64,000 nt of DNA from Novosphingobium pentaromativorans US6-1 (GTDB lineage: Bacteria > Pseudomonadota > Alphaproteobacteria > Sphingomonadales > Sphingomonadaceae): contig NZ_CP009292.1 of assembly GCF_000767465.1 (NCBI RefSeq), forward strand, positions 62,001 to 126,000, given 5' to 3'. Both the position numbers and the translations under genes were made by a program. The notes beneath the pieces were generated by a model, which searched no databases, was not told the DNA's origin, and saw only the letters and a program-made list of their open reading frames with translations. Of this stretch, positions 1 through 64,000 are shown in pieces; the stretch's first letter is position 1, and every line of letters starts with the position of its first letter.

Positions 1-58
1 GCCGTTCGGCGATCATGGCCGCCAGTTTCAAATCGTCTTCGGCCAAAAGCACGTGCAT
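1..58 (-). CDS. response regulator, N-terminal fragment (runs off the window)
   Basis: Reading leftwards from an ATG at 58, the 19 visible residues begin MHVLLAEDD, the usual first beta strand and acidic pocket of a receiver domain (LLAEDD). An AGGAGG ribosome-binding site lies just upstream (around 64-70), which fixes the start. Receiver domains are phosphorylated by a partner histidine kinase; the output domain lies outside the window. The gene diverges from the TonB receptor at 304, so the 245 bp between them should hold both promoters. Family call is good; the specific regulator cannot be named. Confidence 0.75.
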   Translation of the reverse strand, partial: MHVLLAEDDLKLAAMIAER

Positions 59-303
59 GGCATCACCTCCTTTGAACAGAGCGCCAAATGCTCGCGACAT
101 TGGGAATAATCAACAATCGCCTTGCCGCCAAATTCGGACATCAAAATACTGCAATAAAATGATTTTTCGATTCTTTTGAAGTCCGCGAGAACATTACAAT
201 TTCCCAATATTAGAATTGCAACAATGTTGACGTCGTTCCGTCACCCAACAGCCATAGCGGCCCCTCTCAGGACCACATATTCGAACCAGGGGGGACTCAC
301 CTA

Positions 304-2553
304 ATGCATCGTCATGACATCCGATCACGTCAATTCGCCCGTCTTTTCGGCCTCAGTCTCGCGGCCCTTGCGACAGGCCTTGCCGCCCCTGTGTGGGCCG
401 AAGAAAGCAATGCGGCGCCGGATACCGAAACTGGCATCGCCGAAGGTTCAAACATCATCGTCACTGGCACCCGTGCGAACGAGATTGCGCCGGTGACCTC
501 ATCTCTGCAGACCACGCAGCCGCAGGCGATCGTCTCGCGCTCCTTCATCGAGGACTCGCTGCCCGCCACCGCCGACTTCAATGAGCTTGCGCTGATCACG
601 CCGAGCTTCTCCAATACTGGTGGCGACGGCGGCATGGGCATCAGCGAATCCAAAGGCCAGCTTCGCGGCTTCCAGGACGGCGAATACAACATCACCTATG
701 ACGGCGTGCCGTTCGGCGACACCAACGATCCGACGCACCACTCCAACACCTTCTTTCCCTCAAACACCATCGAGACCGTCGTCGTCGATCGCGGCCCGGG
801 CAACGCCAGCAATCTCGGGCAGGCAACCTTCGGCGGAAGCGTGAACCTGTTCTCTCGCGCGACCCGCGAAGACATGGGCGCCAATGTCCGGGCGTCCTTC
901 GGCACCAACAATACCTGGCTGATCCGGCCGATGCTTCAGTCGGGTGCGATCGATGCACTGGGCGGAACCGAAGTGCTGCTCGGCGGGCAGTATGTCCACA
1001 CCGATGGTGTACGGTCCTATGCGCCCTATCACCAGCTCAACCTGTTCGGAAAAGCGGTCATCCCGATCGGACCTGACGTCAAGCTGACGCTGCTGTCCAC
1101 CTACAACAAGAACCACTTCAACCAGCCCGACAACGATGGACCCACGCTTCAGCAAGTGGCGGATCACGGCAAGCACTACCTGCTCAACAACGACCCGGCT
1201 TCATCGCAGTACTGGAAGTACAATTACACCAACAAGACCACCGATTTCGAACTGGTCAAGCTGGAGGCCGATATCGCGCCGGGTGTGCGCTTCGAAAACC
1301 GGGCCTACACCTATTTTTACAACAACTCGACCTATACGGCGGCGGACACCACCGTCGAAGGCGGCAAGGTCTACAGCGCTTCGGGCCTGGGCGCGACGAG
1401 CCGCACCTCGGCTGATGGACTGCCCGGCTACGCAAAGCTCAACAGCTACCGCACTTATGGCGACATCATGAAGGCGATGATCCAGGTTACGCCCTGGGCC
1501 GAGATCACCGCCGGCGGCTGGATCGAGTGGAACGTCACGCACCGCAAGCGTTACGAATACGACATCTTCGCCGGCGGATACGGCAACTGGAACTACAACC
1601 AGAAGTACACCGTCGCAGGCGATCCCAACACGCACTATACCTACATCAACTACGATCAGGATTCCCACGGCAACCAGCAACAGCTTTTCGCCGAACTGGA
1701 GCTGCAGCCGGCGAGCGGGCTGAAGATCACGCCGGGCTTCAAATACCTGGAGTTTACTCGCTCGATCAGCGCGATCGCCAACCAGAAGACGCACACGCCC
1801 GCGAACTTCTCCAAGAGCTGGCATCAGTCCTTGCCGTTCCTGACCGCCAATTACATGGTGAAGGACAATCTGTCAGTCTATGCCCAGTACGCCAAGGGCT
1901 TCCTCGCCCCGCCGCTGAGCGTTTTGTACAACAAGGACCCGTCGAACAATACCTTAAAACCGCAGACATCGTCCAACTACCAGGTCGGCGCGGTCTATCA
2001 CGGCTCGCACATTTCGGTCGACGCCGATTACTACTACATCGATTTCAACAACAAGTTTGCGAGTAAAAAGGTCGGCGGTGACACGGTTTTTTACAACCAG
2101 GGTGGCGTAGTTTATAAGGGTGTTGAAGGTCAGGTAACTTACGCGCTCGACAACGGGCTGGCGCTGTTCGTCAACGGGTCGCTCAACTCAGCCAAGGACA
2201 AGGACACCAAGCTGCAGGTCTCCAAGGCGCCCAAGGGCACGGCGGCGGCTGGCATTCTCTACAAGCATGGCCCGATCAAGTTCTCGTTGATCGATAAGTA
2301 CATCGGCGTGCAGTATGCCGACGATGGTGATACGGCTGCCTACCGGATCGCGCCCTACCACAAGACGATTGTGTCGATCGGCTACGACTTCGGCATGTTC
2401 GCGGTTGAGGGCACGGTGTCCGACCTGTTCAACAGCGAAAAGGTTACTTCGATCGACATTAACGACGGTCCCGCCGGTGATATCAACGGCAACGATCAGT
2501 ATCACTTCCAGCCGGGCCGCGAGGCCAGCATAAGCCTCAAGGCGAAGTTCTGA
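304..2553 (+). CDS. TonB-dependent outer-membrane receptor
   Basis: A 749-residue outer-membrane gated channel that should import a ligand using TonB energy. Residues 1-32 form a signal peptide ending VWA. A TonB-box-like segment (IIVTGTR) lies at about 50-56, followed by a plug domain with GFQDGEYNITYDGVPFGD and VVVDRGPGNASNLGQATFGG, then a long beta-barrel. The chain ends in phenylalanine (LKAKF), as expected for BAM-inserted barrels. A GGGGGG-type Shine-Dalgarno lies about 10 bp before the ATG. The stop is two bases from the next ATG, so it is probably co-transcribed with the metallophosphoesterase. The ligand is unknown; coupling to a phosphoesterase hints at a phosphorylated compound, but this is inference. 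Confidence 0.93.
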   Translation: MHRHDIRSRQFARLFGLSLAALATGLAAPVWAEESNAAPDTETGIAEGSNIIVTGTRANEIAPVTSSLQTTQPQAIVSRSFIEDSLPATADFNELALITPSFSNTGGDGGMGISESKGQLRGFQDGEYNITYDGVPFGDTNDPTHHSNTFFPSNTIETVVVDRGPGNASNLGQATFGGSVNLFSRATREDMGANVRASFGTNNTWLIRPMLQSGAIDALGGTEVLLGGQYVHTDGVRSYAPYHQLNLFGKAVIPIGPDVKLTLLSTYNKNHFNQPDNDGPTLQQVADHGKHYLLNNDPASSQYWKYNYTNKTTDFELVKLEADIAPGVRFENRAYTYFYNNSTYTAADTTVEGGKVYSASGLGATSRTSADGLPGYAKLNSYRTYGDIMKAMIQVTPWAEITAGGWIEWNVTHRKRYEYDIFAGGYGNWNYNQKYTVAGDPNTHYTYINYDQDSHGNQQQLFAELELQPASGLKITPGFKYLEFTRSISAIANQKTHTPANFSKSWHQSLPFLTANYMVKDNLSVYAQYAKGFLAPPLSVLYNKDPSNNTLKPQTSSNYQVGAVYHGSHISVDADYYYIDFNNKFASKKVGGDTVFYNQGGVVYKGVEGQVTYALDNGLALFVNGSLNSAKDKDTKLQVSKAPKGTAAAGILYKHGPIKFSLIDKYIGVQYADDGDTAAYRIAPYHKTIVSIGYDFGMFAVEGTVSDLFNSEKVTSIDINDGPAGDINGNDQYHFQPGREASISLKAKF

Positions 2554-2555
2554 CG

Positions 2556-3965
2556 ATGCGGGCGGGCGTGGCTATCCTTCGGTTTGCCATGCCCGCCTTC
2601 GCCGGTGTGCTGACGTTGTCAGCCGCGCCCTCTCTTTCGGACAATGCCAATCTGGTCCAGGCGGCCTTCGTGGCCTTGGGCCCCGGCGGCATTCCGGTCG
2701 CCCGCGTCATAACCCAGGCGGACCAGTGCCCGGCCATTTCCGTGGACGGACACAAGCTGACCATGCAACTGCGCGCCGCGCCATCAACGGAGCCGCTCCG
2801 GCCGACAGCCTCCGCAGCGGAGCTTTCGAAACCCTCCGCCTTTCCGGTGCGCGTGTGCGAGATGGCCCTGCCGGAAGGGACGAAGACGGCCGTTCTTGGC
2901 GGACGCGCATTGCCGCTGCCGTCCAGTCACATCGACCGAATCGTCGTGATCGGCGATACCGGCTGCCGACTCAAGGCAAAGGATGATGCCTGGCAGGCCT
3001 GCAACGATCCCCGGCAGTACCCCTTCGCCCGGATCGCCGCCCGCGCCGCCGCGTGGAAGCCTGACCTCGTGGTTCACGTCGGGGATTACCTCTACCGCGA
3101 GAACCCGTGCCCCGACGGCAACGTGGGCTGCGCCGGATCGCCCTGGGGCTATGGCTGGGATGCCTGGAACGCCGACTTCTTCCAGCCCGGTTCGCCCTTG
3201 CTGGCCACCGCGCCCTGGGCTCTGGCCCGCGGAAACCACGAAAACTGCGCCCGCGCCGGGCAAGGCTGGTGGCGGCTGCTCGATCCCCGCCAGCTGCTTG
3301 CCGGGCGCGATTGCAACGATGCCGAAAACGACTCGCAAGGGGACTATAGCCCGCCTTATGCAGTGCCGCTGGGCAAGGGTGCGCAGGTCGTTGTGATGGA
3401 CCTTTCGCATGCCGGCACGGACAAGATCGCACCTTCCGATCCGCGCATCGCCCAATATAGCCAGACCGCGCGGATGCTGGGAGTGATGGCGAAAGGTAAA
3501 GCCTTCACTTTCGCAGTCGATCACTATCCTTTCCTTGGGGTGACGGCCCAGGCCAAGCCTGGCGGCAAGATCAAGCTGGGCGCCGGTAACAAGGCCCTCA
3601 ATCCAATCTTCGCCCAGCAGGACAGGCGCATCATGCCGAAGGGAGTCGATGTGCTTCTGGCCGGCCACATCCACGTATGGGAACAGGCCGACTTCGGCGG
3701 CGCCGAACCCAGCCAGTTCGTCGCCGGCTTTTCTGGTACGCAGGAGGACACCGTGCCGCTTCCTCATACGCTGCCTGCAAATGTCGTCCCTGCCCCCGCT
3801 ACACCCATCCGGCAGTTCGATGCGGTTGTCGCATCCTTCGGCTTCATGACTCTCCAACGGACCGGCCAACGCGCATGGCGCGCAAGAGTTTTCGACGACG
3901 AGGGGAACGAACTGCGCAAGTGCCGAATTGATCGCAGGCGATCCAGTTGCCGGGCCGCTAGGTAA
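2556..3965 (+). CDS. exported calcineurin-like metallophosphoesterase
   Basis: A 469-residue protein with a hydrophobic N-terminal segment (residues 5-27) consistent with export to the periplasm. All metallophosphoesterase blocks are visible in order: GDTGC (D134), GDYLY (D177), GNHEN (N227, H228), a later DHYPF histidine, and GHIHVWE near residue 373. These residues bind two metals and hydrolyse phosphomonoesters or phosphodiesters. The first 125 residues before the catalytic domain match nothing I recognise. It starts two bases after the TonB receptor stop, so the pair probably works as an import-and-dephosphorylate unit (inference). Family confident, substrate unknown. Confidence 0.88.
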   Translation: MRAGVAILRFAMPAFAGVLTLSAAPSLSDNANLVQAAFVALGPGGIPVARVITQADQCPAISVDGHKLTMQLRAAPSTEPLRPTASAAELSKPSAFPVRVCEMALPEGTKTAVLGGRALPLPSSHIDRIVVIGDTGCRLKAKDDAWQACNDPRQYPFARIAARAAAWKPDLVVHVGDYLYRENPCPDGNVGCAGSPWGYGWDAWNADFFQPGSPLLATAPWALARGNHENCARAGQGWWRLLDPRQLLAGRDCNDAENDSQGDYSPPYAVPLGKGAQVVVMDLSHAGTDKIAPSDPRIAQYSQTARMLGVMAKGKAFTFAVDHYPFLGVTAQAKPGGKIKLGAGNKALNPIFAQQDRRIMPKGVDVLLAGHIHVWEQADFGGAEPSQFVAGFSGTQEDTVPLPHTLPANVVPAPATPIRQFDAVVASFGFMTLQRTGQRAWRARVFDDEGNELRKCRIDRRRSSCRAAR

Positions 3966-4051
3966 ATGGCTCTCGGTCGTAGGCCGGGCCGCCGACATAT
4001 GAACGGATGACGGGTTTCAGCAAAAGCAGCAGAGGTCTGGAACGACCGATT

Positions 4052-4984
4052 TCATGGCGGGTCCGGAAAGGCTGGTTCCCGGTTAAAATGTTGAAATGCT
4101 GCCCTTCGCTTGCGGCCCGTGCGGGCCGGCGGGAGGCGCCCTGAAAGCCGCTGTTCGCCGTTCCAAATCAGCTCGTCGGAAGCTGCCAAACATTCACGTC
4201 CAAGTCGGCGAACTGGAATGCCTGGGGCTGGGACAAGTACGAACCCGCTGGCGCGGGAGTGGTGCCTGGTGAGCAGAGCCCAAACCATGCGCGCCATCTT
4301 GTTGGCGAGCGCCACCGAGACCAGCATGCGGGGCTTGCGGGCCAGCATTCGCTCCAACCACGAGCCTTCCGGCGCCCCGAAGCGCGTGGCCTGGCGCACC
4401 ATCGAACTGCCGCCGATGATCAGCAGTCGTCGGATGGTGCGCTCGCCCATCCTCGAGATGCTGCCCAGACGTTGCTTGCCTCCGATTGAATGTTGGCGCG
4501 GTGTCCGACCCAACCATGCCGCGAAATCGCGGCTCTTGCGGAAGGTCTCGATCGACGGCGCGAGTGCGAGGATCGCCGTCGCCACAATCGGGCCAATACC
4601 GGGGATGGTCATCAGCCGCCGGGCATCTTCATCTTCCTTCGTGCGCCGCGTGATCTCGCGGTCCAGCTCTGCGATGCGCTTTTCGAGCTCGGCCAGGTGC
4701 TCGATCATCAGCTTGAACATCGGCTGCGCGGCTTGCGGCAAAGTGGCGGTCATCCCTTCTTCCTCAAGAAGATCGGCCAGCATCGCCATGTGCGCCTTTC
4801 CGCGTGGAGCCACCCAGCCATACTCGACCAGGTGACCGCGGATCGCATTGACCAGTTGCGTGCGCTGGCGATCCATCAGCTCTTCAGGCGGCTGTAGACA
4901 CGGCGTCGCAGCCTGTCGGAAGTGGCGGATTCCGACCAGGTACGGACGAAATTCCGTGTGTTCGGGGCACCTATGTGTCGTCAA
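4052..4984 (-). pseudogene. IS110-family transposase, 5'-truncated remnant
   Basis: The open frame has the C-terminal half of an IS110 (DEDD) transposase: RQRTQLVNAIRGHL, then MTIPGIGPIVATAILAL, the helix-hairpin-helix-like transposase_20 region, and ASWLGR/IGGKQRLG-type motifs. The N-terminal DEDD catalytic domain is missing. The first ~35 residues, before RQRTQ, do not look like IS110, so the true junction is near 4890. The last ~65 residues also run beyond the usual family end. It cannot be functional as it stands. It marks the start of an IS-rich zone that separates the TonB/phosphoesterase pair from the sulfatases. Confidence 0.8.
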
Positions 4985-5339
4985 TCAAGTCCTTGCTTTG
5001 GCAGACGGGCCAAATGCGGTCGATGGCCCGTTGCGAAAGGAGTTATTCAAGGCCAAGATTCTTTAAGGCTGTAATATTTGTTAAATTACAGTTCTTTTCG
5101 GTAAGTGATTTAGGACTGTACCACGTGATAATGGTGTAATCTTTTAATATTTAGGTTGTGTGTAATTGCCCATAAGAATAACCATAATTATATGGAATAA
5201 CAATATTTCTGTAACATTTATTTGCAAACTCAACAGTTTGAATTCAAACGAGATTATGCATAGCAGGATTTTATTCATAGTATCTGCGGAGGTGAGGGGG
5301 GTCTGTGATGGTAGGTCGTGTCCTCTTAGGGCCCAGTGC
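4985..5339. other. AT-rich intergenic patch between IS remnants
   Basis: No gene is supported here. From about 5050 to 5290 the sequence is strikingly AT-rich compared with everything around it. It includes a small hairpin (CTGTAAT / ATTACAG, about 5070-5092) and several T-runs. It probably derives from a foreign insert or a lost promoter region. The long minus-strand frame that crosses it is only an extension of the IS66 remnant. Confidence 0.5.
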
Positions 5340-5369
5340 TTTATCCAGACTTGGAGTCTAAAGTCCTCC

Positions 5370-6061
5370 GACTTGACGCGGGGTGAGCGAAATTCATTGC
5401 CGCCCGAAGGTCGGACGTCGCGGGCATAGGCCCAAAGCTGGCCTGCCTTTGTCCGCCCGCGGCCCGGATCAAGTACCGGCGCCGTGGTCTCATCGGCGAA
5501 CAGCCGCTGTGATCGTCGCAATCGTTCAAGAATGTGATCGCGCAAGGGCCGCAGATACCAAGCTGCCAGGCCGACCCAGTCAGCCAAGGTGGGTCGGTCG
5601 AGTTGAATACCCTGGCGGGCGTAGATCTTCACCGCCACACCGTCGATCTCCAGCTCGACAGCTGCTTGTGCTGTACGACGTCGACGGCGGGGACGCCGTG
5701 TAGGAGGATCAGGCAACGTGCTCGTCTCCATTACGGCAGGCACGAACGCGACCGCTCCCGGCTCTGTCGCAGGCAGTGTCACACCTTCGGCTTCAAGCCG
5801 CTTCCGCAAATCCCGCCGCCGGGCGTAAACCTGCGAAGGATCAAGCTCATGCCGACGCGCCGCCGGGCTGACGCCTTCACTTCGGGCTGCCACTCCCGAC
5901 GCTTGCCAGCGCCCGTGAACACCTCGAAGCGCTGTGCGCCCCTGCTCACAGGATCATCACCCGAGATTATCATAGTAGTTGCAGCGCTCTCCCGCCCAAT
6001 CAGGGCGCGAAGACTCGGCGCTCCTTTCAAGCCTGCAAGGTGGCCCCGGAACAGCGCTTAC
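5370..6061 (-). mobile_element. IS66-family remnant (tnpA fused by deletion to part of tnpC)
   Basis: Two overlapping minus-strand frames carry pieces of IS66 TnpA: RFEVFTGAGKRREWQPEVKA around 5910-5990, then, after a frameshift, ARRHELDPSQVYARRRDLRKRL. The latter frame runs directly into the middle of TnpC (RQGIQLDRPTLADWVG, LFADETTAPVLDPGRG). tnpB and most of tnpC are missing, so this is a deletion fusion. The upper boundary at about 6061 reads GTAAGCG on the minus strand, the typical IS66 terminal sequence. The opposite end is not visible. Non-functional. Confidence 0.8.
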
Positions 6062-6431
6062 CGTGAGACACTGTCCAGCTACAGTGATCTTCCGAGGCCA
6101 CCAGTAATTGCTGCCTCGAAGGACGAGATTGGGGACTGCCATGCGCAAATGCCTTCGCGTGTATAGCGAGGGGTACAATCTGGGGTGCGGATCCTACCTT
6201 CGCTCGTCTCAACGAAGCATTTTCGATGACTTAGAATAAAATGGTCGTGGAGAGAGGATACGCACCGGCCGTATCTCCGGCATTGATCATTGCGAAAAAT
6301 CGACAGACTGGGGTCGTATGGCTTTCTTGCGAATCTCCTTCTGGATGTTCCGCACTCGCATTGGTGCGCACGGTGCTCTTTTCTCGAAAGCCAGAGTTTG
6401 ATGACATCGCACCATTCTACCTATCGCCGCC
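6062..6431. other. intergenic, no recognisable gene
   Basis: About 370 bp between the IS66 end and the stop of the first sulfatase. An open plus-strand frame exists but has no recognisable domain or convincing start. I see no terminator hairpin with a T-run. It is probably IS-flanking debris. Confidence 0.4.
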
Positions 6432-8048
6432 TTACCGGCCGGTAGCAACGCGCGCCTGCGCCCCGCTCTCGCCGAAGTCCGGGGTGGGATAATAGGGCGG
6501 CGTGTCGCGCCGATCCTTGTCCTTGGGCGGTACGCCGGTGGTCCGGATGTAATGGTTCATCAACGACAGCTGCATGGCATTCACGGTGGATGCAGCCTTC
6601 GGATCGGCGGCGCGGTTGCGGGTCAAGCCGCTGTCCCGGGCGCGGTCGTAAAGCTCGCTCGTCTCTTCGGGACGAGCGATGAAAGTCGTCTCGCGGGTCT
6701 TGACCGAAGCAACCCGGGCCACAGTCTTGGGCTGAAGGTTCTGCAGGTCGGTCTTGGGTGCATAAAGCCCGCCGAGGCGCGGCTCGAAGGCCTGTGGTTC
6801 GTAAGTGTTGTAGCCGCCTTCGCTGAAGGCTGCACGATCGGGATCGCCCGCCGCTCCCTGCAACTGCGGTATCAGGGAAACGGCAAAGTGGGTGTGCGTC
6901 GCTCCGGTCCCGGCAAGCTCCAGCATGGTGGGCATGATGTCGTAGAGTTCGGTCATTTCCTCCACGACATGTCCCGCCTTGCCACCGGGCGCGCGGATGA
7001 TCAGGGGAACATGGGTCAGGCAATCTTCAAGCCCCGCCGGCCATTTTTCGATAAGGCCGTAGTCTCCTGCGTAATCGCCGTGGTCGGACGAGGCGATGAG
7101 CGCGGTATCGTCGGCATGCCCTGTGCGGTCGATGGCGTCCATCAGTTCGCCGAGCAGCCAGTCTGTATAGCTCACTTGTCCGTAATAGGTCGCGCGGACC
7201 TGGCGAAGCGTGGCATCGCTGACTTCGTCGAGGCGATAGGTTTCCCGGATGGCGCTGTGGAACAAGGGCTTGCCCGGCAGTCCGGGAGGGATCAGCGCGG
7301 GAAGCGCTGAGGGATCGTAAAGCGTGTCGAAGCCGGTCGGCGCGCGATAGGGCGGGTGGGGGCTGCCGGTGGGCAGGAAAATGCAGAAAGGCCGATCGCG
7401 ATCGCGCTGTTCGAGCACCGAAATAGCCCGGGACAGCAAGGTATAGTCACGCGTTTCGCGCGGGCCCACGGCATCGGGCTTGAGCATCGTCAGGGGCTCA
7501 GCAGGCTCCGCGCGATGCTGCTTGGGAACCGATTGCGGCAAGGGCGAGGGATTGTCGAACCATTCGGTTACGCTGTCCGGAAAGCATTCCTGCGCCAGCG
7601 CGTCGTTCTTGCCGAACCAGTAGACATCGTATCCGGCCTGCTTGAGGTAGCGGAACATGTTCGGCTCGTCGGGCCTGAGAAAGTAGTAGAGACTGCGATG
7701 ACCGTGCACGCTTGTCGGCCAGCCTGTCAGCAGGCTGCAGCGCGAGGCGCCGCAGACAGGGAACTGCACGTGGCACTGGGCGAAACGCGTACCTTGCCCG
7801 GCAAGCCTGTCATAATTCGGGGTCTTGCACACCTGGTTGCCGTAACAGCCCAGCGCGTCCGCGCGCATCTCGTCGGGGAAGAAGAACACCAGGTTCGGCC
7901 GCTTGCCGTCGCTTGCAGGCATTGCCGACGGACGACGCACCGGGGTAAGGCTGTTGGCGCGGGCCCCGTCCATCGCCATCGTGCCGGCTGCGACGCCAGC
8001 CGCGAGCGCCATGAAGTGGCGGCGCTTCATTTCGATTCGCGATTCCAT
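6432..8048 (-). CDS. Tat-exported sulfatase with a C-x-A-S-R active site
   Basis: A 538-residue alkaline-phosphatase-superfamily sulfatase that should hydrolyse a sulfate ester in the periplasm. The ATG at 8048 is chosen over 8081 because a GGGAGAGGA ribosome-binding site precedes it and it leaves a twin-arginine signal (KRRHFMALAAG). Metal ligands appear as PDEMRAD (residues 58-64) and SSDHGDY. The cysteine that must become formylglycine is C99 in CGASR, with alanine where most sulfatases have proline. It diverges from two more sulfatases at 8371 and 9901 across a 322-bp regulatory region. The substrate (sugar, aryl or alkyl sulfate) is not determinable. Confidence 0.9.
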   Translation of the reverse strand: MESRIEMKRRHFMALAAGVAAGTMAMDGARANSLTPVRRPSAMPASDGKRPNLVFFFPDEMRADALGCYGNQVCKTPNYDRLAGQGTRFAQCHVQFPVCGASRCSLLTGWPTSVHGHRSLYYFLRPDEPNMFRYLKQAGYDVYWFGKNDALAQECFPDSVTEWFDNPSPLPQSVPKQHRAEPAEPLTMLKPDAVGPRETRDYTLLSRAISVLEQRDRDRPFCIFLPTGSPHPPYRAPTGFDTLYDPSALPALIPPGLPGKPLFHSAIRETYRLDEVSDATLRQVRATYYGQVSYTDWLLGELMDAIDRTGHADDTALIASSDHGDYAGDYGLIEKWPAGLEDCLTHVPLIIRAPGGKAGHVVEEMTELYDIMPTMLELAGTGATHTHFAVSLIPQLQGAAGDPDRAAFSEGGYNTYEPQAFEPRLGGLYAPKTDLQNLQPKTVARVASVKTRETTFIARPEETSELYDRARDSGLTRNRAADPKAASTVNAMQLSLMNHYIRTTGVPPKDKDRRDTPPYYPTPDFGESGAQARVATGR

Positions 8049-8132
8049 GTCCTGTCGTCCTCTCCCTGCAGATTGCTGCATTCTTGAAGTAAAGCCGGGT
8101 TAGCCCGGCCCCAAGGCTGCGCCCTCTGGATA

Positions 8133-8145
8133 TAGCGCTAAATTG
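8133..8145 (-). promoter_or_regulatory. LacI-type operator motif upstream of the first sulfatase
   Basis: TAGCGCTAAATTG contains the palindrome TAGCGCTA with the central CG typical of LacI/GalR-family operators. It lies 85 bp before the start at 8048. Its exact reverse complement occurs at 8275-8287 in front of the opposite gene. No LacI-family gene is visible in the window. Confidence 0.55.
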
Positions 8146-8274
8146 AACGATGTTGCAAGGTCGGCCGATGCCTTTGCCGGCTGGGCCTTTCTCTGAACGC
8201 CACCGTCCAGGACGAAGTGAGCGCAGCGCCGGCAAGAGCAGAGCCGTCTTGACAGCACCGCCCGATGCACTTAG

Positions 8275-8287
8275 CAATTTAGCGCTA
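8275..8287 (+). promoter_or_regulatory. LacI-type operator motif upstream of the second sulfatase
   Basis: CAATTTAGCGCTA is the exact reverse complement of the 13-mer at 8133-8145. It lies 84 bp before the GTG start at 8371, so each divergent gene carries the same motif at almost the same distance. Confidence 0.55.
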
Positions 8288-8370
8288 CAATTCACTCACA
8301 GACAGGGAAGCGCTTCGGCCGATCCGCTTGTGGGGCGCGATAGCGGCGTTGGGACAGAGGAACGAATCAA

Positions 8371-9867
8371 GTGGCAGGCTTCGGCAAACGCGATGTGCTC
8401 AAGGCGGGCGTGGCAGGCATGGCCATGGCGCTCATGCCCAGGGGCGTGAGGGCCAGGAGCTATCGGCAACCGGTGGATCGGCGTGGCGCGCCCAACCTGC
8501 TGCTGATCACTTCCGACGATGTCGATTGGTCGGCACTCGGTTTCATGACCGGTCGCAAGGGGCTGACGCCCAACCTGGACAAGCTTGCGGCACGCAGCCA
8601 CGTATTCGAGCAAGTGCGCACGGTCGCGCCAATCTGCATGCCATCGCGGCAGGCGATCATGAGCGGCAAGTTGCCGCATCGTAATGGCGGAAATGGGTTC
8701 TTTCCCATGTTCGAAGGTACGCCGACCCTGTGCAGCACGCTGGAGGCAGCCCACTATTACTGCGCAGCCAGCCACAAGATCGGCCACATGCAACCGGCTT
8801 CGTCTTTCCCCTGGCGCAACAGCGCGGAAGGCAAGGACCGGCACCCGATGGTCCACGCCGCTTTCCTGTCGCTGGCCATAACCGAGGCCCAGGCGCAAAT
8901 GATGCCGTTCTTCGTGAACTGCAACATCAACGATCCGCACCGCCCCTTTTACGGCAGCCCGGTCGGTCTCGCCATGGACAACGACAACCGGGGGCCCTTC
9001 AGGATTCCGCACGAACTGGGACCGGACGATGTGGTCATTCCGCCCAATCTCGACGATCTGCCCGATGTGCGGGAGGAACACGCCCAATACTGGAATTCCG
9101 CCCAGCGTCTCGACATTGCGGTCGGGCACATTCTCGATGCGCTGGAAGCGAGCGGCGAGGCGGACAACACGGTTATCCTGTTTGTCGCCGATCACGGCAT
9201 GCCGATGCCCTTCGCAAAGGCGACCTGTTACGACCACGGCATCCGCACGCCCGTCATCCTCAATTATCCGGGCATGGGTGCGCCGCGACGGTTCGACAAC
9301 CTGACGACCAATCTCGATATACTTCCAACGCTGTGCGATTTGCTGGGCCAGACCGCGCCCGAAGGTATCGACGGCGATTCCTGGGTGCCGATGCTGAAAG
9401 GCGGGGCAAGCGTCGACCGTCCGTTCGTGACCTCGTTCGTCGACTATGTTTCGAGCGGCATGCATTATCCCATGCGCACGCTGCAGGACCGGCGCTGGGC
9501 CTTCCTGGTCACCCCGTGGTCGGATGGCGGCAAGACGAAATTTCGCGCTGAATCGATGTTCGGCCTGACATGGCCGGCCATGGTGGAACGCGCGAAGAGC
9601 GATCCCGCGATGGCACGGCGAACGGCCCAATATACCGAGGGTTATCCGATGGCCCTCTATGATCTCAAGAACGATCCCGGTCAGCGACACAATCTCATCG
9701 ATGAGCCTGAACACCAGGGGCAGGTCGAACTCATGAAGAAGCTCATGCTCGACGAAATGGTGCGCACCGGCGATCCCCAACTCGAAAATTACCGCCGGAT
9801 GCTGGCTGGCCAGCCAGCTGAAGTGGTCCAGGAACCCGAACGTTATCGTTTGCACCGCGATGATTGA
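8371..9867 (+). CDS. exported sulfatase (C-M-P-S-R type)
   Basis: A 498-residue sulfatase starting at a GTG preceded by AGAGGA. The N-terminus KRDVLKAGVAGMAMAL resembles a twin-arginine signal with KR in place of RR. Metal residues sit in TSDDVDW (D49, D50) and VADHG. The formylglycine site is C89 in CMPSR. It has 34 bp to the next sulfatase, so the two are probably one transcript. It lacks the long C-terminal region of arylsulfatases and resembles the short choline/N-sulfoglucosamine sulfatase-like subfamilies. Activity would need a formylglycine-generating enzyme, which is not in the window. Confidence 0.9.
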   Translation: MAGFGKRDVLKAGVAGMAMALMPRGVRARSYRQPVDRRGAPNLLLITSDDVDWSALGFMTGRKGLTPNLDKLAARSHVFEQVRTVAPICMPSRQAIMSGKLPHRNGGNGFFPMFEGTPTLCSTLEAAHYYCAASHKIGHMQPASSFPWRNSAEGKDRHPMVHAAFLSLAITEAQAQMMPFFVNCNINDPHRPFYGSPVGLAMDNDNRGPFRIPHELGPDDVVIPPNLDDLPDVREEHAQYWNSAQRLDIAVGHILDALEASGEADNTVILFVADHGMPMPFAKATCYDHGIRTPVILNYPGMGAPRRFDNLTTNLDILPTLCDLLGQTAPEGIDGDSWVPMLKGGASVDRPFVTSFVDYVSSGMHYPMRTLQDRRWAFLVTPWSDGGKTKFRAESMFGLTWPAMVERAKSDPAMARRTAQYTEGYPMALYDLKNDPGQRHNLIDEPEHQGQVELMKKLMLDEMVRTGDPQLENYRRMLAGQPAEVVQEPERYRLHRDD

Positions 9868-9900
9868 TGCAGCGTGCAGAAGGTTAGAAGGAAAGACTCG

Positions 9901-11406
9901 ATGAACCCGATCAAAGGAACCCGCCGCGAGATGCTGGCAGGTCTTGCGGCAGGAAGCGTGGCTGCGGCCGGCTTGCCCGGCGCATCGCTCGCCAAGGGCA
10001 AGAAGCCGAACATGGTCTTCTTTCTTGGCGAAGGACTGCGCTGGGACGAATTCGGATTCATGGGCAATGAAATCCTCAAGACCCCGAACATGGACCGGCT
10101 TGCCCGGGAAGGCGCGGTGTTCCGCAATGCATTCTGCACCAACGCGCTGTGCCTGCCCTCGCGTGCCACGTTCCTGACCGGTGCCTACTCGCACCGCACG
10201 GGGGCGGTCACTAACGATGCGAACACCGTGCCCGATTCCTTCCCGATGCTGTGCGACCTGCTGCGCGAAGCCGGTTACGAGACCGCGTTCGTCGGCAAGA
10301 GTCATATCGGCGGCGCGTTGCTCGACCATCCCTGGGACTATTATTTCGGGTTCAAGGGCCAGGCCGATTACATGCATCCCCGGATCATCGAGGGCCGCAA
10401 CGGCAAGTACGGGCCCGAAATCACTTATGACGAGTATGTCGACGATCTGCTGACCGACAAGGCCGTCGAATGGCTCGACAGCCGCAGCGGCGACAAGCCT
10501 TTCGTGCTGTTCCTGTGGTTCTACGCGCCGCATGCACCGTTCTATCGTCCGCGCCGAATGCTCAATGATTTCAACGGTGTGGCTATTCCGGTGCCCGAGA
10601 ACTTCGACGACGATCTCAAGGGATACCCGGGCAAGCCGCCCAGGGTGGCCGCTGCGGAGAACAAGATCGGGTCGGCAGAGATCTTCAACGACGATCCTCG
10701 TACGCTGGAGGAACTGGTCAAGAACCACTACGCCGGCGTCCAATCGAACGACGAGGACGTGGGGCGCGTCATGAGCAGCCTCGAGAAGATGAATGCACTC
10801 GATGATACGGTGCTGTTCCTCAGCTCCGATCACGGCTTCTTCCTCGGCGAGCACACATTCTACGACAAGCGGCTGATGTACGAACCGTCGATTCGAATTC
10901 CCATGATGATCCGATATCCCCGGACCATCCGCGGGGGCACGGTGCGTGATGAAATGGTACTGAACGTGGATGCCGCGCAGACGCTCCTGGACATGGCTGG
11001 CCTTCCGGCGCCTGCCACGATGCAGGGTCGCAGCTTCTATCCGTTGGCCAGGGGCAAGAACCTGCCCGACTGGCGAAAGGACTGGATGTACGAGTTCTTT
11101 GAATATCCTGCGTTCCAGGCGGTGCCCCCGTGCCGGGGCATCCGCACCGAACGCTGGAAATATATCCACTACTTCGTCCTGCCCGAAAGCCACGAGCTTT
11201 ACGATCTCGAGACCGACCCCAACGAGGATCACAATCTCTACGGCAAGCCGGGCTATGAGCAGATCACCGAGCAGTTGAAGGCCCGGCTCGTGGAGCTGCG
11301 CCGCGAAACGCTTGACGACTATCGCTGGCAGGCCAGCCGCATAGCCAAAATGCGGTCTCAATATACGCCTGCGCCCACCGATCTCGAAGCGGCTCCAGGA
11401 AACTGA
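9901..11406 (+). CDS. Tat-exported sulfatase (C-L-P-S-R type) with altered first metal motif
   Basis: A 501-residue sulfatase. The ATG at 9901 is preferred over upstream codons because AGAAGG lies nine bases before it and it gives a classic Tat signal (TRREMLAGLAAGS). The formylglycine cysteine is C84 in CLPSR. A second metal block, SSDHGFFLGEH, is intact. The first block, normally two adjacent acidic residues (DD or DE), reads LGEGLR, so one acidic ligand seems replaced by glycine (G45). The C-terminal ELYDLETDPNEDHNL matches the usual sulfatase tail. It is the second gene of the plus-strand sulfatase operon. Confidence 0.88.
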   Translation: MNPIKGTRREMLAGLAAGSVAAAGLPGASLAKGKKPNMVFFLGEGLRWDEFGFMGNEILKTPNMDRLAREGAVFRNAFCTNALCLPSRATFLTGAYSHRTGAVTNDANTVPDSFPMLCDLLREAGYETAFVGKSHIGGALLDHPWDYYFGFKGQADYMHPRIIEGRNGKYGPEITYDEYVDDLLTDKAVEWLDSRSGDKPFVLFLWFYAPHAPFYRPRRMLNDFNGVAIPVPENFDDDLKGYPGKPPRVAAAENKIGSAEIFNDDPRTLEELVKNHYAGVQSNDEDVGRVMSSLEKMNALDDTVLFLSSDHGFFLGEHTFYDKRLMYEPSIRIPMMIRYPRTIRGGTVRDEMVLNVDAAQTLLDMAGLPAPATMQGRSFYPLARGKNLPDWRKDWMYEFFEYPAFQAVPPCRGIRTERWKYIHYFVLPESHELYDLETDPNEDHNLYGKPGYEQITEQLKARLVELRRETLDDYRWQASRIAKMRSQYTPAPTDLEAAPGN

Positions 11407-11413
11407 ACGAAAC

Positions 11414-11451
11414 GCCGGGCTCCGGAGGCGTGGGCTAGCCCGCCTCTCCGG
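11414..11451 (+). terminator. possible hairpin terminator after the sulfatase operon
   Basis: Just after the stop, an imperfect GC-rich inverted repeat (CCGGAGGCG ... CGCCTCTCCGG around GGGCTAGCCC) can fold into a strong hairpin. No T-run follows, so intrinsic termination is uncertain. Confidence 0.35.
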
Positions 11452-11591
11452 CGCCTGCCGGACGCAGCGTCAAGGCCAGAGCCAAGCGCCAGTGCGCTGC
11501 TGCGCCGCAAATTCCGGAGTGTGAGCACTGCCCCGCGTTGCAGGGCCGGTGAACCTGGCGATGCCTTCGGGTTCAGGCATCGCCGCTGAAT

Positions 11592-11807
11592 TCAGGTGCT
11601 CAATGACTTGTCGATATTGTCGAAGAGCACTTTCAGCTCGCCGATGCCATGATTGTCGGCATGCTTGCGAACGCCATCGATCAGCCTGTGAAGGTGCTTT
11701 CGCGTCGGCTCATCGAGCTGGTTGAGCTCCTCAAGCCGTTTGATGAGCAGGCCGACCATCGTCAGCGACAGCAGCGCGATATGATCTGTCTGGTTCTTGA
11801 GTTCCAT
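11592..11807 (-). CDS. small conserved-looking hypothetical protein
   Basis: A 71-residue soluble protein beginning MELKNQTDHIALLSL. This start is chosen because AGGAGA lies eight bases upstream; the longer frame to 11849 lacks this. It looks alpha-helical and charged, with no recognised domain. It is the last gene of a minus-strand run with the diiron protein, the OsmC protein and a small membrane protein, so a shared stress-related role is possible (inference only). Confidence 0.55.
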   Translation of the reverse strand: MELKNQTDHIALLSLTMVGLLIKRLEELNQLDEPTRKHLHRLIDGVRKHADNHGIGELKVLFDNIDKSLST

Positions 11808-11864
11808 CTGGCACTCTCCTCTTGCCAATCGGTTGTGCCAGACTGCCATGGATTCGCTTCTCGT

Positions 11865-12071
11865 TCACCTTGATAATGCAGCGAAAGGCACAGCGGTGCT
11901 GTTTGTGCCGAGGATTTCAGGTCCGAGCCCGATTTTGCTGCCGGTGACGAGCAACTGGGCCAGGCCCAGGCCGATCAGCCCTTTGATGAAACTGCGATCG
12001 ACGAAGAGGTAATTGGCCAGGATCAGGTCCGTGGCCAACCAGAACCACCATGTGAGATTGCGCCTGGGCAC
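11865..12071 (-). CDS. small membrane protein, unknown function
   Basis: A 68-residue protein with two hydrophobic stretches, about residues 8-24 (WWFWLATDLILANYLFV) and 29-52, consistent with two membrane helices. No family recognised. It lies 63 bp after the OsmC gene on the same strand. No strong ribosome-binding site is obvious, so the start and even the gene are moderately uncertain. Confidence 0.45.
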   Translation of the reverse strand: MPRRNLTWWFWLATDLILANYLFVDRSFIKGLIGLGLAQLLVTGSKIGLGPEILGTNSTAVPFAALSR

Positions 12072-12134
12072 GGACCGTCTCCTGCTTGTTGCCCCCCGGG
12101 CGAGTTCGACCTGACCGGGGGGCAGGCAATGGTC

Positions 12135-12710
12135 TCAACCAACGACCAGCTTCGGGCTGAGGTCGATCGGCTTTGAAATGTTATGGAAGTTGGGCGAGGT
12201 CGCCATGACGGCAGCGTGGACTTCCTCGAACTGCGCAGGGGTGGCGTTGCCCTTGATCCGAACCGTGTAAGACAGGGATTCATACCCGGGGGCCACTGCT
12301 GGATCGAGGCCGAGGAAACCGCGAAGATCGATGTCGCCGGTGGTTTCGATCTCGAGACTTTCGAGCTCAATGCCGCGAATGGCGCATTGCGCGACGTAGC
12401 CCACCGTCATGCAGGCATTGAGGGCCGCAAGCAGGTGTTCCTGTGGATTGGCAAACCTGTTTGAGCCGCCAAGCTCGCACGGTTCATCGATGTCGATGGT
12501 GAAGGGGCGGGCGATGTGCTCGCCGGCAAGGCCGAAGCCGTCGACCTGGCTCCGAGATCGGGTCTGTCCCTGCCACTGCGTCGATACGCGCCAGCTGGTT
12601 GCTCCACTTTCAGGGTCTGCGGCCACGCCGCCCACGAGAGCCTTGAGCTCGTCCACATTGATGCCGTTCACGATTTCCGGCTTTGTCATTTCGGTTGCGC
12701 TGGTCATCAT
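12135..12710 (-). CDS. OsmC-family peroxide-reductase-like protein
   Basis: A 191-residue OsmC/Ohr-superfamily protein. Recognisable family features are NPQEHLLAALNACMTVGYV, which carries the first redox cysteine, and the following ELESLEIETTGDIDLRG. Members reduce organic hydroperoxides through a cysteine pair; the second cysteine is in AQCAIRG, only a few residues later. The ATG has GGAGA upstream. It follows the diiron protein by 33 bp and is probably in one operon with it, which suggests a link to oxidant handling (inference). Confidence 0.85.
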   Translation of the reverse strand: MMTSATEMTKPEIVNGINVDELKALVGGVAADPESGATSWRVSTQWQGQTRSRSQVDGFGLAGEHIARPFTIDIDEPCELGGSNRFANPQEHLLAALNACMTVGYVAQCAIRGIELESLEIETTGDIDLRGFLGLDPAVAPGYESLSYTVRIKGNATPAQFEEVHAAVMATSPNFHNISKPIDLSPKLVVG

Positions 12711-12743
12711 ACGTCTCCATCTTCTTTCCTGGGGTTTTGTCTT

Positions 12744-13676
12744 TCAGGCGAGGCTTGCGATCATGTCGCCGATGCGGCTCATCTGGACTTCGGTGACCAT
12801 CCCGGTCAGTACTTCGCCGAAGTGCGGGTGCTGCGCGCCGGAATGGATGTACTGCCAGCGATAGGCCTTGAGGAAAGCAGCCTCGATTGCGGCGGCTTCG
12901 CCGCGATCGACCATTCGCCCGCAAACGTTCGCGAAGTATGCGGCATCGCAAGCGGATTGCGTCTGCAGGATTGCGTCGACGGCGCCGATCAAGGCGATGA
13001 AGTCGTCGACGCCGCGGTCCCGCTCATCGGCGCAGATCGAAGCGTCGTGCCGCTGCAGTTCGAGTTCGTCGAGGATCGCGTGCTGGCTTTCCTCCTTCCA
13101 GTGGTAGAGGAACACGTCCCTGAACAGCGGCGAGACTTCAGCGTCGAAATCGATGCTCTGCCGGTAATGGGCCTGCGTGAACAATTCGATGTCGAGCGTC
13201 AGCATCAGGACAGCCCATGTGCTCTTGCCAAGAACCGCGCCCGCCACTTCGTCGGGATCGATATCGAAGCGATAGCCTTTCGGCAGGACGTCGCCGATCA
13301 TGGCGTCGATCCGCCGGAACAGGGCCTGATGCTTGAGCTCCTCGTCGCTGAAGCGGATGAGGGCCTCCAGCGCCGTCTGATCGCCAAGCCAGTAATCCTG
13401 GCTCAGCTCAAGGATCTTGGCGTTGATGTAACGCTCGACCAGCCCGAATACATTCGCGTAGGTCCGGCCCTGGATCTGACTGACAAGGCGCTTTTCGCTG
13501 TTGGAAAGCGACTTGAATTCGTCGATCATGGACAGCCCGTCAGGCAGGAATTTCTCCTCTCTTGCAAATCTGCGGTTCCGGATGACGTCCTCGTCAATAT
13601 CCCAGCGCACGCGCTTGGAAGCGCTGATGCATCGCTGGTAGCGATTGGGATGCGTGATTTCGGTAACGACGTTCAT
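12744..13676 (-). CDS. ferritin-like diiron carboxylate protein
   Basis: A 310-residue four-helix-bundle protein. A full set of diiron ligands is visible: E81, E113xxH116 (EELKH), E164 and E196xxH199 (EESQH). This E / ExxH / E / ExxH pattern is shared by ferritin-like oxidases and N-oxygenases. It is first in an operon with OsmC and two small proteins. The family does not fix whether it is an oxygenase, an aldehyde-deformylating type or an iron-dependent stress protein. No exact name is given. Confidence 0.75.
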   Translation of the reverse strand: MNVVTEITHPNRYQRCISASKRVRWDIDEDVIRNRRFAREEKFLPDGLSMIDEFKSLSNSEKRLVSQIQGRTYANVFGLVERYINAKILELSQDYWLGDQTALEALIRFSDEELKHQALFRRIDAMIGDVLPKGYRFDIDPDEVAGAVLGKSTWAVLMLTLDIELFTQAHYRQSIDFDAEVSPLFRDVFLYHWKEESQHAILDELELQRHDASICADERDRGVDDFIALIGAVDAILQTQSACDAAYFANVCGRMVDRGEAAAIEAAFLKAYRWQYIHSGAQHPHFGEVLTGMVTEVQMSRIGDMIASLA

Positions 13677-13887
13677 TCTCGCTGCTCCTTAGCCATAGGC
13701 AGCACAATCGCTGCCTTGCCCGCGTGCGCTGGGCCTTTCTCCTGGTCATTCTCTGTTCGGATCACGGCAGAATCGGAGCATTGGTGCCTCTGATGTCTGG
13801 CAGGTGCCGACCGATGCAGCGGTTCCGAACACAGGTTTGTTTTGCGCCCAAGCCCCCTTGCGATCTATGATTGGCCCGCCGGGAAAA

Positions 13888-14901
13888 ATGATCGAAACGC
13901 CGGCGCTGCTTGAGGAGAGTGCGGTGGATCCGCTTTCCGACGTTTTGCGTGTGGCGCGGCTGAAAGGTGGAGTGTTCCTGCACGCCGAATTCACTGCGCC
14001 ATGGTGCATCGCGTCACAGATGACGCCGCAACTGTGCCTGCCGTTCATGCAACCGGCCGAGCATCTCATTCCCTACCATTATGTTGTCGATGGCGAGTGT
14101 TTCGTGCGGACTGAACGCGAGCCATCGAAAGTGCACCGGTTGCAGGCCGGCGAAGTCGTCGTGGTGCCGCACAATGACGTGCACCTTCTCGGAAGCGAGT
14201 TTTCCTGTACGCCAATTCTCGCCAGCGACCTGATCAAGCCGCCGGGAGAGTCGGGCCTGTTCTCCATAAGTCATGGCGGTGGCGGCCGGCCTGTAAAAAT
14301 CGTCTGCGGGTTTCTGGGGTGCGATGGCGCCCGGACCAATCCCGTCCTCTCCACCCTGCCGTCATTGCTGGTCCTCAACATAGACGAGGCCGGAGGAGCG
14401 GAGTGGATCCGATCCACTTTCCAGTTCGCTGCCAATGAGGTGGCTGGCGGCCGGCCGGGGTCGGAAGCCGTCCTCGCCAAGCTGTCAGAGCTTTTGTTCG
14501 TGGATACGGTTCGACGCTATGCGGAAACTCTTCCCGAAGGTCAGACCGGCTGGCTGGCCGGTTTGCGCGATGCCTTCGTCGCTCGTGCACTCTCTTTGTT
14601 TCACGGCGATGTGGCGCGGGCATGGACGATCGACGACCTCGCCCATGAAGTCGGCCTCTCCCGCTCGGCTTTGGCAGACAGGTTCGTGCGGTTGCTGGGC
14701 CAGCCGCCCATCCAATATCTCTACCATTGGCGCATGCAGATTGCGGCACAGGAGCTGCGCAATTCTTCCGCGTCCCTGGCGCAGATCGCCTTGTCGGTCG
14801 GTTACGATTCCGAAGCTGCATTCTCGCGCGCCTTCAAGAAGGCCTACGGCTCAGCACCGGCGAGCTGGCGCCGAACCGCGCTAACCCGGGAAGCGGCTTG
14901 A
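13888..14901 (+). CDS. AraC-family transcriptional regulator
   Basis: About 337 residues from the ATG at 13888; upstream starts at 13804 and 13867 are possible and no ribosome-binding site decides. The N-terminal ~180 residues form a cupin sensor domain (YHYVVDGECFVR, LQAGEVVVVPHNDVHLLG) of the type found in many AraC proteins. The C-terminal two helix-turn-helix motifs read IDDLAHEVGLSRSALADRF and LAQIALSVGYDSEAAFSRAF, followed by the family tail GSAPASWRR. It is divergent from the diiron operon and may control it. Confidence 0.9.
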   Translation: MIETPALLEESAVDPLSDVLRVARLKGGVFLHAEFTAPWCIASQMTPQLCLPFMQPAEHLIPYHYVVDGECFVRTEREPSKVHRLQAGEVVVVPHNDVHLLGSEFSCTPILASDLIKPPGESGLFSISHGGGGRPVKIVCGFLGCDGARTNPVLSTLPSLLVLNIDEAGGAEWIRSTFQFAANEVAGGRPGSEAVLAKLSELLFVDTVRRYAETLPEGQTGWLAGLRDAFVARALSLFHGDVARAWTIDDLAHEVGLSRSALADRFVRLLGQPPIQYLYHWRMQIAAQELRNSSASLAQIALSVGYDSEAAFSRAFKKAYGSAPASWRRTALTREAA

Positions 14902-14956
14902 GGCAGGTATTCCCGGCCAGGGGTCCATTTGCGGCTGACCGTTTCCGGGGCGCAGC

Positions 14957-15736
14957 CTAGATCCAGCTCAATGCATCTTCGAGGACTTTTGCGGCGTTGG
15001 CTTTCACACATTTCCCATGCGCAATCAGTAATTGTTGCGGCTGCCAACCGAGGAGCTTGCGACGCGCGGCGCGGGCCGGCTTTCGCCGCAGAAAGCTCGC
15101 CCGCCATTCGCGCGGCGTGCTTCCATGTTCGCCGGCCAAACCGTCGAGTTTCATCAGCAGGCCCTTGAAGCCTCGCAGGTATGGGGGCTGGAACCGCTGG
15201 ATCAGATCGCAGACTATCGCGGTGCTCGATGGCCGATGAAAGAAGACAACTTCTTCCATCGCGAATGAGCCACGAAAGATCACCTGATCGATGTCCGCCG
15301 CCCAGCACGGGGGCGGGAGATCGGCCAATTCATCATTGAAGCGCATCTCGGGCCTTTTGCGGGCCAGACCGGGCGGCGCGAAAAGCCGGGCATCCGGCCA
15401 GCGCTCGGCCCATTGCTGAAGGAACAAGTAATGAAGCTTGTTGGGTGAAACAAGGTAGCTCACCGGCCCGATCGCTTCGACGGCACTGGCCAGTTCATCC
15501 GTCAGCGCGATGGGCGACCAGATCCACACCTTGCCGTTCGAAAGCCGCACGGCAGCCATGCGTGTCGGATAGGGGAAGCCAAAGAACGATACGTCCGGTC
15601 CGTCGACGCAATAGAGGGACGGCCCAAATTCTTCGAGCATGGATTCAACAGCTCCCAATTGATCCGCTTCGATGATACATGAAATGATACGGCGCGGCGC
15701 AATCGATCTTGCGCGCGAACGTAGCCGTTCCTTCAT
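14957..15736 (-). CDS. DUF4336 protein (metallo-hydrolase-like)
   Basis: Up to 259 residues; the family usually begins near 'FGPSLYCVDGPDVSFFG', so the ATG at 15640 (227 residues) is a strong alternative start. Typical DUF4336 segments are PYPTRMAAVRLSNGKVWIWSP, GPVSYLVSPNKLHY and the C-terminal AHGKCV. The family resembles metallo-beta-lactamase-fold proteins, but no biochemical role is established. It converges on the AraC gene and lies downstream of the MHS transporter on the other side. Confidence 0.75.
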   Translation of the reverse strand: MKERLRSRARSIAPRRIISCIIEADQLGAVESMLEEFGPSLYCVDGPDVSFFGFPYPTRMAAVRLSNGKVWIWSPIALTDELASAVEAIGPVSYLVSPNKLHYLFLQQWAERWPDARLFAPPGLARKRPEMRFNDELADLPPPCWAADIDQVIFRGSFAMEEVVFFHRPSSTAIVCDLIQRFQPPYLRGFKGLLMKLDGLAGEHGSTPREWRASFLRRKPARAARRKLLGWQPQQLLIAHGKCVKANAAKVLEDALSWI

Positions 15737-15838
15737 GCCGCTGCCCTCTCATCCAGGAACTTGTGGTCGGGCCGCTGGCGATTGCCAAAGTTGCGACAAG
15801 GGGTGGGAAAGCATTCCTTGTGACGTTTCGAATGGATC

Positions 15839-17146
15839 TCAGGCTTCAGTTCTCGCTGGCGCCGTTTCGGGCATCTGCCAGAATACTGCGAACACGCAGA
15901 GAGCTACCAGGGCGATCATGGCTCCCGGCGCGCCCGCCCAGCCACTTTGCGTCACGACAAGATGGGCAACGAGCGGAGTTAGGCCGCCGAACAGGGCGGT
16001 CGCCGTCGTCGCGCCGAGTGCGAGGCCGCTGAGGCGACCCTCGCCGGGGAACTGCTCGGCGGTGCTTACCGCGCCTACCGCGCTTACTGCGCCGCCCAGC
16101 GCTGCCATGATGAAGGCGCCCGCCCACGTCGCCACACCGCCGCTGGTCATTGCCGCGAACAGGCTGGTTGGCAGCGCGACGCCGCCGAGCGCCAGAGCCA
16201 GCAGAACCGGGCGGCGGCCGAACCGGTCGGAAAGGAGCCCGGTTAGCGGCGTCACCAGGATTACCGTCAGCGCCGCAAGCGTCGAGATCGACAATGCACG
16301 CGCTTCGGGCATCGTGCCGGTGGCATCGAGAAAGACCGGCACATATGTAATGCCCACATAATAGGTGATCGATCCCAGCGCCGAAATCGCAAAGCCGCGG
16401 CTTATGGCGATGCGCTGGCGCGCCAGCGTCTGGCGGATCGGCCGCCGGGGCACTTTCCCCATGCGTTGCTGGCGGGTGAATTCGGGTGTTTCCTCCAGCG
16501 TGGCACGAGCGATCAGCACCACGCCTGCCATTGCCGCGCCGAACAGGAAGGGTAGGCGCCAGCCCCAGCTGACGAGTGCGGTTTCAGGTATGACCCATAC
16601 CGTCAGCGCCGCCGCTCCCGCCGCGGTCAAGGCGCCGATCTCGCTGGCTGCCGAGGCACAGCTGGTAACCAGCCCGCGACGTTCTTGGCTGGCGCCTTCC
16701 AGCAGGTAGGCGACGACGCCTGTGTACTCTCCGCCAACCGAGAACGACATGATGCAGCGTAGCGCGATCAGCAGGACGCCCGCGAGAGGCCCGGCCTGTG
16801 CATGTGTCGGCAGCAGGGCGGTCGCCGCCATTGCCGCTGTCATCATCGCCATCGAGCCCAGCATTGCAACGCGCCGCCCGAACCGGTCGCCAAGGTGGCC
16901 GAACACCAGCGCGCCAAGGGGGCGCATCAGGTAGGCCACGGCAAATCCACCCAGCGTCTCGGTCATCGAGTTCGCGCCGCTGCCGAAGAACACGCGGGCC
17001 AATACCGTCGCAAAGTAGAGGTAGAGCGTGAAGTCGTACCACTCCACCGCCGTCGACAGCGCCGCCACGACCATTGAGCGCCGCGTCATCGGCGGCAAGG
17101 ACGATGGCGCGCTGCCTGCGTCATAGGAACTGGCGTCCTTCATCAT
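15839..17146 (-). CDS. MFS transporter, metabolite:H+ symporter type
   Basis: A 435-residue inner-membrane transporter with twelve predicted hydrophobic segments. Signature motifs are WYDFTLYLYFA near the N-terminus, GHLGDRFGRR in loop 2-3, RCIMSFSVGGEYTG in helix 4-5 and LSDRFGRRPVL in the second half. These match the MHS subfamily (proline/betaine, shikimate and dicarboxylate carriers). The start at 17146 is one of two adjacent ATG codons; upstream codons add a polar tail with no support. The substrate is unknown. Confidence 0.9.
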   Translation of the reverse strand: MMKDASSYDAGSAPSSLPPMTRRSMVVAALSTAVEWYDFTLYLYFATVLARVFFGSGANSMTETLGGFAVAYLMRPLGALVFGHLGDRFGRRVAMLGSMAMMTAAMAATALLPTHAQAGPLAGVLLIALRCIMSFSVGGEYTGVVAYLLEGASQERRGLVTSCASAASEIGALTAAGAAALTVWVIPETALVSWGWRLPFLFGAAMAGVVLIARATLEETPEFTRQQRMGKVPRRPIRQTLARQRIAISRGFAISALGSITYYVGITYVPVFLDATGTMPEARALSISTLAALTVILVTPLTGLLSDRFGRRPVLLALALGGVALPTSLFAAMTSGGVATWAGAFIMAALGGAVSAVGAVSTAEQFPGEGRLSGLALGATTATALFGGLTPLVAHLVVTQSGWAGAPGAMIALVALCVFAVFWQMPETAPARTEA

Positions 17147-17598
17147 GCGGGCAAACTGGCACAGGCCATGGCAGGGGGCGAGGGGCTGCGTTTCACGGCA
17201 GGGTCGGGGCAAGAAGATCCGCTGGAAGGATCGCGTCGAGCGGGTGATGGGGGCTCAAGGCGGATTACCGCTCGAAGCCGCGAAACTGCTGCGCATCTGG
17301 AGTGCGCGGTATTGGCGAACGGTCATGCGCAATCGGACTTCTCCATCGAAATACCCCTGCCGCTGAAAAGAGATCGCAAATGTGTAATCCCCTACAGGGC
17401 CATGTGTTGCGCGTCGGCTTCGTCCTGTCGAAGCAAAGACAGCCTTGCGGCGCAAGAGGGCAGCCAACCCGGCGCGCGTTGAAACTACGCGCGTTAATCA
17501 ATCTTCTTGATGAAGCGTTGGTCTGCCCGCCGGCGGCCTCAGACCTCATTCTCGCCATGGAGAACGAGGTCTTGCCTCTCGGGCGTGTGAGCTATGCC
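17147..17598. other. intergenic, no confident gene
   Basis: About 450 bp between the transporter start and the stop of the GGDEF-EAL gene. Open frames here have no recognised domain, and one merely enters the antisense of the GGDEF-EAL gene. A perfect 7-bp hairpin (CGCGCGT / ACGCGCG, 17473-17493) could act as a terminator for the GGDEF-EAL gene, but a clear T-run is missing. Confidence 0.4.
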
Positions 17599-20061
17599 TC
17601 AGCGACCGGCATTGGCGCGGGGTTGGTTGCCGACGGACTTTGCGCGGTGCTTCTCCTGCCTCTTGCGCCGGTCGGTCGATCCACCGACGATGGCTGCGTC
17701 CCTGTCGCTGCGATGCGCGAGTTCGACGAGGGTATCCCTGCGAACTGGCTCGCGCTGACTATCCTTGCGTTCGAAGGGCAGGTTTTGTGAAGGCACGGCG
17801 CCGCTGAAGAGAAAACCCTGGACCTGGGCACAGCCCTGTCGTCGCAATGCTTCGAGTTGGCCGTCGTTCTCCACTCCTTCCGCAGTCGTGCGGATATCGA
17901 GATCGTTTGCGAGGGTGATGACCGACTGCACGATGGCCTGGCAGTCCTCTCGATCAAGCAGGCCGGCGATGAAGCTGCGGTCTATCTTGATTTTGTCGAA
18001 CGGGAAGGCGTGCAGATATTTCAGGGAGGAGTAACCCGTTCCAAAGTCATCCAGACTGATCCGCACGCCCATCTTCCGGATGCTGTGAAGCAGGTCGATG
18101 ACTTCGTCCCGGTTCTGGATGAACAGGCTCTCGGTGATTTCCAGTTCCAGCCGATCCGGCAGCACTCCGCTGGACGCGAGCGCATGGGTTACCAGCGGCA
18201 GGAAGCTCTTGTCCCGCATCTGTGCCGGGGAGACATTGATGGCGATGGTAAGATGATCGGGCCACCGTGCCGCTTCGGCCAGGGCGTTTCGCAGCACCCA
18301 TTCGCCAAGTTCGACGATGAGGCGGCTTTCCTCGGCGATCGGGATGAAAAGATCGGGTCCCAGCAAGCCCCTGGAAGGGTGGTTCCAGCGCACGAGCGCT
18401 TCGTAGCCGCCGGTCTGGCCGGTCGAAAGGTCCACAAGCGGCTGGTAGTGGATTTCCAGCTGGTCACTGCGGATCGCGTTCCGCAGCCCGGTCGCCAGAT
18501 CGCGCCTTTCCTGCATCTGCTCGCGCATGTTGGCATTGAACGTCGAGATGCCATTGCGACCGCCCAGTTTCGCTTCGTACATGGCCAGATCGGCCGCGCG
18601 CAGCAGTTCATCGCCTGTCGTGCCATTTTCCGGCGCGAAGGCCGCGCCGATGCTGGCGCCGATCGGCATCGCCTGGCCATCGATCTCCAATGGCATTGCC
18701 AGGACTTCCAGAAGGCGCTGGCCAATTTCGAGGCATTCCTCATGGGACGACAGGTCGGGCAGGAGGACTACGAATTCGTCGCCGCCGATCCGGGCGACCA
18801 TGTCGCCGTGGCGGACCACCTGTTCGAGCCTGCGTCCGACCTCGATCAGCAGGGCATCGCCAGCCGCGTGACCGTATCCGTCGTTGATTTCCTTGAAGTG
18901 ATCGAGATCGACGAACAGCATGCCTGCAGTCCGTCGTGCCGAAAGGCGCATCATCGTGCGCTCGAGGGTGGCGTTGAACAGGGTGCGGTTCGGCAATCCC
19001 GTAAGCAGATCGAAGTGCGCCATGTGGGAGATGCGGGCTTCGGCACGCTTGGCTTCGCTTACATCGGCGATGAACCCGCGCCAGCCGCCCCTTTCTCCGC
19101 GCAACTGGTCAACGAGCCGCCCGCTTATCGACCACCAGCGCTCTTCCCCGCACGCCATCAAGGGCAGGATCAGGTCGCGAAAGCTTTCGCCGCGCTGCAG
19201 CTTGTCCTGCAGTTCCTGCAAGTGGACGCCCTCGTGAAACAGCGCCGTCAGCGGCATGCCGCCAAGTTGCGCCGCCTCGATGCCGCAGGCGTCGCAAAAT
19301 CGCGGGGAAGGGTTGGAAATATGGCCTCTGGCATCGATCTCGTAGAGCCAGTCGCTGCCTTCGTCATCGTACTGGTTGAGGAGCAGACTGATGGTTTCGT
19401 GCGACTGTGCCAGGCGCTTGGTGCGGATACGCCGCGTGGCGAAAAGATAGTAGAGGTTGTAGATCGACCAATGGAGAAACGAGGCCAGCAGCAGCACGAT
19501 GACGGCAACTGGTGCGGTACCAGCAAGACCCTCCCGGGTGATTGCGCCCGCCACGAGGGCCCCGCCGCTGGCAAAAACGGACGCAAGCGCCAGATGCGGC
19601 AGGGTCAGGATGCTTATCCCATCGATCACCATCATCGCCAAGCCCAGCGAAGCCAGTTCGTGGGTGTGACCCTGCGGTGCAACGACGATCGCCCAGCCCA
19701 GTATCGCCGACCAACAGAGCGTGCGCAGGCCAATGCCCGTCTTCCGGTAACGCAGGGCAAGCGATTGACTCAGATCTGGCTTTGTCTCGCGCTGACGAAC
19801 CGCCAGTTCTATGCCGACGACCAGGGCGCATCCGGCAAGGGCCGCGCAAGTGAAGGCCGTGCTGGTGGACGGGCCGACAAGCAGCAGAAGCGCGGCAAGC
19901 CGGACAAGTTCGAGCAGGGTAAGCGGAAACGAACGCAGGTAGTCGCTGCGGCAGCGCGCGAACCAGTCTTCCTCGTGCGGCTCGACGTGATGACGGGTCA
20001 ACGCCAGCAAGGTGACGGGCGTCTGCCTGATCAATGCGTGTCCGGCCTTCGATTCAGCCAT
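17599..20061 (-). CDS. membrane-bound GGDEF-EAL cyclic-di-GMP protein
   Basis: An 820-residue protein; the ATG at 20061 follows GGGAGAG by eight bases. About 50-210 are hydrophobic membrane segments, about 235-335 a PAS-like sensor, then GGDEF (residues 426-430, intact RIGGDEF) and EAL (554-556, intact YEALVRWNHP with DDFGTGYSSL). An RxxD inhibitory site (RHGD) sits five residues before GGDEF, as in product-inhibited diguanylate cyclases. Both domains therefore look catalytically competent, so it could make or break c-di-GMP. The last ~60 residues are a basic tail without a known domain. Confidence 0.93.
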   Translation of the reverse strand: MAESKAGHALIRQTPVTLLALTRHHVEPHEEDWFARCRSDYLRSFPLTLLELVRLAALLLLVGPSTSTAFTCAALAGCALVVGIELAVRQRETKPDLSQSLALRYRKTGIGLRTLCWSAILGWAIVVAPQGHTHELASLGLAMMVIDGISILTLPHLALASVFASGGALVAGAITREGLAGTAPVAVIVLLLASFLHWSIYNLYYLFATRRIRTKRLAQSHETISLLLNQYDDEGSDWLYEIDARGHISNPSPRFCDACGIEAAQLGGMPLTALFHEGVHLQELQDKLQRGESFRDLILPLMACGEERWWSISGRLVDQLRGERGGWRGFIADVSEAKRAEARISHMAHFDLLTGLPNRTLFNATLERTMMRLSARRTAGMLFVDLDHFKEINDGYGHAAGDALLIEVGRRLEQVVRHGDMVARIGGDEFVVLLPDLSSHEECLEIGQRLLEVLAMPLEIDGQAMPIGASIGAAFAPENGTTGDELLRAADLAMYEAKLGGRNGISTFNANMREQMQERRDLATGLRNAIRSDQLEIHYQPLVDLSTGQTGGYEALVRWNHPSRGLLGPDLFIPIAEESRLIVELGEWVLRNALAEAARWPDHLTIAINVSPAQMRDKSFLPLVTHALASSGVLPDRLELEITESLFIQNRDEVIDLLHSIRKMGVRISLDDFGTGYSSLKYLHAFPFDKIKIDRSFIAGLLDREDCQAIVQSVITLANDLDIRTTAEGVENDGQLEALRRQGCAQVQGFLFSGAVPSQNLPFERKDSQREPVRRDTLVELAHRSDRDAAIVGGSTDRRKRQEKHRAKSVGNQPRANAGR

Positions 20062-20313
20062 TTCGTTCTCTCTCCCAAGCCTCGCGCATCCAAGCAGGCC
20101 GTCGCCCGGCGGCGGTGCGGGCTGGCGAACTCGTGCAAGAAGTACTTGGGGCAGCGTCACTAGTCGTTTAGTGTAAATGATTGACTAATAGCTGAATTTC
20201 AGGACCCTGAGCGGTCTTTTCAAGCAACGATTGCATCGCCGAATATTCGCGCATGAAAGGCGATGCATTTGCTGAATTTGAGCGGTAGCTGGGACAGGCC
20301 TACTGCAGGCCGG

Positions 20314-20970
20314 TCATTCCCATTTCTTCGCCGCTTCCAGAAGGCGGACGACTTCTTCGTCCTCGGTCTGGTCGAACTTGCGATAGTGCAAGCCGACGGC
20401 ATGGAAGGGGAAGGGCGTGGCAAGGCAGATGACTTCGTCGCACAATTGCCGGAATTCGGGCAGGACTTCAGCGGGGGCCAGCGGTACAGCCAGGATCACG
20501 CGCGACGCCCCGACTTTTGCCAATCCCTTCAGCGCAGCGCGCACGGTTCCACCTGTCGCGATCCCGTCGTCGACCACGACCACCGTGCGGCCCTTTAGCG
20601 ATACCGCAGGGCCAGTGCGGTAAAGCGAGCGTCGCCGCTCGATCTCGGCAAGCTGGCGGGCAATCTGCATGTCGATATAGTCGCGGTCGGCGCCGACCCT
20701 GCGCGCCATGGCCTCATCGATGACCACCTGCGGAGCTGCCCCGTCGACGAGCGCACCGATTCCGTATTCTTCGTGCCCTGGCGCACCGATCTTGCGCACC
20801 ATCAGGATGTCGAGCGGTGCCCCGAGCGCTTTTGCTACCTCGAAGCCGACCGGCACGCCGCCCCGTGGGAGGGCCAGGACGACCGGATCCTTCAGATCCA
20901 GCGCCGCGACGGCTTGCGCCAGCGCCAGGCCTGCATCCCTGCGGTCGGCAAATCCAGCGCTCGCAGTCAT
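20314..20970 (-). CDS. phosphoribosyltransferase-family protein
   Basis: A 218-residue type-I phosphoribosyltransferase fold. The PRPP-binding loop is VVVVDDGIATGGT. The N-terminal LPRGGVPVGFEVAKAL and GAPLDILMVRKIGAPGHEEYGIGAL are typical of the predicted-phosphoribosyltransferase family often found beside erythromycin-esterase-like proteins. The start overlaps the stop of the upstream hydrolase by four bases (ATGA), showing translational coupling. The base substrate is unknown. Confidence 0.88.
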   Translation of the reverse strand: MTASAGFADRRDAGLALAQAVAALDLKDPVVLALPRGGVPVGFEVAKALGAPLDILMVRKIGAPGHEEYGIGALVDGAAPQVVIDEAMARRVGADRDYIDMQIARQLAEIERRRSLYRTGPAVSLKGRTVVVVDDGIATGGTVRAALKGLAKVGASRVILAVPLAPAEVLPEFRQLCDEVICLATPFPFHAVGLHYRKFDQTEDEEVVRLLEAAKKWE

Positions 20971-21623
20971 CGCGCTTCTCCCAAGTGATGGCGGAACCAC
21001 AGGCTTGCGAGTGTGACGACCTGCTCGAGCGTACCCGGTTCCTCGAAGAGATGCCCTGCGCCTGGAATGATCGCCATGTCCTTCTCGCAGGTCAGTGCAT
21101 CGTAGGCCGCAGCGTTCAGATCGATGACGATGCCGTCCAGTTCTCCGACGATCAGCAGCGTCGGGGCGAGCACTTTGGGCAGCACCGCCTGCCCGGCGAG
21201 ATCCGGCCGGCCTCCGCGCGAGACGACGGCGGCAATGCGCGGATCGTCGGCCGCAGCCCTGAGCGCTGCACCGCCGCCCGTGCTCGCACCGAAGTAGCAG
21301 GGCCTCAAGGTACGCGTCCGTGGATGGCCCTGGGCCCAATCGACCGCCTGGTGCAGACGGGTGGAAAGCAGCGCGATGTCGAAGACGTTGCGGCGATCGT
21401 GTTCTTCTTCGGGTGTCAGCAGATCGAGGAGCAGTGTGGCCAGCCCGTCGTCGCGCAGATGCGCTGCAACGTAGTTGTTGCGCGGACTGAGCCGCCCGCT
21501 GCCGCTGCCATGGGCGAAGATGACCAGACCTTTTGCGTCCGCCGGCACGCCCAGAAGCGCGGCCAGTCCATGCTCGCCGATCCGCACCTCCTCCAGCGCG
21601 GTGGAAGGGAGCGGCGCGCTCAT
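20967..21623 (-). CDS. dienelactone-hydrolase-like alpha/beta hydrolase
   Basis: A 218-residue alpha/beta hydrolase. The nucleophile elbow is GASTGGG and the preceding FAHGSGSGRLSPRNNYVA is the oxyanion region. A later VGELDGIV supplies the acid and GAGHLFEEPG the histidine. The ATG at 21623 overlaps the upstream stop by four bases (ATGA), so the longer frame starting at 21851 is rejected. It is the middle gene of a coupled trio. The substrate is unknown. Confidence 0.88.
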   Translation of the reverse strand: MSAPLPSTALEEVRIGEHGLAALLGVPADAKGLVIFAHGSGSGRLSPRNNYVAAHLRDDGLATLLLDLLTPEEEHDRRNVFDIALLSTRLHQAVDWAQGHPRTRTLRPCYFGASTGGGAALRAAADDPRIAAVVSRGGRPDLAGQAVLPKVLAPTLLIVGELDGIVIDLNAAAYDALTCEKDMAIIPGAGHLFEEPGTLEQVVTLASLWFRHHLGEAR

Positions 21624-22945
21624 AACCCGAAAGGCCAGGTTTCCGGCGCGCCGTGCGGGCGTTCGTGCCCCAGCGGCGTGACCGCCCTGGTCTGTTCGAA
21701 CCAGACGAAAGCGTCGAACTGGTCGGCCAGGATGGCTTCGAAATAGTGGCTCGCGCGCTCGGTCTCGGGACGATAGACGACCCCGATTGCCCGCTCGAGG
21801 AGGGTCTGGGACAGCATCTCGACAAGCCGCGGATCCTTGCGTCTGCGCCAATCGGTCAGACTGCGGGCATGACCCGTCCGGCGGAACGCGGCTTCCCAGC
21901 TATCGTCGCGCGCAGGGCGAACCTGCATCACACGCATGTCCGCGCCCCAGTCCGAAGCCGCCGCGACGGTGCCGCGATCCATGCCGAAACCGATCAGCAC
22001 TGCCTCGTTGCCAAAGGCCGCCCGGCACAGTTCCCCGATGTTGAATTCGCCGTGCCAGCCCATCGCCGTCGCAGAAGCATTGCCGACATGCGAATTGTGC
22101 GCCCAGACCACGGCCCGGGCGTCCTTGCGGTGGGCCATCAGCCTGAGCAGTGTATCGAACATGTGCCGATCGCGTTGGTTCCAGCTTGCCGCGGAACCGC
22201 GATACATGGCGCGGTAGTATTGCTCGGCGGCGCGCACGATGCGCGCGTTCTGCTCTGCATCGAAAAAGGCCTCGCCGTCCTGTCGGATATAGTCCATTCG
22301 CTCGGCAAGCAGGCCTTCGAGCTGCGCTACCACGGCGTCCTCGCAGCCGCGCAGGGTCCCATGCTCGACCGCCCTGCCATAGTGCTGCGGTTCATCCTGC
22401 CAGGGCATGAGGCAGGCATATCGTCTGCGCGCCTCGGCCGCCGCAGCCTCGTCATGCGCATCGAGATAGGCGATCACGGCATGGATCGACTCGCCCAGCG
22501 AATAGACGTCGAGACCATAGAGGCCCGCCCGCTGCTCATCGGGAAGAGTCTCATTATGGCCGCGCAGCCAGTCGGCGAAAGACAAGACTTCCTCATTGCG
22601 CCACATCCACGTCGGGAAGCGCACGAAGGGCTCGCCCTTGCGCGGACGGGCGGCGCGGTGCCGGGCATAGGCATCGATCCGGGCCACGTCCGGCCAGTCG
22701 CCTTCGACCGCCACGATGTTGAAGCCATGCTTTTCGATCAGGCGCCGTGTAATCGCGGCGCGCGCGGCATAGAATTCATGAGTGCCATGCGTCGCTTCGC
22801 CCAGCAGCACGACCCGCGCATCGCCGAAACTTTCGAACGCATCGGCGAAGTGCGGCGCGTCGGGGCTCGGCAGTATCCGGGCCGCGTCGCGCAGGCCGTC
22901 CAGAAAGTCGGCCTCGTTCACCGTTATTCGGTTCTGGATCGTCAT
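21620..22945 (-). CDS. erythromycin-esterase-like protein
   Basis: A 441-residue member of the Ere/succinoglycan-biosynthesis-like family. The metal/catalytic N-terminal motif GEATHGTHEFY (E50, H53, H56) and the later WAHNSHVG are intact. True EreA/EreB hydrolyse the macrolide lactone, but most family members in environmental bacteria have no shown macrolide activity. It has GGGAG eight bases before the ATG and leads a three-gene coupled operon with the hydrolase and the phosphoribosyltransferase. Confidence 0.85.
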   Translation of the reverse strand: MTIQNRITVNEADFLDGLRDAARILPSPDAPHFADAFESFGDARVVLLGEATHGTHEFYAARAAITRRLIEKHGFNIVAVEGDWPDVARIDAYARHRAARPRKGEPFVRFPTWMWRNEEVLSFADWLRGHNETLPDEQRAGLYGLDVYSLGESIHAVIAYLDAHDEAAAAEARRRYACLMPWQDEPQHYGRAVEHGTLRGCEDAVVAQLEGLLAERMDYIRQDGEAFFDAEQNARIVRAAEQYYRAMYRGSAASWNQRDRHMFDTLLRLMAHRKDARAVVWAHNSHVGNASATAMGWHGEFNIGELCRAAFGNEAVLIGFGMDRGTVAAASDWGADMRVMQVRPARDDSWEAAFRRTGHARSLTDWRRRKDPRLVEMLSQTLLERAIGVVYRPETERASHYFEAILADQFDAFVWFEQTRAVTPLGHERPHGAPETWPFGL

Positions 22946-23312
22946 GGTGAGACTCCCAGCAAGCGTACGGTCTGGATAGGATCATGCGCCTGTCTCTTGC
23001 ATTGATCCAGAGCAATCTGGCTGCAAAAGGGCTGGCGGCGCTGGCGCGTATCAGCGCATTGACGCCCCACCGGAGGCAAGTTCAATGACTTCTTCGGTAA
23101 TCTGTTTCTGCCGCGTGCGATGCGGCGTTGATCATCACGAAGCCCCGAGTGCTAGTTCGCCGGCAAAGACTGCTGTAATCGACCAATTCAGAACTACGGT
23201 AGTGACTACGGCGCAGTTACTGGACTCTGTGACGGATGTGCCACATCATGGCTTTCACGTTGTAGCAGCATAGATGATCGATCGTCCTTACGCTGGCGCT
23301 ATATCTTTCTTG
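22946..23312. other. intergenic, nothing recognised
   Basis: About 370 bp holding the promoter side of the esterase operon and the 3' side of the GntR gene. Short open frames have no recognisable content. No tRNA or repeat was seen. Confidence 0.4.
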
Positions 23313-24053
23313 TCAGTGAATGCCATTATCTATCAGCCATTTACGGGCATTTTCGGCAGTGCCGTGAATATGACTTTCTATGATCTCGCAAGCGCGTTCG
23401 GTGTTGCGTTCCAGTACCGCTTCCATAAGCTGACGATGTTCGTCGATGCGGCCGGGCGAAGGACTTTTGCGTATCGACAGCGTCCGATAGCGCTGCGCTT
23501 GATCGAACAGCAGACTGCGGAATCTTAGCAGCCAGTTTGATGGACATGCGGCGATGAGAGCTTCGTGGAAACGACTGTGGCGTTCGACCCAGACCCGTCG
23601 GTCAGTGGGTGAGGTCACCGTTGCCTCGGCTTTGGCCATCATATGATAAGCGGCAACGATATTCGCTTCCCACTGGTCGTCGCCGTGCTCGATTGATTGG
23701 GCTAGCGCTTTCTTTTCGATGTCCAGCCGGATTTCCGTTATATCTTCGAGATCGGTTAGCGAAATCGGTGCGACGCAGAAACCGCGGTTCGCCTCTGCAG
23801 AAACCAATCCTTCGGACACCATGTGGGTGAGAGCTTCGCGCAGGCTGCCTACGCTGGCGTTATAGCGCGACCTGAGTTCATCAAGCTTCAGTCGCTGTCC
23901 CGGAGCGAGTTCACAACTTATAACATCGTCACGCAGGCGCGCGCGCAGGTCAGTTGGTTCAATATCGACCGTCTCGCTCGCGACTTGTTCCACATCGGGC
24001 GCTTTGGCCTTTTTCGGGCGACCTCGCCTGACAATCTTTTCCTGCGTGGACAT
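23313..24053 (-). CDS. GntR-family (FCD type) regulator, copy A
   Basis: A 246-residue regulator. The N-terminal winged helix reads LRDDVISCELAPGQRLKLDELRSRYNASVGSLREALTHM, and the C-terminal FCD ligand-binding bundle includes DITEIRLDIEKKAL and RHSRFHEALIAAC. It is the same length and, by my hand alignment, about 85% identical to the regulator at 33709-34449. It lies next to a truncated FAH gene in the same order as the intact copy B pair. It probably once controlled that FAH gene. The start at 24053 has only a weak ribosome-binding site. Confidence 0.9.
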   Translation of the reverse strand: MSTQEKIVRRGRPKKAKAPDVEQVASETVDIEPTDLRARLRDDVISCELAPGQRLKLDELRSRYNASVGSLREALTHMVSEGLVSAEANRGFCVAPISLTDLEDITEIRLDIEKKALAQSIEHGDDQWEANIVAAYHMMAKAEATVTSPTDRRVWVERHSRFHEALIAACPSNWLLRFRSLLFDQAQRYRTLSIRKSPSPGRIDEHRQLMEAVLERNTERACEIIESHIHGTAENARKWLIDNGIH

Positions 24054-24120
24054 ACTGTGCGCTCGATTCCTCGTCTTTGGTACAAATGCGCCCTGAGGCG
24101 CATTTGTACTAAGGTGAATG

Positions 24121-24531
24121 TTAGACTTCGTCCACAATGCCGTTCACCAGCACGCCTATTTTGCTAATCTCCACCTCGGCAAGGGCGCCTGGCTTCATGA
24201 AGATCGGCGGTGCACGAGCAAAGCTGAATCCGCCCATCGTACCGCTAGCGATGATGTCGCCGGGTTTCAACGTGATCCATTCGGTGATGTAGGAGATCAG
24301 TGCCGCGACATTGAAGATCATGTCGCTAGAGCGGTTTTCGACCGTTTTGAATCGGTTGCACCACGTCGTCTCCGACATCAAGGGGCCACGGGCATGTGTG
24401 TTATCCGGGCCATAGCCGACGGTGAGCCCGACTCCGTCACCCTTGCCCAAATGCGTGACGTTCGGTGCCATGCCAGCCATGGCCGAGACAATCTGTTCCG
24501 CCTTAACCGGCAACTGGCGCGATGAACACAT
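24121..24531 (-). pseudogene. fumarylacetoacetate-hydrolase-family gene, 3' fragment
   Basis: Only the last ~69 residues are FAH-like: SDMIFNVAALISYITEWITL, KPGDIIASGTMGG and the C-terminal NGIVDEV, about 81% identical to the end of the intact FAH at 34516. Homology stops abruptly near 24328, after which the frame continues into unrelated sequence. The whole N-terminal metal-binding half is missing, so it cannot work. The break lies close to the IS110 remnant that follows. Confidence 0.85.
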
Positions 24532-25225
24532 CTTCGCTGTATACCAATCGCTTGCGCTGTTCGACTTCTACCAGGTCAAGACCGTGGACTGCGACCGAAA
24601 GCTGGAGATTGCTTTTCGGGACCTCGAAGGCGGCGAAGAGTACGACATCGCGCGTTTGCCCAAGGTTCGGACCAAGTCCACGCAAGTGAACACGCCGGAC
24701 TTTGACGTTCGTTTGGCACTCTATCGCGTACTGGTAGTAGATCTAACCTTGATACACGGCATTGGACCATCGCTGGCCCTCAAGCTGGTAGGGGAATGCG
24801 GCACCGACCTTGCGGTGTGGCCAAGCTCAAAGCACGTCACATCATGGCTGTGCCTGGCGCCTGGCAACAGGATATCGGACGGTAAGCTGCTGTCATCGAA
24901 AACGCGCCGATCATCGATCCGGGCTGCCGCACTGCTGCGCCTTGCGGCAAAGACGATAGGTCGGACTGATACAGCGCTTGGGACATTCTACCGGCGGCTG
25001 TTTGCAAGGACCGGAAAATCCAAGGCTGAGACTGCCACCGCGCGCAAGATCGCCGTGCTGTTCTACAACGCTTTGCGGCACGGGATGGCCTACAATGACC
25101 CCGGCGCTACCCAATACGAAGATCGGTATCGCAGCCGGGTAATCGGCAATCTCCAGCGCCGCGCCAAGGCCTGCGGCTTCTCGCTCGAGGAACTGCCGCC
25201 CGAGCCGGAGATAGCTGTTTCTTAG
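24500..25225 (+). pseudogene. IS110-family transposase, 5'-truncated
   Basis: From LTGNWRDEHIFAVYQSLALF onward this is an IS110 transposase C-terminal region: DLTLIHGIGPSLALKLVGE, then TSWLCLAPGN and TARKIAVLFYNALRHGM. It belongs to a different subgroup from the copies at 4052 and 26242. The N-terminal DEDD domain is absent; upstream codons belong to other sequence. Non-functional. Confidence 0.85.
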
Positions 25226-25257
25226 GAAGCCACCGCGTATTTCGCTCGAGATGCAAA

Positions 25258-25910
25258 ATGAGATACGCGTTCATTGCCGAGCATCGCGATCGTTTCGGCG
25301 TGCGGTCAATTTGCCGGTGCCCCGCCGTGCAACCCAGTGGCTACTACGCATGGCAGAAGAGGCCGCTGAGCCGAGGGGCTCGGGATGACGCTCGGCAGAC
25401 CGAGTTGATCCGGCGGGCCTGGAACGATAGCGGCAAGGTCTATGGCTACCGTAAGTTGTCAGACGAACTGCCGGATCAGGGTGAGATCAGCTGCCCGAAC
25501 CGCGTTGCCCGGTTGACCAGGCTGGCGGGCATCAGGGCGCAGATGCGCTAGGAGCGCAGGCACGGCAGCTATGGCGGCGCAAGCCGAAGCAGCGGGTGTT
25601 GATCCATTCGGACCAGGGCTCGCAGTTCACCAGCAAGGACTGGCCTGCCGTCATCCGGACCCACAATCTTGAGCAGTCAATGAGCGGACGCGGCAACAGC
25701 CGACAGCGCAGTTGCCGACGGCTTCTTCTCCTCGCTCAAGCGCGATTGTATCCGGCGCCGGACCTACAAAATGTGCGAGGAAGCCCGGCAGGACGTGTTC
25801 GATTACATCGAAATGTTCTGTAACCCGGTGCGCAAGCAGGTCAGGAAAGGCATGCTGCCGCCCGTCCAGTACGAGCGGCAGTAGTTCTTGAAAGCGGAAG
25901 GCGTCTAGAA
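25258..25910 (+). pseudogene. IS3-family OrfB transposase, internally deleted and interrupted
   Basis: The N-terminus FIAEHRDRFGVRSICRC and YGYRKLSDEL is typical IS3 OrfB. After an in-frame stop near 25549 the sequence jumps to WRRKPKQRVLIHSDQGSQFTS, skipping the first part of the DDE domain (about 150 codons lost). A frameshift follows before DGFFSSLKRDCIRRR and DVFDYIEMFCNP. A further amber stop precedes the family tail FLKAEGV. Clearly dead. Confidence 0.85.
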
Positions 25911-25944
25911 AACTCTTATGTTCGAATTCAAGAGCCTTCGACAT
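25911..25944 (-). pseudogene. N-terminal stub of a gene cut by the IS3 element
   Basis: An ATG at 25944 with GGAAAGGA upstream opens MSKALEFEHKSF and then meets the IS3 end. A good ribosome-binding site with almost no coding sequence suggests the element truncated a real gene. The product is not recognisable from 12 residues. Confidence 0.4.
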
Positions 25945-26064
25945 GATGATGTCCTTTCCGCCCGAGATGACGAAATCAAAGGTGCGAAGCTGATGTGCAG
26001 AGTAGGAAGCAGGGCTTTCGACGACGGTTGGCACACTCTTATGCGCGGGTTGGTTACCGCATAT

Positions 26065-27465
26065 CCGTATGTTCGTCCGGGGCTGCCTCTGCCTAGGGTC
26101 GGGCGTAGACGTTATTGTCCGCCACTTAGTTTTCACGAGGATTCCCCACCGGGGCCCTGCTCCCAACTTTGCACATCAAGCAGATGATGACGCTGGTTTT
26201 GTTCTGTTCCTTTCTCGTTGCGGTTTACCGAGGAAGAGCCTTCATGCCTGAGCGGTGGGAGAAACTTCTTGCCCAATTGCCCAGAGAAATGCGGCCATCT
26301 CCCGCGCAATCGCCGCTACCGCGACGGTTTTGAGCTTGCCGGTGGTGATCAGTCTCCGATAGCGTGCGCAGAGCCGGATCTGGGCTTTCCATGCGATCTC
26401 GCGGACGGAGCGTGGCAGCCCGTCCAACCGGGCTTGGATCGCCTGACTCACCCGAGCAGGGTAGCGATAAGTCCATGCACCTTCGATCAGTACGCGGCGT
26501 GCCCGCCTGTTGCCGGCCTTGGTGATGCCGCCACGCTTCACCCGCTCGCCTGTTGAACTCTCGGATGGCACAAGCCCGAGGTACGCCATCAACTGCGGCG
26601 CCGTTTCGAAGCGTCGTATGTCGCCGATTTCCACGACAAAGGTGACCGCTGCGATGAACGCAATGCCGCGCATTGCCTGATAGGCCTCCACGACAGGCGC
26701 CATGGCCCAGGACACGGTTACCTCAGCGACCTGCTTGGTCAACCGGTCTTCACGGACGGCCGCATCCTCGATGGCCTGGATATATTCGGCGAGCACTATA
26801 TGATGGGCGGGATGGGTGAAGCTCTGCGCCGCCAGCCATCGAAAATGGGTCCGTGTCCAAGGCGTTCGTCCCGGGTAGATCCGGCCATGGCGCAGCAAGA
26901 ATGACTGAAGCTGCTGGCGTGCCTTCTTTAGCGCGTCGTGAGCGCGCTCACGGGCGCGGACAAGGTCTCGCACAGCTTCATGCGCTTCGTCCGGAACCCA
27001 CACAGCAGTCAACTCTCCGGCGCGATGCAGCCGTGCCAGGCTGACTGCATCGCGTCGATTGGTCTTCACTCGATCGCCCGGACGCTTGGGAATAAGGGAT
27101 GGCGCAACGACCTGGCACGCATGTCCCAGCGCGATGATCTGGCGGTAAAGATCGTACCCGGTCGGGCCGGCCTCATAGCAGAAGTGAAGCTTGGCCCCGC
27201 GCTTTGCCAACTTGGCCACCATCGATGCAACCGATGTCGGTTCGGCTGAGATATCGCCAAAGAAACGGACTTCGCCGTTCCGCTCCTTTTCCGCGACCGC
27301 AACCGAGATCTTCGCTTTCGATGTATCGAGTCCGATGAAAAGTTCGCTATACTCGTGCATGGTTCGCCCTCGCCTGAGCATGGGGATAGGCGCCGGCCCG
27401 TCCGGCGTAACCCCCGTTTCCTGCTTACTCCGAGGGCGGGCCAACTTCACCGCACGAACATACGG
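26065..27465. mobile_element. intact-looking IS110/IS1111-type element
   Basis: A complete DEDD transposase gene (26242-27360) is flanked by an 11-bp perfect inverted repeat, CCGTATGTTCG at 26065-26075 and CGAACATACGG at 27455-27465. With one mismatch the match extends to 16 bp. Such subterminal inverted repeats distinguish the IS1111 subgroup from IS110 proper. Exact ends and target site were not resolved. Confidence 0.7.
26242..27360 (-). CDS. IS110/IS1111-family transposase
   Basis: A 372-residue serine-independent DEDD recombinase. The catalytic domain shows LFIGLDTSKAKI (first D), CYEAGPTGYDLY (E) and KTNRRDAVSLARL (D). The C-terminal transposase_20 region is complete, with MRGIAFIAAVTFVVEIGD, LGLVPSESSTG and RRVLIEGAW. 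The start at 27360 follows GAGGGCG; upstream codons are unsupported. It is the only IS110 copy here with both domains, so it may be active. Confidence 0.92.
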   Translation of the reverse strand: MHEYSELFIGLDTSKAKISVAVAEKERNGEVRFFGDISAEPTSVASMVAKLAKRGAKLHFCYEAGPTGYDLYRQIIALGHACQVVAPSLIPKRPGDRVKTNRRDAVSLARLHRAGELTAVWVPDEAHEAVRDLVRARERAHDALKKARQQLQSFLLRHGRIYPGRTPWTRTHFRWLAAQSFTHPAHHIVLAEYIQAIEDAAVREDRLTKQVAEVTVSWAMAPVVEAYQAMRGIAFIAAVTFVVEIGDIRRFETAPQLMAYLGLVPSESSTGERVKRGGITKAGNRRARRVLIEGAWTYRYPARVSQAIQARLDGLPRSVREIAWKAQIRLCARYRRLITTGKLKTVAVAAIAREMAAFLWAIGQEVSPTAQA

Positions 27466-27610
27466 TCTAGGAGCTATTCAGAAAGCCCTCCAGAACCGCG
27501 ATCCGTCAGAATTGGAAGCCTGAACTTACGACCCGTCGCTAACTCCGGTGCTATCGACAGTGCGTGTACGCCGAACAACTCGAGCGACCACCTCGCCGCA
27601 AGGCGGCCGC

Positions 27611-27952
27611 TATCGGATGCGTACTTACAAGCGGGGCGTGACGCTCGACTTCTCACGTCCAGGCAAGTCCACCGACAATGCGTTCATCGAGGCGTTCAAT
27701 AGCAAGCCGCGCAGCGAATGCGTGAACACCCACTAGTTCATGTCACTGGAAGACGTTTGCATGAGACTGGATCAGTGGCGTAGACACTCCAACGAAGAGC
27801 GACCGCACACCGCAATCGGAAATATCCCCCCGATCAAGCGGGCAAACCCGACCGGGGCCACCAGCCTCCTGGACCCGCGTCAGGCGGAGAACTTTAGATT
27901 TGAGCGGTCCAAGGTTGGGGGGCATTGCAAGCCCTGTGGTGCTATTCAATAA
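27611..27952 (+). pseudogene. IS3-family OrfB, C-terminal fragment with amber codon
   Basis: The frame holds the end of an IS3 DDE transposase: RGVTLDFSRPGKSTDNAFIEAF, then SECVNTH, a TAG at the place where homologues have tryptophan, and FMSLEDV, NEERPHTAIGN and ...ERSKVGG. The N-terminal two thirds are missing. It sits directly beside the IS110/IS1111-type element. Confidence 0.85.
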
Positions 27953-28610
27953 GAGCTTCCCAGCGCTCCATTGATATTTCGCCCGATCCGCAGGGTTGAA
28001 GCTCTAATATTCGCGCGAGATGAGAATAAGCCGGGTTGATGGAACGCCCACGACCATAGGGGTCTCCGCCTGGAAGCATTAATTTTCCGGCTATCGGACC
28101 TGTACTTTCGACGTAAATACAAAAATCACTATCTTTTAGTTTGAACTCACCGAGATCCGTATATTCGAACTCTTGAAGAGATGGTTGGTCACACGTCGCG
28201 TATTCGAAATAAGATCCAGAAACTTTTGACTTGGCTGTCAGGCACCAATCAAATTTTTGCTTACTGTCTTCGTATATCCATCGAATATTATGCTTCCCAT
28301 CTCGATTGTACCGAAAAACCTGGTCGGGAACCCGATCGAAGTGACAGGTATGTGCCCAAGCCGGAAACGGGAGCAGAAATGAGATGTTCCCGGGAATGTC
28401 GATACAATATCCGTCCGGCTCATCAAGATACCGTATCAATCTGATGCGTCCCTCATACCCGCCCACTGCCGACAAAGCACTCCGCCCTTCCACGGTTGAC
28501 TGATCAGCAAGTCCCGTACCGCTCATGTTCAGCAGAACCGCGCCTAGGCTAAAAAGAAAGAGTCTCTTGAGCATTGCGACGAGCTGCATTTCGGGTCCAA
28601 TGGTAATCAT
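27942..28610 (-). CDS. orphan exported protein, unknown function
   Basis: A 222-residue protein with a hydrophobic signal segment (about residues 13-35, LKRLFLFSLGAVLLNMSG) and a cysteine-containing exported domain. Spaced motifs such as FDWCLTA, YATCDQPSLQEFEY and SDFCIYVES faintly resemble a ricin-B-type trefoil, but this is not secure. Base composition is more AT-rich than the flanking catabolic genes, and it is stranded between an IS3 fragment and an IS5 element. The start codon is uncertain (28610, 28589 or 28574). Confidence 0.55.
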   Translation of the reverse strand: MITIGPEMQLVAMLKRLFLFSLGAVLLNMSGTGLADQSTVEGRSALSAVGGYEGRIRLIRYLDEPDGYCIDIPGNISFLLPFPAWAHTCHFDRVPDQVFRYNRDGKHNIRWIYEDSKQKFDWCLTAKSKVSGSYFEYATCDQPSLQEFEYTDLGEFKLKDSDFCIYVESTGPIAGKLMLPGGDPYGRGRSINPAYSHLARILELQPCGSGEISMERWEALIE

Positions 28611-28774
28611 TTCATCACCGTTTGTTTGATGTTTCTGATTTCTGACGCAGCAATGTAATAGACTATATTACGAAAGCATAAGATGCATAGGGGAAGCCTC
28701 ACATGGATCTCAATTGTCACCGGGGCCAACGCACGGAGACGAGTTGAAATTCCAAAACAAACATACCTGGCTTC

Positions 28775-29605
28775 TTAGGTGAGGACATGCCTCTCTGAGA
28801 GTCTGACTCGGAAGTTTATCAACCGTAGCAATACCTTGCAGTTCTGCGGGTGAACATGCGAATTGAGGTTATTGTCGCCGAAGCGGTGGACGATGCGATG
28901 GTGGTTCCTCAGTCTTTGGCGAGGCGTCGGCATCGACCGAGCCGTGCGAAGGCGTTCAAAGACCCATCGACGGGGATGGACCTGAAAGCCTTTGACCTTG
29001 TCTGAGCGCTTGATGATCTCGATTGTCCAATCTCCCGATCCCGCCAAAGCCTTGCGAGGTTTGTCGTCGGCATAGCCTCCATCGGCAAAGACATGGCGTA
29101 ACCATGGGAAGCGCCGGCGCACGGCCTTGAGATTATCGACCGGACCGTCGCAGTCCTGGATGTTAGCGGGATGCGCAAGGATGAAGATGAGGAAGCCGCA
29201 GGTATCCGTCAGGATATGCCGTTTGCGCCCCTTGATCTTTTTTCCTGCATCGTAGCCGCAGGGCCAGCTGTCTTTCGTGATTTTTTCCGATTGGCAGTCG
29301 ATCACTCCGGCGCTCGGCGAGGCTTCGCGCCCCTCGAATTCGCGCAGCTTCATGGCTAGCACGGTGTTCATTGCCTCGAGGAGGCCGGTGTTGCGCCAGC
29401 CATAGAAATAGCGCTGGTCCGTCGAGACCGGCGGAAAGCGTCTGGGCAGAAGTCTCCAGGCGCAGCTGCTTGCCGCGATGTAAAGCAAAACATTGACCGC
29501 CTCCCACATGTCCGTCGTACGACGTCGACCTCCACGCTTGGCGGGCGGGATGAACGGCTCCGCCAATTGCCACTTCCGGTTCGTCATATCACTGGAATAG
29601 CGCAA
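28775..29605 (-). pseudogene. IS5-family transposase with C-terminal frameshift
   Basis: An IS5 (IS1031/IS427-like) DDE transposase. The N-terminus MTNRKWQLAEPFIPPAKRGG and the DDE blocks SAGVIDCQSEK and HVFADGGYADDK are intact. After RRWVFERLRTARS the frame departs from the family; the expected ARLGRCRRLAKD appears in a neighbouring frame (28909-28960). The catalytic C-terminal E region is therefore frameshifted and the copy is probably inactive. Confidence 0.85.
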
Positions 29606-29812
29606 TCCTTTTCGGCTATGCTCCTCTCGGGTAATACCAATCCACGCTATCGATCACTCCATCTCTTCGCAAGGACGGTGTGAATCGCAACATGCTGGTA
29701 TTCCTTAATAACTTTCGGGCGCAGCTCTGAATGTCGGTCTGTGTTGGAGAAGCATCGATCGGCCACCTCGATGCTTCTCCTGACATTGCCGTATCTATTC
29801 AAACACCTCCGA

Positions 29813-32266
29813 TTAAAAGCTGACCGTCGCTCGCAACCCGTATGTTCGTGGGGGCATGTATGAGGTGGACAATATTTTATTCGAACTGTTGAGCCTGATG
29901 GAGTTCGAGACATATGTATTTTCGATATTATTCAAGAAGGCAGTCAGTGACCAATTGCCTTCAGATGACTTATAGGTAATTGAGGCGTTGGACATCCAGT
30001 AAGACTTCTGCATTTCAGCCGCAATAAATTCCGTACCGACAAGACTTGAGGTCTGGTAATGAGTGGACAAATTCGCTACCAAGTCAGCTCCGTTCATCAG
30101 CGCAATTGTCTGTTCAATTCCGAAGTTCATCGACCATTTCGGGGCGCGAAGGGGGGCTCCTCCCGAGCAATCAATCAAGTAAGTGACGCTGTTCGATGCC
30201 AGCGAACTAGCGCAACCGTTCACAGGAGGGCTGCCGGAGTTCGGCGCGTTATATGTGAATTCGTTGAACTTTGCGTCCAGATATTGCACGTCCGCGCTTA
30301 GAAGTGTGTTTTTGAACGGCAGGAAGCGGGTTTCGACTTCAAAGCCCTTGTTAGTCGAACGACCAACGTTCTCCGTAATAAAGACGGACCCACCCGTAGA
30401 GTCAGTGCTTATATGACTTACCTGCTGGTCACGATATTTCCAATAGAATAATTCTACATTGAGTTGCAGGCGATTGTCAAAAAACCTGTTCTTCGATCCA
30501 ATAGTCAAGGCACCGATTTTCTCAGGTTTAAAGGTGGGATCATCTGCTGTGAAAAAGAAGCCGCCAGATCGGAATCCTGTTTCATAGCTTGCATAGAGGA
30601 GCGAGCGTGGCCCAATATCCCATTCGGCCCCGACTCTCCAGGTTACGGCGCTCTCTGAACTCTTCCCATTAACACTGTTAAGTTTAGGCAATAGTACCGT
30701 ACTTGTTCCCGGTATCGGTGTTGGTGCATATGGCTGGGAAATTCCAAGATCACTCAAATTTTCAAAAATGGGGACGGCTACGCCATTTGCGCAAGGAGCG
30801 GTTCCGGGTTCCGTGCAGATTGCCACGAGTACCAGTCCATCGCCATCCATGTATCTTTTGTCGTTTGTGTAGCGAAGGCCACCAGTCAGGCGAAAGCTAT
30901 CGCTCAGCTCGTAGGTGAGCCTTCCGAAGGCCGCATACGACTTTACGCCGGTTTTCAGATCCTGATAGGGCGAAACGTTCCTGAAATTGAAGATATATCG
31001 AGCGTCGATATCCTCCTTGAGGTAATACAGTCCGGCCAAGTATTTAAGCGGACCGTCGCTGTCGCTGGCAAGCCGCAACTCCAGGCTGGTTTGCTTTGAA
31101 AGCTCATTGATTCGAGTGGGGTTGCCGCCGTCCGTTTCGCGAATGTTCAGCTTGGACCGCCGGTAAGCAGGTAAAACTGTGAGGGTTCCAATCGGCGTGC
31201 GCCAGTCGACCTGAGCATTCACGCCCCAAAAAGTATTATCGAGAGTGTTGTAGTCAGGTTCGGCAGGATTGAAGACGCGGGTGGGCAACAAAAAGCGAGT
31301 CCCCAAGATCGCTTGAGTTTCGCGCGAACGGATGCCGGTATTTGGAGCCAGATTGGTTGGATCGTAAGAATAACCAGTGACGACGCCATTCGAAGTAACC
31401 GGGTTTATTACTGTACTGATAGTGCTTCCCTGACCATTTCCACCCTGATGGTAATAGTCAGTTGATAAGCGAATTTTCAGATCTTCAGTCGGCTCAGTAA
31501 GGAATTGAAGACGGGCAGCCCGGCTCACTTCATCGCCGGTGCCGTCACGGTAATAGCCTGAGCGATTTATCCAGTTAGAGGACAGTCTCAGGGCTGAGTT
31601 GTTCCCTATGGGTACGTTGATGTGCCCGTCGACGTGCACGAGATCATAGTTGCCCACTTCTCCCGTCAGCGAGCCGCTCAGCTCACCGAGTTTTGGAAGA
31701 TTTGAAAGAACGTTGACTGCGCCGCCCGTTGCATTGCGACCGTAGAGTGTTCCCTGCGGCCCTTTGAGGACTTCGACGCGCTGAACATCGTAGAAATAGC
31801 CGTTAAGTGCCGATGGCCGACTAATGTATATGCCGTCATAGTTGAAAGCGACGGCCGGGTCCGTGTAGCCATTCGTTACCGTCGCACCTACGCCGCGGAT
31901 GAAAAAGTTGGAATAACTACCCCCGGTTCTGGTCTGGAGAGAGGGGACAACTGCTTGTAGTTGATTAGGCTGGGAAATGCCCTGGCGCGCCAAATCACCC
32001 CCAGTGACCACTGAAATGGCAATTGCGGCACGCTGGAGGTTTTCCTCTCGCCGCTGTGCCGTCACGATGATTTCCTGCAAGGACGATGCGCTGGCACCTG
32101 TCTCATCCGCGGATTCACCGGAGGTAACATCTGGCGCGGTCTGCGTTTCAGCAACGTTGCTGCCCGTGACCGTGTCGTCGCTGCTTGCCCATGCCGGAGT
32201 TGCCAGCGCGACAGCAATCGGCCCAATCAACGACACACTGCTAAGAAAGGTAAACTTGCGTTTCAT
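29813..32266 (-). CDS. TonB-dependent outer-membrane receptor
   Basis: An 817-residue receptor. The ATG at 32266 is preferred to the GTG at 32275 because GGGGTGG then sits five bases upstream. It has a signal peptide ending PAWA, a TonB-box-like EIIVTAQRREEN, a plug with VEVLKGPQGTLYGRNATGG, and a barrel ending in phenylalanine (RATVSF). EIIVTAQRR plus GPQGTLYGRNA is the common sphingomonad catabolic-receptor type. The gene is alone on its strand, flanked by IS5 debris on one side. Its base composition is less GC-rich than the receptor at 36722. Substrate unknown. Confidence 0.93.
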   Translation of the reverse strand: MKRKFTFLSSVSLIGPIAVALATPAWASSDDTVTGSNVAETQTAPDVTSGESADETGASASSLQEIIVTAQRREENLQRAAIAISVVTGGDLARQGISQPNQLQAVVPSLQTRTGGSYSNFFIRGVGATVTNGYTDPAVAFNYDGIYISRPSALNGYFYDVQRVEVLKGPQGTLYGRNATGGAVNVLSNLPKLGELSGSLTGEVGNYDLVHVDGHINVPIGNNSALRLSSNWINRSGYYRDGTGDEVSRAARLQFLTEPTEDLKIRLSTDYYHQGGNGQGSTISTVINPVTSNGVVTGYSYDPTNLAPNTGIRSRETQAILGTRFLLPTRVFNPAEPDYNTLDNTFWGVNAQVDWRTPIGTLTVLPAYRRSKLNIRETDGGNPTRINELSKQTSLELRLASDSDGPLKYLAGLYYLKEDIDARYIFNFRNVSPYQDLKTGVKSYAAFGRLTYELSDSFRLTGGLRYTNDKRYMDGDGLVLVAICTEPGTAPCANGVAVPIFENLSDLGISQPYAPTPIPGTSTVLLPKLNSVNGKSSESAVTWRVGAEWDIGPRSLLYASYETGFRSGGFFFTADDPTFKPEKIGALTIGSKNRFFDNRLQLNVELFYWKYRDQQVSHISTDSTGGSVFITENVGRSTNKGFEVETRFLPFKNTLLSADVQYLDAKFNEFTYNAPNSGSPPVNGCASSLASNSVTYLIDCSGGAPLRAPKWSMNFGIEQTIALMNGADLVANLSTHYQTSSLVGTEFIAAEMQKSYWMSNASITYKSSEGNWSLTAFLNNIENTYVSNSIRLNSSNKILSTSYMPPRTYGLRATVSF

Positions 32267-33045
32267 ATCATCCACCCCATTTGTTTTTTAAGTATAAGTA
32301 GTAAAACTAAAATATATAACTTCACTGCATTCTTAAATGAAACTCTATTTGAGCGAAGGCGCAGATAGAGGTTATGAAAATGTGTATCTGCAATCAACTA
32401 ACAATCAATTATTGTCACCCAACACTTCGGTATCGGAAAGTCGTGTCGACAGTGCGCGGTGCCAGAATATAGTTGGGAAGCGCGCGAGCTAGGCCTCGGC
32501 GCAAAACGCTCTCAGCCGGCAAATCCGGAGTGGACCTTCGTCGCTTCTCTGGATTGGACACTATTATCGGATAAAAATTATGTCAATGATCAATTAGTCT
32601 TTTAATCTATATCAGAGCGTTCATCGTACGATTCGTATTTCGTCAATTTTTAGGTGAGAGAGGTGGTCTGGAGAATCTGCACAGGGGATAAGTGGATTGT
32701 GCAGACCATCCCGGCCACCTCTCATACCCGTTAAGTGCGCACAATGTGGTGGGGTGAGAGGGGGGAATGGAGCGGGATCTGGCGGTGGGCGGTGGTTGTC
32801 ACTCGCTTGTGAACTTGGCTCCGCTGGATCAGGACAGGACTGACGCGGCTCCGCTTCAAGCCATAAGGATTTGAACTTGGCCAGCAGTAGAGCGGTTGAG
32901 AGTACGCACATTGATGCGGCGGATCATGGCCAATTCGAGAATCGCTAGCCGATCCCGGGGCAGCCGCAGAAGGCAATAGGCCTTGAGGGAAAGTGTGGCA
33001 GGCTCTTGTTATGCGGGCTACCGGGAACTGATGGCTCGGCGTCAG
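32267..33045. other. long intergenic region with a large hairpin and IS-like debris
   Basis: About 780 bp. The part next to the receptor (to about 32640) is AT-rich and should hold its promoter. A 26-28-bp imperfect inverted repeat lies at 32655-32724. Beyond it a short minus-strand frame reads RLPRDRLAILELAMIRRIN and may be the end of a transposon gene, but I cannot name it. No real gene is supported. Confidence 0.5.
32655..32724. repeat. large imperfect inverted repeat
   Basis: TGAGAGAGGTGGTC... at 32655-32682 pairs with ...GGCCACCTCTCA at 32699-32724, separated by a 16-base loop. Each arm is 26-28 bases with several mismatches and a two-base bulge. It could be a REP/MITE-like element or the joined ends of a lost IS. 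Confidence 0.6.
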
Positions 33046-33639
33046 CTAGTCGGCCCGCTTTTTCAGCATCATTCGGGCCAGGATGTCGTCACCATCCAGT
33101 AGCTGATGTTTCACAACGCCTGCTATATGGAGAATAAGGGTAATCAGGATTGTGAACGCGCCGATCAGGTGAACAAAGACAAACCTGCCGTGAACGATCT
33201 TCTGTGAGACAGGCTCCATTGCCTGCAGCGGTTCAAAATAGGGCACGTGGATGATGCCCCAGAACATCAGGCGCCACGCTGGATTGGGTGGGTTGGCTGA
33301 CAGAATGAGATAGCCCGTGATCGGCAGCGCTAGCATGAGAATGTAGAAGAGAGCATGTACGGCACGCGCCAGACCGCGTTCCCAGGTCTTGTAAGAGTAT
33401 GGCGTCGGTGGAGCTGAATGGCTGAGGCGCCAGCCGATGCGCGCGACGGTGAGCAGCAAAACGGTCAACCCGATCCACGCGTGTACCGGCATCAGGATGG
33501 GTCGCATTGCAAGCGGGACAATTCTGATCATCACAAAGCCGAGTGCGAGATTGCCGACAATAAATGCCGCAATCCACCAATGCAGGATCACTGCCGTGCG
33601 GCTGTATCGATCTATCGGGTTCTTTGACGGGCTGGTCAC
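33046..33639 (-). CDS. cytochrome b561-family membrane protein
   Basis: A 197-residue inner-membrane protein with four hydrophobic helices. Candidate haem ligands are in LHWW (H20), PVHAW (H53), and LHIAGVVKHQ near the end, as in bacterial cytochrome b561. Such proteins move electrons between quinol and periplasmic acceptors. It ends the minus-strand VOC-DUF1185-FAH-GntR run with 69 bp to GntR. A role as electron donor in the catabolic pathway is possible but not shown. Confidence 0.85.
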   Translation of the reverse strand: MTSPSKNPIDRYSRTAVILHWWIAAFIVGNLALGFVMIRIVPLAMRPILMPVHAWIGLTVLLLTVARIGWRLSHSAPPTPYSYKTWERGLARAVHALFYILMLALPITGYLILSANPPNPAWRLMFWGIIHVPYFEPLQAMEPVSQKIVHGRFVFVHLIGAFTILITLILHIAGVVKHQLLDGDDILARMMLKKRAD

Positions 33640-33708
33640 ATTGTCACTTTCAATGCTGCGGTCGCTTGGAGGCCCGTTCCTTCGTAAGCCGAAGTGTCAC
33701 GGCGCCCG

Positions 33709-34449
33709 TCAGCGCATCCCATTTTCTATCAGCCATTTGCGAGCGTTTTCTGCTGTACCGCGAATGTGGTTTTCGATGATCTCGCAAGCCTTCTCCGTAT
33801 CCCGTTCGAGCACAGCTTCTAGAAGCTTGCGATGTTCGTCGATGCGGCCGGGGGCAGGGCTCTTGCGTACTGACAGCGTCCGATAGCGCTGTGCCTGATC
33901 GAACAGCAGACTGCGGAATCGCAGCAACCAGTTCGATGGGCACGCGGCGATCAGCGCTTCGTGAAAGCGGCTGTGACGCTCAACCCAAATCCGCCGGTTG
34001 GTCGGCGAAGTGACTGCCGCCTCCACTTTGACCATCATGTGATAGGCGGCAACGATATCCGCCTCCCATTGATCATCGCCATGTTCGATCGACTGGGCGA
34101 GCGCCTTCCTTTCGATATCCAGCCGGACCTCGGTGATGTCGTCGAGGTCAGAGAGGGAAATCTGCGCGACGCAGAAACCCCGGTTCGCTTCCGCCGAAAC
34201 CAGCCCCTCGAACACCATGTGGGTCAGCGCTTCACGCAGGCTGCCGACGCTGGCATTATAGCACGACCTGAGTTCATCCAGCTTGAGCCGCTGACCGGGG
34301 GCGAGCACACAACTGATCACATCGTCACGCAGACGTGCGCGCAAGTCGGTCGGTTCGGTATCGACCGTTTCGCTGGCGCCTTGGTCCATATCGGACGGGT
34401 CGGCCTTTTTGGGACGACCTCGCCCGACAGTCTTTTTCTGTGTCGGCAT
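33709..34449 (-). CDS. GntR-family (FCD type) regulator, copy B
   Basis: A 246-residue regulator about 85% identical by hand count to the copy at 23313-24053. The winged helix (LRDDVISCVLAPGQRLKLDELRSCYNAS) and the FCD bundle (RHSRFHEALIAAC) are intact. FCD regulators usually sense a carboxylated pathway intermediate and repress their own cluster. It sits 66 bp after the FAH gene on the same strand, in a catabolic operon, which makes autoregulation of VOC-DUF1185-FAH likely (inference). Confidence 0.92.
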   Translation of the reverse strand: MPTQKKTVGRGRPKKADPSDMDQGASETVDTEPTDLRARLRDDVISCVLAPGQRLKLDELRSCYNASVGSLREALTHMVFEGLVSAEANRGFCVAQISLSDLDDITEVRLDIERKALAQSIEHGDDQWEADIVAAYHMMVKVEAAVTSPTNRRIWVERHSRFHEALIAACPSNWLLRFRSLLFDQAQRYRTLSVRKSPAPGRIDEHRKLLEAVLERDTEKACEIIENHIRGTAENARKWLIENGMR

Positions 34450-34515
34450 GCGGTGTGCTCGGTTCCTTGTATCGGCTCTAATGCGCCGGAAGGCGGACCA
34501 GCGTTGGGGCGAAAG

Positions 34516-35391
34516 TCAAACCTCGTCAATAATATCGTTTACCAGCAAACCGATCTTGCTGATCTCCACCTCAGCACGATCTCCAGGCTTCATGAAGATC
34601 GGCGGTTCGCGGGTAAAGCCGACACCCCCCATCGTGCCGCTGGCGATAATGTCGCCGGGCTTCAACGGAATCCATTCGGTGATGTATGTGATCAGCGCGG
34701 CTACACTGAAGATCATGTCGCTGGTATTGGCCTTTTGCAGCACTTTGCCGTTCAGGCGGAATTCGATGTCCAGAACCTGAGGGTCGGGGATTTCGTCGGC
34801 GGTGACCAGCCACGGCCCGATGGAACCCGAATGGTAGAAATTCTTGCCCGGCGTTAACTGCCGTGAGTGGAACTGATAGTCGCGCACGCTTCCTTCGTTC
34901 ATCGCGCTGTAGCCGAAAACATATTGCAACGCGTCTTCCGGCTTGACGTAGCGAGGTGTCGGCTTGCCGATGACGACTGCCATTTCCGCTTCGAAATCAA
35001 GGTGTGTGGAAACCTTCGGACGCTCAATGTCCTGATTATGTCCGGTAACGGAATCGGGCATCCGCGCAAACATCACGGGATATTTGGGCACTTCACGTCC
35101 GCCGGGCAGTGCCTTGTCAGCCTCAGCGATATGGTCGTGATAGTTGAGCGCAACGCACAGGATTTTTTCCGGGTTGGGAATGACCGGCAGCTGCTTTACG
35201 CTGTCATAGGAATAGTCCCCCGTTTCGGTCTCCAGTAGTGCTTTGCAGCGTTCCTGCCAGCCCTCTTCGGTGATGAAGCTCTTGAGATCAGGAGATGTCT
35301 CGCCGAAGCGCGCGCCCAGATCAACGATCTGGCCATCTCGAACCAGCCCGTAGCTGGCGCGGCCGTCTACTTCATAACTGACGAATTTCAT
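34516..35391 (-). CDS. fumarylacetoacetate-hydrolase (FAH)-family protein
   Basis: A 291-residue member of the FAH superfamily, which hydrolyses or isomerises C-C bonds in acylpyruvates and ring-fission products. The metal motif LDFEAEMAVVIG gives E134 and E136; the third ligand region reads MNEGSVRD where most members have ND, so an E166 may replace the usual Asp. The C-terminal LKPGDIIASGTMGGVGF is typical. It follows an extradiol-dioxygenase-like VOC protein in the same operon, as expected for a ring-cleavage pathway. A truncated relative lies at 24121. Confidence 0.9.
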   Translation of the reverse strand: MKFVSYEVDGRASYGLVRDGQIVDLGARFGETSPDLKSFITEEGWQERCKALLETETGDYSYDSVKQLPVIPNPEKILCVALNYHDHIAEADKALPGGREVPKYPVMFARMPDSVTGHNQDIERPKVSTHLDFEAEMAVVIGKPTPRYVKPEDALQYVFGYSAMNEGSVRDYQFHSRQLTPGKNFYHSGSIGPWLVTADEIPDPQVLDIEFRLNGKVLQKANTSDMIFSVAALITYITEWIPLKPGDIIASGTMGGVGFTREPPIFMKPGDRAEVEISKIGLLVNDIIDEV

Positions 35392-35432
35392 GGATATTGC
35401 CCTATTTGATTATGGTTGAATGTTGCTGCTGA

Positions 35433-36020
35433 TCAGAATTTCGGCCCCTGGCCGTCCGCGGCTTCGGCAAAGCTGAGTCCGCCGATCCTTGCATGGGGCC
35501 GTCCGCCGTTGCTCATCGCCACGGCGAAGACGAGTTCATCGGGTTTGGGAGCGTCCGAAATGGTGATGTCGACGCCGTCGAAATGGCTGCGGACCCAGGG
35601 ACTGTGCACCGAGGCTAGCGGGATATGCAGATGCGCACCGATGGTGCCGATGATCTGCCCGCTGGTGACAAAACCGCGCGCATCCAGCAATTGTCGCATG
35701 CCATGGCCGCCCGGCGCATGCCAGACGGCGGCGTGTTCGATCTCGCCGTTTACGCCGACGATGGCGCCCTTGCCGAAAGCCTGTACGTCCGCGGCCTGGA
35801 AGCCCAGTGCGTCGAGCAGCCTTTCAGCCAGCTCGAGACCGAGCGGCCGCAGCGATTCCATCCATTCGATGAGGTCCTCGACATAGCGTCCGGCATAGGG
35901 GTTGTTGACGACCGCCGCGGCCGCTCCCTTTCGAAGGGGGGCGGCAAGAACGGGACCGCCGTCGTGACGAACGTCCTCGATCATCACCACCGTCTTGCGG
36001 CATTGGAGCAGCGCGCTCAC
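35433..36020 (-). CDS. DUF1185 ('amino acid synthesis') family protein
   Basis: A 195-residue protein of the PF06684 family. The GTG start at 36020 overlaps the upstream stop (GTGA) and has GGAGG nine bases before it, so the longer frame from 36089 is rejected. Visible family features are MIEDVRHDGG, GKGAIVGVNGEIEHAAVWHAPGG and the C-terminal SNGGRPHARIGGL. The family name is historical; no reaction is established. Its placement between a VOC dioxygenase and an FAH hydrolase suggests a catabolic role. Confidence 0.85.
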   Translation of the reverse strand: MSALLQCRKTVVMIEDVRHDGGPVLAAPLRKGAAAAVVNNPYAGRYVEDLIEWMESLRPLGLELAERLLDALGFQAADVQAFGKGAIVGVNGEIEHAAVWHAPGGHGMRQLLDARGFVTSGQIIGTIGAHLHIPLASVHSPWVRSHFDGVDITISDAPKPDELVFAVAMSNGGRPHARIGGLSFAEAADGQGPKF

Positions 36021-36556
36021 TTGCGCACCTCCGCAAGCCGGGCCGCCATTTTTGCTGCCCATTGCGCTTGAGGTTCCACGCCCTCGCACTCTTTGAGCCG
36101 TTGTTCGGTTCGCGCCACGATTTCCTCATCGCTCCATGACAGGTCGAGCGGGTCACCGAAGGGCTGCGCTACGTGCCAGCCGGTGTCGGTGTAGATCTCG
36201 ATCATGTTGCCGTCCGGGTCGTTGAAATACACTGACCAGCTGTTGCCGTGATTGAGCGGACGAATGCCTCGGGCGCCGGCGGATTCGGCGCGGGCCGCAA
36301 CGGCGCGCAACTCCGAGAGCGAGGCCATTTTGAACGAAACCTGGAACAACGCACCGCCGGGTGGATCGCCCTCCTCGCGCACCACCAGAACGAACTGATG
36401 ATGGTGTTCCGGGTTGCCAGTCATGAAGATGATTCGGCGCTTGAAGTGGTTTCCGATGCCCGTGTCGGACACGACCAGGTGCAGCACGCCGCGATAAAAT
36501 TGCTCCATCTCGACTGGTCTGTCGGTGAAAATTCCGATGTGAGTGAGGTTTGACAT
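36017..36556 (-). CDS. VOC-superfamily protein, extradiol-dioxygenase-like
   Basis: A 179-residue vicinal-oxygen-chelate protein. Candidate metal ligands are H6 (NLTHIGIFT), a histidine in NPEHHHQFVL (51-53) and E120 (DPDGNMIEIYTD), the His-His-Glu set of type I extradiol dioxygenases. The length is that of single-domain members. A strong AAGGAG lies before the ATG. It heads the minus-strand operon and diverges from the TonB receptor at 36722. Glyoxalase or isomerase activity cannot be excluded. Confidence 0.82.
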   Translation of the reverse strand: MSNLTHIGIFTDRPVEMEQFYRGVLHLVVSDTGIGNHFKRRIIFMTGNPEHHHQFVLVVREEGDPPGGALFQVSFKMASLSELRAVAARAESAGARGIRPLNHGNSWSVYFNDPDGNMIEIYTDTGWHVAQPFGDPLDLSWSDEEIVARTEQRLKECEGVEPQAQWAAKMAARLAEVRK

Positions 36557-36721
36557 ATGGGCTCCTTATTGCGCGGTGATATATAAAAGAGAGGTCTATG
36601 TCTAGATCAATAGTGTAACAAAAAATCATTCGACAAAAAGAGAATCAATCGATAAACAATTCGTCGACGGCACGCCAATGGGGTTTTGCGGGGCCTTGAA
36701 TGGGACAGGAGAGGGGGCAGT

Positions 36722-38953
36722 ATGCACCTGAATAAACGAAATATTTTTCTCATTTCTGCAGCGATGGTTTTGACTTTGGAATGTTCGCCCGCGGCGATGG
36801 CCCAGGCGGGTACGGAGTCTCAGTCCACGGTCGATTCCGGTCAGATTGCGGATATCGTCGTTACGGCGCAGCGCCGAGAAGAGAATGTGCAGAAGTCGTC
36901 GCTGTCGATCGAGGTCCTCTCGAAGGAAGACCTCGCCAAGTCAGGCGTCACCAGCGCACGCGACCTAGGCCAGCTGGTTCCCGGCCTCTCCGTTGCGCAG
37001 GGCGGATCTTATGCGCAGACCTTCATCCGCGGCGTGGGCGACGCGACCACCAATGACTTCAGCTCGAGCGGCGTAGTCTATTCCGAAAATGGCGTGGTGA
37101 TTAACCGCAATATCGCACTATCGCCCAACTTCTACGACCTCGAGCGGATCGAAGTCCTGAAGGGCCCCCAGGGTACGCTCTACGGCCGCAACTCGACTGG
37201 CGGGGCGATCAATCTGATCACCCGTCGGCCAGGCTATGAAACCGGCGGCTATGTCACAGTCGAGGCGGGCAACTACAATTCGCTCAAGGTGAACGGAGCG
37301 CTGAACGTGCCGGTCAGCGATATCTTCATGCTGCGGGGTGCATTCCAGATCGCCAAGCATGACGGCTATCTCAGCGATGGTCGCAACGATCAGGATCAGC
37401 GCGCTGGTCGCCTGACCGCAATGCTCGAGCCTTCGTCAGACTTCTCGCTGCTGGTTGTTGCCGACGTGCAGCACGAAGGCGGCAAGGGGCCGGGCGGCGC
37501 GCTGTTGCCTCTTCCCGCTGGCGCATCTGCATGGACCGGGCCGTCTGATACCCTGTCCACCAGCCGCCTGCCATCTATCGCTATACTGCCCAATGCGAAC
37601 ACCGCTTTCATCAACGGCAATTACGCCAGCGTTTCGGCCGAAGCTAATCTCAACGTCGGTTTTGCCAAGGCGACGCTGGTTGCCGGGCATCGCTACGTCG
37701 ATCAGCATTCCAGTACGGCCCAGCCTGGATTCACGACCAACTATGCCGGTAAGTCAAAGCAGGACTCCGTAGAGTTTCGTCTTAGTAACCAGAGCAACGT
37801 CCTGCGATGGGTCGCCGGCCTCTATTATTTCCACGAAAATATTGACTCGGTGCTCAACCCCACGATCAGCAACGTGATCCCGTTCCTCAATGCCAGCTTC
37901 GACATCCCCTCGCTTCCCACGACCAGCCTGGGTGCCTTCGCCGATGCGACTTTCAGCGTCTCCAGTTCGTTCCGACTTTTGGGTGGCATCCGCTACACGC
38001 ATGACAAGAAATCGATCCTCGGGATGCTCAACGACTTTTCCATCGCCCATCTGCCATCGGTCGCAATTTCTGGCAGCGCAAACTATTCACGCGTGACCTG
38101 GAAGGCCGGTGCGGAATTCGACGTGGGGCCGCAGAACATGCTCTACGCAACGGTGAGCACGGGCTACAAGGCCGGCGGTTTCTCGGCCGTTGCGCCGCCA
38201 AACAACCAGTTCCGACCCGAAAGCCTGACCTCGTACGTATTCGGTTCGAAGAACCGCTTCCTCGGCAACCGGCTGCAGATCAACGCCGAGGCGTTTTACT
38301 GGAAGTACAACGACTACCAGACCAGCGTGCTTCAACCCCAGCCCAACGGCATTGTCAGCCAGCCGATCATCAACGCCGGTTCGGCTAAGATCTATGGGCT
38401 TGACCTCGACGTGACGGCGAAGATCACCAAGCTCGACACGATCCGCTTCGTCGGTGAATATCTGCATACGCAGTTTGGCGAGTTCTCTTACGTACGCTCG
38501 GCCACCGGCCTGGTGCCCGGCGTGACCACTGGCTGCACGTTTTCGGGGCCGGCCTTCACCCAGTTCGGCAATCAGGTGCAGACGCTTGATTGCTCGGGCT
38601 TCCCGCTGCAGCGTTCACCGAAGTTTTCCGGCACGGTATCCTACGATCACGTGTTTCCGTTGGCGAACGGCGGCGACGTCGACTTCCGCGCGTTCACCAC
38701 GTTCGCGGGATCGCGTTGGCTAGGAGGCGAATATGTCGGCGCCGAACTGGCGAGGCCCTTTGCGACGGTCGACGTCGACCTGACCTATACTTCGCCTGAC
38801 AACGGGTTCACGCTTTCGGCCTATGGCCGCAACGTGGGCAACAAGCCGGTCTATTCGAATGCGACGATACAGCCTTTGTCGGGCGGCTCGGCGTTGTTCA
38901 CCGCGATCAACGCGCCGGCTACATACGGCGTTCGCGCCAGCATCAAATTCTGA
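36722..38953 (+). CDS. TonB-dependent outer-membrane receptor
   Basis: A 743-residue receptor. The ATG at 36722 follows AGGAGAGGGGG; the frame upstream to 36686 is unsupported. It has a signal peptide ending AMA, a TonB-box-like ADIVVTAQRREEN, a plug with IEVLKGPQGTLYGRNSTGG and a barrel ending in phenylalanine (VRASIKF). This receptor type is common at the head of sphingomonad catabolic clusters. It diverges from the VOC operon across 165 bp and is followed by a terminator and then the S15 hydrolase. It probably imports the pathway substrate (inference). Confidence 0.93.
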   Translation: MHLNKRNIFLISAAMVLTLECSPAAMAQAGTESQSTVDSGQIADIVVTAQRREENVQKSSLSIEVLSKEDLAKSGVTSARDLGQLVPGLSVAQGGSYAQTFIRGVGDATTNDFSSSGVVYSENGVVINRNIALSPNFYDLERIEVLKGPQGTLYGRNSTGGAINLITRRPGYETGGYVTVEAGNYNSLKVNGALNVPVSDIFMLRGAFQIAKHDGYLSDGRNDQDQRAGRLTAMLEPSSDFSLLVVADVQHEGGKGPGGALLPLPAGASAWTGPSDTLSTSRLPSIAILPNANTAFINGNYASVSAEANLNVGFAKATLVAGHRYVDQHSSTAQPGFTTNYAGKSKQDSVEFRLSNQSNVLRWVAGLYYFHENIDSVLNPTISNVIPFLNASFDIPSLPTTSLGAFADATFSVSSSFRLLGGIRYTHDKKSILGMLNDFSIAHLPSVAISGSANYSRVTWKAGAEFDVGPQNMLYATVSTGYKAGGFSAVAPPNNQFRPESLTSYVFGSKNRFLGNRLQINAEAFYWKYNDYQTSVLQPQPNGIVSQPIINAGSAKIYGLDLDVTAKITKLDTIRFVGEYLHTQFGEFSYVRSATGLVPGVTTGCTFSGPAFTQFGNQVQTLDCSGFPLQRSPKFSGTVSYDHVFPLANGGDVDFRAFTTFAGSRWLGGEYVGAELARPFATVDVDLTYTSPDNGFTLSAYGRNVGNKPVYSNATIQPLSGGSALFTAINAPATYGVRASIKF

Positions 38954-38962
38954 TGCGCGGCG

Positions 38963-39001
38963 GGCGCTCCCACAAGGCCGAAATGGCCGCGCGGGAGCGC
39001 C
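38963..39001 (+). terminator. rho-independent terminator after the TonB receptor
   Basis: A perfect 9-bp stem, GGCGCTCCC with GGGAGCGCC, encloses an inner GGCC/GGCC stem and is followed by TGCTTTCTT. It starts ten bases after the receptor stop. Confidence 0.75.
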
Positions 39002-39068
39002 TGCTTTCTTGTAGGCTTGAACTGGCGCGAAGACGCGCTTCGGGCAAAGGGCTGGAAAAGACGAAACT

Positions 39069-40814
39069 ATGGTCACTCAGATTAACACGCTGATCACTCC
39101 GTACCGACAGGCCAAGCCCGCGTCGCATCCGCCCGCGCGCTATCCGGGGTTCAACCCTGCGATAAAGCGGCTCTCGACCGGCAGTGTCGTGCGTGACGGT
39201 GCGCTGCCATTGGCGTGCGATCTGGTGATGGAACAGGATGTTGCTGTCCGCCTGCGTGATGGCACGACCATCTATGTCGATATCTTCCGCCCCGCCGACG
39301 CGGCAGGGCCGCTGCCCGCGCTCGTCAGTTGGGGGCCTTATGGCAAGCAGGGCGGTGTCATCACATTTGACGACCTGCCGCACCGTGGGGGCGTCCCGGT
39401 CGAAAGCGTCTCCGGGCTGGAAATGTTCGAAGGACCGGATCCCGCGTTCTGGTGTGCCAATGGCTATGCCGTGGTGAATGCCGATGCGCGCGGCGCGTTC
39501 AGCAGCGAGGGGGATATTCGCGCCTGGGGTCGGCAGGAAGGGCGCGATGGGCATGATCTGGTTGAATGGATCGCTGCCCAGCCATGGAGCAATGGCAAGG
39601 TCGGCCTGACCGGCACATCCTGGCTGGCGATCGTGCAGTGGTTCATCGCGGCGGAACGGCCGCCGCATCTGGCCGCGATCGCGCCGTGCGAAGGCTGGAC
39701 CGACCTTTATCGCTGCGATGTGGTTCGCGGCGGCGTGCCTGATGCCGGATTTGCGGATCACATGTTTTCGATGTTCGCCGGTGGCGGGCGCGTCGAGGAC
39801 GTACCGGCGATGGCTCGGGCCAATCCGCTGATGGGCACCTGCTGGGAAGATAAGATTCCAGCGCTTGGCAATATCGAAGTACCGGCCTTCGTGCTGGCGA
39901 GTTGGACCAACCTTATACACGCGATGGGCACGCTGAACGGCTGGCGGGGCATTGCCTCGCCCGATAAGTGGCTACGCATTCACAACACCCATGAATGGAC
40001 GGAATATTACACCAGCGCGCCCGATCTCCTGCGGTTTTTCGACCATTACCTCAAAGGCGAGGACAATGGCTGGGAAGCCACGCCGCGTGTCCGTATGGCG
40101 ATTCTCGATCCCGGAGGTGCCGATATTGTCGACCGGCCCGAGAAGGATTTTCCTTTGGCGCGCACAGACTACAGGCCGCTCTATCTCGATGCCGCATCCG
40201 CCACTCTAGGTGACATACCTGCCTCGGCGTCGGCCACCGTGCGCTATGACCCATGCGACGAGGCTAGCCGGGCGATCTTCGAGCACCGCTTCGACCGCGA
40301 CACGGAAATCGCGGGCTATATCAAGCTGCACCTGTGGGTCGAGGCGGTCGATGCCGACGATCTGGATATCTATTGCGAAGTCCGCAAATTGGGCGCTGGC
40401 GGAAAGCATCTTGCCTCGCGCACATTCCTGCCGCCGGGTGTTGATCGGCAGGATTTGCCTGAAAACCCGGAAGAACTTCCCGGCATGATCGTGTTTGCCG
40501 GTGCCAAGGGCATCCAGCGTGTATCGCTGCGCGCCACCGATCCGGCACGGTCGGGGCCAGCCGAGCCGTTCCATATGTTTGATCGGGTCGAAAAGCTCGC
40601 GCCAGGTGAAGTCGTGCCGGTGGATATCCAGATCTGGCCGCTGGGGATGCGCTGGCGCGCGGGTGAGCGCCTGCAACTGGTGATCGGCGGCAAGAAGCTG
40701 TCGGGCGTGGAATTTCCGGGGCTTGCGCCGGCGGATACGATCAACCTCGGAACCCATGTGATTCATACCGGGGGATCACACGACTCCCATCTGCTCTTGC
40801 CGGTAACAAATTGA
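39069..40814 (+). CDS. CocE/NonD-type (peptidase S15) hydrolase
   Basis: A 581-residue alpha/beta hydrolase with the C-terminal jelly-roll domain of the X-Pro dipeptidyl-peptidase/cocaine-esterase family. The nucleophile motif is GLTGTSWLA, and a plausible catalytic histidine is in HNTHEW. Early motifs RLRDGTTIYVDIFRP and NADARGAFSSEG are typical. There is no signal peptide, so it is cytoplasmic. It lies between the receptor and oxidative enzymes, so it probably cleaves an ester or amide in the imported substrate. Confidence 0.88.
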   Translation: MVTQINTLITPYRQAKPASHPPARYPGFNPAIKRLSTGSVVRDGALPLACDLVMEQDVAVRLRDGTTIYVDIFRPADAAGPLPALVSWGPYGKQGGVITFDDLPHRGGVPVESVSGLEMFEGPDPAFWCANGYAVVNADARGAFSSEGDIRAWGRQEGRDGHDLVEWIAAQPWSNGKVGLTGTSWLAIVQWFIAAERPPHLAAIAPCEGWTDLYRCDVVRGGVPDAGFADHMFSMFAGGGRVEDVPAMARANPLMGTCWEDKIPALGNIEVPAFVLASWTNLIHAMGTLNGWRGIASPDKWLRIHNTHEWTEYYTSAPDLLRFFDHYLKGEDNGWEATPRVRMAILDPGGADIVDRPEKDFPLARTDYRPLYLDAASATLGDIPASASATVRYDPCDEASRAIFEHRFDRDTEIAGYIKLHLWVEAVDADDLDIYCEVRKLGAGGKHLASRTFLPPGVDRQDLPENPEELPGMIVFAGAKGIQRVSLRATDPARSGPAEPFHMFDRVEKLAPGEVVPVDIQIWPLGMRWRAGERLQLVIGGKKLSGVEFPGLAPADTINLGTHVIHTGGSHDSHLLLPVTN

Positions 40815-40840
40815 AAAAGAAAAGTTCGGAGAGTGTTTCG

Positions 40841-41683
40841 ATGAAGATTGCAGTCATTGGCGCGACAGGGACGGTTGGCGCGGAAGTGACCCGGTTCCTG
40901 CTCGAAAAAGGGCATGAGATCACGGCCGTTGCGCGCAATCCGGGCAGCGTGCCCAGCCATCCGCGCCTGACGGCGCGCGCCACCGACATTTTCGATTTCC
41001 CGCAGCTGGAAGCGGCGCTGGCAGGGCATGAGGCGCTGGTTGTCGCCTATGCGCCAAAGGACAATGCCTATATCGGCTACAAGCTGTTGGTCGAGGCGGC
41101 GTGGCGGATCAAGCGCGCGTTCAAGGCGACGATACCGGACGCCTATTTCCTCAATGTCGGCGGCGCATCGAGCTTGTGGACGCCAAATGGTTTCCAGATG
41201 TTCGAAGAGCCGGAATGGCAGAACTGGTTTTTCAATTCAGGACCGCCGGAACACTGGCGTCGGTTGCATGAACTCAGTGGTTTCGAAGCGTTTCTCGAAA
41301 TGGCCGAACAGCGCGAGCGCATCCTGGCCGATCCGACGCAGGATCCTTACGCGAACTTCACCGGACCGGTTATCGAGGAATGGTACAGCCGCATCGGCGA
41401 GATCTTCGGCAAAGGCGAAGGCGGCCGGGCGCAATATGAATTTTTCGAATGCGATCGCAGCTTCCGCTGGAGCTTCGTGTCGCCGCCCTGGCTTCTGGGC
41501 CAGTCCGAGGTGACGGGACGGTATCGCACCACGATTGACAAGCTGCCTATCGAGAACGGCCGTCCGGCAGGCATATCGGTGACCGATCTGGCGTTGGCGA
41601 TTGCCGATACGGTCGATGCGCAGGGTCGGGTTCACCAGCATTGGAGTGCTGCGCGGATTCCGCCTGAGGGCACAGAAATCTGA
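40841..41683 (+). CDS. NAD(P)-binding NmrA/SDR-like protein
   Basis: A 280-residue atypical short-chain dehydrogenase-like protein. The Rossmann loop is GATGTVG near the N-terminus. The ATG at 40841 follows GGAGAG, whereas the frame from 40811 would need a TTG. A canonical catalytic YxxxK is not evident, so it may be a regulator-like or reductase-like NmrA member. A long insert (TPNGFQMFEEPEWQNWFF) is unusual. It stops one base before the next gene. Confidence 0.75.
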   Translation: MKIAVIGATGTVGAEVTRFLLEKGHEITAVARNPGSVPSHPRLTARATDIFDFPQLEAALAGHEALVVAYAPKDNAYIGYKLLVEAAWRIKRAFKATIPDAYFLNVGGASSLWTPNGFQMFEEPEWQNWFFNSGPPEHWRRLHELSGFEAFLEMAEQRERILADPTQDPYANFTGPVIEEWYSRIGEIFGKGEGGRAQYEFFECDRSFRWSFVSPPWLLGQSEVTGRYRTTIDKLPIENGRPAGISVTDLALAIADTVDAQGRVHQHWSAARIPPEGTEI

Positions 41684-41684
41684 C

Positions 41685-43124
41685 ATGCCCGATATCAATG
41701 AACTGCGTGACGTGGTGCGTGGCCGGGTTCTGACCGACCCCGATGACATGGCGCCGTTCCTGACCGACTGGCGCAGGATTTGGACAGGGAGGGCATTGGC
41801 GGTGGTCCAGCCCGACGATGCCGAAGTAGTGGCGGCTGTCGTGCGTTGGTGTGGCGATCACGGCGTGGCGATAGTGCCGCAGGGTGGCAACACCGGCCTG
41901 TCGGGTGGTGCTACCCCGCTCGCTGTCGGCGCGTGCATCGTTCTGTCGCTGGCGCGGATGAAGGCCATTCGCACCGTCGATGCCGTCAACAATACGATCA
42001 CCGTGGAGGCGGGTTGCATCCTGGCGGATGTGCAAGCCGCTGCGCAAGACGTGAACCGGCTGTTCCCATTGTCGCTCGCGGCCGAAGGGTCTTGCACAAT
42101 CGGCGGCAATCTCGCCACCAACGCGGGTGGAACCGGGGTTTTACGCTATGGGAACATGCGGGACCTGTGTCTTGGGCTGGAAGTCGTCACCGCGGATGGG
42201 GCGGTCTGGGATGGCCTGCGCGCGCTGCGCAAGGATAACACCGGCTATGACCTGCGCGATTTGTTCATTGGTTCGGAAGGCACGCTGGGCGTTATCACCG
42301 CTGCTGTACTGAAGCTGTTTCCGCCCAGTGTTGGGCGCTGCGTGGCGGTCGCTGCGCTTGAATGTCCGGCGAATGCGCTCGATCTGCTCCATCTGGCACA
42401 GACGCATTTGAGTGGTGGCCTCACCGGCTTTGAGCTGTTCTCGGACTTCTGTCTTGAGCTTGTGCTGCATCATCGCGAAGGAGCGCGGCGCCCGGTCGAA
42501 GAATCGGCACCTTGGTATGTGCTGATCGAAGCAAGCTCAGCGACCGATGCCGATCTGGCGAATGAAGCGATGCAAAGCCTGTTGGAAGCCGGATTTGAGC
42601 AGGGCCTTGTCATCGACGCAGCGCTCTCCTCCAGCGAGGCACAGGCCGAAGCGTTGTGGGCCCTGCGCGAAGATATCTCGGAAGCTCAAGGCGAAGCGGG
42701 TAAGACTATCAAGCACGATGTGGCACTCCCGCTATCGCAACTGGCTGACTTCATAATCGAGTCCGAGGCGGCGCTGGACGCACGCTTCCCCGAAGTGCGG
42801 ACCGGTGTGTTCGGACACGTCGGTGATGGCAATCTGCACTTCAACGTGCTCCCCCGAGATGGCACGCCCGACACGATAGTCGAAAGCCTGACCGGCCCGG
42901 TCAACAAGCTGGTTCACGATATTGTCGTGGCGCGTGGCGGGTCCATTTCGGCCGAGCATGGCCTGGGCGTTTTGCGCCGCGATGAATCCGCCCGTTACAA
43001 ATCGGAAGTGGAGATGGCGATGATGCGCTGCATAAAGCACGCGCTTGATCCGCGCGGCATCATGAATCCGGACAAGCTGTTGGCTCACGATGTGGGGTCG
43101 CTCGTCGGTCAAGGCGGCAAGTGA
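41685..43124 (+). CDS. FAD-linked oxidase, GlcD/D-2-hydroxyacid dehydrogenase type
   Basis: A 479-residue flavoprotein. The FAD-binding domain shows IVPQGGNTGLSGGATP and GTLGVITAAVLKLFPP, with NLATNAGGTGVLRYGNMRDL between. The C-terminal domain includes GHVGDGNLHFNVL and the closing ISAEHGLGVLRRDE and DPRGIMNPDKLL of D-lactate/glycolate/2-hydroxyglutarate dehydrogenases. It would oxidise a hydroxy acid intermediate. It starts directly after the NmrA-like gene, so they are probably co-transcribed. Confidence 0.9.
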   Translation: MPDINELRDVVRGRVLTDPDDMAPFLTDWRRIWTGRALAVVQPDDAEVVAAVVRWCGDHGVAIVPQGGNTGLSGGATPLAVGACIVLSLARMKAIRTVDAVNNTITVEAGCILADVQAAAQDVNRLFPLSLAAEGSCTIGGNLATNAGGTGVLRYGNMRDLCLGLEVVTADGAVWDGLRALRKDNTGYDLRDLFIGSEGTLGVITAAVLKLFPPSVGRCVAVAALECPANALDLLHLAQTHLSGGLTGFELFSDFCLELVLHHREGARRPVEESAPWYVLIEASSATDADLANEAMQSLLEAGFEQGLVIDAALSSSEAQAEALWALREDISEAQGEAGKTIKHDVALPLSQLADFIIESEAALDARFPEVRTGVFGHVGDGNLHFNVLPRDGTPDTIVESLTGPVNKLVHDIVVARGGSISAEHGLGVLRRDESARYKSEVEMAMMRCIKHALDPRGIMNPDKLLAHDVGSLVGQGGK

Positions 43125-43142
43125 TCACAAAGGAGTTAGACA

Positions 43143-44186
43143 ATGTTTCCATTGTCTGAGGGACATTTTGCTGCGCGAAATCGCTGGTATATCGCCGCAT
43201 GGTCGGACGAAATTACGCGCACGCCGATCGAACGCTGGATTCTGGATGAACCTGTTGCGCTCTATCGACAGGAAAATGGCGTCCCCGTGGGTTTGGACGG
43301 GCGATGCCCCCATCACCTTTATCCACTCGGCAAGAGCGGCACAAAAAATGACAATATAGTTTGCGATTACCATGGGCTCGAATTCCAGCCGGATGGAACG
43401 TGTATTGGTGCCCCATTCTTGGAAGGAGTGCCCGGTGCTTGCAACGTCAAATCCTATCAGCTTCGTGAGAAGTGGAATTGGATCTGGATATGGCCCGGGG
43501 ACCCCGAACTGGCGGATGAAAGCCTGATCCCCGATCATTTTGAAATTGGCGTCACGAACCCAGCCTACCATGCGGTCCGCGGCCTTAGACTGGATATCGC
43601 GGCGCGCTATCAACTGCTCAACGACAATCTTCTCGACCTGCAGCACCTTGAGGTGTTGCACGCCGGCATTCTGGGCAATGACGGAATAGGGCAAGCCGAC
43701 GAAGAACGTGGTTCCGGTGAAGACTGGATTCTCAGCGCGCGCAAAATGCGTGACATTGAACTTCCCAAGGCTTTTCAGCCGTTTTTCGGGCAGCGTCGAG
43801 TTGACCGGACGCTGACTATGAACTGGCACATTCCCGGGTTGCATGTCGGTCCTGATATTTTTACCGTTCCGGAAGGCGAACCCGACGCGGGACGCGAAAT
43901 CATGCAAGTGATCGCATACCATGCCTTGACGCCGGCGCGCAGGAATAGCTGCCACTACTTTGTCACGTTCGCTCGTTCTTTCGCACATGGCGACGAAGCG
44001 GTTGACCAGGCGATGCTGAAGAGCTTTCGCGGTGTCCTCGATCAAGACGTATTCGCGGCAGAAGAAATCGAAAAACAGCTGCAGAACGCATCAACGCCAC
44101 AAAAGGAAATCCTGTTCAAATCCGATGCTACTTTAGTGATTGGCCGGCGCTTGCTGGAACAGATTATCGCAGCTGAAACCACCTAG
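43143..44186 (+). CDS. Rieske non-haem iron oxygenase (VanA/phthalate-oxygenase type)
   Basis: A 347-residue oxygenase component. The Rieske [2Fe-2S] ligands are C55 and H57 (CPHH) and C74 and H77 (CDYH). The mononuclear iron site is D165-x2-H168-x4-H173 (NDNLLDLQHLEVLH). The length and layout fit the alpha-only class of O-demethylases and ring hydroxylases. AAAGGAG precedes the ATG. No ferredoxin reductase gene is in the window, so it must borrow one. It probably starts oxidative attack on the substrate. Confidence 0.92.
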   Translation: MFPLSEGHFAARNRWYIAAWSDEITRTPIERWILDEPVALYRQENGVPVGLDGRCPHHLYPLGKSGTKNDNIVCDYHGLEFQPDGTCIGAPFLEGVPGACNVKSYQLREKWNWIWIWPGDPELADESLIPDHFEIGVTNPAYHAVRGLRLDIAARYQLLNDNLLDLQHLEVLHAGILGNDGIGQADEERGSGEDWILSARKMRDIELPKAFQPFFGQRRVDRTLTMNWHIPGLHVGPDIFTVPEGEPDAGREIMQVIAYHALTPARRNSCHYFVTFARSFAHGDEAVDQAMLKSFRGVLDQDVFAAEEIEKQLQNASTPQKEILFKSDATLVIGRRLLEQIIAAETT

Positions 44187-44266
44187 GCGAAGTTGCCCGA
44201 TGATCGAATGGTGAACAGTCAGGGTGCTGACGATGTTGGGCGCTTCAAAAAAAAAGGGCTAACTTA

Positions 44267-45691
44267 GTGAATCATAACTTGATCGGTGGACGCTGGGTTG
44301 CCGGCACGTCGGCCGCCAATATTAACCCGTCTGATACCAATGACGTGATTGGGGACTATGCGCAGGCTGATGAGGATCAGGCCCGCCTCGCGATTGAGGC
44401 GGCTCGCGATGCGTTTCCCGGATGGTCGCGCACATCGCCGCAACAGCGTGCCGATTTACTGGATCAGGTTGGGAGCGAAATCCTCCTGCGCCGCGATGAA
44501 CTGACCAACCTGCTCGCCCGGGAAGAAGGAAAGACGCGAGCCGAAGCGACCGGCGAGGTCACTCGCGCAGGGCAAATCTTCAAGTTTTTCGCCGGGGAGG
44601 CGATGCGGATCGCTGGCGACAGCATGGGGTCCGTCCGCCCCGGCATTGAGGTTCAGGTGACCCGCGAACCGGTTGGCGTGGTCTCGCTGATCACGCCCTG
44701 GAACTTCCCGATCGCCATTCCTGCGTGGAAGATCGCACCCGCACTTGCATTCGGCAATTGCGTGATCTTCAAGCCCGCTGATCTGGTACCGGGCTGCGCC
44801 TGGGCGTTGGCCGAAATGCTTGACCGTGCGGGCTGCCCCGCCGGCGTGTTCAACCTTGTCATGGGACGCGGGCGGGTGCTTGGCGACGTTCTGGTCGGTC
44901 CGGGTGTCGATGCGGTCAGTTTTACCGGCTCTACTGGTGTTGGTGCTTCGATTCATGCGCGGGCTGCGCAGCACAACATCCGTGTCCAGCTGGAAATGGG
45001 TGGCAAAAACCCTCTGGTCATACTCAATGATGCGGATCTGGACCTGGCGGCGCGGATAGCCTGCGAAGGCGCGTTCGGGGCGACCGGCCAGCGGTGCACA
45101 GCGTCCTCGCGGCTGATTGTGGAAGCGGGCGTTCATGACGCCTTCGTTGCTCGTATGAGCGAAGAGATGGGGCACATCGTGGTTGGTGATGCGCGGGCGG
45201 CTGACACGACGATGGGGCCGGTCGTCGATGGCCGCCAACTGGAGCAGGATCTGGAGTTCGTGCATCACGCCCAAGTGGAGGGCGCGCGCCTTGTCTGTGG
45301 AGGTACTTCTCCGACACGGGAGTCCCCTGGCTATTATCTCGCGCCGACGCTGTTTTCGGAAACGACGCACGACATGCGCATCAATCGTGAGGAGGTATTT
45401 GGTCCGGTCGCGTCCATCCTGCGCGTGGAGGACTATGACGAAGCGCTGGCGATGGCGAACGACACGCCATTCGGCCTGTGTGCGGGCATTTGCACTACAT
45501 CGCTTGGCCGGGCCATGGATTTCCGGCGTAATGCGCAGGTCGGCATGGTCATGGTCAATGTGCCCACGGCTGGCGTCGATTATCATGTCCCCTTTGGCGG
45601 ACGAAAGGCGTCGAGCCATGGCCCACGCGAGCAGGGCAGGGCAGCCGTCGATTTCTATACGAACATGAAAACCAGCTACTTTGGTTGCTAG
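44267..45691 (+). CDS. NAD(P)-dependent aldehyde dehydrogenase
   Basis: A 474-residue aldehyde dehydrogenase. Catalytic E243 (LEMGGKNP) and C277 (GQRCTASS) are present, and TPWNFPIA binds cofactor. The stretch KTRAEATGEVTRAGQIFKFFAGEAMRIAG resembles alpha-ketoglutaric-semialdehyde dehydrogenases and related ALDHs. The GTG start has only a weak AAGGG upstream. It follows the Rieske gene by 80 bp and would oxidise an aldehyde product. Confidence 0.92.
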   Translation: MNHNLIGGRWVAGTSAANINPSDTNDVIGDYAQADEDQARLAIEAARDAFPGWSRTSPQQRADLLDQVGSEILLRRDELTNLLAREEGKTRAEATGEVTRAGQIFKFFAGEAMRIAGDSMGSVRPGIEVQVTREPVGVVSLITPWNFPIAIPAWKIAPALAFGNCVIFKPADLVPGCAWALAEMLDRAGCPAGVFNLVMGRGRVLGDVLVGPGVDAVSFTGSTGVGASIHARAAQHNIRVQLEMGGKNPLVILNDADLDLAARIACEGAFGATGQRCTASSRLIVEAGVHDAFVARMSEEMGHIVVGDARAADTTMGPVVDGRQLEQDLEFVHHAQVEGARLVCGGTSPTRESPGYYLAPTLFSETTHDMRINREEVFGPVASILRVEDYDEALAMANDTPFGLCAGICTTSLGRAMDFRRNAQVGMVMVNVPTAGVDYHVPFGGRKASSHGPREQGRAAVDFYTNMKTSYFGC

Positions 45692-45769
45692 CTGACGCGG
45701 CACACTGACCCGGCCGCAAATTAAAATGATTCGTGATCGTTCTTGACATCCAGGCGGCTGCTCTCGCAA

Positions 45770-46492
45770 ATGCCGCCTATGTCAGCTCAATCAAAAGCTT
45801 CGAAGTCGAACGATCCTGCAGGCGCGACGACGGGGCGTATGGCACGGAAAAGGGCAATAACCCGTGCAAGCCTGCTTGCCGCAGCCTTTGAAGTGATGGC
45901 TGACTGCGGGGTGGACGGCGCGAAGATCAAGGATATCACTGACCGGGCCGATGTCGGATTCGGGACTTTCTACAATTATTTTGAGAGCAAGGACGATCTT
46001 GCAAGCGCGGTGCTCGATTGCATGATCGATGATTTGGGGCGCCGCAACGCTGTCGCGACAAAGGAACTGCGCGAAGAGAGCCCGGCGTTTGTTTTTGCGG
46101 TTTCCACACGCCTTGTCATTCGGGAGGCCGCGAAAGAGCCGATTTGGCAATGGTGGGCCATGCGTCCGGACCTGCTAGTCGATCGTCTGCGTGATGGGTT
46201 CGGGCCATTTGCCAAACGCGACATCCGCGACGGCATCAATAGCGGCATATTTCATATCGATGCTGGTGACATCGATCAGGCTTGGGCGCTTGCCTGCTGG
46301 GTCATGGTTGGCGGTATTCATGACATTGTTGTGGGTGCACGCACAGCCAATGACGATGGCTTTGTTGCGCAGGCTACAGCGGCGCTGCTGGGTCTTGATT
46401 TTGCTTCGGCGCAACGCGTTTCGACATATCCCCTGCCGGACTATCCCCCAGCGTCGATAGACTGGCATTTTTCCAGGGCGGAAGTCGACTGA
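45770..46492 (+). CDS. TetR-family transcriptional regulator
   Basis: About 240 residues from the ATG at 45770 (45779 also possible). The helix-turn-helix reads GVDGAKIKDITDRADVGFGTFYNYFESKDDL, the TetR hallmark; the long C-terminal domain is the ligand sensor. It lies between the aldehyde dehydrogenase and the cyclase operon. Two perfect inverted repeats just downstream (46498-46556) suggest it regulates the cyclase operon. Confidence 0.92.
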   Translation: MPPMSAQSKASKSNDPAGATTGRMARKRAITRASLLAAAFEVMADCGVDGAKIKDITDRADVGFGTFYNYFESKDDLASAVLDCMIDDLGRRNAVATKELREESPAFVFAVSTRLVIREAAKEPIWQWWAMRPDLLVDRLRDGFGPFAKRDIRDGINSGIFHIDAGDIDQAWALACWVMVGGIHDIVVGARTANDDGFVAQATAALLGLDFASAQRVSTYPLPDYPPASIDWHFSRAEVD

Positions 46493-46497
46493 TTCAA

Positions 46498-46520
46498 AAA
46501 AGTGATTGTAGATCACTTTT
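46498..46520 (+). terminator. perfect 9-bp inverted repeat after tetR (terminator or operator)
   Basis: AAAAGTGAT and ATCACTTTT are separated by five bases. The run of T at the end suggests a terminator for the TetR gene; the symmetry also fits an operator. Confidence 0.5.
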
Positions 46521-46529
46521 GATTGTAAT

Positions 46530-46556
46530 ACACACATGATCATTGGTCATGTGTGT
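46530..46556 (+). promoter_or_regulatory. perfect 10-bp palindromic operator candidate before the cyclase operon
   Basis: ACACACATGA and TCATGTGTGT are separated by seven bases, 40 bp before the cyclase start. This is the right place and size for a TetR operator. The half-site CACATGAT reappears before the MFS gene at 58420. Confidence 0.6.
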
Positions 46557-46596
46557 TGTTCCAGCTGCATGCATGTCGACTTTCTAGGAGAGAGAG

Positions 46597-47469
46597 ATGC
46601 CCGGTTGGGAAGAAGGCGATTGGCGCGACGAGTCGCTTTGCAAATTCACGCAGAGCAATCTGCTCAATGATATGGGTCTGGAATTCTACGACCTGAGCCA
46701 CCCGTGGGGCCTGGGTCAGCCATGCTGGCCCTATTTCGAAGACGTGAAGATCGAGCGGCTGCACGGCATGTCCAAATCGGGCGTGCTGACCCAGAAGATC
46801 ACCACCGTCATGCATTCGGGCACGCATATCGATGCGCCAGCACATGTGGTGCCGGGAACGCCTTTCATGGATGAAGTGCCGCTTCCATATTTCTTTGGCA
46901 CGGGCGTCGTGGTTTCGATCCCGAAGAAGAAATGGGAAGTCATCACCGCCGAGGATCTGGAGAATGCACGCCCGCAGATCCGCGAGGGCGACATCGTCAT
47001 CGTCAACACCGGTTGGCACAAATATTATGGCGATAACCAGCATTATTATGGCTACTCGCCGGGCTTCTACAAGGAAGCGGGCGAGTGGTTCGTCCAGAAG
47101 AAGGTCAAGATGTGCGGGTCCGACACCCAGGCACTCGACCATCCGCTCGGTACCGCGATCGGTCCGCATGGTCCGGGCGCGCCCAATGGCCTCCTGCCGC
47201 GCATCAACCAGGAATATGAACAGTTGACGGGTCGGAAGGTGATCGAGGACTTCCCGGAGTGGGAGCCCTGCCACAGCGCGATCCTGTCAGCCGGAATCTG
47301 CGGGTTCGAGAATGTCGGTGGCGATATCGACAAGGTGACCGGCAAGCGTGTGACCTTTGCGGCGTTCCCGTGGCGCTGGAAGAAGGGCGACGGCTGTATC
47401 GTCCGCCTTGTCGCCATCGTCGATCCGAAGGGCACGTTCCGGATCGAAACCGGCAAGGATAACGACTGA
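46597..47469 (+). CDS. cyclase-family metal hydrolase (kynurenine-formamidase-like)
   Basis: A 290-residue PF04199 protein. The metal motif HSGTHIDAPAH gives H73, H77, D79 and H83. Family members hydrolyse amides (kynurenine formamidase, isatin hydrolase) or act in polyketide-like cyclisation. TAGGAGAGAGAG precedes the ATG. It leads an operon running to 51718, and an isatin-hydrolase or formamidase type of ring/amide opening would fit a catabolic role, though not proven. Confidence 0.88.
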   Translation: MPGWEEGDWRDESLCKFTQSNLLNDMGLEFYDLSHPWGLGQPCWPYFEDVKIERLHGMSKSGVLTQKITTVMHSGTHIDAPAHVVPGTPFMDEVPLPYFFGTGVVVSIPKKKWEVITAEDLENARPQIREGDIVIVNTGWHKYYGDNQHYYGYSPGFYKEAGEWFVQKKVKMCGSDTQALDHPLGTAIGPHGPGAPNGLLPRINQEYEQLTGRKVIEDFPEWEPCHSAILSAGICGFENVGGDIDKVTGKRVTFAAFPWRWKKGDGCIVRLVAIVDPKGTFRIETGKDND

Positions 47470-47546
47470 ATTGCCTGGTGCGTGGCGGGGCAGCTCCGCC
47501 ACGCCTTTCAGATCAGGGATAGCCCGATAATTTGAGGGGATGGTGG

Positions 47547-47897
47547 ATGGATGTCGTCCGGCTGGTGGATGCCAGAACCTATATTGCGCCCAAACATTAT
47601 GACATGCGCTCGCTGCGCCTGCAGGGCGTCGATGCCAGTGCCGCCGATTTTGCATGGGCCGGCCTGTCTTATTTTCTGCCTGGTGGCGGCGCCGAGATGG
47701 ACGCGGGGCCGCTCGGCAAGATCTATGTTGTGATCGAAGGTGAAGTCACGATCGAGCTGGCGTCGGGCGAGACGCAGGTGCTCGGCAAGCTCGATAGCTG
47801 TTTCATTCCCGGTGGCGAGGGAAGGGCGGTGCGCAATGACGGCAATGTAATCGCGGCAATGATCGTAGTCATGCCCTATCCGGAGAAGAACGCATGA
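47547..47897 (+). CDS. small single-domain cupin
   Basis: A 116-residue cupin. The ATG at 47547 follows GAGGGGA. GKIYVVIEGEVTIELASGE is the cupin first motif, but several of the usual metal histidines are missing, so it may be a binding rather than catalytic cupin. Its stop overlaps the start of the SDR gene (ATGA). Confidence 0.75.
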   Translation: MDVVRLVDARTYIAPKHYDMRSLRLQGVDASAADFAWAGLSYFLPGGGAEMDAGPLGKIYVVIEGEVTIELASGETQVLGKLDSCFIPGGEGRAVRNDGNVIAAMIVVMPYPEKNA

Positions 47898-48694
47898 CAC
47901 TACCTCTGATCGACACTTCGGGCCTTTTTGACGTGACCGGCAAGTCCGCGATCATCGTCGGCGCCACCGGCTCATTCGGTAAGGTTGTGTGCGTCACACT
48001 CGGCAGGGCCGGTGCCCGCCTGACAGTGACGGCGGGGAATGCTGCCGACCTCGACGCGCTTTGCAGCGATCTTGGTGATGCGGGGGTAGCCGCGACCGGC
48101 GTCAACCTTCGGCCCGACAGCGAGGAAGCGTGCGATGCGATCGTGGCCTCTGCCGTTGCGGCCCATGGCGGGGTGGACATTCTGGTTATCGCATCCGGCG
48201 TCAATGAAGTGGCGATGATCGGTGACTTGACCCCGGAGCAGTTCCAGAAAGTGATGCTGGCCAATGTCGATGGGGCTTGGATGATGGCGCGCGCGGCGGG
48301 CAAGGTGATGATCGATCAGGGCCGGGGCGGCAAGGTCGTCTTTACGTCATCGGCACGGGGCAAGCTGGGCCATCCGGCAGGTTATTCGGCCTATTGCACG
48401 TCCAAGTCCGCTGTCGACGGCTTGACCAAGGCGCTGGGCTGCGAATGGGGTAAGCATGGTATTACGGTGAACGCTATCGCGCCCACGGTGTTTCGCTCGC
48501 CGCTTACCGCCTGGATGTTCGAGGAAAATGAAAGTGCGGCCAAGGTGCGCGAAGGCTTTCTAGCCCGGGTTCCCGTGGGGCGCCTCGGCGAACCGGAGGA
48601 TTTGGCTGGCCCCTTGCTGTTCCTTTGTTCGCGCGCGTCGGATTTTCATACCGGGCATATTGTCTATGCCGACGGCGGCTATACGGCGGGCTGA
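47894..48694 (+). CDS. short-chain dehydrogenase/reductase
   Basis: A 266-residue classical SDR. Cofactor loop GATGSFG (23-29), catalytic S in TSSARG (about 152) and Y167-x3-K171 (YCTSK) are all present, and it ends VYADGGYTAG as the family does. Its ATG overlaps the cupin stop by four bases. It would interconvert a keto and hydroxy intermediate in the operon's pathway. Confidence 0.92.
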   Translation: MTLPLIDTSGLFDVTGKSAIIVGATGSFGKVVCVTLGRAGARLTVTAGNAADLDALCSDLGDAGVAATGVNLRPDSEEACDAIVASAVAAHGGVDILVIASGVNEVAMIGDLTPEQFQKVMLANVDGAWMMARAAGKVMIDQGRGGKVVFTSSARGKLGHPAGYSAYCTSKSAVDGLTKALGCEWGKHGITVNAIAPTVFRSPLTAWMFEENESAAKVREGFLARVPVGRLGEPEDLAGPLLFLCSRASDFHTGHIVYADGGYTAG

Positions 48695-48697
48695 GCG

Positions 48698-49603
48698 ATG
48701 ACAAAACAACGCATTGCGGTCATCGGTGGCGGCTTGATGGGGGCGGGCATCGCCCAGGTGTTCGCTGCCGCCGGGCATGACGTGTGGGTTCAAGAACCTG
48801 ACGATGCCGTGAGGGACACTGTTGTTTCGCGCATCCGGGCTGGTCTGAGGCGACTGGGCGACGATCCTGCATCGGCGGACAGGGTGCTGGTAACCTCCAG
48901 TCTGACCGAGGCGGTGGAAAAGGCCGATTTCGTGACCGAAGCGGCTCCGGAAAAGCTTTGGATCAAACGGACCATCTTCTCCGCTCTCGAACAGGCGGCG
49001 CCGGCGCACGCCATTCTCGCCAGCAATACGTCGGTCATGCCGATCGGTTCGATTGTCGCGGGGCTTGGCAGTGCCGGCCGAATGCTTGGTACGCATTGGT
49101 GGAATCCGCCAACGCTGGTGCCGCTGGTTGAGGTGATTCAGGGGCCGCAAACGTCTGACGGCACAGTGGATGAAACGATGCGGCTGCTGGCCAGCGTTGG
49201 CAAGAAGCCTGCACATGTCAAAAAAGATGTGGCCGGGTTTGTCGCCAATCGCCTTCAGCATGCCCTGTGGCGTGAAGCCATCGGCATGGTGGCCGATGGG
49301 ATATGCGATGCCCGTACCGTCGATGATTGTGTGAAGAACAGCTTTGGCCTGCGCCTTGCCGTGCTTGGCCCCCTTGAAAATGCCGACCTCGTCGGGATCG
49401 ATCTTACGCGGGATATCCATCGAACCATCATTCCCGAGCTCAATCGCGATGCGGCACCCAACTCCCTGTTGGACGACCTTATCGGCGCGGGCCGGCTGGG
49501 CTTCAAAACCGGCGAAGGGTTCCAGCAATGGAGCGATGAGGAACAGGCCGCCCTGCGTGCACGGCTGGTCGATCACCTGATCGCCGCAAGAGGCAGGGCG
49601 TGA
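48698..49603 (+). CDS. 3-hydroxyacyl-CoA dehydrogenase-family protein
   Basis: A 301-residue NAD-dependent enzyme. The dinucleotide loop is GGGLMGAGIAQ, and SNTSVMPI, GTHWWNPPTLVPLVEVI and GFVANRLQHALWREA are family motifs. The length fits single-function 3HCDH or L-gulonate/carnitine-type dehydrogenases. Its stop overlaps the GTG of the MFS gene. It would oxidise a beta-hydroxy acid to a beta-keto acid, a possible substrate of the BKACE that follows. Confidence 0.9.
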   Translation: MTKQRIAVIGGGLMGAGIAQVFAAAGHDVWVQEPDDAVRDTVVSRIRAGLRRLGDDPASADRVLVTSSLTEAVEKADFVTEAAPEKLWIKRTIFSALEQAAPAHAILASNTSVMPIGSIVAGLGSAGRMLGTHWWNPPTLVPLVEVIQGPQTSDGTVDETMRLLASVGKKPAHVKKDVAGFVANRLQHALWREAIGMVADGICDARTVDDCVKNSFGLRLAVLGPLENADLVGIDLTRDIHRTIIPELNRDAAPNSLLDDLIGAGRLGFKTGEGFQQWSDEEQAALRARLVDHLIAARGRA

Positions 49604-50802
49604 GCCCGGCCAGGACAGGGTGGAGCGAATTCAAGATTGTCGGCCTGATGGCGCTTGGTTTCGGCCTCGTCGGGATAGATCGCTTCCTGATTTCCCCACT
49701 GTTCCCCACGATCGCCAAGGAACTTCACCTCAACTATAGCGATATCGGCTATATCGCCGGTGCCCTTGCTCTTGCCTGGGGTGTGTCTGCGCTACTGATG
49801 GGCAATATCTCGGACCGCATCGGGCGGCGAAAAGTCCTAACCGGCGCGATGCTGCTGTTCTCGCTCCTGATCGGTGCCAGCGGCCTTGCGTCCGGCCTTA
49901 TGGGGCTGGTCCTTGTCCGCATCGTAATGGGCGTGGCCGATGGCGCCTATACCCCTCCCAGCATTTCGGCGACGCTCGAGGCCTCTCCGCCCAAGCGCCA
50001 TGGGCTCAACATCGGCATTCAACAGATGATGCTGCCGCTCTGTGGACTGGCGCTGGCGCCGTGGCTTGTCGGCCAATTGCTTCCACATATGAGTTGGCGG
50101 TGGATCTTTGTGTTGTTCGCTGCGCCAGGGCTGTTGCTGACTATTGCCGTCTGGAAATTTCTTCCCGAAGCAGCCGCGCCGGATCAGGAGCGGAACAGTT
50201 TCGCCGACTGGAAGGCGGTCCTGCGCTATCGCAATATCCGCCTGCTGATGCCGTTGATGCTGTGCTGGCTGACCTGCCTGATCACTACATCGGCTTTGAT
50301 GCCCAGTTATCTGATTGATCATCATCATCTCGGCCTGGGTCAGATGGGCGGCATCATGTCTGCCATTGGTCTTGGCTCGACAGTGGGAACTCTGGTCTTG
50401 CCGACACTTTCAGATGTCACCGGGCGTAAACCGGTGATGATCGGCTCCACGCTGGGTGTGGCGGGTTCGCTGTGGATGCTGGCACACGCTGGCAGCGACC
50501 CTGCAATGCTGTTTGTCTGGCTGGCGGCGGTTCATCTGTTCAACAACGCCTGCATCACGCTGACCGTCGGACCGATTTGCGCCGAGACCGTGCCGACGTC
50601 GCTGACGGCGACGGCGACCGGGGTGATCATTGCCTGCGGCGAACTTGGCGGCGGCGGGCTGGCCCCGATCATTGCGGGCCATGTCGCTGACAGTTTCGGG
50701 ATCGAACATATTCTGTGGCTGCCGCTCGGGGCCATGGGGATCGCCCTCGCGCTGACGCTATTCCTCAAAGAAACACGCTGGAGTGCCAAACATGGCCAAT
50801 AA
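49600..50802 (+). CDS. MFS transporter in the cyclase-BKACE operon
   Basis: A 400-residue inner-membrane transporter with twelve hydrophobic segments. Motifs are GNISDRIGRRKVL in loop 2-3 and LSDVTGRKPVM in the second half, plus GVADGAYTPPS in helix 4-5, typical of aromatic-acid/anion-type MFS carriers. The GTG start overlaps the preceding stop. It probably carries a pathway substrate or an acidic intermediate. Confidence 0.9.
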   Translation: MSPARTGWSEFKIVGLMALGFGLVGIDRFLISPLFPTIAKELHLNYSDIGYIAGALALAWGVSALLMGNISDRIGRRKVLTGAMLLFSLLIGASGLASGLMGLVLVRIVMGVADGAYTPPSISATLEASPPKRHGLNIGIQQMMLPLCGLALAPWLVGQLLPHMSWRWIFVLFAAPGLLLTIAVWKFLPEAAAPDQERNSFADWKAVLRYRNIRLLMPLMLCWLTCLITTSALMPSYLIDHHHLGLGQMGGIMSAIGLGSTVGTLVLPTLSDVTGRKPVMIGSTLGVAGSLWMLAHAGSDPAMLFVWLAAVHLFNNACITLTVGPICAETVPTSLTATATGVIIACGELGGGGLAPIIAGHVADSFGIEHILWLPLGAMGIALALTLFLKETRWSAKHGQ

Positions 50803-51718
50803 GGTAATCATCACGTGCGCCATCACGGGCGGCATTCACACGCCCACCCTGTCTGATGCGCTGCCCTACAAACCGGCCGATCTAGCCACACAGGCGATCG
50901 AAGCGGCCGAAGCTGGTGCCGCAATCCTGCACATCCACGCACGCGACCCCGAGACGGGTGCGCCGACAGGGAGCCCCGATGTCTATCGGCAATTCCTGCC
51001 TATCATCAAGCAGGGCACCGATGCGGTCATCAACCTGACGACCGGCGGCAGCCCGGACATGACGCCGGAGGACCGGCTGGCGGGTGCGCTCGCCTTCTCG
51101 CCTGAGATGTGTTCGCTCAACATGGGCAGCATGAATTTCTCGTTCCACGACATGGGTCGTAAGGTGAAGGAATGGAAATTTCCCTGGGAAGATCAATATA
51201 TTCTCGACAGCGAGAAGTTCATCTTCCGCAACACCTTCGCCGATATCCGTCGCAACTATGAGCTTCTGACCGACCACGGCACCAGGTTCGAGCATGAATG
51301 CTATGATATCGGCCATCTCTACAATCTGGCCTATTTCGCCGACAAGGGTATCGCGAAGCCCCCCTTCTTCATCCAGTCGATCTTCGGGATTCTCGGCGGG
51401 ATCGGAGGCGATCTGGACAATGTGATGTTCATGAAACGCACCGCCGACAGGCTGTTCGGCAGCGACTATGTCTGGTCGGTGCTGGGCGCGGGCAAATTTC
51501 AGATGCCTGTCTGCACTATGGCGGCCCAACTCGGCGGCAATGTGCGGGTCGGCCTGGAAGACAGCCTGTTCATCGGCCGGGGCCAGCTTGCCTCGTCGAA
51601 CGCACAGCAGGTCGAGAAAATCGTGCGCATAATTCGCGAAATGGGATTAGAACCGGCAACCCCGGACGAAGCGCGCGGGCTGCTCCATCTCAAGGGCGCC
51701 GACCGGACAAAGATTTGA
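50792..51718 (+). CDS. beta-keto acid cleavage enzyme (BKACE, DUF849)
   Basis: A 308-residue TIM-barrel zinc enzyme. The metal pair H47/H49 lies in ILHIHARDPETG, as in 3-keto-5-aminohexanoate cleavage enzyme; NLTTGGSPDMTPEDRL and EDSLFIGRGQLA are also typical. BKACEs cleave a beta-keto acid with acetyl-CoA to acetoacetate and a CoA ester. The ATG at 50792 lies inside the end of the MFS gene. It ends the operon and may produce an acyl-CoA for downstream oxidation. Confidence 0.92.
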   Translation: MANKVIITCAITGGIHTPTLSDALPYKPADLATQAIEAAEAGAAILHIHARDPETGAPTGSPDVYRQFLPIIKQGTDAVINLTTGGSPDMTPEDRLAGALAFSPEMCSLNMGSMNFSFHDMGRKVKEWKFPWEDQYILDSEKFIFRNTFADIRRNYELLTDHGTRFEHECYDIGHLYNLAYFADKGIAKPPFFIQSIFGILGGIGGDLDNVMFMKRTADRLFGSDYVWSVLGAGKFQMPVCTMAAQLGGNVRVGLEDSLFIGRGQLASSNAQQVEKIVRIIREMGLEPATPDEARGLLHLKGADRTKI

Positions 51719-51733
51719 CCCGGCATCCTGCCT

Positions 51734-52837
51734 TCAGCAGGGGAAAGCCAGCGGCGAGCGCGAGAAGACAATCGGCAATCGCAGACCGGGAATGGCAGCG
51801 CCACCGTCGCTTTGGGCCACGGCGATTGCCATTCCGCGGTGGCGGACTTGCGGATCGTTGAAGGCATCGGCCACAGAGTTGATCGGCCCGGCAGGCACAC
51901 CGGCAGCGGTCAAGGCGGCGAGGAGCTCGTCACGCGGGCGCGCCGCTATGGCGGGGATCAGCATCGTATTCATCGGCGTACGATGCTCTACACGGCCTGC
52001 ATTGGTGGCGAGATTTTCATGCGGTTCCACGCCCAGAACCGCGCAGCATCGCTGGAACTGTTCATCGTTGCCGACCGCGAGGATGATCCAGCCATCGCTG
52101 GTCGCATAGGATTGGTAGGGTGCGATGTTCGGGTGCACATTGCCCGCGCGGCTTGGGGCGACGCCCGACACAAGATAATTCATCGCCTGATTGGCCAGCG
52201 TGCCGACCATCACGTCGAGCAGCGCCATATCGATCTGCTGTCCCATTCCGCTGCGTTCGCGTTCGGCCAGCGCGGCATGAATGGCGATGACGGCATAGAG
52301 TCCGGTCATGATATCGGCATAGGCGACGCCGATTTTCTGGGGCGGACCGTCCGGCTCTCCGGTCAGGTCCATGATCCCGCTCAGACCCTGGGCGATGAAA
52401 TCATAGCCCGGGCGCGCAGCATAGGGGCCGTCCTGTCCGAAGCCAGTGATCGAGCAATAGACCAGACGCGGATTGATAGCGGAAAGGGAAGGGTAATCGA
52501 GGCCGTAGCGCACCAGCCCGCCAACCTTGAAGTTCTCAATCAGAACATCGGCATTGGCTGCAAGTTCACGCGCCTGGGCCTGGCCTTCCGGTGTCGCAAA
52601 GTCGATGGTGACGAACTGCTTTCCCCGGTTGGTCGCGTGAAAATAGGCTGCCTCGCGCGATCCGTCTTCATGTTCGACGAACGGCGGACCCCAGCGACGC
52701 GTATCGTCGCCGGCCGGGCTTTCCACCTTGATCACCTCGGCGCCAAGATCGGCGAAAATCTGTCCCGCCCAGGGGCCAGCCAATATCCGCGCGAACTCAA
52801 CAACCCTCAGGCCATGCAGGGGCGGCAAAGCCTCCAT
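51734..52837 (-). CDS. family III CoA-transferase (CaiB/BaiF)
   Basis: A 367-residue CoA-transferase. The catalytic aspartate should be D175 in VAYADIMTGLYA (formyl-CoA transferase D169 equivalent). Other motifs are LRVVEFARILAGPWAGQIFADLGAEVIKVE and GYDFIAQGLSGIMDLTG. Its ATG overlaps the stop of the upstream acyl-CoA dehydrogenase by one base (TGATG), so the two are coupled. With a glutaryl-CoA dehydrogenase beside it, it may activate a dicarboxylate such as glutarate (inference). Confidence 0.9.
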   Translation of the reverse strand: MEALPPLHGLRVVEFARILAGPWAGQIFADLGAEVIKVESPAGDDTRRWGPPFVEHEDGSREAAYFHATNRGKQFVTIDFATPEGQAQARELAANADVLIENFKVGGLVRYGLDYPSLSAINPRLVYCSITGFGQDGPYAARPGYDFIAQGLSGIMDLTGEPDGPPQKIGVAYADIMTGLYAVIAIHAALAERERSGMGQQIDMALLDVMVGTLANQAMNYLVSGVAPSRAGNVHPNIAPYQSYATSDGWIILAVGNDEQFQRCCAVLGVEPHENLATNAGRVEHRTPMNTMLIPAIAARPRDELLAALTAAGVPAGPINSVADAFNDPQVRHRGMAIAVAQSDGGAAIPGLRLPIVFSRSPLAFPC

Positions 52838-54012
52838 CAGAACGCCGAAAGCCCGGTGATGCCCCGCCCAAGGATCAAGGCGTGCACGTCATGCGTGCCT
52901 TCGTAAGTGTTCACGGTCTCCAGATTGAGCATGTGGCGGATGACATGATATTCGCCCGAAATGCCGTTGCCGCCGTGCATGTCTCGCGCCGCGCGGGCGA
53001 TGTCGAGTGCCTTGCCGACATTGTTGCGCTTGACCAGCGAGATCATCTCCGGCGCGTAATTTCCTTCATCCATCAGCCGGCCGACCCGCAGCGATGCCTG
53101 AAGGCCAAGGCTGATGTCCGTTACCATGTCGGCCAGCTTTTTCTGGTAGAGCTGGGTTGCGGCGAGCGGCCGTCCGAACTGCCTGCGCTCAAGCCCATAT
53201 TGGCGCGCGGCGGCATAGCAGAATTCCGCTGCGCCAAGCGCGCCCCAGGAGATACCGTAGCGGGCCCGGTTCAGGCAGCCGAAGGGGCCTTTCAGTCCTT
53301 CGACATTTGGCAGCAGCGCGGTTTCCGGCACAGTTACATCGTCGAGGTTGATCATGCCGGTGATCGATGAGCGCAGACTCAGCTTGTTGGCGATCTTGGG
53401 CGCAGAAAGGCCCGTCATGCCCTTTTCAAGAATGAAACCGCGAATGGCGCCACCATGTGCCTCGGACTTGGCCCACACGACGAAAACGTCGGCGATCGGC
53501 GCATTGGTGATCCAGGTCTTGTTGCCGGTCAGGCAATAGCCGCCAGCAACCTTGCGCGCGACGGTACGCATGCTGCCGGGGTCCGATCCTGAATCCGGTT
53601 CGGTCAGTCCGAAGCAACCGATCAAACTGCCTGCGGTCAGTCCGGGCAGATAGGCCTGCCGTTGTGCTTCCGAGCCATATTGATAGATCGGGAAAGCGAC
53701 CAGGCTCGACTGGACGCTCATCATCGAACGATAGCCGGAATCGACCCGCTCGATCTCGCGCGCGATCAGGCCATAGGCGACATAGGATGCGCCGACGCCG
53801 CCATATTGTTCGGGCAAGGTAGGGCCGAGCAGCCCCTGTGCGCCGAATTCGCGGAAGATGGCCGGGTCGCAATGCTCCCGCTCGAAAGCATCGGCGATGC
53901 GGGGCTGCAGTCGATCTTGCGCAAAAACATACGCCGATTGTGCGATCAGCCGCTCATCTTCGTTGAGCTGGCTGGTGATCTGCAAAGCGTCTTCCCATTG
54001 AAACGATGTCAT
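52837..54012 (-). CDS. gcdH: glutaryl-CoA dehydrogenase-like acyl-CoA dehydrogenase
   Basis: A 391-residue flavoprotein. The FAD/substrate blocks [17 protein letters not shown] and WITNAP are intact. The C-terminal [20 protein letters not shown] carries the catalytic glutamate (E371) and is the signature of glutaryl-CoA dehydrogenases, which dehydrogenate and decarboxylate glutaryl-CoA to crotonyl-CoA. The ATG at 54012 is chosen to match family length. It is coupled to the CoA-transferase and diverges from a LysR gene. Confidence 0.88.
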
Positions 54013-54089
54013 GGTGGCCTGTTTCCAATCTGTTGGGCGATCCGTTGATTGACACGGCCAGCGTAATTCTATCAATGTTTCATATTGCC

Positions 54090-54101
54090 GCAATCAATTG
54101 C
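54090..54101 (+). promoter_or_regulatory. candidate LysR binding site between gcdH and lysR
   Basis: GCAATCAATTGC is a 5-bp dyad with two-base spacer in the 105-bp divergent region, 17 bp before the LysR start. The longer ATTGC...GCGAT pattern fits a T-N11-A type LysR site. Confidence 0.45.
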
Positions 54102-54117
54102 GATTTGGAATGATGTG

Positions 54118-55023
54118 ATGATCAATGGCCTGGATGTCGAAGCCTTCGTCGCCATAGCGGAAGAACGGCATTTCCTGCGCGCGGCCGATCGCGTCGGCAT
54201 CGCGCAATCGGTCGCGAGCAAGCGCCTCAAGCGGCTGGAAGCGCAGCTCGGCCTGACCCTGATCGATCGCGAAAATCGGATGGATATCGGACTGACGCGG
54301 GCGGGCAGTCTCTTCCTGCCTGTCGCGCGTGAGACGCTGGATCAGCTGCGCCGCGCCGAGCGGCTGGGCCATGACTTCGGCAGGGGGGAATCTGGGCCGC
54401 TGCGGCTCGGCTATGTCTTCTCCGCGGCATTGACCGGATTGCTGATCAACGTGATCGAGGGGCTGGCGCGAAGCAGGCCGCGGCTGGAGGTGAGGCCGGT
54501 ACTGATGGAAACGCCCGAACAGCTTGCCGCGCTGGAGCAGGGCATTATCGACGTCGGCTTTCTGCGGCCACGGTCAAGCTATCCGGCCTGGTGCCTGAAT
54601 GAGCGTGCGCACAGCGAGGGCATCCTGCTCGGCATGGCCAAATCGCATGGCCTTTGTGATCGAACCAGCGTGCGGGCCAGCGCGCTGGCTAGCGAAGTTT
54701 TCGTCGTACCCCAGTTTCGCGAAGATGTCGGCTTGATCGAACATGTCCATAATCTGGCGAAGCTGGGGGGCTTTGCGCAACCAGTTGTGATACCAACAGC
54801 AGACTATATCACTGCCGCCAGCATGGCTGCCGCTGGACTGGGTATCGTATTGGCCCCGGCGTCGCTCGCGCGCCTTCACCTGAAGGGGCTCGGGTTTGTC
54901 GGGATAGACGATTACTGTCCATCGCTTGAGATCGAAATGGTGCATCGAGGCGATGTGCCCGAACCGCTGATCGCAGATGTGCGCGCGGCCTTTGGCAGCG
55001 CTTCTCCCGTCGACGCGGCCTGA
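54118..55023 (+). CDS. LysR-family transcriptional regulator
   Basis: A 301-residue LysR regulator. The N-terminal helix-turn-helix reads FVAIAEERHFLRAADRVGIAQSVASKRLKRLEAQLG, followed by the usual sensor domain (LRLGYVFSAAL, DVGFLRPRS). It diverges from the glutaryl-CoA dehydrogenase/CoA-transferase pair and should control it, with an acidic intermediate as likely effector. Start at 54118 matches the family N-terminus. Confidence 0.92.
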   Translation: MINGLDVEAFVAIAEERHFLRAADRVGIAQSVASKRLKRLEAQLGLTLIDRENRMDIGLTRAGSLFLPVARETLDQLRRAERLGHDFGRGESGPLRLGYVFSAALTGLLINVIEGLARSRPRLEVRPVLMETPEQLAALEQGIIDVGFLRPRSSYPAWCLNERAHSEGILLGMAKSHGLCDRTSVRASALASEVFVVPQFREDVGLIEHVHNLAKLGGFAQPVVIPTADYITAASMAAAGLGIVLAPASLARLHLKGLGFVGIDDYCPSLEIEMVHRGDVPEPLIADVRAAFGSASPVDAA

Positions 55024-55033
55024 TCAGCCCTGA

Positions 55034-56287
55034 TTAGGCATGGGCGTGGTTGGCTGGCGCTTTATGCACGGTTCCGCCTTTCATAACCATGGTCAGCTTG
55101 TCCGCTTCCTGTAGGATCGTGATGTCATCGACAGGGTTCCCTGCGACCAGCAACAGGTCCGCGATATAGCCTTCCTTGATTAGGCCGAGTTCGCCGCCAC
55201 GGTGCATGAGCTGAGCGCCAAGCGCAGTGACGGCATGCAGCGTTTCACCTGGCGTGAAGCCATAGTCGCGCACGAGCAATTCCAGATCACGTGCGTTCCG
55301 GCCGATGGGGTTCCAGGCGAAGCCATAGTCACCTCCCGGCAGAATGCGTAGCCCCAGCTTGCGCATCGCGGGAATGACGCGGCGCGTTGCTTCATAGGTC
55401 GACCGGACTTCCATATTGGCGATTTCCTAGGACGAAAGGCCTGAACCTTCGATCGTGGTCAGTAGAATGCCCGGTCCCGGCGCTACGAATATTTCGTCGC
55501 GCCGTTCGGCCATCAATTCGATTGTCTCCGGGGAGGCAAAGGCACAGTGGTACAGCAGGCGTATGCCGTGGCGCAGCGCCATGCGGAGCGCCTGGTCGGA
55601 ATAGAGATGGGCACTGGTGTCCAGCTCGCAATCGCGCGCGACCTCCATCAGGGCTTCCAGCTCGTTTTCGTAGAACATCAGGCTGCGCGCAGTGCCATGG
55701 ATCAGGCTGCTTTCGCCATTGAGACCGATCTTGATATTTTGAATGCCGGTGTCGGCAAGCGCCTTTACCGCATCGCGTACGGCGGCGGGGTTTGATTCCC
55801 GGTGGCTACGGTCGATGATGCCGAATGGCAGCTTGTTTTCCGGGTCGATGAATGCCGGCATCCATTGGCCGCAGCTGGAGCGCAGTCGCGGGCCGGGAAG
55901 GCGGCCTGCCTCAATTTCCGCCTGCAACAGGATATCGGCGCGGTTGTCGGCGAAGGTCCCGGCCGAGTAGGCCGATGTGTATCCGTGATCGAGCAGGACG
56001 CGCGCCGCATAGACTGCACCCAGCATACGGTCCACCGGTGACAGGGCGAACGTGTTGGCGGGAATGCGCCCCACGCTTGCTCCGAAATCGAGATGTGCAT
56101 GGGCTTCCGTCATCCCCGGCATCAATGTCATGCCGGCCGCATCGATCACATGGTCATCCGACTGCGCCACTGTTGCCGCGCTACGATCGATGGATTGAAT
56201 GCGATCATCCGAGATCGTCACATCGGCCCGGTACAGCGCTTCGCCCGAGCCATCGAAAATGGTGGCGCCCTTTATGACTTTGCGCAT
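55034..56287 (-). pseudogene. amidohydrolase interrupted by an in-frame amber codon
   Basis: Read through, a 417-codon imidazolonepropionase-like metal hydrolase. Metal ligands AHAHLDF, the histidines in TSAHLYSD and LYHCAFAS, and the aspartate in PGGDYGF lie on both sides of a single TAG (55427-55429, codon 287, after GLSS). The downstream frame continues without shift as EIANMEVRSTYEATRR, so only one base separates it from a full gene. This may be a pseudogene, a sequencing error or a natural suppressible codon. It lies downstream of the GST gene. Confidence 0.85.
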
Positions 56288-56317
56288 TGGTCGTTTCAGA
56301 TAACGGGCCGCACGGGT

Positions 56318-57184
56318 CTATGTCGTCAAGCCGCAGACTTCGGACAGGCTCCGCCCTGCTTGTGCCAGGGCTTCCTGATGCGCCGCAACTCGCGCGGCAA
56401 ACGGCGGGGGCAGGGCCATTTCAGGAGCAAAGGCGGGATCGGATTTCAGGGTGGCGGCCCACGCCGCAAGTCTTGGATGTAGATGCTCCAAGGGATAGCC
56501 GGCAAGAGCGAGCCGATTGACATAGATCACCCAGGCGATGTCGAGCACGGACAGCTGATTGCCCAGAATATAGGATGAACCGGCAAGGCGCTGTTCAAGG
56601 TCTTCGAAGGCTGCGCGGAATTCTGCGACAGCGGCGCGTGCGGCCTCGTCGGAAATGCCGCCGTCCAGCATGTTGCGCCAAAAGGCGATTTCCCTGTCGC
56701 GCGCTGCATCGGCGACGCCGCCTACTGTGCCGGAACCTTGGTTTGCATAGCGCTCTAGATCCTGTGCGGTCTTGGGCGGTTCGTCCGTCGGCATCATGAA
56801 CCGGAACGTGACGGTGCGCAGCGCCATGTGCAGATTGTCTTCATGACGCAGCAGGTCGCTCACGCTGTCGTTGTGCTCGGCGGGGATCAGCGATGGTTCG
56901 GGGAAGCGCGATTCCAGATGGACGAGAATATCGTTGCTCTCGATATGCACCGCGCCATCATCGATCAGGCACGGCACCAGCCCGCGCGGATTGATGCCCA
57001 GATAATAGCTGGAGATATTCTCTTTCAACATGAGGTTGACCGGGTGTGATGTCCACTCGACATCCTTGATGTTCAGATAGATCCGGACCTTTTGTGAACA
57101 GGATGATCCGGGCGCATGGAAAAGGTGAATGCCTTTCCAGTCGAGTACTTCGCGGGTGGTGATGTCTCGTTCGGATAATTGCAT
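56318..57184 (-). CDS. glutathione S-transferase-family protein
   Basis: A 288-residue GST. The thioredoxin-fold N-terminus carries SSCSQKVRIYLNIK (active-site Ser/Cys region), NPRGLVPCLIDDG and ESNDILVHLE, which bind glutathione. The C-terminal helical domain is complete (LSVLDIAWVIYVNRL). Length exceeds typical ~210-residue GSTs, as in bacterial etherases and isomerases of aromatic pathways. It lies 30 bp before the broken amidohydrolase and may act in ether cleavage, isomerisation or detoxification. Confidence 0.85.
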   Translation of the reverse strand: MQLSERDITTREVLDWKGIHLFHAPGSSCSQKVRIYLNIKDVEWTSHPVNLMLKENISSYYLGINPRGLVPCLIDDGAVHIESNDILVHLESRFPEPSLIPAEHNDSVSDLLRHEDNLHMALRTVTFRFMMPTDEPPKTAQDLERYANQGSGTVGGVADAARDREIAFWRNMLDGGISDEAARAAVAEFRAAFEDLEQRLAGSSYILGNQLSVLDIAWVIYVNRLALAGYPLEHLHPRLAAWAATLKSDPAFAPEMALPPPFAARVAAHQEALAQAGRSLSEVCGLTT

Positions 57185-57196
57185 ATTTATTAACCT

Positions 57197-58420
57197 TTAC
57201 TGCTTGACCGGGTGTGCCCGAGTTTCAGACTTCGCAGAACGGCGCAACAGAACCGAGCCCATGCCAATAGCACTCATTGTCAGCGCCACGATGCCGAGCA
57301 CGGCAAAGGCATCGAGTATACTTGTGCCTGCTCTGTTCAACAGCATGCCGACGACAGCCGCACTTAGGAATTGGCCGAAGGTGAATGATGAATTCCACAG
57401 GCCGAGGCCGCGTCCGCGCACCTCGTCTGGCATTCGTTCGGCCACTGCCGTCACCAGGGTTGGCAACATCATTCCGCATGCCATCAGGTTAAAAAAGGCC
57501 AGTACGACAAGCGGTGCGATTGCCGGGAATTGCGGCATGAGCGTTAGTGTGATGCCGCACAGCAGCAACTCGCAAGGCAGCAACAGTCGCCCAAGCAACT
57601 GCTTCATCTGCACGAATAGGGCGGAGCCGAGCATGATGCCCACGGCGGCGATCGCGCTGAGCAGGCCAATCTGGCCGCTGTCCTTGGCGCCGGCGGTCGA
57701 AAGCGCCAGCCCGAACTGAAATTGCGTCGTAAAGAAGAAGACCCCGACAACCAACGTGAGCACGCAATAACAGAGTAACCATGCCCAGGGCGTTTGCGCA
57801 TCTGTGTGGCTCGCAGCAGTGTGCGCCGTTGTTTTGATGCCGCGTGTGTGCCATGCGACGGCCGCCGCCAGTGCTAACCCACTCAGAAACAACAGAAACG
57901 AGCCATGCCATCCGAGCGCGGTTCCCGCCATGAATCCACTAAGCGGCAGTACCACGAGCGACGAGGATGTTGCGGCCACCGTCTGGATTGCCAACCATTT
58001 GTCCCTGGGAGCGCCCTGGTAAAGCTGACCGATGAGCGCGATGGACAGCACCAGCGCCACGACTTGGCTGACACCAAGCGCGATCCGGGAAGCCAGAATG
58101 GTTCCAAAATCGTTCAATATTAGCGGCATGGCGCCAAAAAGGGAAAACAGGCAGAGGCTGATGACGATGGGCCATCTGAGGCCAATCTTGTCTCCGAGAT
58201 AGCCAGCAAGCGGTGAGAGAAGGGCGGTGCACAGGCCAGGCACGGCAACCAGTGCTGGTATCCAGAAATTGGCGTCTTTCACGCCGGCGAACTGTTGGAA
58301 CAATTGAGGGACGATCGGGACAAGGACGATCGCCGACATAACTGCCGGTACACTGCACAGCGACAGCACTATCCCCAACGGAACCGATCCTCCGGGTTGG
58401 GTTTCCTTAAGCGCCGACAT
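57197..58420 (-). CDS. MFS transporter
   Basis: A 407-residue transporter with about twelve hydrophobic segments. GYLGDKIGLRWPI in loop 2-3 is the MFS A-motif and RMPDEVRGRGLGLWNSSFTFGQFL belongs to the second half. CGGGAGAGC lies seven bases before the ATG. It shares a strand with the GST, 12 bp apart, so they form an operon. An operator-like dyad lies about 80 bp upstream. Confidence 0.9.
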   Translation of the reverse strand: MSALKETQPGGSVPLGIVLSLCSVPAVMSAIVLVPIVPQLFQQFAGVKDANFWIPALVAVPGLCTALLSPLAGYLGDKIGLRWPIVISLCLFSLFGAMPLILNDFGTILASRIALGVSQVVALVLSIALIGQLYQGAPRDKWLAIQTVAATSSSLVVLPLSGFMAGTALGWHGSFLLFLSGLALAAAVAWHTRGIKTTAHTAASHTDAQTPWAWLLCYCVLTLVVGVFFFTTQFQFGLALSTAGAKDSGQIGLLSAIAAVGIMLGSALFVQMKQLLGRLLLPCELLLCGITLTLMPQFPAIAPLVVLAFFNLMACGMMLPTLVTAVAERMPDEVRGRGLGLWNSSFTFGQFLSAAVVGMLLNRAGTSILDAFAVLGIVALTMSAIGMGSVLLRRSAKSETRAHPVKQ

Positions 58421-58822
58421 GTCAGCTCTCCCGTGATTCTCATTGCATGAACTTCGTCAGGCGCTCCTTGCGGCGCACCTTTTCCTTATCGTTCGGAGTC
58501 ACATGATACATCATCATATGTGATGTCAAATCAATTTTTCGTTCTTGGCTGTGCCGTGGTGCCTGTGAGTACTCCACGGGCGTTGCTCGATTGAACTGCT
58601 GGGGCGTCCGGTCACCATAGAGCGAGCTTCGCCGCTCGTCACACTCCGCCTGACATCGGCGACAAATTCAACTTCTTCCAGGCCTTGGTGCGCAAATCAC
58701 GGTGGGATTCCAAGCGTGAATCCAGTCTGTTATACCAACCTGCGCGGCGGGCGACTCACGGGGGGAATCCCAAAGCTGCCGAAATCTGACTCAATGGCGC
58801 CTTCAGATTGGAGAACGGCGGC
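58421..58822. other. intergenic region with operator-like dyad and IS630 flank
   Basis: No gene. The first ~120 bp are the MFS promoter region and include the dyad at 58499-58523. The rest, up to the IS630 start, is GC-rich flank without recognisable coding content. Confidence 0.5.
58499..58523 (-). promoter_or_regulatory. operator-like dyad upstream of the MFS gene
   Basis: TCACATGAT at 58499 faces ATCATATGTGA ending at 58523. The outer 6 bp are perfectly symmetric. The half CACATGAT is shared with the perfect palindrome at 46530-46556, so one regulator might bind both. Confidence 0.45.
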
Positions 58823-59457
58823 ATGGGAACAGCGATTGGTTCGCGGGACGATTTTGACGGTGCGTCGCTGCGCCGATTGTCGCGGACGACGAAGCACGTG
58901 AACCAAGCGCGTCGCTTTTGGCACTGGCCGAGATTTACGATGGCAGGAGCCGGAGTGCGGCGGCGCGGATCGGTGGTGTCGGCCTTCAGATTGTGCGGGA
59001 CTGGGTGCTGCGGTTCAATGCCCGTGGCCCGGACGGCTTGCTTGGTGGCAAGGCACCCGGCCCCCGTTCGTGGCTTAACGATGCTCAGCGCCAGGCATTG
59101 GTCGATATTGTCGAACGCGGCACGATCCCGACCATCCATGCCGTTGTGCGCTGGCGCCTGGTCGATCTGGTCCAGTGGCTCCATGACGAATTTTCCGTGT
59201 CGCTCGACGAGACCAATGTCAGCCGGGAACTGAAGAAGCTGGGCTACGTGAAGCTTACCGCGCGTCCGCGCCACCACACGCCCAGAACGAGCATGCGATG
59301 GAGGCTTTCAAAAAGGGGGCTTCGCTGCCGAGTTGGCAAAGGTCAGGGCAGCCCTCCCGAAAGGCATACCCATAGAGATCTGGTTCCAGGACGAGGCCTG
59401 CGTAGGCCAGAAGAACAAGATCACCCGGCGCTGGGCGAGGCGCGGAGCCCGCCCGCC
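58823..59457 (+). pseudogene. IS630-family transposase, frameshifted and truncated
   Basis: Starts GTAIGSRDDFDGASLRRL in one frame, shifts near 58915 to LAEIYDGRSRSAAARIGGVG, QIVRDWVLRFNARGPDGLL, and shifts again near 59310 to ELAKVRAALPKGIPIEIWFQDEACVG before ending. The DDE region is cut short after the first catalytic aspartates. Dead copy. Confidence 0.85.
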
Positions 59458-59557
59458 GTAACGCCAAGCCATGGCTCGAAAGCACGTTTGGCGTCCGCGC
59501 CGCGATGAAACCGTTCGGGCAACACGCCGCCTTGGCCAGGTAATCTGGAAACGCTGA

Positions 59558-59757
59558 AGTGGCTATCACCAGCGTAGCCGCGTCGAGACCAAAATGCATT
59601 GCTTCAAGCTGCTCGGCGAGCGGGTCATGGCGCGAGAGTTCGATCGACAAGTCGCCGAGCTACAAATCCGTGCTGCCATCCTCAACCGCTTCACTGCCCT
59701 TGGAGCGCCCGAAACTCAGCGGGTCGCACAATGTTCGCCCTTCAAAGCGGGAAACTG
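59558..59757 (+). pseudogene. IS5-family transposase, C-terminal fragment
   Basis: The frame reads GYHQRSRVETKMHCFKLLGE, VMAREFDRQVAELQIRAAI and LNRFTALGAP and ends in a stop at 59757. This is the C-terminal end of IS5-type DDE transposases, including the catalytic-E region (VETKMHCFK). The rest is missing. It abuts the IS630 remnant. Confidence 0.8.
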
Positions 59758-60036
59758 AAACGAACTCTCATTTGTGCAACATGTATCACCGCCCCATGCA
59801 CAAGAGATATTTGAGCTGCTTTGACGCGTTGTCGGGTGCTGACATGTATCTGGCCTCGATTGCGGCGGGGTAGATGCCGCGGGCCCGTATGGTGTTCGAA
59901 GGTCTGGTCCAGATCAATGCCGCGTGCTCGAAGGCACTTAGTTGCACCCTGGTTTTCCCGATCCCGTCTCATGACCGTTGCGCCAAACTGCTCCTCGCCC
60001 TCCTACGCTCCGACGCCCTCGCGACCTGAAGCTGAC

Positions 60037-60629
60037 TTATGCAGCCGCGACCGGAGACTGGTAAACTCCGCCCCGCATCATCAAGGCCCAAGGGATCCGC
60101 GCCATTTTGTTGGCGAGCGCCACACGGACCAACATTGGTGGCTTGCGCTTCAGCATCCCGCCCAACCATGTGCCCGGTTTGGCGTTGGCATGGACATGTC
60201 GTTTGATGATCACGCTGTTGGCTCCGATGATCAGAAGGCGCCGCAACGATCGTTCGCCCATCTTCGTCGTGCGCTGCTTGCCTCCTGTCGAATGCTGCCG
60301 AGATGTCAGGCCAAGCCATGCCGCAAAGTCCCGCCCCTTTTTGAATGTTTCGGAAGCCGGAGCCAGGACCGTAATGGCCGTCGCGATCAGCGGCCCAATG
60401 CCTGGCACAGTCATGAGCCGACGCGCGACATCATTCTCCTTGGATCGCCGGACGATCTCGGCATCGAGCTTGCCAAGCTCCAGCATCGAGATGGGTAAGG
60501 GTTGCAACCAGCACCTGTAGAGTGGCGATGGCATCCCTGGGCAATCCACTGTCCGGATCCTCGACGATGGAAATCAACCGCGTTGGGTTTGCCGCCCTTT
60601 GCGGCATGATCTGTCCAAACTCCCTCAGA
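60037..60629 (-). pseudogene. IS110-family transposase, C-terminal part (split by a DDE element)
   Basis: The minus strand reads EFGQIMPQRAANPTRLISIVE, EDPDSGLPRDAIATLQVLVA, then after a frameshift ELGKLDAEIVRRSKENDVARR, MTVPGIGPLIATAITVLAP and RQHSTGGKQRTTKMGERSLRR. The continuation of the same transposase lies beyond the inserted element at 62371-62550. Removing the element and one target copy rejoins the frame as GHLREFGQ. Confidence 0.85.
60625..60629. repeat. left target-site duplication of the DDE element
   Basis: TCAGA here is repeated at 62366-62370, directly outside both ends of the element. Confidence 0.8.
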
Positions 60630-62365
60630 TGTCAAACGAACTGAGGATTTGACCCCCGCATTGCCTCAAGCAGAATGTTACCGGTAGGACTGCGGGCCCG
60701 AGGGGGATGGAGGCTGTTCTGTAACCCTGGATCGGGGATGTCGGATGGGCAGGCGGATCAGCATGGCGACACGATCGGAGTTGGTGGGGGCGATTATCGA
60801 GCGGTATCGATCATGCTCTCGGGCGAGCAAGCAGCAGATCCTGGACGAGTTTGTTGCGGTCACCGGTTATCATCGCAAGCACGCGATCCGCGTGCTTGGA
60901 CGCCGCGAGACGAAGCCGCCGCGCGACCGGCGTCAGGCGATCCGTTACGGCGGCGATGTCCGCGAGGCGCTGGTGGTGTTGTGGGAGGCGTCGGATCGCC
61001 TCTGCTCAAAGCGCCTGAAGCCGTTGATCCCGGTTCTGCTACCGGCGCTCGAGCGGCACGACCGGCTCGACGTCAGTGCCGAGCTGCGCGACAAGCTGCT
61101 CACGGTGAGCGCGGCGACGATGGACCGGCTGCTGTCGGAGGTGCGTATTGTCGCGCGCGGCGGGCGGCGGCGTCGGACCGGCATGAGCTCCGCAGTGCGC
61201 CGGTCGGTTCCGGTCCGCACCTTCGGGGACTGGAACGATCCTGTGCCCGGTTATGTTGAGGTCGACTTCGTGGCGCATTCCGGCACCTCTTCCTCCGGCA
61301 GTTTCGTGCAAACGATGGTGCTGACCGACATCGCCACGGGGTGGACCGAATGCGTGCCGGTCCGCAGTCGCGACAGCAGCCTGGTGGTTGCGGCGATCCA
61401 GCAAGCGCAGCGGTTCTTTCCGTTCCCACTCCTGGGCGTAGACTTCGACAATGACAGCGCCTTCATGAATGAACTCGTGGTCTGCTGGTGCCGAAGCCAG
61501 GGTCTGGAGGTGACGCGCTCCCGGGCCTATCGCAAGAATGATCAGGCGTGGGTCGAGCAGAAGAACGGCGCCATCGTCCGGCGCCTGGTGGGCTACGGCA
61601 GGTTCGTGGGAGCGGAGGCGACAGCGGCGCTCAGCCGCTTGTACGATGTGGTGCGGCTGCACGGTAATCTGTTCCAACCCTCGTTCAAACTGCGGGAGAA
61701 GACCCGGATCGGTGCGCGCATCATCAAACGCTATCATCCGCCCACGCCGCCGGCCGCGCGCGTGCTGGCTCATCCCGATGTAGCCGCGCCCGATAAAGAG
61801 CGGCTGAGCCGGATGCTGGAAATGGCCGATCCCGTGATGCTGTTCGCAGGCATCCGGGCAGCACAAGACGATCTGGGGAAACGCGTCGATCGCCGCGGGC
61901 TGAATGCCAAGCCTGAGGAGCCGGTCGTTGTCGACCTGCAGCGCTTTGCCGTCAATCTGGAGACAGCCTGGCAGGCGGGCGAGACGCGGCCCACGCATCG
62001 GCGTCCCTATCGGCGAACCAAGCCCTATCCCAAAAGGCCGAGCATGCTCGATCCGTTCGAGGCGCAAATCCGCGCGTGGATCGCGGCGGACCCGACGCTC
62101 TCGGCAGCCGCAGTGTTGCAGCGGCTTATGAGCGCCGATCCGTCACGCTTCACGAAGAAGAGCGAGCGAACGGTGCAATTAGCCGTGAAGGCGTGGCGCG
62201 CGGAAATCACCGGGCAGATCATCCTCAATGGTGACTGGATGAAGGGCTTCGCCCTATCTGCACCCGCCGCGGCGGGTGGAGATAGGGCGCACCTCGCAAC
62301 CGCTCAGCCCGGTAACAATCTTCGGTGAGGCAACACGGGGGGTCAGTTTGTCAGTTCGGGTGACA
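60630..62365 (+). mobile_element. intact DDE-type insertion sequence, 1736 bp
   Basis: Starts TGTCA and ends TGACA. Terminal inverted repeats of about 55 bp (60630-60684 and 62309-62365, roughly 80% matching) run from these ends to TGTTACCGG. A 5-bp duplication TCAGA flanks it. It contains one long transposase gene and is inserted inside an IS110 copy. TG...CA ends and a 5-bp duplication suit the integrase-like DDE families (IS481, IS1202/ISNCY-like). The exact family was not determined. Confidence 0.85.
60745..62328 (+). CDS. integrase-type (rve) DDE transposase
   Basis: A 527-residue transposase (or 521 from the ATG at 60763). The N-terminus ELVGAIIERYRSCSRASKQQ, ILDEFVAVTGYHRKHAIRVL is the DNA-binding part of a transposase group common in alphaproteobacteria. 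Catalytic DDE residues lie in VEVDFVAHSG, GVDFDNDSAF and NDQAWVEQKNG. A long C-terminal extension follows. The gene is intact from end to end, so the element may be active. Confidence 0.9.
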   Translation: MGRRISMATRSELVGAIIERYRSCSRASKQQILDEFVAVTGYHRKHAIRVLGRRETKPPRDRRQAIRYGGDVREALVVLWEASDRLCSKRLKPLIPVLLPALERHDRLDVSAELRDKLLTVSAATMDRLLSEVRIVARGGRRRRTGMSSAVRRSVPVRTFGDWNDPVPGYVEVDFVAHSGTSSSGSFVQTMVLTDIATGWTECVPVRSRDSSLVVAAIQQAQRFFPFPLLGVDFDNDSAFMNELVVCWCRSQGLEVTRSRAYRKNDQAWVEQKNGAIVRRLVGYGRFVGAEATAALSRLYDVVRLHGNLFQPSFKLREKTRIGARIIKRYHPPTPPAARVLAHPDVAAPDKERLSRMLEMADPVMLFAGIRAAQDDLGKRVDRRGLNAKPEEPVVVDLQRFAVNLETAWQAGETRPTHRRPYRRTKPYPKRPSMLDPFEAQIRAWIAADPTLSAAAVLQRLMSADPSRFTKKSERTVQLAVKAWRAEITGQIILNGDWMKGFALSAPAAAGGDRAHLATAQPGNNLR

Positions 62366-62370
62366 TCAGA
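62366..62370. repeat. right target-site duplication of the DDE element
   Basis: TCAGA, matching 60625-60629. Confidence 0.8.
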
Positions 62371-62550
62371 TGGCCGCGCAGAGCATTGATCGCCTGCGTG
62401 CGCTGCCGGATCAGTAGCTCGCGGGTGCGGAAGACCGTAGCTGCCCCTTGGGTCTCTTCGCTCTTCACGGGCACGAACCGCATCGTCGGCCCCATGTACC
62501 TGAAACACATTCTTCGCCAGATCGAGCCCGACCTTGATAATCTCCGACAT
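62371..62550 (-). pseudogene. IS110-family transposase, N-terminal part with internal deletion
   Basis: From an ATG at 62550 with AGGAGAG upstream it reads SEIIKVGLDLAKNVFQVHGADD, including the first DEDD aspartate. It then jumps, in a shifted frame, to RFVPVKSEETQGAATVFRTR and IRQRTQAINALRGHL. About 80 codons of the catalytic domain are therefore lost. The coding sequence continues at 60629 after the inserted DDE element. Confidence 0.85.
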
Positions 62551-62619
62551 GACCGCTCTCCTGTGTGGATCGTCCCAGACCCACCTTGGAACAGAGATGC
62601 CGTCTTGGGGGGCGGTCAC

Positions 62620-63131
62620 ATCATCAAAGCCGCAAAGACCGCGCCGCTTGATGCTCTCTGCTCCAACACTGTTTGCGCAGTATAGCCAGCCCTGTTACTC
62701 CCTCGCGCATGTCGGTCGCCCCGCCAGCCTAATCGACCCGCACATCGGTGCCTGGATCGATCATGCCGCCTCAACCGCCCGAATGAGGCCCATCAGGGTC
62801 GAGCCTTCGAGCTGCTATCGAAACGAAGGCGGCTTCCTTGCAGCAGACACAGTTCTACGATCGAGGGTGAGGCTAGCCAGTTCTCGAAGGCAGGCTCTGC
62901 TTTGAAACTGGGCGAACCAATGTCGACCTGCGATGAGGTCGGCGCCGGCAGCGCAGGGAGCATCCCTCTTTTCTTGAACTCGTGCCGCCACTGGTAAATC
63001 TGGCTGCGCGTTACGTCGTAGCGCTGCGCAACTCGCGAAAGCGGTTCGCCGTTCACACCCACCGCGGCGACAATCTCCAGCTTCTCCGCCCGCGTCCAGC
63101 GACGCCGCCGTACCCGGTCCAATATCTCCAT
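62620..63131 (-). mobile_element. IS66-family remnant (tnpA, start of tnpB)
   Basis: TnpA starts at 63131 with RRRRWTRAEKLEIVAAVGVN and SRVAQRYDVTRSQIYQWRHEFKK. A frameshift near 62800 leads to LMGLIRAVEAA and a stop overlapping a TnpB start (ATGA at 62768). TnpB carries an early stop (VRVD-stop) and then TDMREGVTGLAIL. tnpC is absent. The neighbouring IS110 lies where the rest of tnpB should be, so it may have inserted there. Confidence 0.75.
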
Positions 63132-63354
63132 GCTTGCTCTCGCTCTTGCTGAAGACGTCCATAAGTACGTCCTTACGGATCCAACTCAAACCCGAGAAGG
63201 CGGGCTCAACCGAGCCGTTACGGCGTATGTCGGACGGCTGGCGCTTCTTCGTCCCGCTGACGAACATGATGATCACCTCCTCGCCGTCTTGGGTGAGATA
63301 GAGTCGCTAGCCCTGTTCCCAACCGATTCGATGACTGTAGGCTCTCGCCAATCA
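63132..63354. other. short intergenic stretch, no gene called
   Basis: Between IS66 tnpA and the flavoprotein stop. A minus-strand frame reads MIIMFVSGTKKRQPSDIRRN but has no recognised family. Confidence 0.4.
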
Positions 63355-64000
63355 CTATGATTCTCCGGCCTGCAACCTTTCGACATAGTCTTCGAAGGTG
63401 ATAGTCCCGCCTTCTTCGCGCGTACGTTTTCGAGCGCCTTCTGGCAGTGAAGCTTGCACCACGTCGATCCGTTTCCACGAAGGATGAGGCTGACTTCCAT
63501 CATCGCTTGGGATGTAAGGGCTTTGTGCATGGCGGTAGTGCTTGTGGATGTAGCGCGCACAATTGAGAAAGCATGTACTCACATCCACACGCACTACCAA
63601 TGTCGCGCCGGGAAAATAGCCAAGGTCATCGTCTTCAAATGACAAGGTTGCCGATCCTTGAACTCGCACCCTGTTAGGCGTTTCAAAGTCGATGAAGAGC
63701 ATCCCTATTTTTGGTCGACTCAGGATATTCCCCATGGACTTGAACATCCCGTTTCCATCATAATTCGGAAACATGAGGGTCTTAGAATCCAGAACTTTAA
63801 CGAACCCCGTTGCTCCGCCCTTGTAGCTAACGGTTGGTTCGCCTTCATCGCTCACGGTCGAAAGAAAAAAGAAGTCGCGTGACTCGATAAACTGAGCCTG
63901 AGGCACTTCAATCTCATCACGAACTATCGCAGCGACAACGGTATCCGCCAACGCTTCGCTTTCGAACTGCTGCTGTAGCTTTCGTTGATCTTGCGTATAG
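63355..64000 (-). CDS. pyridoxamine-5'-phosphate-oxidase-family flavoprotein (5' end outside window)
   Basis: At least 215 residues; the frame stays open past position 63951 to the window edge (upstream residues YTQDQRKLQQQFESEALAD), so the start lies outside. FMN-binding features are FFFLSTVSDEGEPTVSYKGG, LMFPNYDGNGMFKSMGNILS and IGMLFIDFETPNRVRVQG. Members are general FMN- or haem-binding proteins rather than strict PNPOx enzymes. The function is unknown. Confidence 0.85.
   Translation of the reverse strand, partial: YTQDQRKLQQQFESEALADTVVAAIVRDEIEVPQAQFIESRDFFFLSTVSDEGEPTVSYKGGATGFVKVLDSKTLMFPNYDGNGMFKSMGNILSRPKIGMLFIDFETPNRVRVQGSATLSFEDDDLGYFPGATLVVRVDVSTCFLNCARYIHKHYRHAQSPYIPSDDGSQPHPSWKRIDVVQASLPEGARKRTREEGGTITFEDYVERLQAGES

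Follow-up and report, generated by a model that had tools for sequence, protein, structure and literature searches.

The window analysed here is a stretch of 64,000 nucleotides of the Novosphingobium pentaromativorans US6-1 genome. Within it, five genes on the minus strand (33046–36556) are followed by thirteen co-oriented genes on the plus strand, running from a TonB receptor to a BKACE gene (36686–51718), by a gene pair on the minus strand with a LysR gene on the plus strand (51734–55023), and by a further block on the minus strand (55034–58420). Pfam recovered all the families named in the original prediction, from VOC/Glyoxalase to LysR and including two MFS_1 carriers; the DUF1185 of that list is AA_synth in Pfam, and the calls also comprise Rieske plus VanA_C, Peptidase_S15, Cupin_2, CoA_transf_3 and GntR-FCD. 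Cytochrome b561 (33046–33639), an NAD(P)H-binding protein (40811–41683) and a split amidohydrolase gene (55034–56287) were absent from it. The features are the following, the segment 46597–51718 being referred to as the core:

33046–36556, minus: cytochrome b561, GntR, FAH hydrolase, AA_synth/DUF1185 and VOC block (Pfam)
36686–38953, plus: TonB-dependent receptor, first of the thirteen co-oriented genes, candidate outer-membrane importer (Pfam)
39069–40814, plus: S15/CocE-type serine hydrolase (Pfam; TIGR00976, 219.9 bits, cut-off 66.3)
40811–41683, plus: NAD(P)H-binding protein (Pfam)
41601–43124, plus: FAD-linked dehydrogenase, D-2-hydroxyglutarate-dehydrogenase-like, probably starting near 41685 rather than 41601 (Pfam; PDB 3pm9, 451.9 bits, and 6lpn, 328.4 bits)
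43143–44186, plus: Rieske oxygenase, dicamba-O-demethylase-like (Pfam; PDB 3gb4, 162.8 bits)
44267–45691, plus: aldehyde dehydrogenase (Pfam; best NCBIfam model 2,5-dioxovalerate dehydrogenase)
45743–46492, plus: TetR-type protein that may regulate the core (Pfam)
46597–47469, plus: Cyclase-family protein, putative dihydrophloroglucinol cyclohydrolase (DPGC; Pfam, Trp44/Tyr46, metal motif HSGTHIDAPAH, relatives at 80 loci)
47532–47897, plus: cupin of the core (Pfam)
47894–48694, plus: SDR, putative phloroglucinol reductase (PGR) of Gly type (5g4k match, structure search, loop motif, Arg-to-Gly)
48698–49603, plus: 3HCDH-like protein, putative 3-hydroxy-5-oxohexanoate dehydrogenase (TfD; Pfam, Ser/His/Asn motifs)
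49600–50802, plus: MFS carrier of the core (Pfam; homologues at 8/80 loci)
50783–51718, plus: BKACE, putative triacetate lyase (TAL; NF053538)
51734–54093, minus: CoA-transferase and glutaryl-CoA dehydrogenase, glutarate-type module (PDB names; NF052585)
54085–55023, plus: LysR regulator gene that diverges from the two glutarate-type genes (Pfam)
55034–58420, minus: interrupted amidohydrolase, GST and MFS carrier (Pfam; in-frame stop)

Genes for IS110- and IS4/5-type transposases lie at 24.4–29.6 kb of the window and an integrase-core (rve) gene at 60.7–62.3 kb. The G+C content is 0.58–0.62 from 34 kb onward, similar to most of the window, and drops to 0.51–0.54 at 28–34 kb. Scans for promoters (8 vs 7.3 in shuffled sequence) and terminators (12 vs 17.3) gave no enrichment over shuffles. 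Gene content and strand changes agree with the predicted catabolic island of several transcription units.

The SDR, cyclase, 3HCDH and BKACE genes stand side by side in the core, as required for the reductive phloroglucinol pathway, which in Clostridium scatologenes consists of PGR, DPGC, TfD and TAL according to PMC10470551. We examined the best 80 of 146 related loci, many of them contig fragments, and found homologues of the SDR at 77, of the cupin at 66, of the 3HCDH at 61 and of the BKACE at 56; all four enzymes are represented at 54 of the 80. Synteny of the core extends far beyond sphingomonads. In residue counts, rows with less than 70% query coverage were excluded.

The cyclase carries Trp44 and Tyr46, equivalent to Trp20 and Tyr22 of the C. 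scatologenes DPGC when placed through the Acetoanaerobium cyclase rather than the C. scatologenes sequence itself. This Trp is found in 86/87 and the Tyr in 87/87 rows, excluding the distant cyclases of L004 and L005, neither of which has the pair. The catalytic Ser, His and Asn motifs of TfD are retained in the 3HCDH-like protein; a putative loss of the CoA-contact Lys and Asn was noted by eye in an alignment with the Acetoanaerobium protein alone. This protein scores best with a vitamin-B6 model (219.4 bits) and reaches 172.6 and 138.4 bits with carnitine dehydrogenase models, so that a different pathway with 3HCDH and BKACE enzymes, for example for the breakdown of carnitine or vitamin B6, was considered and then dropped as scarcely credible, since these scores are far under the cut-offs (500 for B6; 592 and 414 for carnitine) and such a route leaves the cyclase, the SDR and the conserved synteny unexplained.

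The BKACE, sole PF05853 match in the genome, clears the NCBI cut-off of NF053538 (3,5-dioxohexanoate:acetyl-CoA acetone transferase) with 504.7 vs 430 bits, 3,5-dioxohexanoate being another name for triacetate. The Trp16 that replaces the KCE Glu in CsTAL-type proteins is not present: the window protein reads TGGIHTP where these have TGAWP. As for the SDR, its match to PDB 5g4k has an E-value of 4.2e-52, and 5g4k and 5g4l, whose entries carry the name phloroglucinol reductase, are the only PDB sequences below 1e-45; the structure and fold search by itself does not single out this function. The loop PTVFRSxxTxWM occurs in 83/85 reductase rows, 5g4k among them, as well as in the best 120 of 1450 clostridial-type homologues. 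On the other hand, the Arg of the NADPH-pocket motif TR(S/N) is replaced by Gly in 81/84 rows (the window and 80 others), whereas it is found in all of those best 120 of 1450 homologues of the clostridial reductase, a narrow sample 85–99% identical to 5g4k. By its sequence the window SDR is therefore classed as a variant and kept outside the NADPH-dependent PGR subfamily of the clostridial kind. With the Arg that binds NADPH missing, the likely cofactor of the reductase is NADH, an assignment towards which we lean slightly, so that reduction and re-oxidation would balance; this version of the pathway is predicted to be NADH-linked and redox-neutral.

Taken together, these data argue for the core being a reductive phloroglucinol pathway, a variant of the known bacterial route, with a probability of about 0.75. 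The SDR would reduce phloroglucinol to dihydrophloroglucinol, the cyclase-family enzyme would open the ring to give 3-hydroxy-5-oxohexanoate, the 3HCDH-like enzyme would oxidise the latter to triacetate, and the BKACE would convert triacetate and acetyl-CoA into acetoacetate and acetoacetyl-CoA. Acetoacetate might then be activated by CoA-transferases encoded on contig C1, which carries two CoA-transferase pairs. The TonB receptor and the MFS carrier may import the substrate, and the TetR protein, with homologues (52–61%) at 4/80 loci, may regulate the genes. The reactions in US6-1, as well as cofactor, precursor, transport and regulation, are predicted from gene content, synteny, motifs and model scores.

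With the C. scatologenes system, as described in PMC10470551, the window shares the four enzyme families in one cluster, an MFS carrier and a regulator; the DPGC Trp/Tyr, the TfD catalytic motifs and the reductase loop are kept. In contrast, the reductase has Gly for the TR(S/N) Arg and the BKACE lacks Trp16, and it is on these two differences that the term variant rests. Additional in the window are the cupin (a term absent from the text of that paper), the nearby S15 hydrolase and the TonB receptor, while a DAPG/phloretin hydrolase was not found in the US6-1 genome.

A close parallel is on plasmid pSWIT02 of Rhizorhabdus wittichii RW1 (Swit_5053–5058), with a cyclase 94%, a cupin 85%, an SDR 79%, a 3HCDH 68% and a BKACE 86% identical to those of the window. 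An S15 homologue (39%) lies immediately downstream, flavoprotein, aldehyde dehydrogenase and TonB homologues are within about 16 kb, and next to the cluster are the genes of a hydroxyquinol 1,2-dioxygenase set; unlike the window, pSWIT02 has no MFS carrier between 3HCDH and BKACE, and one Asp of the cyclase metal motif is Asn. A literature search with six locus tags of this cluster found no paper. In Rubrivivax gelatinosus and Acetoanaerobium noterae (L107, L109), cupin, SDR, cyclase and BKACE occur together, with a 3HCDH match only at L109; these clusters have an Arg-type SDR without the VFRS loop, 40–41% and 38–39% identical to that of the window, and a Trp-type BKACE. A survey of genes flanking relatives drew on ten of the eleven loci selected and covered 101 of their 143 predicted ORFs; sulfatases account for 6/101.

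That the window-type reductase and BKACE form distinct subgroups, and that R. gelatinosus holds a lone window-type cyclase besides its Arg-type cluster, could indicate that the substrate is not phloroglucinol itself, but a ring-substituted relative (methyl, carboxyl or acyl). We consider this unlikely: the BKACE clears the cut-off for unsubstituted 3,5-dioxohexanoate, L028 and L054 have Trp-type BKACEs at the same place behind window-type cores, and the substrate loop and the cyclase Trp/Tyr are unaltered.

Phloroglucinol is a building block of plant polyphenols. S15 homologues are found beside or inside the core at 4/80 loci (L016, L029, L075, L084) and on pSWIT02, and the Ser is aligned in 6/6; their background is 4/149 other genomes, all Pseudomonadota, whereas L075 and L084 are actinobacterial, and the locus and background searches used different programs. 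In favour of the phloroglucinol reading of the core, DAPG/phloretin-hydrolase-like genes are close to it at 15/80 loci (tblastn hits), against 8/398 Pseudomonadota genomes in which PF18089 occurs anywhere (profile hits), two figures obtained by unlike methods. PF18089 is the DAPG/phloretin hydrolase family by its Pfam name and according to PMC10470551. A profile search for this hydrolase gave no match in the US6-1 genome, nor in 14 control genomes, but the 8/398 hits came from the same model. We tentatively assign to the S15 hydrolase, at a little short of an even chance, an accessory role in which it would cleave an acylated precursor to yield phloroglucinol. S15 proteins are not known to release phloroglucinol from acylated polyphenols in this way. 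More doubtful still is the wider proposal of a distinct branch in aerobic-type bacteria, redox-neutral through an NADH-dependent Arg-to-Gly reductase and an NAD-linked triacetate-forming dehydrogenase, in which S15 would replace the phloretin/DAPG hydrolase on acylated polyphenols imported via TonB.

As to the other genes upstream of the core, homologues of the TonB receptor, which belongs to a broad family, are close to the core at 13/80 loci and in RW1. Relatives of the NAD(P)H-binding gene were found in 0/296 other genomes (E≤1e-35) and 0/384 (E≤1e-50), its nearest named relatives being in Frigidibacter and Thioclava. Rieske relatives (41–44%) are present in 4/97 other genomes (E≤1e-60), all four with TonB matches around them (19–20 kb for three, the whole 3.3 kb contig for the fourth); apart from distant SDR, FAH and S15-fragment hits, neither the FAD-dehydrogenase nor the NAD-binding gene nor any gene of the core was found linked to them. 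The aldehyde dehydrogenase scores 523 bits with the 2,5-dioxovalerate dehydrogenase model, below the cut-off of 750. In other genomes, only the flavoprotein and the aldehyde dehydrogenase have homologues in the vicinity of a core, distant ones on pSWIT02; the Rieske gene has none. A link of these three enzymes to the core is uncertain.

Regarding the flanking modules, 9/13 PDB matches of the acyl-CoA dehydrogenase bear the name glutaryl-CoA dehydrogenase, one of them as "putative" and the best at 576.5 bits, while the highest-scoring entry of all (628.6 bits) is called only acyl-CoA dehydrogenase; scores against curated models are 200.1 of the required 470 bits (NF045552) and 535.7 of 750 (NF052585, best model of the transferase). 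This glutarate-type module is probably independent of the core. The same probably applies to the GntR/FAH/DUF1185 block, DUF1185 having relatives in 0/97 other genomes (E≤1e-30), and to the amidohydrolase, GST and MFS block, whose amidohydrolase gene has an in-frame stop at codon 287. The original prediction was that the entire 33–58 kb segment, matching no named pathway, could be one undescribed aromatic or heterocyclic ester or amide route, and the neighbouring catabolic genes flanked by mobile-element genes, thirteen of them co-oriented, are in keeping with it. This is nevertheless very unlikely: the core fits a known pathway, that of PMC10470551; the amidohydrolase gene is interrupted; and glutarate-type and FAH/DUF1185 genes occur near the core elsewhere only as single or weak hits, these and the Rieske gene mostly not travelling with it. 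The part of the prediction that may stand is an ester or acyl precursor of phloroglucinol, through the S15 hydrolase. The island is a composite rather than one new pathway, and the modules around the core probably have separate jobs.

Read as a variant of the phloroglucinol pathway, the core would provide a substrate and a reaction order for a widespread gene set named only generically (cyclase, SDR, 3HCDH, DUF849), pSWIT02 included. It yields a cofactor prediction that depends on one residue (Arg to Gly), and makes the S15 hydrolase a candidate for the upstream step in a genome that gave no match for a DAPG/phloretin hydrolase. Finally, it suggests that the phloroglucinol ring may be opened without oxygen in bacteria usually regarded as oxygenase users.

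All gene families that the original prediction had listed were confirmed within the segment 33046–58420, for which it knew no named pathway. For the core this no longer holds, as its genes match the enzyme families of the phloroglucinol pathway worked out in Clostridium scatologenes: the reductase PGR (SDR family), the cyclohydrolase DPGC (cyclase family), the 3HCDH-like dehydrogenase TfD and the lyase TAL (BKACE family). In that organism the pathway genes also have a transporter and a regulator gene close by (PMC10470551). The same four families are adjacent in the window, where MFS and TetR genes are found too.

Features of the segment and its flanks (window coordinates)
24.4–29.6 kb: transposase genes, one flank
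33046–36556, minus strand: block of five genes
36686–51718, plus strand: co-oriented block of thirteen genes
upstream of the core: TetR gene
46597–47469: cyclase
47532–47897: cupin
47894–48694: SDR
48698–49603: 3HCDH
49600–50802: MFS
50783–51718: BKACE
51734–55023: CoA-transferase and glutaryl-CoA dehydrogenase pair, LysR gene on the opposite strand
55034–58420, minus strand: interrupted amidohydrolase, GST, MFS carrier
60.7–62.3 kb: integrase-core gene, other flank

The sole PDB sequences below 1e-45 for the window SDR were 5g4k and 5g4l (4.2e-52; ~40% identity), named "Phloroglucinol reductase from Clostridium sp."; both also rank first in Foldseek with the predicted model (43 sequences, mean pLDDT 85.7, residues 201–230 weaker), where other SDRs tie in Z (33.0 vs 33.3). 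The loop PTVFRSxxTxWM is present in 83 of 85 SDR rows, 5g4k among them, the exceptions being the Rubrivivax gelatinosus and Acetoanaerobium proteins. In the clostridial reductase, a TR(S/N) motif is reported to contact the NADPH 2'-phosphate (PMC10470551). At its Arg, the window SDR and 83 locus proteins have Gly in 81 of 84 rows and Ala in one, Arg being confined to L107 (R. gelatinosus) and L109 (Acetoanaerobium noterae); Arg and the VFRS loop occur in all of the best 120 of 1450 clostridial reductase homologues, a close set 85–99% identical to the clostridial enzyme. Because the substrate loop is unchanged while the Arg is lost, we read the Arg-to-Gly change as an altered cofactor, not an altered substrate. 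In the direction assayed, C. scatologenes TfD prefers NADH to NADPH (PMC10470551), so that an NADH-linked reductase would balance re-oxidation, and the two steps would cancel. NADH use by the window SDR is what we infer; loss of a single Arg is no proof of it.

For the cyclase, the residues highlighted in DPGC are Trp20 and Tyr22 (PMC10470551). Window Trp44 and Tyr46 align with Trp20 and Tyr22 of the Acetoanaerobium cyclase, through which the DPGC correspondence was placed. Of 87 rows, all have the Tyr and 86 the Trp, the remaining one showing a gap; two distant cyclases lacking both residues are left out of this count. Solved structures are remote, the top match scoring 33.7 bits and isatin hydrolase 28.5, and a quick tree of 89 sequences places the window cyclase among sphingomonad ones. 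The cyclase on plasmid pSWIT02 of Rhizorhabdus wittichii RW1 (locus L108, 16001–16873) reads HSGTHINAPAH, with Asn for the metal-motif Asp, unique among the 87 rows. The 3HCDH-like protein keeps its Ser, His and Asn motifs; its top NCBIfam and PDB match is vitamin-B6 dehydrogenase, far under the cut-off (219.4 of 500 bits).

Triacetate, the TAL substrate, is 3,5-dioxohexanoate. The window BKACE, the single PF05853 match in the genome, scores 504.7 bits (cut-off 430) against the 3,5-dioxohexanoate:acetyl-CoA acetone transferase model. It belongs to a different subgroup from the clostridial TAL, which is of the Trp type GAWP (among 60 rows: IHTP or MHTP 35, GPIA 21, GAWP 4). Two of the four GAWP-type BKACEs (L028, L054) follow window-type cores, so the subgroups probably share one intermediate as their substrate.

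Besides sphingomonads, the best 80 of 146 cyclase relatives represent other Alpha-, Beta- and Gammaproteobacteria as well as actinobacteria and one acidobacterium; such clusters are reported in marine alpha- and gammaproteobacteria and mycobacteria (PMC10470551). With tblastn at 1e-8, 77 of these loci have a match to the SDR, 66 to the cupin, 61 to the 3HCDH and 56 to the BKACE; all four enzymes occur together in 54, and with the cupin in 53. Among close relatives the distribution is patchy, a cyclase match at 1e-20 being found in 4 of 98 genomes including that of US6-1, two of them distant (50%, 35%); the other clear case has the core, with its cyclase spread across two contigs. In RW1 the core is carried on the conjugative plasmid pSWIT02. 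Against the phloroglucinol reading counts a lone window-type cyclase in R. gelatinosus (87%; L031, 10001–10807), separate from that organism's Arg-type cluster and without neighbours that match the rest of the window's core.

The genes neighbouring the core point to phloroglucinol. DAPG/phloretin-hydrolase-like genes share the locus in 15 of 80 cases, the family's genome-wide background being 8 of 398 Pseudomonadota genomes; six of seven proteins scanned exceed the Pfam cut-off, that of Acetoanaerobium falling just under (22.1 of 22.7). Mycobacterium clusters with phloretin hydrolase are reported (PMC10470551). The hydrolase had no match in the US6-1 genome or, among the 80 loci, in those of sphingomonads or Mycobacterium, which counts against this context. 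Hydroxyquinol-type genes adjoin the RW1 core (L108, 9743–14581), and genes of the maleylacetate-reductase and intradiol-dioxygenase types are found close to that of Aminobacter MSH1 (L110, 590–2579); resorcinol and phloroglucinol routes perhaps occur together in these strains. Sulfatase-type genes were seen near the cores of some relatives (L011, L012, L014, L018; 6 of 101 flank ORFs), and a window sulfatase (6432–8081, minus strand) ~40 kb from the core.

The S15 hydrolase would free phloroglucinol from an acylated precursor. In 4 of 80 loci (L016, L029, L075, L084) a homologue is an immediate neighbour of the core or sits within it; searched over whole genomes, 4 of 149 other Pseudomonadota genomes have a match, a comparison made with different programs and with two of those four loci coming from actinobacteria. 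Another homologue lies downstream of BKACE on pSWIT02, and the GxS serine aligns in all six S15 proteins. Upstream genes sharing the core's orientation encode a NAD-binding protein, a D-2-hydroxyglutarate-dehydrogenase-like flavoprotein, a dicamba-demethylase-like Rieske enzyme and an aldehyde dehydrogenase. In the 80 loci and pSWIT02, flavoprotein (39%) and aldehyde dehydrogenase (34%) homologues were found near a core on pSWIT02 only, and NAD-binding and Rieske homologues near none. Relatives of the Rieske gene have a TonB receptor match nearby in four of four cases, a pairing that could be coincidental, as these genomes are rich in TonB receptors. The NAD-binding protein (40811–41683, plus strand) had no match among 296 and 384 other genomes; relatives at 73–75% are named from Thioclava and Frigidibacter.

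The single new pathway that the original prediction suggested for the segment is improbable. Synteny is conserved for the core; the CoA-transferase/glutaryl-CoA dehydrogenase, FAH and amidohydrolase genes have one or two weak matches each near the 80 cores, and look independent of it. When the 25 kb were compared with plasmids by megablast, 19 of the 20 listed records matched the CoA-transferase/dehydrogenase stretch only, RW1 being the sole core match among the best 20 of 56. By these comparisons, the entire segment is a composite. The contig that carries the window has 756,828 bases, the genome 5.46 Mb. Two GntR-FCD regulator genes (23313–24137 and 33709–34449, both minus strand) flank the transposase-rich stretch. 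An erythromycin-esterase-family gene (21620–22945, minus) neighbours a phosphoribosyltransferase-domain gene (20314–21825, minus). The amidohydrolase gene (55034–56287, minus) has an in-frame stop at codon 287, its halves sharing one frame, and its product is probably inactive in US6-1.

The sphingomonad case, the Gly signature and the S15 link were not found in the literature searches made; the kind of pathway and clusters in other bacteria are already known. Judged on sequence, the core probably encodes a known kind of pathway, that for phloroglucinol, in an interesting variant.
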